30,324 nt of DNA from assembly GCA_934572365.1 (NCBI GenBank), contig CAKTKX010000001.1, forward strand, positions 1 to 30,324. The letters are read 5' to 3'. Source of the DNA: an uncultured Oscillospiraceae bacterium (GTDB lineage Bacteria; Bacillota; Clostridia; Oscillospirales; Oscillospiraceae). The notes beneath the pieces were generated by a model, which worked only from the letters and a program-made list of their open reading frames with translations, had not been told where the DNA came from and made no database searches. The translations under genes were made by a program, and so were the position numbers. Positions 1-30,324 of the stretch are shown one piece after another. Every line of letters starts with the position of its first letter. The first letter of the stretch is position 1.

Positions 1-636
1 GCGATTCAGGTGCTGGTGTACGTGCTTGACCAGATCCTGCGGCTGCTGCATCCCTTCATGCCCTTCATCACCGAGGAGATCTGGCAGAGCATTCCCCACG
101 AGGGTGACGCGCTGATCAATGCTAAGTGGCCGGAATACCGGGAAGACCTGGCCTTCAAGGCGGAGGAAAGCCACATGGAGTCCGTCATGGACGCCATCCG
201 CGCCATCCGCAACCGCCGGGCGGAAATGAACGTTCCGCCCTCCCGGAAGGCGGCGCTGTACGTGCTGACCTCCAAGCCCCAGGTCTATGCCGAGGGCGAG
301 GGCTTCATCCAGCGTCTGGCCTACGCTGACACCGTGACCATGCTGGACAAGGAGCCGGAGAACCTGGACGGCATGGTGACCATCCCCACCGCCGACGCCA
401 AGCTGTATATCCCCATGGGTCAGCTGGTGGACGTGGCCAAGGAGCTTGACCGTATCTCCAAGGAGCTGGAAAAGAACCGCAAGTTCTTAAGCTCTCTGGA
501 AGCGAAGCTCAGCAATGAGAAGTTCGTCTCCCGCGCCCCCGAGGCCGTGGTGAACGCGGAGAAGGGAAAGGCGCAGAAGACCCGCGACCTGATCGCGAGT
601 CTCGAGCAGAGCGAAGCGGCGCTGAAGAGCCTGTAA
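1..636 (+). CDS. valS: Valine--tRNA ligase, C-terminal part (5' end outside window)
   Basis: The frame is open from base 1 with no start of its own, so this is the 3' end of a longer gene; about 211 of the roughly 880 residues of a ValRS are present. The first residues are the end of the anticodon-binding domain (HPFMPFITEEIWQ, a class Ia synthetase signature typical of ValRS). The last ~65 residues are rich in Lys and Glu and form the predicted ValRS C-terminal coiled-coil arm that contacts tRNA (motif KFVSRAPEAVV). The enzyme charges tRNA-Val in the cytoplasm. The TAA stop at 634-636 is followed 11 bases later by an intrinsic terminator, so it is probably the last gene of its transcript. 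The internal GTG at base 10 is not a real start. Confidence 0.96.
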   Translation, partial: AIQVLVYVLDQILRLLHPFMPFITEEIWQSIPHEGDALINAKWPEYREDLAFKAEESHMESVMDAIRAIRNRRAEMNVPPSRKAALYVLTSKPQVYAEGEGFIQRLAYADTVTMLDKEPENLDGMVTIPTADAKLYIPMGQLVDVAKELDRISKELEKNRKFLSSLEAKLSNEKFVSRAPEAVVNAEKGKAQKTRDLIASLEQSEAALKSL

Positions 637-647
637 ATGAACAAAAC

Positions 648-672
648 CCGCAGGAAAACCCTGCGGTTTTTT
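648..672 (+). terminator. Intrinsic terminator of valS
   Basis: A 7-bp perfect stem, CCGCAGG (648-654) with CCTGCGG (660-666), and a 5-base loop are followed directly by six T residues (667-672). An A-run precedes the stem. This is a classical Rho-independent terminator just after the valS stop. Confidence 0.88.
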
Positions 673-679
673 CCGTGCA

Positions 680-704
680 ACAGGAAATCAAACGAGCGGC
701 CAAT
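680..704 (+). promoter_or_regulatory. Candidate sigma-H promoter for spoIIA operon (weak)
   Basis: An AGGAAAT box at 682-688, with the preferred purine two bases before it, matches the B. subtilis sigma-H -35 consensus. Twelve bases later CAAT (701-704) stands where GAAT is expected, with a purine at 698; only the first base of the -10 core differs. In B. subtilis spoIIA is read from a sigma-H promoter under Spo0A control. No clear Spo0A box (TGNCGAA) was found nearby, and a long hairpin lies between this site and the gene, so the call is tentative. Confidence 0.3.
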
Positions 705-737
705 CTTGCCGTTTGCATAGATGCATTATTTTTACAC

Positions 738-773
738 AATCCCGTTTCCGACTGAAAAATCGGAAACGGGATT
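738..773. repeat. 14-bp perfect hairpin upstream of spoIIAA
   Basis: AATCCCGTTTCCGA (738-751) is the exact reverse complement of TCGGAAACGGGATT (760-773), with an 8-base loop rich in A. The stem is followed by TTATACT, only a short U-rich tail. It could be a second, weaker terminator protecting the sporulation operon from valS readthrough, or a structured leader of spoIIAA. The sequence alone does not decide. Confidence 0.7.
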
Positions 774-814
774 TTATACTGTTAATCAGCAAATTTACCT
801 AGGAGGGAAGCAAT

Positions 815-1132
815 ATGCACTTTACCAGTTTTTTGGAGGAAGGACGGCTGACGGTGGCGCTCACCGGGGAAATTGACCACCACTGCGCAAAAGCCTATAT
901 TCAGGCCATCGCCGCGAAAATCGAAGCCTATACCCCGGAGGTCTGCGTGCTGGATTTTCAGGAGGTTTCCTTTGTGGATTCCTCCGGCATTGCCGTGGTC
1001 ATCAACGCCTTAAGGAGCATGACCCAGATCGAGGGGCGGCTGCTTCTGACGGGCATTGCGCCCCAGCCCATGCGGGTGTTCCGGGCGTCGGGAATCGATA
1101 AGCTTGTGGAGATCAAGGAGGCTGTATCATGA
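815..1132 (+). CDS. spoIIAA: Anti-sigma F factor antagonist SpoIIAA
   Basis: This 105-residue protein is a single STAS domain, close to the 117 residues of the B. subtilis protein. In the forespore, unphosphorylated SpoIIAA binds SpoIIAB and releases sigma F. The hallmark DSSG motif lies at residues 55-58, and Ser57 corresponds to the serine that SpoIIAB phosphorylates and SpoIIE dephosphorylates. An AGGAGG ribosome site (801-806) lies 8 bases before the ATG and fixes the start. It is the first gene of the canonical three-gene spoIIA operon; its stop overlaps the spoIIAB start by four bases (ATGA). Identity rests on the STAS motif and the neighbours, since STAS proteins alone are hard to tell apart. 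Confidence 0.95.
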   Translation: MHFTSFLEEGRLTVALTGEIDHHCAKAYIQAIAAKIEAYTPEVCVLDFQEVSFVDSSGIAVVINALRSMTQIEGRLLLTGIAPQPMRVFRASGIDKLVEIKEAVS

Positions 1133-1560
1133 AATTCGACAACTATATGATTCTGGATTTTCCCAGCAAATCCGCCAATGAAGCCTTTGCCCGGTCGGCG
1201 GTGGCCTGTTTCGCCGCCCAGATGGATCCGACGCTGGAGGAGCTGGGGGACATCCGCACGGCGGTGAGTGAGGCGGTGACCAATTGCATCGTCCACGCTT
1301 ACCCGGAAAAGCTGGGGAACATCACCCTGCGCTGCCGTATCCTGAAGGACAACGTGCTGGACATCGTTATCAAGGACAAGGGTGTGGGCATCCCGGACAT
1401 AGAGCAGGCCAGACGTCCCGCGTACACCACCGGCGGCGCGGAACGCAGCGGAATGGGCTTTACCATTATGGAGAGCTTCATGACCAATCTGGAAATTACA
1501 TCCAAGCCCGGAAAGGGAACCACGGTGCATATGCGCCGGAAGCTGCAGCGGCGGCAATGA
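1129..1560 (+). CDS. spoIIAB: Anti-sigma F factor / serine kinase SpoIIAB
   Basis: The protein has 143 residues, near the 146 of B. subtilis, and forms one GHKL-type ATPase domain. The N box is at residues 48-58 (E48, N52), the G1 box reads DKGVGI around residue 83, and the G2 box reads ERSGMG at about 105-110. SpoIIAB holds sigma F inactive and phosphorylates SpoIIAA using ATP. The start is fixed by AAGGAGG at 1115-1121, eight bases before the ATG. It overlaps spoIIAA by 4 bases upstream and sigF by 4 bases downstream, so translation of the three proteins is likely coupled, which would suit a system that depends on their ratio. Confidence 0.96.
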   Translation: MKFDNYMILDFPSKSANEAFARSAVACFAAQMDPTLEELGDIRTAVSEAVTNCIVHAYPEKLGNITLRCRILKDNVLDIVIKDKGVGIPDIEQARRPAYTTGGAERSGMGFTIMESFMTNLEITSKPGKGTTVHMRRKLQRRQ

Positions 1561-2261
1561 GCAGGACGGAGGAACTGATCGCCAAGGCACAGCAGGGCGA
1601 CCGGGAGGCGTCCGAAGCTCTGGTGGAGGAAAACTCCGGCCTGATCTGGTCGGTGGCAAGGCGGTTCTTAGGCCGGGGAACGGAAGCGGACGATCTGTAC
1701 CAGCTGGGGTGCCTTGGCTTTCTCAAGGCTGTGGAGGGGTTCGACCTTTCCTACGGAACCCAGTTTTCCACCTACGCCGTGCCGAAAATCGCCGGGGAGA
1801 TTCGCCGGTTCCTCCGGGACGACGGGGCGGTCAAGGTGTCCCGGAGCCTGAAAGAACAGGCCGCGACCATCAAGGCCGCCCGCAGCCGTCTGACCGGGGC
1901 GCTGGGCAGGGAACCGACGATTCAGGAAATTTCCCGTCAGACCGGGCTTACTCCGGAAGAAATCGCCCTGGCCGAAACGGCCACCGCCGCCACGGAGTCC
2001 ATCCAGCGGGAAACGGGGGACGAGGGCTTCACTTTGGAAAACGTTCTGACAGACACGGAATCGGAAGAACGGATGGTGGAAAAAATCGCTCTGCGGCAGG
2101 CGATTTCCGGCCTGCCGGAGCGGGAACGGATGGTCATTCAGCTGCGGTATTTCCACGGCCTGACCCAGCAGCGGGTGGCGGCGGTGATGAACGTCAGCCA
2201 GGTGCAGGTGTCCAGGATTGAAAAGAAGGCCGTCGCCATGCTTCGGGAGCTGATGGCGTAA
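1557..2261 (+). CDS. sigF: RNA polymerase sigma-F factor (forespore-specific)
   Basis: This is a 234-residue sigma-70 family protein of the SigF/SigB/SigG group. Region 2 spans about residues 29-95 (DDLYQLGCLGFLKAVEGFD, then FSTYAVPKIAGEIRRFLRDD), region 3 about 100-170, and region 4 about 185-232 with the helix-turn-helix LTQQRVAAVMNVSQVQVSRI. It directs the first forespore transcription programme. The reading frame is open upstream through spoIIAB in another frame, but the ATG at 1557 overlapping the spoIIAB stop gives the family N-terminus, so longer starts are rejected. No strong ribosome site precedes it, which suggests translational coupling to spoIIAB. A paralogous SigG assignment is unlikely because of the operon context. 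Confidence 0.96.
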   Translation: MSRTEELIAKAQQGDREASEALVEENSGLIWSVARRFLGRGTEADDLYQLGCLGFLKAVEGFDLSYGTQFSTYAVPKIAGEIRRFLRDDGAVKVSRSLKEQAATIKAARSRLTGALGREPTIQEISRQTGLTPEEIALAETATAATESIQRETGDEGFTLENVLTDTESEERMVEKIALRQAISGLPERERMVIQLRYFHGLTQQRVAAVMNVSQVQVSRIEKKAVAMLRELMA

Positions 2262-2277
2262 AGCGGCATTTTCCCTC

Positions 2278-2306
2278 TTTACCTTTTGCCGAAAATGCGC
2301 TAAAAT
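2278..2306 (+). promoter_or_regulatory. Candidate sigma-A promoter of pcrA
   Basis: TTTACC (2278-2283) and TAAAAT (2301-2306) are separated by 17 bases. The expected transcription start, about base 2313, falls only a few bases before the first possible ATG (2316), which favours the second ATG at 2337 as the pcrA start. Confidence 0.5.
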
Positions 2307-2336
2307 AATGGCATCATGTTGAAGACAGGTGCAATT

Positions 2337-4730
2337 ATGACAGAACAAATGGACTCCCGATTCCTGACCGCCCGAAAAAATTACATCGAGCGGCAGTTTT
2401 CACAGCTGAACGATATGCAGCGTCAGGCCGTGCTGACCACGGAGGGGCCGCTGCTGCTGCTAGCCGGCGCGGGCAGCGGCAAGACAACCGTCCTCATTAA
2501 CCGCATTGCCAACCTCATGCGCTTCGGCCGGGGCAGCGACTGCTGCGAAATTTCCCACGCCGTCACGGAGGACGACGTGGCCTTTCTGGAAAATCTGGGG
2601 GACGATCCCAGCCCCGATGATACCCGCCGGGCGGACGCCCTCTGCGCCGTGGAACCCGCCGCGCCCTGGAGCATCATTGCCATCACCTTTACCAACAAGG
2701 CCGCCAACGAAATGAAGGAGCGGCTTTCCAATCTTCTCGGCCCTCAGGCGCAGGATATTTGGGCAATGACCTTCCACTCCGCCTGCTGCCGCATCCTGCG
2801 GCGGGACATCGAGCGAATGGGCTTCACCCGGAGCTTTACCATTTACGATTCCTCGGACTCCGAGCGCATCATGAAAGAGATCATCAAGGACATGGAGCTG
2901 GACGACAAGACGTTTCCGGCGAAATACGTCCTTGGCGCTATCAGCCGGGAGAAGGACAAAATGGTGTCCCCTGGGGAGATGCTGGACAGGGCGGAGCGCA
3001 CCGGGGACATCCGGGCGCAGCATATTGCCCGCGCCTATGGCAAGTATCAGACCCGGTTAAAGGACAACAACGCTCTGGATTTTGACGACATTATCTACAT
3101 CACCGTTCAGCTTTTGCAGCAGAACGAGGACGTTTTGCAGTATTATCAGCGCAAATTCCGGTACGTGCTGGTGGACGAGTATCAGGATACCAACCATATG
3201 CAGTACCTTTTGACGTCCCTGCTTGCGGGCGGTCACGAGAACATCTGCGTGGTGGGCGACGACGACCAGAGCATCTACCGCTTCCGTGGCGCGACCATCG
3301 AGAACATTCTGAACTTTGAGAAGCAGTACCGTGGCGCACGGGTCATTCGTCTGGAACAGAACTACCGCTCCACCCAGGCCATCCTCACCGCCGCCAACGC
3401 GGTGATTGCCCACAACCTCGGGCGCAAGGGAAAAAAGCTGTGGACGGCCAACGCTCAGGGCGACCCCGTTCTGGTATACGAAGCCTCCGACGAGGGCAGC
3501 GAGGGAAATTTTGTGGCAGGGCAGATCCTGGCCGGTTCCCGGGGGAAGAACTTCAAGGACTATGCCATTCTGTACCGCACCAACGCCCAGTCCAACGCAA
3601 TGGAATTTGCCCTGAAACGAAACGGCATTCCCTACCGGGTCATCGGTGGCACGCGGTTCTTCGACCGGGCGGAAGTCAAGGATATGCTGTCGTATCTGTG
3701 CGTCATCAACAACCGGGCGGACGACCTGCGTCTGGGGCGCATCATCAACAATCCTCCCCGGGGGTTGGGTGCGAAGACCATCGAGACCGCTCGTCGGCTG
3801 GCGGAGGCCGAGGAAAAGCCGCTGTACAGCGTGATTTCCGACCCCTATTCCTACGCGCCCCTGGAAAAGTCTGCCATGAAGATGATGCAGTTTTCCGCCC
3901 TCATCGAGGGCATGGCGCAGCTGCTGGAGAATGGTATGAGCCTGCCGGACTTCTACGATGAGCTGCTCATCCGAACCGGGTACGTGGACATGCTGGAAAG
4001 CAAGGACACCGAGGAAAACAAGACCCGGCTGGAAAACGTGCGAGAATTAAAATCCAGCATTAACTCCTATGTAGAAAACGCGGAAACGCCCACTCTGGCG
4101 GGATTTCTGGAAGAAATTGCCCTGTATACCGATCTGGAGCAGTACAACGAAAACGACGACGCCGTGGTGATGATGACCATGCATTCGGCCAAGGGGCTGG
4201 AATTTCCCCATGTGTTCCTCGTGGGCTTTGAGGACGGTCTGTTCCCCGGAATGCGCGCCATCGGCGACGCGGAGGAAATGGAGGAGGAGCGGCGGCTGTG
4301 CTACGTGGCCATTACCCGGGCAAAGCAGAGCCTTACCATCACCCACGCCCGCCAGCGTATGATCTATGGACGCACGTCGTCGGCGCTGCCCTCCCGGTTC
4401 CTTCGGGAAATCCCTGAGGAGTGCATCGTGAAGAAGGGTGGCTACCATCGGGCTTCGACAAGCGAACATAGCGGTTATTCGCCCTATGGTACCCATACTT
4501 CTCAGTCCAGAAAGCCCAGAAGCAGCATTCTTTCTGCTGCCCCGGCCGCTCCCGCGCCCTGCCTGGAACTGAATCAGGGCGATATGGTCATGCACGCGGC
4601 CTTTGGCCGTGGACTGGTGCTGTCCGTGCGGAAAATGGGCGGCGATGCGCTGCTGGAAATCGCCTTTGACGACATCGGCACCAAGAAGCTCATGGCAAAA
4701 ACCGCCTCGGCGCATATGAAAAAGCTGTAA
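2337..4730 (+). CDS. pcrA: ATP-dependent DNA helicase PcrA/UvrD
   Basis: The 797-residue superfamily 1A 3'-5' helicase is of usual or slightly greater length for PcrA. It acts in nucleotide excision repair, rolling-circle replication and removal of RecA or RNA polymerase from DNA. Visible motifs are Q/I (NDMQRQAV; AGAGSGKT with K49), Ia (AITFTNKAANEM), II (DEYQDTN, D280-E281), III (VVGDDDQSIYRFRGA), IV (LEQNYRST) and V/VI (MTMHSAKGLEFPHVF; EERRLCYVAITRAK). The last ~50 residues (QGDMVMHAAFGRGLVL onward) are the small RNA polymerase-binding Tudor-like domain. An acidic insert of about 40 residues sits between motifs I and Ia. The ATG at 2337 was chosen over 2316 because AGGTG lies 5 bases upstream and the promoter leaves no leader for the earlier ATG. 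Confidence 0.95.
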   Translation: MTEQMDSRFLTARKNYIERQFSQLNDMQRQAVLTTEGPLLLLAGAGSGKTTVLINRIANLMRFGRGSDCCEISHAVTEDDVAFLENLGDDPSPDDTRRADALCAVEPAAPWSIIAITFTNKAANEMKERLSNLLGPQAQDIWAMTFHSACCRILRRDIERMGFTRSFTIYDSSDSERIMKEIIKDMELDDKTFPAKYVLGAISREKDKMVSPGEMLDRAERTGDIRAQHIARAYGKYQTRLKDNNALDFDDIIYITVQLLQQNEDVLQYYQRKFRYVLVDEYQDTNHMQYLLTSLLAGGHENICVVGDDDQSIYRFRGATIENILNFEKQYRGARVIRLEQNYRSTQAILTAANAVIAHNLGRKGKKLWTANAQGDPVLVYEASDEGSEGNFVAGQILAGSRGKNFKDYAILYRTNAQSNAMEFALKRNGIPYRVIGGTRFFDRAEVKDMLSYLCVINNRADDLRLGRIINNPPRGLGAKTIETARRLAEAEEKPLYSVISDPYSYAPLEKSAMKMMQFSALIEGMAQLLENGMSLPDFYDELLIRTGYVDMLESKDTEENKTRLENVRELKSSINSYVENAETPTLAGFLEEIALYTDLEQYNENDDAVVMMTMHSAKGLEFPHVFLVGFEDGLFPGMRAIGDAEEMEEERRLCYVAITRAKQSLTITHARQRMIYGRTSSALPSRFLREIPEECIVKKGGYHRASTSEHSGYSPYGTHTSQSRKPRSSILSAAPAAPAPCLELNQGDMVMHAAFGRGLVLSVRKMGGDALLEIAFDDIGTKKLMAKTASAHMKKL

Positions 4731-4772
4731 TGCTTCTGCAATTCCGGCATATCCTCTACAGGAGGGATGGGT

Positions 4773-7371
<2,599 letters not shown>

Positions 7372-7430
7372 AAAAACGCGGCAAAGGAAAGGCTTAATAG
7401 CGACAAGCAACGATTTTGTCTTGAACTGGG

Positions 7431-7471
7431 GCAGAAAAACGGTGTGACCGCAAGGGTCACACCGTTTTCTG
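7431..7471. terminator. Bidirectional intrinsic terminator between ligA and the acetyltransferase gene
   Basis: CGGTGTGACC (7440-7449) pairs with GGTCACACCG (7455-7464) around a 5-base loop. The stem is flanked by five A on the left and four T on the right, and by GCAG/CTGC beyond them. The A/T flanks supply a U-rich tail in both directions, which fits the two converging genes. Confidence 0.85.
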
Positions 7472-7507
7472 CGTCCATAGGAAAAGCCGCATTTGCCAAG
7501 CAGCTTT

Positions 7508-8056
7508 TCATCCATTTGCATTATCTCCATTATTTATTGCTTGTGCGATCTCAAGCTCGGTAGCAGGAGTTGTCCATTTGCCAAACACTTGAGATTCCAT
7601 ATCAGGTAAGTAGCCCATATCTTTATAGCCTAACTTTTTCAATAAAGCCATACTCGGCGTATTCTCCGGTTCGGTAAAGCTAATAAAATCCCATTGCGGG
7701 TAACGCTCATGGAGCAGGTCGATCAGCGCCGTCAATGCTTCAAAGGCATAACCCTTATGGTGGTGCCGATAGGAAAAAGTATAGCCTAAGGAAATTGTGC
7801 CGTCATTCGGCATAACCACAATTTCGCCCACCATCTCATCGGTGCCTTTCAAAGCAACCGCCACCATAAAGGGAGCATCCACGGACACTGCATCATCTTT
7901 GCGGCGTTCAACAAGGGCAGCAATGCCATCAAGGTCTTTGACCTGACCCCGCTGATACCGAGCGCAGATCTCATTGTTGCGGTAATCGTACATGATCTCT
8001 GCGTCCTTTGACGCAACATTGCGAAGGAGCAGACGAGCGGTTTCAATCAATATCAT
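7508..8056 (-). CDS. GNAT-family N-acetyltransferase (RimJ/RimL-like), AT-rich
   Basis: This 182-residue protein has the RimJ/RimL-type GNAT layout: an N-terminal strand IETARLLLRN, a central EMVGEIVVMP strand, the acetyl-CoA binding turn around HHHKGYAFEA, and the late motif ENTPSMALLKKLGYKDMG. It should transfer acetyl from acetyl-CoA to an amine; the substrate cannot be told. The ATG at 8056 is chosen because GGAGG lies 6-7 bases upstream and it gives the family N-terminus. The frame continues open 47 codons upstream to 8197, but that would overlap the ANTAR gene. Base composition differs from its neighbours: two lines counted by hand (7501-7560 and 7621-7680) are 40-42% G+C against 60% in ligA. 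This suggests horizontal acquisition. Confidence 0.85.
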   Translation of the reverse strand: MILIETARLLLRNVASKDAEIMYDYRNNEICARYQRGQVKDLDGIAALVERRKDDAVSVDAPFMVAVALKGTDEMVGEIVVMPNDGTISLGYTFSYRHHHKGYAFEALTALIDLLHERYPQWDFISFTEPENTPSMALLKKLGYKDMGYLPDMESQVFGKWTTPATELEIAQAINNGDNANG

Positions 8057-8165
8057 ATTGTCCTCCATCATCCGATGATTATTGGGGTGGATATAGTTGT
8101 AAACGGTACCATCGTCGTAAGAAGTGGCGATGATACCGCCTTGCTGTGTGTAGATTGCAGGAAAA
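8057..8165 (-). other. AT-rich upstream segment with protein-like open frame (possible relic)
   Basis: The 109 bases between the acetyltransferase ATG and the ANTAR stop stay open in the acetyltransferase frame. They translate into a plausible peptide (including IYTQQGGIIATSYDDG and TVYNYIHPNNHRMMED). I recognise no family. It may be an N-terminal piece of an original longer protein, the tail of a donor-genome gene carried in with the acetyltransferase, or chance. It also holds the acetyltransferase ribosome site and must contain its promoter if it has its own; no clear -35/-10 pair was found. Confidence 0.35.
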
Positions 8166-8750
8166 TCAGGCGTAGGTCTTGATGATTCCCAAGGCAATCT
8201 CCCGCCTGGTCGTACAGCGATCCATGGCCTGTTTTTCGATGTGACGGTGGGCTTCGGCCTCGGTCATTTTCAGCTGCTCAATGAGCAGCCATTTTGCCCG
8301 GTTCACCAGACGGATTTCCTCCATCTTTTCTTCCACGGAGGTGGCCTTTTCCTCCATGCGCCGCAGGCGTTCCCGGGCGGAAACGAGCCATTTCAGGCTT
8401 TGGTTCAGCAGCAGAGCGGACGTTGGTTTTGCCAGCGTGAACACGCCCTGACAGGTGAGCTTGGCTTCCACCTCGTCGTAAACCTCCGATTTTGCCAGCA
8501 GCAGCGCCACGGTGCCGGATTGGCTGCAGGCGTCGATGGCGAAGCGGGTGCCGAAATCGTCGGGCAGGGGAGCGTTGATGATGACAAGATCGTAGGTTTT
8601 GTTCACCATCTCCCGCCGCGCCGCGGCAATGTTGCCCACGAAACGAACCGGGTAATACTCCGAACCGGGGAGCATCTCGGCAAAGGCTTCATTGAATTTC
8701 TGCGCAGCAGACACCACCAGAACGCTGTACGTCCGGTCGCTGAAAACCAT
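8166..8750 (-). CDS. ANTAR-domain transcription antiterminator with degenerate receiver domain
   Basis: A 194-residue protein: an N-terminal response-regulator fold (about 1-115), a coiled-coil linker (about 118-145, RERLRRMEEKATSVEEKMEE) and a C-terminal ANTAR RNA-binding domain (about 140-194, ending REIALGIIKTYA). The receiver is degenerate: the usual acidic pair after the first strand is replaced by SA in VLVVSAA, and the phosphoacceptor Asp is Asn in VIINAPLPDD, while the late Lys-Pro is kept. Phosphorylation is therefore unlikely and it may sense something else. ANTAR proteins bind leader RNA and prevent termination. The gene lies 33 bases after the type I glutamine synthetase gene on the same strand, an arrangement known for glnR of solventogenic clostridia, so a role in nitrogen control is inferred. 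A GGGAGGG site precedes the ATG by about 10 bases. Confidence 0.88.
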   Translation of the reverse strand: MVFSDRTYSVLVVSAAQKFNEAFAEMLPGSEYYPVRFVGNIAAARREMVNKTYDLVIINAPLPDDFGTRFAIDACSQSGTVALLLAKSEVYDEVEAKLTCQGVFTLAKPTSALLLNQSLKWLVSARERLRRMEEKATSVEEKMEEIRLVNRAKWLLIEQLKMTEAEAHRHIEKQAMDRCTTRREIALGIIKTYA

Positions 8751-8783
8751 ATCATGCTCCCTCCCTTCAGAATTTTGCGGAGT

Positions 8784-9989
8784 TTATCGCTTGGTAAAGA
8801 AGTCAATCAGAGACTGGGGAAGATGCTGAGCAATGAAGTTGCTGTTTCCGGCGCACTTTGCCGCGTCGGACAGCGACTTAGGAAGGGGCGCAAGGGCTAC
8901 GTTTCTGGAATCCGCCGTGTGGAGATTGACGTTGCAGGCCTCCGGAAGGGCAATGTTGTTTTCAATCCCGGAAAGTCCCGCCCAGATCAGCAGAGCAAAG
9001 GCAAGATAGGGGTTGGCGGTACAGTCGGGACTGCGCAGCTCGAAGCGCCGGTACTCGCCGGAGGCGGCGGGGACGCGAATGAGCTGGGAGCGGTTGTTGC
9101 TCGACCAGGAAATGTACTTCGGCGCTTTGTGTGCGCCCAGGCGGCTGTAGGACGGCTCGGTGGGGTTGAGAAACAGCGTCATGTCCGTGATCTTGTCCAG
9201 AATGCCGCCCATCGCCCGATGCATGAGTTCATCCGCGCCGCCCTGAACGGACATATTGATGTGAAACCCACTGCCGGGGCGGCCTTCCAAAGGCTTGGGG
9301 GAGAAGTCCGCGTATAGCCCGTTCCGGGCAGCAATGGTTTTGACGACGGTAAGGAAGGTAACGGCATTATCTGCGGCGGACAGGGGATCGGAATAGCGGA
9401 AATCCACCTCGTTCTGGCCGGGGCCTTCCTCGTGGTGGGAGGATTCCGGCTGAATGCCCATCCGTTCCAGGGTCAGGCAGATCTCCCGGCGGACATTTTC
9501 GCATTTGTCCTCCGGCGCGACATCCATATAGGTGGCCTGATCGTAGGGAACGTCCGTCACCTCGCCGTTTTCGTCCAGACGGAACAGATAGAATTCCAGC
9601 TCGGAGCCGAAGGAGAAGGCGTAGCCAGCCTTTGCGGCGTCGGCAACGGCCTGCTTGAGGATGCCCCGGGTATCGTGGGCAAAGGGCGTTCCGTCCGGGT
9701 GGGTGATGGAACAGAACATCCGCACCACGCTACCATGCTCCGGCCGCCAGGGCAGAAGGGCGATGGTGGAAGCGTCTGGGTGGAGAAACAGGTCGGAATT
9801 CACCTCGTCGCCAAACCCCGCGATGGCGGAAGCGTCGATGGCGATGCCGTACTTGAAGGCGCGTTCCAGCTCATGGGGCATGACGGAGATGTTCTTGGGT
9901 CTGCCGAAGCAGTCGCAGAACGCAAGGCGGATGAACTTCACGTCCTCCTCCTGAATGAATTGTATGACCTCCTGAGGCGTATATTTCAT
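8784..9989 (-). CDS. glnA: Glutamine synthetase, short type I-like
   Basis: The 401-residue protein belongs to the GlnA family: beta-grasp N-domain (KFIRLAFCDCFGRPKN), then the catalytic domain with SELEFYLF, the metal/ammonia region GPGQNEVDF, GSGFHINMSV with its His, NRSQLIRVPA and RFELRSPDCTANPYLAFALL. It would make glutamine from glutamate, ammonium and ATP. It is about 40 residues shorter than B. subtilis GlnA and lacks the C-terminal tail that interacts with GlnR there. Where the Glu flap reads GYEAP in B. subtilis, this protein reads AHKAP, so the flap glutamate is missing. It may be a true but differently regulated synthetase or a glutamine-synthetase-like ligase. The ATG at 9989 is chosen over a TTG at 10034 because it gives the family N-terminus and has AGGAAGG upstream, although the spacing is long (11 bases). 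Confidence 0.9.
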   Translation of the reverse strand: MKYTPQEVIQFIQEEDVKFIRLAFCDCFGRPKNISVMPHELERAFKYGIAIDASAIAGFGDEVNSDLFLHPDASTIALLPWRPEHGSVVRMFCSITHPDGTPFAHDTRGILKQAVADAAKAGYAFSFGSELEFYLFRLDENGEVTDVPYDQATYMDVAPEDKCENVRREICLTLERMGIQPESSHHEEGPGQNEVDFRYSDPLSAADNAVTFLTVVKTIAARNGLYADFSPKPLEGRPGSGFHINMSVQGGADELMHRAMGGILDKITDMTLFLNPTEPSYSRLGAHKAPKYISWSSNNRSQLIRVPAASGEYRRFELRSPDCTANPYLAFALLIWAGLSGIENNIALPEACNVNLHTADSRNVALAPLPKSLSDAAKCAGNSNFIAQHLPQSLIDFFTKR

Positions 9990-10116
9990 ACAGCAACCAA
10001 CCTTCCTGCCCGATACGCGGTAAAATTCAAACAAATGAAGTCAAATTAAGTGGGAAAGCAACAGGATCCTTCCGAAAAATGCGCAAACATCCCGGAAAGC
10101 GCTTGCTCCCGAAATT

Positions 10117-10145
10117 ATTATATTCAAATTATCGAGCCTTGTCAA
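10117..10145 (-). promoter_or_regulatory. Consensus sigma-A promoter of glnA (minus strand)
   Basis: Read on the minus strand, a perfect TTGACA (10145-10140) and a perfect TATAAT (10122-10117) are separated by exactly 17 bases. Transcription should start near 10110, giving a leader of about 120 bases before the glnA ATG. I found no convincing terminator in that leader. Confidence 0.85.
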
Positions 10146-10182
10146 TCTGTCCAAAGACAAAAAACTTTTTTTGTGCAGGGTG

Positions 10183-10211
10183 TTGACAAATGGGAAAAGA
10201 TGGTGTAGAAT
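10183..10211 (+). promoter_or_regulatory. Strong sigma-A promoter of glnN
   Basis: TTGACA (10183-10188) and TAGAAT (10206-10211) are 17 bases apart. The start of transcription should lie near 10216-10219, only a few bases before the leader terminator stem. Confidence 0.85.
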
Positions 10212-10223
10212 GCCCACTGTGAA

Positions 10224-10275
10224 GGCAAGGACGTCTCCGAGTGTATGCTCATAACGTCCTTGCCATCTTTTTTTA
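10224..10275 (+). terminator. Leader terminator (attenuator) upstream of glnN
   Basis: GGCAAGGACGT (10224-10234) is the perfect complement of ACGTCCTTGCC (10254-10264), an 11-bp stem. Two bases and a C later comes a run of seven T (10268-10274). The 19-base loop can itself form a 3-bp GAG/CTC mini-hairpin with a six-base loop (TGTATG). It lies between the glnN promoter and the glnN start, so most transcripts should stop at about 55-60 bases unless something overrides it. The hexaloop does not fit the ANTAR consensus (A at position 1, G at position 4). Confidence 0.85.
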
Positions 10276-10334
10276 TTTTCGGCGGTTCGGGCGGGCATTC
10301 CCGGAGCGTCAAATATTGAAAAGGAGCGTTTGTT

Positions 10335-12431
10335 ATGAGTACTGTTTCTGACTATTTCGGCTGTCTGGTGTTTGATGACCGGGTAATGAAGGCCAATCTT
10401 TCCGCTGATGTGTATGCGTCGCTGCGCAGAACCATCGACGAGGGTGCGAAGCTGGACGCTTCCGTTGCCAATGCGGTGGCCGCTGCCATGAAGGACTGGG
10501 CTGTCGCCCACGGTGCCACCCACTATACCCACTGGTTCCAGCCTCTGACCGGCATCACCGCCGAAAAACACGACAGCTTCATTTCTCCCGCTCCCGACGG
10601 CGGCGTGATCATGGATTTCTCCGGCAAGGAGCTGATCAAGGGCGAGCCTGACGCCAGCTCTTTCCCCTCCGGCGGCCTGCGCGCCACCTTTGAAGCCCGT
10701 GGCTACACCGCCTGGGATCCCACTTCCTACGCATTCATCAAGGGCAAGACCCTGTGCATCCCCACGGCCTTCTGCTCCTACGGCGGCGAGGCGCTGGATA
10801 AGAAGACCCCGCTGCTGCGCTCCATGGAAGCCCTGAACCGTCAGGCTCTGCGAATTCTGAAGCTCTTCGGCAATACCGATGTCAAGTGCGTCCGCACGAA
10901 TGTGGGTCCCGAGCAGGAATATTTCCTTGTGGATAAGGAAATGTACGAGCAGCGCAAGGATCTGATCTTCACCGGAAGAACCCTGTTCGGCGCGAAATCC
11001 CCCAAGGGGCAGGAGATGGATGACCACTACTTCGGCGTCATCAAGCCTCGCGTCGCGGCTTACATGGAAGATCTGAACGAAGAGCTGTGGAAGCTGGGCA
11101 TCCTTGCCAAGACCGAGCATAACGAGGTTGCTCCCGCTCAGCACGAGCTGGCGCCCATTTACACCACCACCAACATCGCCACCGACCACAACCAGCTGAC
11201 CATGGAGATCATGCAGAAGGTCGCGGCAAAGCATGGTCTGGTGTGTCTGCTGCATGAGAAGCCCTTTGCCGGTGTCAACGGCTCCGGCAAGCACAACAAC
11301 TGGTCCATGGCCACCGATACCGGCGTGAACCTGCTGTCCCCCGGCGAGACCCCCTATGAAAACGCCCAGTTCCTGCTGTTCCTGTGTGCGGTCATCAAGG
11401 CCGTAGACGACTATCAGGATCTGCTCCGCCTGAGCGTGGCCACCGCGGGCAACGACCACCGCCTGGGCGCCAACGAAGCGCCTCCCGCCGTGGTCTCCAT
11501 CTTCCTGGGCGACGAGCTGATGGGCATTCTGGACGCCATTGAGAATGATACCCCCTACTGCGGCACAAAGAAGACCACCATGAAGCTGGGCGTGGACGTT
11601 CTGCCCCGCTTCCCCAGAGACACCACCGACCGGAACCGTACTTCCCCCTTCGCCTTTACCGGCAACAAGTTTGAGTTCCGTATGCTGGGTTCCTCCAATT
11701 CCATTGCCTGCGCCAACATCATGCTCAACGCCGCCGTGGCCGAGTCCCTGAAAATTTACGCCGACCGTCTGGAAGGCGCGGAGGACTTCGAGACCGCCCT
11801 GCATGACATGATCAAGAAGACCATCAAGGATCACAAGCGCATCATCTTCAACGGCAACGGCTATGACGCCACCTGGATCAAGGAAGCCACCGAGGTTCGC
11901 GGCCTGTGCAACTATCCCACGACTCCCGACTGCATGCCCCATCTGCTGGATAAGAAGAATGTGGATATGCTCACCGCTCACAAGATTTACTCCGTCTCCG
12001 AGATGCAGGCGCGGTGCGACATTATGCTGGAGAACTACTGCAAGGCCGTCATCATCGAGGCCAACACCATGGTGGACATGGCGAGAAAGCAGATTCTCCC
12101 CGCGGTGGAGGGCTACGCCTCCGAGCTGGCCGCTTCCCTGGCCGCAAAGAAGGCCGTTGCCCCCAATCTGGCCTGCGCCTATGAGACCGGCCTTGTCACC
12201 AAGCTGTCCGGCCTGACCGACCAGATCGCCGAAAAGACCGACGAGCTGGAATCCGCCGTTCTGGAGCTGAAGAACGCGGAGGATGTGAAGGAAGAGTCCT
12301 TTGCCATCCGGGACACCATCCTCGGCAAGATGGCAGCCCTCCGGGCTGTCGCGGACGAGGCGGAGACCCAGACCTCTTCCGATTACTGGCCGTTCCCCAC
12401 CTACGGCGAACTGCTGTTTGGTGTGAAGTAA
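10335..12431 (+). CDS. glnN: Glutamine synthetase type III
   Basis: At 698 residues this is a full-length GSIII, the large glutamine synthetase found in Bacteroidetes, cyanobacteria and many Clostridia. It makes glutamine from glutamate, ammonium and ATP in the cytoplasm. The GSIII N-terminal region includes [19 protein letters not shown], followed by the catalytic motifs [30 protein letters not shown] and [14 protein letters not shown], and then the Lys-rich C-terminal helical extension specific to GSIII (about residues 560-698). AAGGAG at 10321-10326 precedes the ATG by 8 bases. The gene lies behind a strong promoter and a leader terminator, so it is probably made only on a nitrogen signal. 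It is transcribed away from the type I-like glnA and towards amtB. Confidence 0.97.
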
Positions 12432-12472
12432 ATCTTGCTTTCACGGCTGCCCATGCCGATCACGGCGGCAAA

Positions 12473-12495
12473 GGAGGGGACTGACCACCCCCTCC
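12473..12495 (+). repeat. G/C-rich hairpin between glnN and amtB
   Basis: GGAGGGG (12473-12479) pairs with CCCCTCC (12489-12495) around a 9-base loop. No T-run follows, so it is not a standard intrinsic terminator. It lies in the 125-base gap between glnN and amtB and may adjust readthrough or mRNA decay. The rest of the gap shows no clear promoter. Confidence 0.5.
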
Positions 12496-12556
12496 GGGCG
12501 GCGGGGAACAGGAGAAAAAACGTTAACCGAATAGAGAGAATGAGGAGGTAACCACT

Positions 12557-14269
12557 ATGACACTGAGTTCCGTAAACACCATTTGGGTACTGTTGGGCGC
12601 TGCGATGGTCTTCTTCATGCAGGCTGGCTTTTCCCTGTGCGAGGCCGGCTTCACGCGGGCGAAGAACACCGGTAACATCCTGATGAAGAATCTGATGGAC
12701 TTCTGTATTGGCACGCCGTGCTTTTGGCTGTTCGGCTTCGGCATTATGTTCGGTGCGGGAAGCTCGATCGTGGGCTGGCTGGATCCCGGCATCACAAAGG
12801 ACTACGGCTTTATTACCCCGGCCGGCGTTCCTCTGTGGGCGTTTGCCATTTTCCAGACCGTATTCTGCGCGACCTCTGCTACCATTGTTTCCGGCTCCAT
12901 GGCAGAGCGCACCAAATTCAGCGCGTACTGCATTTACTCTGCCTGTATTTCCCTGTTTATCTACCCCATCTCCGGACACTGGATCTGGGGCGGCGGCTGG
13001 CTGAGTCAGCTGGGATTCCATGATTTTGCCGGTTCCACGGCCGTACATATGGTCGGCGGCATCTGCGCCTGCATCGGCGCGTCCATGCTCGGCCCCCGTA
13101 TCGGTAAGTACGACAAGGAAGGCAAGCCGAAAGCCATTCTGGGACATAATATTACGGCAGCTGTGCTGGGCGTGTTCATCCTTTGGTTCTGCTGGTTCGG
13201 CTTCAACGGCTGCTCCACGGTAGCCATGGATTCCGATGACGCGCTGATCAGCGCCGGTATGATTTTCTTCAATACCAATCTGGCTGCGGCGGTTGCCTGC
13301 TGCGTGACCCTTGTGTTCACCTGGATTCGCTACGGGAAACCCGATGTGTCCATGACCTATAACGCGGCTCTGGCCGGCCTTGTGGGCATTACCGCCGGAT
13401 GCGACGCGGTTTCTCCCCTTGGCGCTGCCATCATGGGTGCGGTGTTCGGCATCGTTATCGTCCTTTCCGTCGAATTCTTTGACAAGGTTGCCAAGATCGA
13501 CGATCCGGTTGGCGCCGTCTCCGTACACGGTGTGTGCGGTGCGCTGGGCACCATCCTTACCGGCCTGTTTGCCACGGGTGTTTCCACGGAGAAGGGGCTT
13601 TTCTACGGCGGCGGATTCCATTTCCTGGGGATTCAGTGCCTTGGTGTCGTCTCCGTAATGGCCTATGTGGCAGTGATCATTACCGTTGTTTTCACAATCA
13701 TCAAAAAGACCATCGGGCTGCGGGTCAGCGCCGACGAGGAGATTGCCGGTCTGGATGTCTGTGAGCATGGCCTTCCCACCGCTTACGCCGGTTTTGCCAT
13801 GCTGCCCGATACCGCTACGGCGGATGAGGCTCCCGTGGTCGTTTCCGGAGATGTCCCCGCTGCCGAGGCGGTTCCCGTGAAGAAGGTTCCCGACTTCCGG
13901 GACGATGGCGCGCCCAAGTTTACCAAGGTGGAGATTGTCTGCAAGGAATCCCGTCTTGAAAGTCTGAAGAACGCCATGATCTCCATTGGCATCACCGGCA
14001 TGACTGTATCCCATGTTCTGGGCTGCGGCATCCAGAAGGGAAAGCCTGAGTATTACCGCGGCGTGCCGGTAGAGACGAATCTGCTGCCCAAGGTACAGGT
14101 AGAGATCGTTGTCAGCAAGGTGCCTGTCCGCACCGTGATCGAGACCGCCAAGAAGGTGCTTTATACCGGACACATCGGCGACGGAAAGATCTTCGTCTAC
14201 GATGTTGAAAATGTCGTCAAGGTTCGCACCGGAGAAGAAGGCTACGACGCGTTGCAGGACGTTGAATAA
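12557..14269 (+). CDS. amtB: Ammonium transporter with fused C-terminal P-II domain
   Basis: This 570-residue protein joins an AmtB-type channel (about residues 1-400, eleven predicted membrane helices) to a P-II signalling domain (about 453-570) through a Pro/Ala/Val-rich linker. The channel shows the signature DFAGSTAVHMVGG and the pore twin histidines H164 and H324. The P-II part has a T-loop with the tyrosine equivalent of the classical modification site (Y500 in EYYRG), LLPKVQVEIVV and the nucleotide-binding GHIGDGKIFV. It would carry ammonium across the cytoplasmic membrane, with the tethered P-II domain sensing ATP/ADP and 2-oxoglutarate to gate the channel; the gating is inferred from free AmtB-GlnK pairs. 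AGGAGG (12543-12548) precedes the ATG by 8 bases. It follows glnN in the same direction. Confidence 0.95.
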   Translation: MTLSSVNTIWVLLGAAMVFFMQAGFSLCEAGFTRAKNTGNILMKNLMDFCIGTPCFWLFGFGIMFGAGSSIVGWLDPGITKDYGFITPAGVPLWAFAIFQTVFCATSATIVSGSMAERTKFSAYCIYSACISLFIYPISGHWIWGGGWLSQLGFHDFAGSTAVHMVGGICACIGASMLGPRIGKYDKEGKPKAILGHNITAAVLGVFILWFCWFGFNGCSTVAMDSDDALISAGMIFFNTNLAAAVACCVTLVFTWIRYGKPDVSMTYNAALAGLVGITAGCDAVSPLGAAIMGAVFGIVIVLSVEFFDKVAKIDDPVGAVSVHGVCGALGTILTGLFATGVSTEKGLFYGGGFHFLGIQCLGVVSVMAYVAVIITVVFTIIKKTIGLRVSADEEIAGLDVCEHGLPTAYAGFAMLPDTATADEAPVVVSGDVPAAEAVPVKKVPDFRDDGAPKFTKVEIVCKESRLESLKNAMISIGITGMTVSHVLGCGIQKGKPEYYRGVPVETNLLPKVQVEIVVSKVPVRTVIETAKKVLYTGHIGDGKIFVYDVENVVKVRTGEEGYDALQDVE

Positions 14270-14277
14270 AAAGAAAA

Positions 14278-14309
14278 CCCATGGGAGAGCCGTAAGGCTC
14301 TCCCGCGGG
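14278..14309 (+). repeat. GNRA-capped hairpin between amtB and asnB
   Basis: GGGAGAGCC (14283-14291) pairs perfectly with GGCTCTCCC (14296-14304) around a GTAA tetraloop, and CCC/GGG extend the stem across a 2x2 internal loop. The following bases, CTATTT, are a poor terminator tail. It ends seven bases before the asnB ribosome site and could be a weak terminator or an mRNA processing or stability element. Confidence 0.6.
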
Positions 14310-14331
14310 CTATTTGAGGAGGAATTCCCAT

Positions 14332-15912
14332 ATGTGTTCCATCATTGGGTACTGCGGTAAGCCTGCCGATATGACCGCCTTTCAGGCAGGCTTCGCCAAA
14401 ACGATTTCCCGAGGCCCGGACGACTCCCGCGTCATTGACGTGGGGCAGGGGATACTCGGCTTTCACAGACTCTCCATCATGGGGCTTCACCCGGAGGGAA
14501 TGCAGCCCTTCGGCCTGAACGGAAGCTGGGTGGTCTGCAACGGCGAGATCTACGGCTTTGAGAAGCTTAAAAAGGAGCTTTCCAAGGACTATACCTTCAC
14601 CAGCGAGTCCGACTGCGAAGTGCTGCTGCCTATGTACGAAAAATACGGCGTCGGCATGTTTGCCAAGCTGGACGCGGAGTTCGCCTGCATAATTTACGAC
14701 GGAAAGCAGAAGAAATTTATCGCCGCCCGTGACCCCATCGGCATTCGCCCGCTGTATTACGGCTTTGACGGAAACGGCACGATCCTGTTTGCCAGCGAAC
14801 CGAAAAATCTGGTGGGGCTGACCGACAAAATCCTGCCGTTCCCTCCGGGACATTATTACTGCGACGGGAAATTCGTCTGCTACTGCGACATCGCGGCGGT
14901 AGACCATGTGCTTCCCGATGACTTAGAAACGGTCTGCGCCAACATCCACGACAAGCTGGTAGCCGGTGTGAAGAAGCGTCTGGTGGCCGACGCAAAGGTC
15001 GGCTTCCTGCTCAGCGGCGGACTGGATTCCTCTCTGGTGTGCGCTATCGCAGCACGGGAGAGCGAAAAGCCCATCCGCACCTTTGCCATCGGCATGAGCG
15101 AGGACGCCATCGACCTGAAATACGCGAAGCAGGTCGCGGATTACATCCACAGCGACCATACCGAGGTCATCATCTCCAAAGAGGACGTTCTTGCCGCGCT
15201 GGAGCCGGTGGTGGCGCTGCTGGGAACCTTCGACATCACCACCATCCGCGCCAGCATCGGCATGTATCTGGTGTGCAAGGCCATCCACGAGACCACCGAT
15301 ATCCGGGTGCTTCTCACCGGCGAGATCTCCGACGAGCTGTTCGGCTACAAGTATACCGACTTTGCTCCCTCTGCCAAGGCGTTCCAGGAGGAAGCCCAGA
15401 AGCGTATCCGGGAGCTGCACATGTACGATGTGCTTCGGGCAGACCGGTGCATCAGCGTCAACTCTCTGGAAGCGCGGGTGCCCTTCGGTGATCTGGACTT
15501 TGTCAAGTACGTCATGGCAATCGATCCGGAGATGAAGCTGAACAAGTACGGAAAGGGCAAGTATCTGCTGCGTCACGCCTTTGAAAAGGGGGATTATCTG
15601 CCCCACGACATTCTCTGGCGGGAAAAGGCGGCGTTTTCCGACGCCGTGGGTCACTCCATGGTGGACTATCTCAAGGAATATGCCGAAACCGTGTATACCC
15701 AGGCGGAATTTGAAGAGAAACGGGCAAAGTATACCCATGCCCAGCCGTTTACCAAAGAGTCCCTGCTTTACCGGGAGATTTTTGAGAAATACTATCCGGG
15801 TCAGAGTCAGATGATCGTGGATTTCTGGATGCCCAACAAATCCTGGGAGGGCTGCAATGTGAACGACCCCTCCGCCCGCGTCCTGGCCAACTACGGCGAC
15901 AGCGGGAAATAA
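14332..15912 (+). CDS. asnB: Asparagine synthase (glutamine-hydrolysing)
   Basis: The 526-residue enzyme has an N-terminal Ntn-type glutaminase domain followed by an asparagine synthetase ATP-pyrophosphatase domain. It makes asparagine from aspartate, glutamine and ATP. The start is set by chemistry: ATG at 14332 gives Met-Cys-Ser-Ile-Ile-Gly, so removal of Met exposes Cys as the nucleophile. A TTG at 14314 would bury it. GAGGAGG (14316-14322) lies 9 bases upstream. The glutaminase domain shows SRGPDDSRV, LGFHRLSIMG and CNGEIYGF; the pyrophosphatase loop is SGGLDS at residues 228-233, and LTGEISDELFGY follows. It is the first of six glutamine amidotransferases in the window and lies directly after amtB. 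Confidence 0.96.
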   Translation: MCSIIGYCGKPADMTAFQAGFAKTISRGPDDSRVIDVGQGILGFHRLSIMGLHPEGMQPFGLNGSWVVCNGEIYGFEKLKKELSKDYTFTSESDCEVLLPMYEKYGVGMFAKLDAEFACIIYDGKQKKFIAARDPIGIRPLYYGFDGNGTILFASEPKNLVGLTDKILPFPPGHYYCDGKFVCYCDIAAVDHVLPDDLETVCANIHDKLVAGVKKRLVADAKVGFLLSGGLDSSLVCAIAARESEKPIRTFAIGMSEDAIDLKYAKQVADYIHSDHTEVIISKEDVLAALEPVVALLGTFDITTIRASIGMYLVCKAIHETTDIRVLLTGEISDELFGYKYTDFAPSAKAFQEEAQKRIRELHMYDVLRADRCISVNSLEARVPFGDLDFVKYVMAIDPEMKLNKYGKGKYLLRHAFEKGDYLPHDILWREKAAFSDAVGHSMVDYLKEYAETVYTQAEFEEKRAKYTHAQPFTKESLLYREIFEKYYPGQSQMIVDFWMPNKSWEGCNVNDPSARVLANYGDSGK

Positions 15913-15992
15913 TCAGGTTTCTGCACCGGTACGGAAAGACAAAAGTTCCAATTTTTGCCCCGCAAAGACGGCACATATCGTGGAAATGATGA

Positions 15993-16021
15993 TTGCGTTC
16001 CGCCACATATTGTGTTATTCT
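15993..16021 (+). promoter_or_regulatory. Sigma-A promoter for the purC operon
   Basis: TTGCGT (15993-15998) and TATTCT (16016-16021) are 17 bases apart, and TGT immediately before the -10 makes it an extended -10 element. Transcription should start near 16028, giving a leader of about 75 bases. No purine or PRPP riboswitch-like structure and no PurR box were recognised in the 191-base gap after asnB, and no intrinsic terminator for asnB either. Confidence 0.65.
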
Positions 16022-16103
16022 AAAGGGTGTGAGATGGGGGCCGCAGATGGCTGCCGCCGTTTCCTGAAACCGACAATGAATACACATATGGAGGTAAACA
16101 CAA

Positions 16104-16820
16104 ATGGAAAAATTGCAGCAGCTGTATGAGGGCAAGGCCAAAAAGGTTTTCGCCACCGACGATCCCGAGCTTCTGATCGTGGATTACAAGGACGACGCCA
16201 CCGCTTTCAACGGGCTGAAAAAAGGCACCATTGCAGGTAAGGGCGTCATCAACAACCAGATGAGCAACCGCCTGATGGCCTATCTGGAAAAGCAGGGCAT
16301 TCCCACCCACTTCGTCAAGGAGCTGTCCGAGCGGGAGACCCTGGTGAAGAAGGTCTCCATCGTTCCCCTGGAAGTTATCGTCCGCAACATCGCTGCCGGC
16401 TCCTTCTCCAAGCACTACGGCGTGGAGGAAGGCGTTGTGTTCGAGCAGCCCACCATTGAGTTCTCCTATAAAAATGACGAGCTGGGCGATCCGCTGCTCA
16501 ATACCTATCACGCCCTCGCTCTGAAGCTGGCGACTCCCGAAGAGATCAAGACCATTGAAGATTATTCCTTCCGGATTAACGACGCACTGAAGGCCTTCTG
16601 GCTGACCTGCGGGGTGACTCTGGTGGATTTCAAGCTGGAATTCGGCCGCCTGTCCGACGGCACCATCGTTCTGGCTGACGAAATCAGCCCCGACACCAGC
16701 CGCCTGTGGGACAGCAAGACCCACGAGAAGCTGGACAAGGATCGTTTTCGCCGGGACATGGGCGGCGTGGAGGAAGCCTACGCCGAGATCATGAAACGTC
16801 TGGAAGAGCATCTGAAATAA
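16104..16820 (+). CDS. purC: Phosphoribosylaminoimidazole-succinocarboxamide (SAICAR) synthase
   Basis: The 238-residue protein matches the length of single-domain bacterial PurC. It joins aspartate to CAIR using ATP in purine synthesis. Visible family motifs: [10 protein letters not shown] (ATP binding, residues 6-15), [16 protein letters not shown] segment as [14 protein letters not shown], and [10 protein letters not shown] followed by [19 protein letters not shown] at 16090-16094 precedes the ATG by 9 bases. It opens the purine/pyrimidine part of the region behind its own promoter and is separated from purA by 85 bases that contain a long hairpin. Confidence 0.97.
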
Positions 16821-16865
16821 GCACAGTTTACAGGACGGAGGAATCCCTCCGCCCTGTAAACGTGC
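16821..16865 (+). repeat. Long interrupted hairpin between purC and purA
   Basis: GTTTACAGG (16826-16834) and CGGAGG (16836-16841) pair with CCTCCG (16846-16851) and CCTGTAAAC (16853-16861), broken by one A-C mismatch. GCAC/GTGC extend the stem past a bulged A, giving about 19 paired bases with a 4-base loop. No T-run follows. It starts on the base after the purC stop, so it may be an attenuator-like or mRNA-stability element within the operon. A weak -10-like TACAAT follows at 16879-16884. Confidence 0.65.
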
Positions 16866-16905
16866 TGTCAACGACCCTTACAATAACAAAACGGAGGAAA
16901 CCAAA

Positions 16906-18180
16906 ATGGCTAATACCGTAATCGTCGGCATCAACTGGGGTGACGAGGGCAAGGGACGCATGGTCGATCTGCTCACCGAGAATTATGACATCGTCATCCG
17001 TTACCAGGGCGGCGGCAACGCCGGCCACACCGTGATCAATGAGCATGGCAAATTTGCCCTGCATCTGCTGCCCTCCGGCATTTTCCGGAAGGGTGTTGTG
17101 AACATTCTGGGAAACGGCGTCGCCGTTGACCCGGAAAACCTGTGGCAGGAAATGCAGGATGTCACCGGCAAGGGCGTCCCCATCACCCCGGATAACCTGA
17201 AAATCAGCGACCGGGCATCTCTGCTGCTGCCCTGGCACCGTCTCCAGGACGGTCTGGAGGAAGCCCGTCTGAAGGATAAAAAGTACGGCTCCACCAAGCA
17301 GGGCATTGCGCCTTTCTACTCCGATAAGTACCAGAAGAAGACCATTATGGCGGGTGAACTCCTGCATTCCGAGCATCTTTATGAGCATTTGCAGGATTTG
17401 ATGGAGTGGAAGAATCTGACGCTTACCGGCGTTTACGGCGCCGAGCCTGTCACCATGGACGAGCTGAAAGCGTGGATGGACAATTACTGCGAGAAAATCA
17501 AGCCCTTCATCTGCGACACCGGCGTATATCTGCGCAAGGCACAGGCGGAAGGGAAGAAGATCCTGTTTGAAGCCCAGCTGGGCGCGCTGCGGGATCTGGA
17601 CTACGGTATCTACCCCTACACCACCTCATCCAATGCCATCGCCGCTTACGCTCCCGTTGGTTCCGGTCTGCCCACCGCCAAGATCGACGAGGTCATCGGC
17701 GTCGTGAAGGCCTACTCCACCTGCGTGGGCGAAGGCCCCTTCGTCTGCGAGATGTTCGGCGCTGAGGCGGACGCCCTTCGGGAGGCGGGCTTCGAGTACG
17801 GCGCGAAGACCGGCCGTCCCCGCCGGGTCGGCCCCATCGACCTGGTTGCCACCCGCTACGGCGTTCAGGTGCAGGCCGCGACCAACATCGCCCTGACCAA
17901 GCTGGACGTGCTGAGCTATCTGGACAAAATCCCCGTCTGCGCCCACTACGAGCTGAACGGGGAAGTGATCGACGAATTCCCGTTCCCCACGCTGCAAAGC
18001 AGCGCCAAGCCCGTGATGGAATACATGGAGGGCTGGAAGTGCGACATTTCCGGCGTGCGCAAGTGGGAAGACCTTCCCGAGGCGGCGCGGAAGTACGTAA
18101 AGTACGTGGAAGAAAAGATCGGCTGCCGCATCAGCTACGTTTCCGTAGGCCCGGAGCGGGACAGCATTATCATTCGCTGA
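16906..18180 (+). CDS. purA: Adenylosuccinate synthetase
   Basis: The 424-residue enzyme has the expected length. It condenses IMP and aspartate using GTP, the first step from IMP to AMP. The N-terminal GTP/Mg loop reads GDEGKGRMVD (about residues 11-20), GGGNAGHTV follows with the catalytic His, and the C-terminal half carries the GTP and IMP contacts (TSSNAIAAYA; KTGRPRRVGPIDLVATRY). Ribosome site CGGAGG at 16892-16897, ATG 8 bases later. purB starts 15 bases after its stop, so the two steps of IMP-to-AMP conversion are adjacent. Confidence 0.97.
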   Translation: MANTVIVGINWGDEGKGRMVDLLTENYDIVIRYQGGGNAGHTVINEHGKFALHLLPSGIFRKGVVNILGNGVAVDPENLWQEMQDVTGKGVPITPDNLKISDRASLLLPWHRLQDGLEEARLKDKKYGSTKQGIAPFYSDKYQKKTIMAGELLHSEHLYEHLQDLMEWKNLTLTGVYGAEPVTMDELKAWMDNYCEKIKPFICDTGVYLRKAQAEGKKILFEAQLGALRDLDYGIYPYTTSSNAIAAYAPVGSGLPTAKIDEVIGVVKAYSTCVGEGPFVCEMFGAEADALREAGFEYGAKTGRPRRVGPIDLVATRYGVQVQAATNIALTKLDVLSYLDKIPVCAHYELNGEVIDEFPFPTLQSSAKPVMEYMEGWKCDISGVRKWEDLPEAARKYVKYVEEKIGCRISYVSVGPERDSIIIR

Positions 18181-18195
18181 GCAGGGGGGCAGACT

Positions 18196-19611
18196 ATGAC
18201 AGATAAGTACGAATCCCCCTTAAGCTCCCGGTATGCCTCCGACTACATGCTGAACCTGTTTTCTCAGCAGAAGCGGATTGAAGTCTGGCGGAAGCTCTGG
18301 ATCTCTCTTGCCAAGGCTGAGCATTCTCTAGGGCTTCCCATAACCGAAAAGCAGATCGAGGAGCTGGAAGCCCACATCACGGACATTGACTTTGCCTGTG
18401 CCGCTGCCCGGGAAAAGGAAGTTCGCCACGACGTAATGGCTCATGTGTATACCTACGGCAAGGCTGCGCCCGCCGCCGCCGGTATCATCCACCTGGGCGC
18501 CACCAGCTGCTATGTCACCGATAACGCCGACATCGTTCTCTACCGGGACGGCCTGAAACACCTCCGGGGAGAGCTTCTGAAGGTGATTGCCAACCTTTCC
18601 CGTTTCGCAGAAACGTACAAGGCGACCCCCACTCTGGGCTACACCCATTATCAGCCCGCTCAGCTGGTCACAGTGGGCAAGCGGGCGACACTGTGGATGC
18701 AGGATCTTGTCAGCGACCTGGAGGAGCTGGACTTTGTCATTGATACCATGAAATTCCTGGGCTGCCGGGGAACCACCGGCACGGAGGCCAGCTTCTTAGA
18801 GCTGTTTGACGGGGATACGGCGAAAATTGACGAAATGAACCGCCGTATCAGCGCGGACTTTGGCTTTAATAAGTGCTTCGACGTCTGCGGTCAAACCTAT
18901 CCCAGAAAGCTTGACAGCCGCATCTTAAACTGCCTTTCTTCCATCGCCCAGAGCTGCTACCGCATGGCAAACGACATTCGGCTTTTGCAGCACGACCGTC
19001 AGGTGGAAGAACCCTTTGAAAAGAACCAGATCGGTTCCTCCGCTATGCCCTACAAGCGCAACCCCATGCGCTCCGAGCGTATCTGCTCCCTGTCCCGCTA
19101 CCTGATGGCGGACGCGCTGAACGCCCCCATGACCGCCTCCACCCAGTGGCTGGAGCGCACGTTGGACGATTCTGCTAACCGGCGTATCTCCATGCCCGAG
19201 GGCTTCCTCTGCGCCGACGCCGTTCTCCGGCTGGCACAGAACGTCACCGACGGTCTGCACGTGAACGAAAAGATCGTGGAGAAGACCGTGCGGGAGTATC
19301 TGCCCTTCATTGCCACGGAAAATCTGATGATGGAGGGCGTCAAGAACGGCGGCGACCGCCAGCAGCTCCATGAGATCATCCGCACCTGCTCCATGGACGC
19401 CACGGCCAAGATGAAAAACGGCGAAAGCTGGGATCTTCTGGCCGATCTGGCCACCCATCCGGAATTCGGTATGACGAAGCAGGAGATGGAGGCTGTCCTT
19501 GACCCCATGCTGTACACCGGCCGGTGCGCAGAGCAAGTGGAAAGCTATGTAAAAAAAGTAGCCCCCCTGATTGCCGGTATCGACCGCGAACAGGCGGAGA
19601 TCAACATTTAA
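18196..19611 (+). CDS. purB: Adenylosuccinate lyase
   Basis: The 471-residue fumarase/aspartase-superfamily enzyme releases fumarate from both SAICAR (the PurC product) and adenylosuccinate (the PurA product). This explains its position after purC and purA. Motifs: [11 protein letters not shown] with the His of conserved region 1, [21 protein letters not shown] with the catalytic His, and the superfamily signature [14 protein letters not shown]. An AGGGGGG-type ribosome site lies just upstream of the ATG. The length and sequence resemble the longer (human-like) PurB group more than the ~430-residue B. subtilis type; this is a judgement by eye. Confidence 0.96.
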
Positions 19612-19643
19612 CCGGCGTCGCGGCAGGGAAGGAGAGCCACTGT

Positions 19644-21194
19644 ATGCAAGAAAAAATCCTGATTCTGGACTTTGGCGGACAGTACAATCAGCTGATCGCC
19701 CGGCGGGTGCGGGAGCAGAACGTCTACTGCGAGATCAAACCCTATACCACGACCCTGGACGAGATTCGCGCATTTGCGCCTATGGGCATCATTTTCACCG
19801 GCGGCCCCAACAGCGTGTATCTGGAGGAATCTCCCCACGTTGACCCGGCGGTGTTCCGGCTGGGCGTTCCCATTCTGGGTATTTGCTACGGCTGTCAGCT
19901 GATGGCACACACCCTGGGCGGCCAGGTTACGGCGGCTCAGGAGGATACCGCCCGGGAGTACGGCAAGACCGTCACCTATTACGATACCGGTTGCAAGCTG
20001 TTCAAGGGCATCCCAGAGCAGGCCATTTCCTGGATGAGCCATGGCGATTACATGGCGAAGGTGCCGGAAGGCTTTGCGCTAGTTGCCCATACCGATGCCT
20101 GCCCCAACGCCGCCATTGCCGACGAGAGCCGGGGCTTCTACGGCGTTCAGTTCCACCCGGAGGTGAACCACACCCAGTTCGGCAGCCAAATGCTGCGCAA
20201 CTTCCTCTATGAGGTCTGCGGCGCCAAGGGTACCTGGACGATGGGGGATTTCTGCAAAAATACCGTGGCACAGCTTCGGGACAACATTGGCCCCAAGGGG
20301 CGTGTGCTGCTGGCGCTGTCCGGCGGCGTGGATTCCTCCGTCCTGGCGGCACTGCTGGCCGAGGCGGTAGGGGATCGGCTGACCGCCGTCTTTGTGGATC
20401 ACGGCTGTATGCGCAAAAATGAGGGCGACGAGGTAGAAGCCGCCTTCGCCAAGTGGAACATCCACTTTGTCCGGGTAGACGCTGAGAAGCGCTTCCTGGA
20501 CAAGCTCAAGGGTGTGGAAGACCCCCAGCGCAAGCGTCAGATCATCGGCGCGGAGTTTGGGTATGTATTCCTGGATGAAGCCGTGAAATTCGGCATCACC
20601 AATGAGGACTTTTTCGCCCAGGGTACCATCTATCCCGATGTCATCGAATCCGGGGCGGGAGATGCCGACGTGATCAAGAGCCACCACAATAAGCTCCTGC
20701 CCAGAGAGGTCATTGAACAGTTCAAGGCCGTTCTGGAGCCGCTGGATCACCTGTTTAAGGACGAGATCCGGCTGCTGGGCAAAGAATTGGGACTTCCTGA
20801 TTACCTTGTCCACCGCCAGCCCTTCCCGGGTCCCGGCCTTGCCATTCGGATTTTGGGCGACGTGACGAAGGAAAAGCTGGACATTCTCCGGGAGGCGGAC
20901 TTCATCTTCCGGGAGGAAATTGCCAAGGCCGACCTTGGGGACATTTGCAGCCAGTATTTTGCGGTTCTCACCAATGCCAGAAGCGTCGGCGTCATGGGCG
21001 ACGGCCGCACCTACGAAAATGTTCTTGCCCTTCGCAGTGTCACGACCAACGACTTCATGACGGCAGAGTGGACGCGGATTCCCTACGAGGTTCTGGATCG
21101 CGCCTCGGTGCGAATTGTTAACGAGGTGCCCCATATCAACCGCATTGTCTACGACATCACCAGTAAACCCCCGGCGACGGTAGAATGGGAGTAA
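19644..21194 (+). CDS. guaA: GMP synthase (glutamine-hydrolysing)
   Basis: The 516-residue protein combines a class I glutaminase domain (residues 1-190; nucleophile C81 in GICYGCQL, His/Glu in FHPEVNHT), an ATP-pyrophosphatase domain (SGGVDS at 226-231) and a C-terminal dimerisation domain ending PPATVEWE. It converts XMP to GMP with glutamine and ATP. The open frame reaches back to 19524 inside purB, but the ATG at 19644 with AAGGAGA upstream gives the standard N-terminus [20 protein letters not shown]. The gap to purB is 32 bases, consistent with one operon. Confidence 0.97.
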
Positions 21195-21227
21195 CCCCTC
21201 CCCAAATCAAGGAAGGAGAAAACGACT

Positions 21228-21614
21228 ATGGCAGTTAATTTCAATCAGGATTCCGTATGGAATCTGAAACCCATCAGTGTTGACTCGGTGAAATCCGAGG
21301 TGACCGGCCTTCTCATCGGCGGCGAGGAAGTGGTCATGGCATTTCAGACCGTCCGCGACCAACTGATCTTCACAAACAAGCGGATCATCGCGGTGGACGT
21401 GCAGGGAATTACCGGCAAGCGGAAGTCTTTCAGCACCATGCCCTATTCCAAGATTCAGTATTTTTCCATCCAGACCCCCGGCTTTGCGGAGCTGATCCCG
21501 GATTCCGAGCTGTTTATCATGTTCTCCAATACCTTTACCGCAAAGTTTGAGTTCAAGGGCGGCGTGGATATCGGAAAAATCGGCCGCATGATTTCTGAGT
21601 ACGTATTGGGCTAA
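21228..21614 (+). CDS. Bacterial PH-domain protein (bPH_1-like)
   Basis: A 128-residue protein that appears to be one bacterial pleckstrin-homology-like domain. The region TVRDQLIFTNKRIIAVDVQGITGKRKSF (read in two adjoining pieces, about residues 40-68) followed by MPYSKIQYFSIQTPG is typical of the bPH_1 family (PF08000). There is no signal peptide or membrane segment, so it is probably cytoplasmic. Function is unknown; such domains assemble into rings and some are stress-linked. AAGGAG lies upstream of the ATG, with 33 bases to guaA and 31 bases to glmS, so it is co-transcribed with nucleotide and amino-sugar genes. This is the only gene in the operon with no clear metabolic role. Confidence 0.82.
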   Translation: MAVNFNQDSVWNLKPISVDSVKSEVTGLLIGGEEVVMAFQTVRDQLIFTNKRIIAVDVQGITGKRKSFSTMPYSKIQYFSIQTPGFAELIPDSELFIMFSNTFTAKFEFKGGVDIGKIGRMISEYVLG

Positions 21615-21645
21615 GCTGTAACGGCACAGACAAAGGAGGTTTCTT

Positions 21646-25073
<3,428 letters not shown>

Positions 25074-25075
25074 CC

Positions 25076-26509
25076 ATGAGTATCCACGAAGAATGCGGCG
25101 TGTTCGGCGTTTACAGCCAGCGTCAGGAGGATGTAGCGAGCCTTGCCTACTACGGGCTGTATTCCTTACAGCACCGTGGGCAGGAGGGCTGCGGCATTGT
25201 CGTCAATGACGACGGCGTTTTTGACGGCCATAAGGGACTGGGGCTGATCAGTGAGGTATTCACAAGCAGCGTCATGAAGCAGTTCCCCACGGGGAAAATG
25301 GCGGTTGCCCACGCCCGCTACGGCACCACCGGCGGCTCCAATCTGGCAAACTGCCAGCCCATTCAGGTCAACCACTTAAAAGGCAAGCTGGCGCTTGCCC
25401 ATAACGGCAATTTGAGCAACGCGCTTCAGCTCCGCCGGGAGTTGGAGCTTTCCGGCGCCATTTTCCATACTACCTCCGATACGGAGACCATCGCCTATGT
25501 GATCACCCGGGAGCGGATCACCGCTCCCTCCATTCAGGCGGCGGTCAGCCGTGCGGTGGACAGGCTGGAGGGCGCTTTTTCTCTGGTCATGATGTCCTCC
25601 ACCAAGCTCATTGCGGTGCGCGACCCCCACGGTTTCCGCCCGCTGTGCTACGGAAAAATGAAGGACGGGACGTATATCGTCGCTTCGGAGAGCTGCGCCC
25701 TCCACGCTGTCGGCGCGGAATTCCAGCGGAACATTCTGCCCGGGGAAATTCTGACCTTTGATCAGGACGGCATCCACTCCGACACCAGCCACTGCGGCAC
25801 CGCGCCCAAGAAGATGTGCATTTTTGAATACATCTACTTTGCCCGGCCGGATTCCGTCATTGACGGCGTCAGCGTTCACGACGCCCGGGTGAGGGCAGGG
25901 GAGATCCTGGCAAAAACCCACCCGGTGGACGCGGATATTGTCATCGGCGTGCCGGATTCCGGGCTGGACGCCGCCATGGGCTACGCCCGGGAATCGGGGA
26001 TTCCCTACGGCATCGGCCTGATCAAGAACAAATATATCGGCAGAACCTTCATCGCCCCCGGTCAGGATCATCGGGTGGATCAGGTTAAAATTAAGCTCAG
26101 CCCCGTGGAAAGCGAGGTTCGCGGCAAGCGGGTGGTGATGGTGGACGATTCCATCGTCCGCGGCACGACCTCCGGGCGAATTGTGCAGCTTCTGCGGGAG
26201 GCGGGCGCGAAGGAGATTCACATGCGCATCTCCGCGCCGCCCTTCCTGCACCCCTGCTACTACGGCACGGATATTGATTCCCGGGAGCATCTGATTGCCT
26301 GCCACCATACCGTGGCCGAAATCGGGGAGATCATCGGCGTGGACAGCCTGGGCTACCTGCCCCTGGAAAATCTTCGTGACCTGTGCGGAAGCAAAGAATA
26401 TTGCAGCGCCTGCTTTAACGGCGACTATCCCACGTCGATTCCCGAGGACACCCGAAAAGACCAGTTTGAGCAGAAGCTTTCCCAGAGAAAGGCCGGTGAA
26501 AAGCCATGA
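25076..26509 (+). CDS. purF: Amidophosphoribosyltransferase (PRPP amidotransferase)
   Basis: The 477-residue enzyme performs the first committed step of purine synthesis, PRPP plus glutamine to phosphoribosylamine. It is the B. subtilis type with an iron-sulfur cluster. The Ntn nucleophile is Cys7 after a short propeptide (MSIHEE then CGVFGVYS) that must be removed. The likely [4Fe-4S] ligands are the Cys in KKMCIFEY, the Cys in LHPCYYG and both Cys of CSACFNGDYP. The PRPP loop reads VVMVDDSIVRGTT. It starts 2 bases after pyrG and overlaps carA by 4 bases, so translational coupling is likely on both sides. GGGGGAATAACC upstream is a modest ribosome site. Confidence 0.98.
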   Translation: MSIHEECGVFGVYSQRQEDVASLAYYGLYSLQHRGQEGCGIVVNDDGVFDGHKGLGLISEVFTSSVMKQFPTGKMAVAHARYGTTGGSNLANCQPIQVNHLKGKLALAHNGNLSNALQLRRELELSGAIFHTTSDTETIAYVITRERITAPSIQAAVSRAVDRLEGAFSLVMMSSTKLIAVRDPHGFRPLCYGKMKDGTYIVASESCALHAVGAEFQRNILPGEILTFDQDGIHSDTSHCGTAPKKMCIFEYIYFARPDSVIDGVSVHDARVRAGEILAKTHPVDADIVIGVPDSGLDAAMGYARESGIPYGIGLIKNKYIGRTFIAPGQDHRVDQVKIKLSPVESEVRGKRVVMVDDSIVRGTTSGRIVQLLREAGAKEIHMRISAPPFLHPCYYGTDIDSREHLIACHHTVAEIGEIIGVDSLGYLPLENLRDLCGSKEYCSACFNGDYPTSIPEDTRKDQFEQKLSQRKAGEKP

Positions 26510-27591
26510 ATCGGAACTTTGACAGAAAAATCATTTTGGAGGACGGCACCGAATTTTACGGTTACGGCTTCGGCACCAAGGGTGACGCGCTGGTGGAGCT
26601 GGTGTTCAACACCTCCATGGTGGGCTACCAGGAAATCCTCTCCGACCCCTCCTACACCGCCCAGGCCGTGGTCATGACCTACCCCTTGATCGGCAATTAC
26701 GGCATGTGCGACGACGACTACGAGACGGACAAACCCACCATCAGCGGTCTGGTCGTCCGGGAATTCAACAGCGAACCTTCCAATTTCCGCGCCGCGCGGA
26801 CACTGGAGGATGTGATGATTCAGTATCACATCGTAGGCGTCGCAGGGGTGGACACCCGCCGCCTTGCCCGCCACATCCGGGACGAGGGTACCTGCAAGGC
26901 GCTGATCGTGGACGCTCAGACCCCCAGCATCGCATGTCTTGCGGAAATGCGCTCTACCAGCCTGCCCACCGATCAGGTTTCCGTGGTGAGTACGAAATCG
27001 CCGTGGGTTTCCGACTGCGAGCATCCAAGGCACCGCGTGGTGGCCGTGGACTGCGGCATCAAGCACAATATTATCCGCAGCCTGAACGCCCGGGGGTGCG
27101 AAGTGACTATCGTTCCCTGGACGGTCACCGCCGAGCAGGTTATGGCCATGCACCCGGACGGTCTGTTCATCTCCAACGGCCCCGGCAACCCGGAGGACGC
27201 AAAGCCGGTGATTGCCCTCGTTCGCACCCTTCGGGGCAAGCTGCCGATCTTCGGCATCTGCCTAGGGCATCAGATCATTGCCCTTGCCTACGGCGCGTCC
27301 ACTTATAAGCTGAAATTCGGCCACCGGGGCGGAAACCACCCGGTGAAAAACCTCCAGACGGGGAAGGTGGAGATCACCTCCCAGAACCATTCCTACGCGG
27401 TAAATGCGGATTCTCTGGCGGGAACCGGCCTGACCGTGACTCACGTCAACCTGCTGGACGGCACGGTGGAGGGGCAGAAATGCGCCGCTGACCGGATATT
27501 CAGCGTCCAGTACCACCCGGAAAGCGCCCCCGGCCCCCAGGACAGCGCCTACCTGTTTGATGAATTCATCGCCATGATGGAGGAAAAGTAA
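26506..27591 (+). CDS. carA: Carbamoyl-phosphate synthase small (glutaminase) subunit
   Basis: The 361-residue subunit hydrolyses glutamine and channels ammonia to CarB to form carbamoyl phosphate for pyrimidine and arginine synthesis. The N-terminal domain includes [17 protein letters not shown], and the C-terminal class I glutaminase has C252 in GICLGHQI and the His/Glu in [10 protein letters not shown]. Its ATG overlaps the purF stop (ATGA), and AAAGGCCGG lies just upstream. carB begins one base after its stop codon. A single carA copy near purine and CTP genes, rather than in a pyr or arg operon, points to a general nitrogen-use role here. Confidence 0.97.
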
Positions 27592-27592
27592 C

Positions 27593-30324
27593 ATGCCGAA
27601 ACGCACCGATTTGAAGAAAATTCTGGTCATTGGCTCCGGCCCCATCGTCATCGGTCAGGCGGCGGAATTCGACTATGCCGGTACCCAGGCCTGTCTTGCC
27701 CTGAAAGAGGAGGGCTACGAGGTCATTCTGTGCAACAGCAACCCCGCGACCATCATGACCGACCCCGCCATCGCGGACAAGGTTTACATGGAGCCGCTGA
27801 CACTGGAATATATCGCCCGTATCGTCCGCTTTGAGCGGCCGGACGCCATCGTTCCCGGCATCGGCGGCCAGACGGGGCTGAATCTTGCCATGCAGCTGGA
27901 AAAGAAGGGCATTCTGAAGGAATGCCACGTGCAGCTGCTGGGAACCCCCAGCGAATCCATCGAGCAGGCGGAAGACCGGGAGCTGTTCAAGGAGCTTTGC
28001 CAGCGCCTTTGTGAGCCGGTGCTTCCGTCTCAGATCGCCAATTCCATGGAGGAGGGGATCGCCGCTGCGGAGACCATCGGCTATCCCGTAGTGCTTCGCC
28101 CCGCCTTTACTCTGGGCGGCACCGGCGGCGGATTTGCCGATAACGAGGAAGAATTCCGGGAGATCATGAAAAACGCTCTGGTGCTGTCTCCCGTCCATCA
28201 GGTTCTGGTGGAAAAAAGCATCAAGGGCTTCAAGGAAATCGAATACGAGGTCATGCGGGACGCCAACGACACCGCCATTGCCATCTGCAATATGGAAAAC
28301 CTCGACCCCGTGGGCATCCACACCGGCGACTCCATCGTGGTCTGTCCGTCCCAGACGCTGACCAACAAGGAGTATCACATGCTCCGGGATTCTGCTCTTC
28401 GCCTGATCCGGGCGCTGAAAATCCAGGGCGGCTGCAACGTTCAGTTTGCGCTGGATCCCAAGTCCTTCCAGTATTACCTCATCGAGGTCAACCCCAGAGT
28501 GTCCCGTTCCTCCGCCCTTGCCTCCAAGGCTTCCGGCTACCCGATTGCCCGGGTCTCCGCGAAGATCTGCGTTGGCATGACGCTGGACGAAATCCGTCTT
28601 GCCAACACCTGCGCGGCCTTCGAGCCGGCGCTGGACTATGTGGTCACGAAAATGCCACGGTTCCCCTTCGACAAATTCTCCGACGCCAACAACCGTCTCG
28701 GCACCCAGATGAAGGCCACGGGCGAAACCATGAGCGTCGGCCGCACCTTTGAAGAGAGCCTGCTCAAGGGCATCCGCTCCCTGGAAATCGGCGTGTACCA
28801 CCTGCACATGGCGAAATTCGACAGCTGGGGCAGGGAAGCGCTGCTAAACTATATCAGAATCGGCACCGACGACCGCATCTACGCCATCGCCCAGTTGCTT
28901 CGCATGGGCGCAAGCGTGGAGGAAATCGTGGAGAAAAGCACCATCGACGCATTCTTCATCCGCAAGCTGAAAAACATCATCTCCATGGAGCGGGAGCTTT
29001 CCGACGCGGTCATGGACAGCAGCGTGTATTATCAGGCGAAGAAGATGGGCTTCTCCGACCGGGCGGTGGCGCAGATCTGGAACGTCCCGGAACGGAAGGT
29101 GTTTGCCCTGCGTAAGGAAACCAACATCCGCCCGGTATACAAGATGATCGACTCCTGCGCAGGGGAATTCGACAGCTATATCCCGTATTTTTACTCCACC
29201 TACGAGACGGAAAACGAGTCCGTCGTCTCCGACAAGAAGAAAGTCATCGTCCTCGGCTCCGGCCCCATCCGCATCGGCCAGGGCGTGGAATTCGACTACT
29301 CCACCGTCCACGCCATTCAGACCATTAAAAACGCGGGCTACGAGGCCATCATCATCAACAATAACCCGGAAACGGTTTCCACGGATTACACCACCTCCGA
29401 CAAGCTGTACTTTGAGCCGCTGACGGTGGAGGACGTGATGAACGTGGTGGAGCAGGAGAAGCCGGAAGGCGTCATTGCCTCTCTGGGCGGCCAGACCGCC
29501 ATCAATCTGGCGCAGCCCCTGACGGACTTGGGCGTGAACATCATCGGCACCGACTGCGCCGCCATCGAAAAGGCGGAAAACCGGGACGCCTTTGAAAAGC
29601 TTCTCATTTCCCTGAACATCCCCCAGCCCAAGGGAAAGGCCGTCACCCGCATTGAGGACGGCGTCGCCGCCGCCCGGGAGATCGGCTATCCCGTTCTGGT
29701 GCGCCCCAGCTTCGTGCTGGGCGGCCGGGCGATGCAGATCGTCGCCAACGAGGAGCAGCTGCGGCATTACCTCCACACCGCCGTGGAGATCGACGCGGAC
29801 AAGCCGGTGCTGGTGGATAAGTATATCCGGGGCAAAGAGGTGGAGATCGACGCCATCTGCGACGGAACGGACGTGTTCGTTCCGGGCATCATGGAGCTGG
29901 TGGAGCGCACCGGCGTTCACTCCGGCGACTCCATCTCCGTGTACCCGTCCTTCTCCATTTCCAACAAGGTCAAGGGCATCATTTTGCAGTACGCGAAGAA
30001 GCTTGGGCCTGCCATCGGCATTAAGGGCCTGTACAACATCCAGTTCATCGTCGATCCGGAGGATCATGTGTATATCATTGAGGTCAATCCCCGTTCCTCC
30101 CGCACCGTGCCGTTCCTGAGCAAGGCCACGGGCTACCCTCTGGCGGACATTGCCACGTTGGTGGCGCTGGGACAGAGCCTGAAGGAGCAGGGCATCGACA
30201 TGCTGTACCCCGACGAGCAGAAGCGGTACTATGCCAAAGCCCCGGCCTTCTCCTTTTCCAAGCTGCGGGGGCTGGACGCCTACCTCTCCCCGGAGATGAC
30301 GTCCCCCGGCGTGGCCATCGGCTA
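27593..30324 (+). CDS. carB: Carbamoyl-phosphate synthase large subunit (3' end outside window)
   Basis: 910 complete codons are present of a protein usually about 1070 long; the frame is open to the last base. Two homologous halves are visible. The first begins [22 protein letters not shown] with the ATP-grasp region [16 protein letters not shown] and [17 protein letters not shown]. The second begins about residue 545 with [20 protein letters not shown], followed by [17 protein letters not shown] and [17 protein letters not shown]. The missing part is the end of the second half and the C-terminal MGS-like allosteric domain. It makes carbamoyl phosphate from bicarbonate, two ATP and ammonia supplied by CarA. 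The ATG lies one base after the carA stop, with GGAGG inside the end of carA. Confidence 0.98.

Follow-up and report, generated by a model that had tools for sequence, protein, structure and literature searches.

In the analysed window, the whole 30,324-nucleotide stretch of contig CAKTKX010000001.1 from an uncultured Oscillospiraceae bacterium, two divergent gene groups were identified, the gene names being backed by NCBIfam and Pfam profile searches. On the reverse strand lie an ANTAR regulator with a weak receiver-like N-terminus (8166–8750) and a glnA-like type I glutamine synthetase (8784–9989; PF00120 283.7 bits, PF03951 81 bits). The forward strand carries glnN, encoding a type III glutamine synthetase (10335–12431; PF12437, GSIII_N, 266.4 bits), an Amt ammonium channel fused to P-II (12557–14269; PF00909 397.6 bits, PF00543 83.6 bits) and the asparagine synthase gene asnB (14332–15912; NF006949, 622.1 bits). 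These are followed, after a gap of 191 nt, by purC (16104–16820; TIGR00081, 250.9 bits), purA (16906–18180; NF002223, 496.3 bits), purB (18196–19611; TIGR00928, 362.4 bits), the GMP synthase gene guaA (19656–21194; NF000848, 709.9 bits), a gene for a bPH_1 protein of 128 residues and unassigned role (21228–21614; PF08000, 122.5 bits), glmS (21646–23463; TIGR01135, 800.9 bits), the CTP synthase gene pyrG (23478–25073; TIGR00337, 804.3 bits), purF (25076–26509; TIGR01134, 519.6 bits), carA (26506–27591; TIGR01368, 471.1 bits) and carB (27593–30324; NF003671, 1364.6 bits), whose frame is open at the window end. The starts of asnB and guaA were placed by homology. The intergenic gaps from purC to carB are, in order, 85, 15, 32, 33, 31, 14, 2, −4 and 1 nt. 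The profile searches and recomputed gaps bear out the gene names, coordinates and tight spacing of the initial annotation, whose count of six glutamine amidotransferases in the run was correct and whose inventory was right except that the bPH_1 protein had been overlooked. At least six such enzymes among 13 consecutive genes would arise by chance with P ~6e-11, on the assumption of 14 amidotransferase genes among 2000. A horizontal island was rejected in view of the GC content, which stays between 0.52 and 0.61 all along the window.

The ANTAR domain of the regulator passes the Pfam cut-off (PF03861, 57.4 bits vs 27.3) and the receiver domain falls below its own (Response_reg, 20.9 bits vs 30.2); PDB matches were the putative antiterminator 1s8n and AmiR. 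The adjoining GlnA-like protein contains both domains of the glutamine synthetase fold (PF00120 and PF03951), but its TIGR00653 score of 316.7 is below the cut-off of 429. This low score had been overlooked initially, as had the terminator in the glnN leader. The glnA-antar pair is preceded by a promoter-like TTGACA-17-TATAAT (10117–10145, reverse strand; promoter scan), the consensus strings being TTGACA and TATAAT, and its leader (about 10000–10110), read by eye, resembles a decayed form of the glnN leader element. Lys288 occupies the position of the flap glutamate, the catalytic role of which is treated in sections of PMC10799026 and PMC9249791, and Asp61 is placed at the equivalent of Arg62. 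Among 66 aligned GlnA proteins the flap residue is Lys in the window protein and 37 others, Glu in 21 and another residue in 7. The lysine in place of the catalytic glutamate suggests a sensor role for the GlnA-like protein next to the ANTAR gene, and on this basis such a role is proposed.

The glnN leader can adopt two mutually exclusive structures. Downstream of a promoter-like TTGACA-17-TAGAAT (10183–10211, forward strand; 11/12 in the promoter scan) lies a 5′-terminal hairpin, AGGC[AAGGAC]GTCT (10223–10236, forward strand), with homologous hairpins in relatives; its ANTAR-type hexaloop (A1, G4) makes it a proposed antiterminator. The competing intrinsic terminator, identified in the sequence, pairs GGCAAGGACGT with ACGTCCTTGCC (10254–10264) and ends in a T-run, the whole spanning 10224–10274 on the forward strand; a plain terminator scan misses it, its loop exceeding 8. 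A hexaloop hairpin with A1 and G4 that overlaps an intrinsic terminator is found at 10223–10274 of the window and in relatives. The match of the R1 model at 10219–10276 (15.3 bits, E = 0.029) was the highest in the window. Rfam 15 gave 0 matches at gathering score in the window, and nine element loci together with window positions 10000–10400 gave sub-gathering matches only. In two relatives (L003 and L005) the glnN loop is GAAGGC, without A1, and in a third (L037) the glnN leader has no such element.

A loose hairpin scan showed no overall excess (161 vs 145 in reversed sequence), with only loop classes such as AAAGG conspicuous, and the later tests were therefore designed with controls. Among leaders from loci not chosen for the element (L001–L080, L181–L310 and the window), a hexaloop hairpin overlapping a terminator was present in 95 of the 235 that precede six nitrogen genes vs 35 of the 434 that precede other genes. 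The first loop base was A in 99 and the fourth G in 98 of 119 terminator-overlapping hexaloops, a loop rule that had not been presupposed. Stems of at least four pairs, likewise not presupposed, enclosed 71 of 143 promoter-anchored loops, shuffled partners giving a mean of 17.4 and a maximum of 31 over 500 shuffles. In a set whose members were pre-selected for both hairpin and terminator, double-change cells numbered 52 (vs 19.2) for the hairpin and 138 (vs 43.3) for the terminator, each matched in 0 of 500 shuffles. The hairpin begins 5–11 nt past the −10 box in 64 of 79 leaders. A second A1/G4 hairpin with a stem of at least four pairs was seen upstream in 2 of the 79 (shuffled 3.7; not above chance) and downstream in 4 (shuffled 1.6; not clearly above chance). 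The strong terminator placed immediately after a strong promoter, and the occurrence of two modules in series in 14 of the 79 leaders, would fit small RNAs made constitutively, or terminators that insulate glnN and the other downstream genes, but covariation is as evident in the antiterminator stem as in the terminator and the choice of downstream gene is strongly nitrogen-specific, which makes such a role very improbable.

R1, a model of the element trained on this same group of genomes, matched in 64 of 147 of them; ANTAR is encoded in 62 of the 64 and in 32 of the 83 without a match (Fisher p = 6e-15 for co-occurrence, although common ancestry of the genomes means that this and the binomial p values overstate independence). 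Of 113 listed matches 110 were classified (omitting G014:C6:1622021, G044:C112:2936 and G062:C133:5403), G108:C39:98807 being matched on both strands and hence counted twice; at class level, 46 of the 66 matches listed were examined. Reference nitrogen genes, chiefly those of GOGAT and GSIII, follow 98 of the 110: gltB1 (41; class II amidotransferase domain only), glnN (33), amt (6), glnA, pyrG and gdhA (4 each), gltB and the AsnB families (2 each), and purF and purA (1 each). The remaining classified matches precede dapF (1) or a gene without reference match (11), the latter including asnA (3), argG (1) and gatC then purL (1). The 40 regions L141–L180 were picked by eye on terminator complementarity among the matches listed. 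Labels given by eye were later profile-scanned on representatives (gltB parts, gdhA, dapL, dapF, asnA, argG, gatC, purL, argD, glnQ, Lrp and GNAT), and the GlnQ label fell below the NCBIfam cut-off (306 vs 379).

These distributions bear on whether the element is an ANTAR target or an attenuator of another kind, such as reiterative transcription of the B. subtilis pyrG type or a small-molecule or tRNA sensor. B. subtilis pyrG uses 5′-end attenuation, pyrG is among the targets here, and each terminator has a single hexaloop at the extreme 5′ end, all of which would suit a different attenuator. We nevertheless consider it improbable in view of the A1/G4 loop rule, the near-universal presence of ANTAR in genomes with R1 compared with those without, the same element before functionally unlike genes, and the lack of an Rfam family at gathering score in the window, with sub-gathering matches only at the other loci tried. 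Some observations run against the ANTAR reading itself, among them the one hexaloop hairpin per module, the low R1 score in the window, the decayed look of the glnA leader element, the deviating glnN leaders of L003, L005 and L037 and the 32 ANTAR genomes without R1.

In individual relatives the element extends to genes that spend amide or aspartate nitrogen, where it was found before pyrG, purF, purA, guaA, purC, purB, AsnB-family genes and gatC. In one set of upstream regions it lies directly before pyrG in 7 of 49 regions, purC in 1 of 8, purF in 1 of 38 and guaA in 1 of 65, and directly upstream of none of asnB (29 regions), carA (20), glmS (19), purB (18), purA (16) or carB (15); these rates are not unbiased, since they include loci selected for the element (L081–L180), and many spending genes lie inside operons. 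One relative (G095, L294) has a window-like purC-purA-purB-guaA-pyrG-carA run with its own tandem element, and its six R1 modules reach E 0.022 or better, two of them preceding purC. In the cultured relative Angelakisella massiliensis (L025) elements precede glnN, gltB1 and pyrG.

Gene order in the relatives was used to check the earlier proposal that the block is grouped by nitrogen donor, and such grouping proved to be above chance and to recur in shuffled arrangements. Of 94 ANTAR genomes, 38 (39 regions) have one or more of ten genes of amide- or aspartate-nitrogen use no farther than 10 kb from ANTAR, a count made after several regions offset toward pyrG had been trimmed to 10 kb of ANTAR, with others truncated where the contig ends; the distinct arrangements vary in content and in extent of contig besides order. 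In 12 of the 81 genomes that have both, pyrG is no more than 500 nt away from ANTAR, far above chance, and enrichment of glmS and purC near ANTAR was not significant (3 of 100 regions each, P = 0.06). In G071 the run reads glnA-antar-guaA-guaA′-pyrG-purB-purA-purC-purF, with no R1 match upstream of glnA.

Conserved synteny of housekeeping biosynthesis genes, that is, a growth-rate cluster in which the glnN attenuator serves glnN alone and no control is shared, would agree with several features of the locus. The separation of asnB and purC is 183–243 nt in the window, L004, L005 and L010; a promoter-like TTGCGT-17-TATTCT precedes the window purC (15993–16021, forward strand; found by eye and absent from the promoter scan output), with neither a hexaloop element nor an R1 match in this gap; and the element is seldom seen immediately ahead of most spending genes. 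Against it stand the varied arrangements in the 39 regions near ANTAR, the proximity of pyrG to ANTAR and the single relatives with the element before spending genes, and we judge this explanation rather unlikely. In L002, L003 and L008 the asnB-purC gap is 17–18 nt, which suggests co-transcription of purC-carB with glnN-amt-asnB in these relatives. The initial claim of joint control is sustained insofar as an attenuator-like element is common to glnN, GOGAT, Amt and some glutamine- or aspartate-nitrogen users in relatives; in the window it occurs in the glnN leader only, and weakly, so that joint control of purC-carB there is a presumption.

Most probably the block serves this uncultured Clostridia bacterium as its nitrogen hub, and its genes are members of an ANTAR attenuation regulon or are being recruited to one. 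The analysis shows the gene content, a pair of mutually exclusive RNA structures that both covary, the gene context of these structures and their co-occurrence with ANTAR. In the proposed mechanism, RNA polymerase would start at the strong promoter and the 5′-terminal A1..G4 hexaloop hairpin would form within a few bases. Left unheld, its loop and 3′ arm would be absorbed by the longer terminator hairpin and transcription would stop before glnN. Binding of the hexaloop by the divergently encoded upstream ANTAR protein would prevent the terminator from forming, and the resulting antitermination would allow glnN-amt-asnB to be made and perhaps, by read-through, purC-carB, which would then be under the control of the element in the window as well. 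The signal is presumably nitrogen status (glutamine or ammonium), with the GlnA-like protein as the putative sensor partner of ANTAR. In relatives, some users of glutamine or aspartate nitrogen are preceded by the same element or adjoin the ANTAR gene. Uptake, glutamine-making and spending genes may in this way be tuned together to the nitrogen supply of the cell.

A wider and more speculative possibility is a global amide-nitrogen regulon, in which a single-hexaloop 5′-terminal ANTAR antiterminator, sensed via a catalytically disabled glutamine synthetase, would couple ammonium capture to the spenders of glutamine and aspartate nitrogen (CTP, GMP, AMP, PRA, FGAM, asparagine, tRNA amidation and arginine); each lineage would wire a different subset, and super-operons of the window type would be a recurrent physical trace. 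If this is true, an ANTAR regulon, known mainly for nitrogen acquisition, reaches nitrogen spending, and one RNA switch makes the synthesis of nucleotides, asparagine and arginine and the amidation of tRNA depend on nitrogen state in bacteria known mostly from metagenomes, with a glutamine synthetase proposed to have turned sensor.

Among the best-ranked matches in a limited literature, no paper was found that links ANTAR to CTP or GMP synthase or describes a clostridial nitrogen regulon of this kind, nor one on Oscillospir- glutamine amidotransferase or purine-amidotransferase regulation of this kind. The literature search gave no paper on NitR of Clostridium, and six terms looked for in the premature-terminator survey PMC2965389 are all absent from it.

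The GlnA-like protein recalls the B. subtilis GS-GlnR/TnrA circuit, as presented in parts of PMC9249791, where a type I glutamine synthetase gene also lies beside a nitrogen regulator of which its product may be the sensor; here, in contrast, the regulator is an ANTAR protein and the equivalents of Glu304 and Arg62 are Lys288 and Asp61. A ligand-binding partner acting on an ANTAR protein, as described for AmiC-AmiR in sections of PMC3369936, is common to the NasS-NasT and AmiC-AmiR pairs and to our proposal, although in our case the partner resembles a glutamine synthetase and has a proposed role only. As in the EutV, NasR and AmiR regulons covered in portions of Ramesh et al. (2012, PMC3369931), an A1/G4 hexaloop hairpin overlaps an intrinsic terminator, the targets include P-II, Amt and the glutamate and glutamine synthases, and the matches concentrate in ANTAR genomes. 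Those portions also name 'arginine' synthase enzymes; pyrG, guaA, purF, purA, purC, gatC-purL and argG go beyond the targets that they name. Judged from its sequence, the element class would differ from classical ANTAR attenuation, with ANTAR binding presumed: the hairpin is single and 5′-terminal, and its spacing from the promoter is almost constant, whereas the dual arrangement of PMC3369931 has a second A1/G4 hairpin across a short linker (5–12 nt in eut) and eutP needs two hexaloop hairpins in vivo. The papers of 2012 and 2022 leave it open whether ANTAR needs one hairpin or two, and the present set offers a large natural collection of single-hexaloop 5′-terminal candidates on which to settle it. 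PMC8934654, in the sections concerned, redefines the minimal ANTAR target as one hexaloop, as found here, and also notes that eutP depends on both loops in vivo; by comparison, the elements described here would be antiterminators that naturally have a single loop.

Profile matches (NCBIfam/Pfam) confirmed the gene names of the initial annotation, and the tight purC-carB run that it described was equally observed, with successive gaps of 85, 15, 32, 33, 31, 14, 2, -4 and 1 nt (range -4 to 85 nt). A gene coding for a bacterial PH domain (bPH_1, 21228-21614) is placed inside this nitrogen run, between guaA and glmS; in the related locus L008 the guaA-pyrG spacing (42 nt) leaves no room for it. 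The purC-purA interval of the window contains a 16-pair hairpin (16826-16861) with no T-run on the + strand, and the same gap is likewise long in locus L004 (128 nt). Upstream of glnN lies a run of two genes that points away from it, ANTAR and a glnA-like gene, with 33 nt between them.

The proposed grouping of these genes by nitrogen donor is supported beyond the window, where it recurs near ANTAR genes in shuffled orders; for the window block, the joint control by glutamine status proposed with it stays a hypothesis. Among the best 80 loci of a GuaA scan of GTDB contigs, the nearest mostly keep the gene order of the window, the farther ones contain several of the same genes reordered, and many have guaA alone. 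An ANTAR gene is present in 94 of 147 genomes sampled from a single taxonomic order, that of Angelakisella massiliensis (the genome of locus L025). A count, with no preselection of genes, of the families lying no more than 10 kb from ANTAR in five or more of these 94 genomes gave glnA (65), ANTAR itself (59), glnN (41), three parts of a split glutamate synthase (41, 38 and 38), an oxidoreductase (35), an iron-sulphur protein (29), pyrG (16), LL-DAP aminotransferase (15), purF and DapF (9 each), gltB, gltD, carA and asnB (7 each), guaA, purA, purB, carB, gdhA, an ABC ATPase and an unassigned frame (6 each), and a further four families with 5 each, two amt groups among them. In a looser BLAST count, with a chance expectation of about 0.9 per gene, one or more members of a set of ten amide- or aspartate-nitrogen genes occurred in 39 of 100 ANTAR regions (38 genomes, 39 differing gene strings); pyrG (18), purF (9), asnB (8), carA and carB (7) and guaA, purA and purB (6) are above chance in these 100 regions, and glmS and purC (3 each) are not. 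In the 81 genomes with both genes, pyrG is located less than 500 nt from ANTAR in 12 and less than 20 kb in 35.

Genome G151 carries on one strand, not all adjacent, fes-fadox-gltB3-glmS-glnA-antar-purF-carA-carB-dapF-guaA-pyrG-dapL, G058 carries fes-fadox-gltB3-glmS-antar-purF-carA-carB and G071 glnA-antar-guaA-guaA'-pyrG-purB-purA-purC-purF. The GlmS, PurF, CarAB and GuaA proteins of the G151 and G058 assemblies share only 43-53% identity with those of the window. Several relatives have, after guaA, another guaA-like stretch that is shorter (L231:11991-12905, L013 and L027; 49-51% identity to the GuaA query), and LL-DAP aminotransferase and DapF genes lie near the ANTAR gene in L302, L300, L265 and L356.

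A concrete candidate for the cause of the donor grouping is an ANTAR-type attenuator with a single hexaloop. In the window, 11 nt separate the glnN promoter (10183-10211) from the hairpin AGGC[AAGGAC]GTCT, whose bases are shared by the terminator that comes next (10224-10264, with a T-run ending at 10274). Such a hairpin appeared in 12 of 13 glnN leaders read (window included), all 12 with G at loop position 4 (G4); the A at position 1 (A1) is replaced by G in L003 and L005, and the glnN leader of L037 has no such hairpin. Because the search patterns contained the loop, it was tested without presupposing it. Among loci selected without regard to the element, a hexaloop hairpin overlapping a terminator was found in 95 of 235 nitrogen leaders versus 35 of 434 others, with the loop consensus A A N G G C. 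Leaders anchored by promoter and loop motif, with no stem required, showed a stem of at least 4 pairs in 71 of 143 cases (mean of 17 for shuffled partners), and both alternative structures, hairpin and terminator, covary in an alignment of 44 elements whose members were preselected for both. Of 79 leaders, 64 have the hairpin start 5-11 nt downstream of the -10 box, and 11 have no promoter by the rule used. Two modules in series occur in 14 of the 79. Across the 79 leaders a second A1/G4 hairpin does not stand out, either upstream (2 vs 3.7 shuffled) or downstream (4 vs 1.6).

A covariance model of the element (R1) gave 113 matches, distributed over 64 of the 147 genomes; ANTAR is present in 62 of these 64 and in 32 of the remaining 83. 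Classified by next gene, 98 of 110 matches precede reference nitrogen genes (gltB1 41, glnN 33, amt 6, glnA, pyrG and gdhA 4 each, gltB and AsnB families 2 each, purF and purA 1 each), one, in G036, directly precedes dapF, and 11 have no reference match. Of these 11, three precede asnA, one argG, one gatC followed by purL and one an Lrp-type regulator; three more are other or unclear, and the last two have no readable gene before the contig end. The element was also seen ahead of pyrG in six of the top-scoring 30 pyrG loci, with some overlap with the 110 matches, and before pyrG in G013, G015 and G017, guaA in G078, AsnB-family genes in G087 and G010, purA in L021 and argD in G153 and G244. 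Directly before most nitrogen-spending genes it is rare (guaA 1/65, purF 1/38, pyrG 7/49 and purC 1/8 upstream regions), and in that count none was found directly before asnB (29 regions), carA (20), glmS (19), purB (18), purA (16) or carB (15); many of all these genes are intra-operon. G095 (locus L294) has a block resembling that of the window; there, glnA and glnN each have one R1 module before them, and gdhA and purC have two each (the purC pair at E 0.0008 and 0.022), this purC being followed by purA-purB-guaA-pyrG-carA.

Of the 17 genomes behind the guaA loci, 13 were matched, giving 22 hits at E values of 0.05 or less. Of these hits, 20 precede glnN, glnA, gltB, gltB1, a GlnQ-like ATPase, pyrG, purA or an AsnB-family gene; another stands before a circularly permuted ATP-grasp protein, and the last is unclear. 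In L382 (G002), the gene after the R1 element encodes an ATP-grasp protein of the circularly permuted type 2 (Pfam PF14403). Class-wide, at 1e-4, 48 of 243 genomes match; among the 46 of 66 listed matches that were classified, 33 precede reference genes (gltB1 13, glnN 11, glnA 4, AsnB-like 2, amt, purB and purC 1 each), one is a weak dapF match and 12 have none, two of these 12 preceding asnA and argD and several being repeated sequence with no clear gene. In several class-level genomes (L400, L402, L403, L410, L412 and L415), near-identical R1-like elements have similar short stretches after them that lack a clear gene; they possibly represent another element type or a repeat.

The best R1 match of the window is its glnN leader, at a low 15.3 bits (E=0.029), and no R1 element was found by the model at its purC. 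The asnB-purC spacing is 17-18 nt in L002, L003 and L008, with the same strand continuing to carB in L003 and L008, and 183-243 nt in the window, L004, L005 and L010. Read-through would thus be a plausible, predicted way for the glnN switch to govern purC-carB in these loci. Among the three short-spaced loci, L003 alone extends to the glnN leader, whose loop has no A1.

The GlnA-like protein encoded beside ANTAR may act as a sensor. Across 66 aligned GlnA proteins from the vicinity of ANTAR, that of the window among them, the residues for metal, substrate and arginine are almost invariably conserved, but the flap glutamate position is occupied by lysine in 38, glutamate in 21 and other residues in 7. 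GSIII is present in 37 of 37 lysine genomes of the sample versus 18 of 21 glutamate genomes (p=0.04, compared by hand). In other Clostridia (L392, L407 and L422), R1 precedes longer GlnA genes (443-446 aa) that are 41-43% identical to that of the window. According to PMC10799026 and PMC9249791, catalysis by B. subtilis GS needs the flap residue Glu304, which together with Arg62 also holds the glutamine-inhibited state bound by GlnR; in the window protein the counterparts are Lys288 and Asp61, respectively. With respect to the ANTAR target of two hairpins, P1 and P2, in PMC3369931 and PMC3369936, the element described here equals the P2 part, without P1. PMC8934654 redefines the minimal ANTAR target as a single hexaloop, and recalls the in vivo need for both hairpins at eutP.
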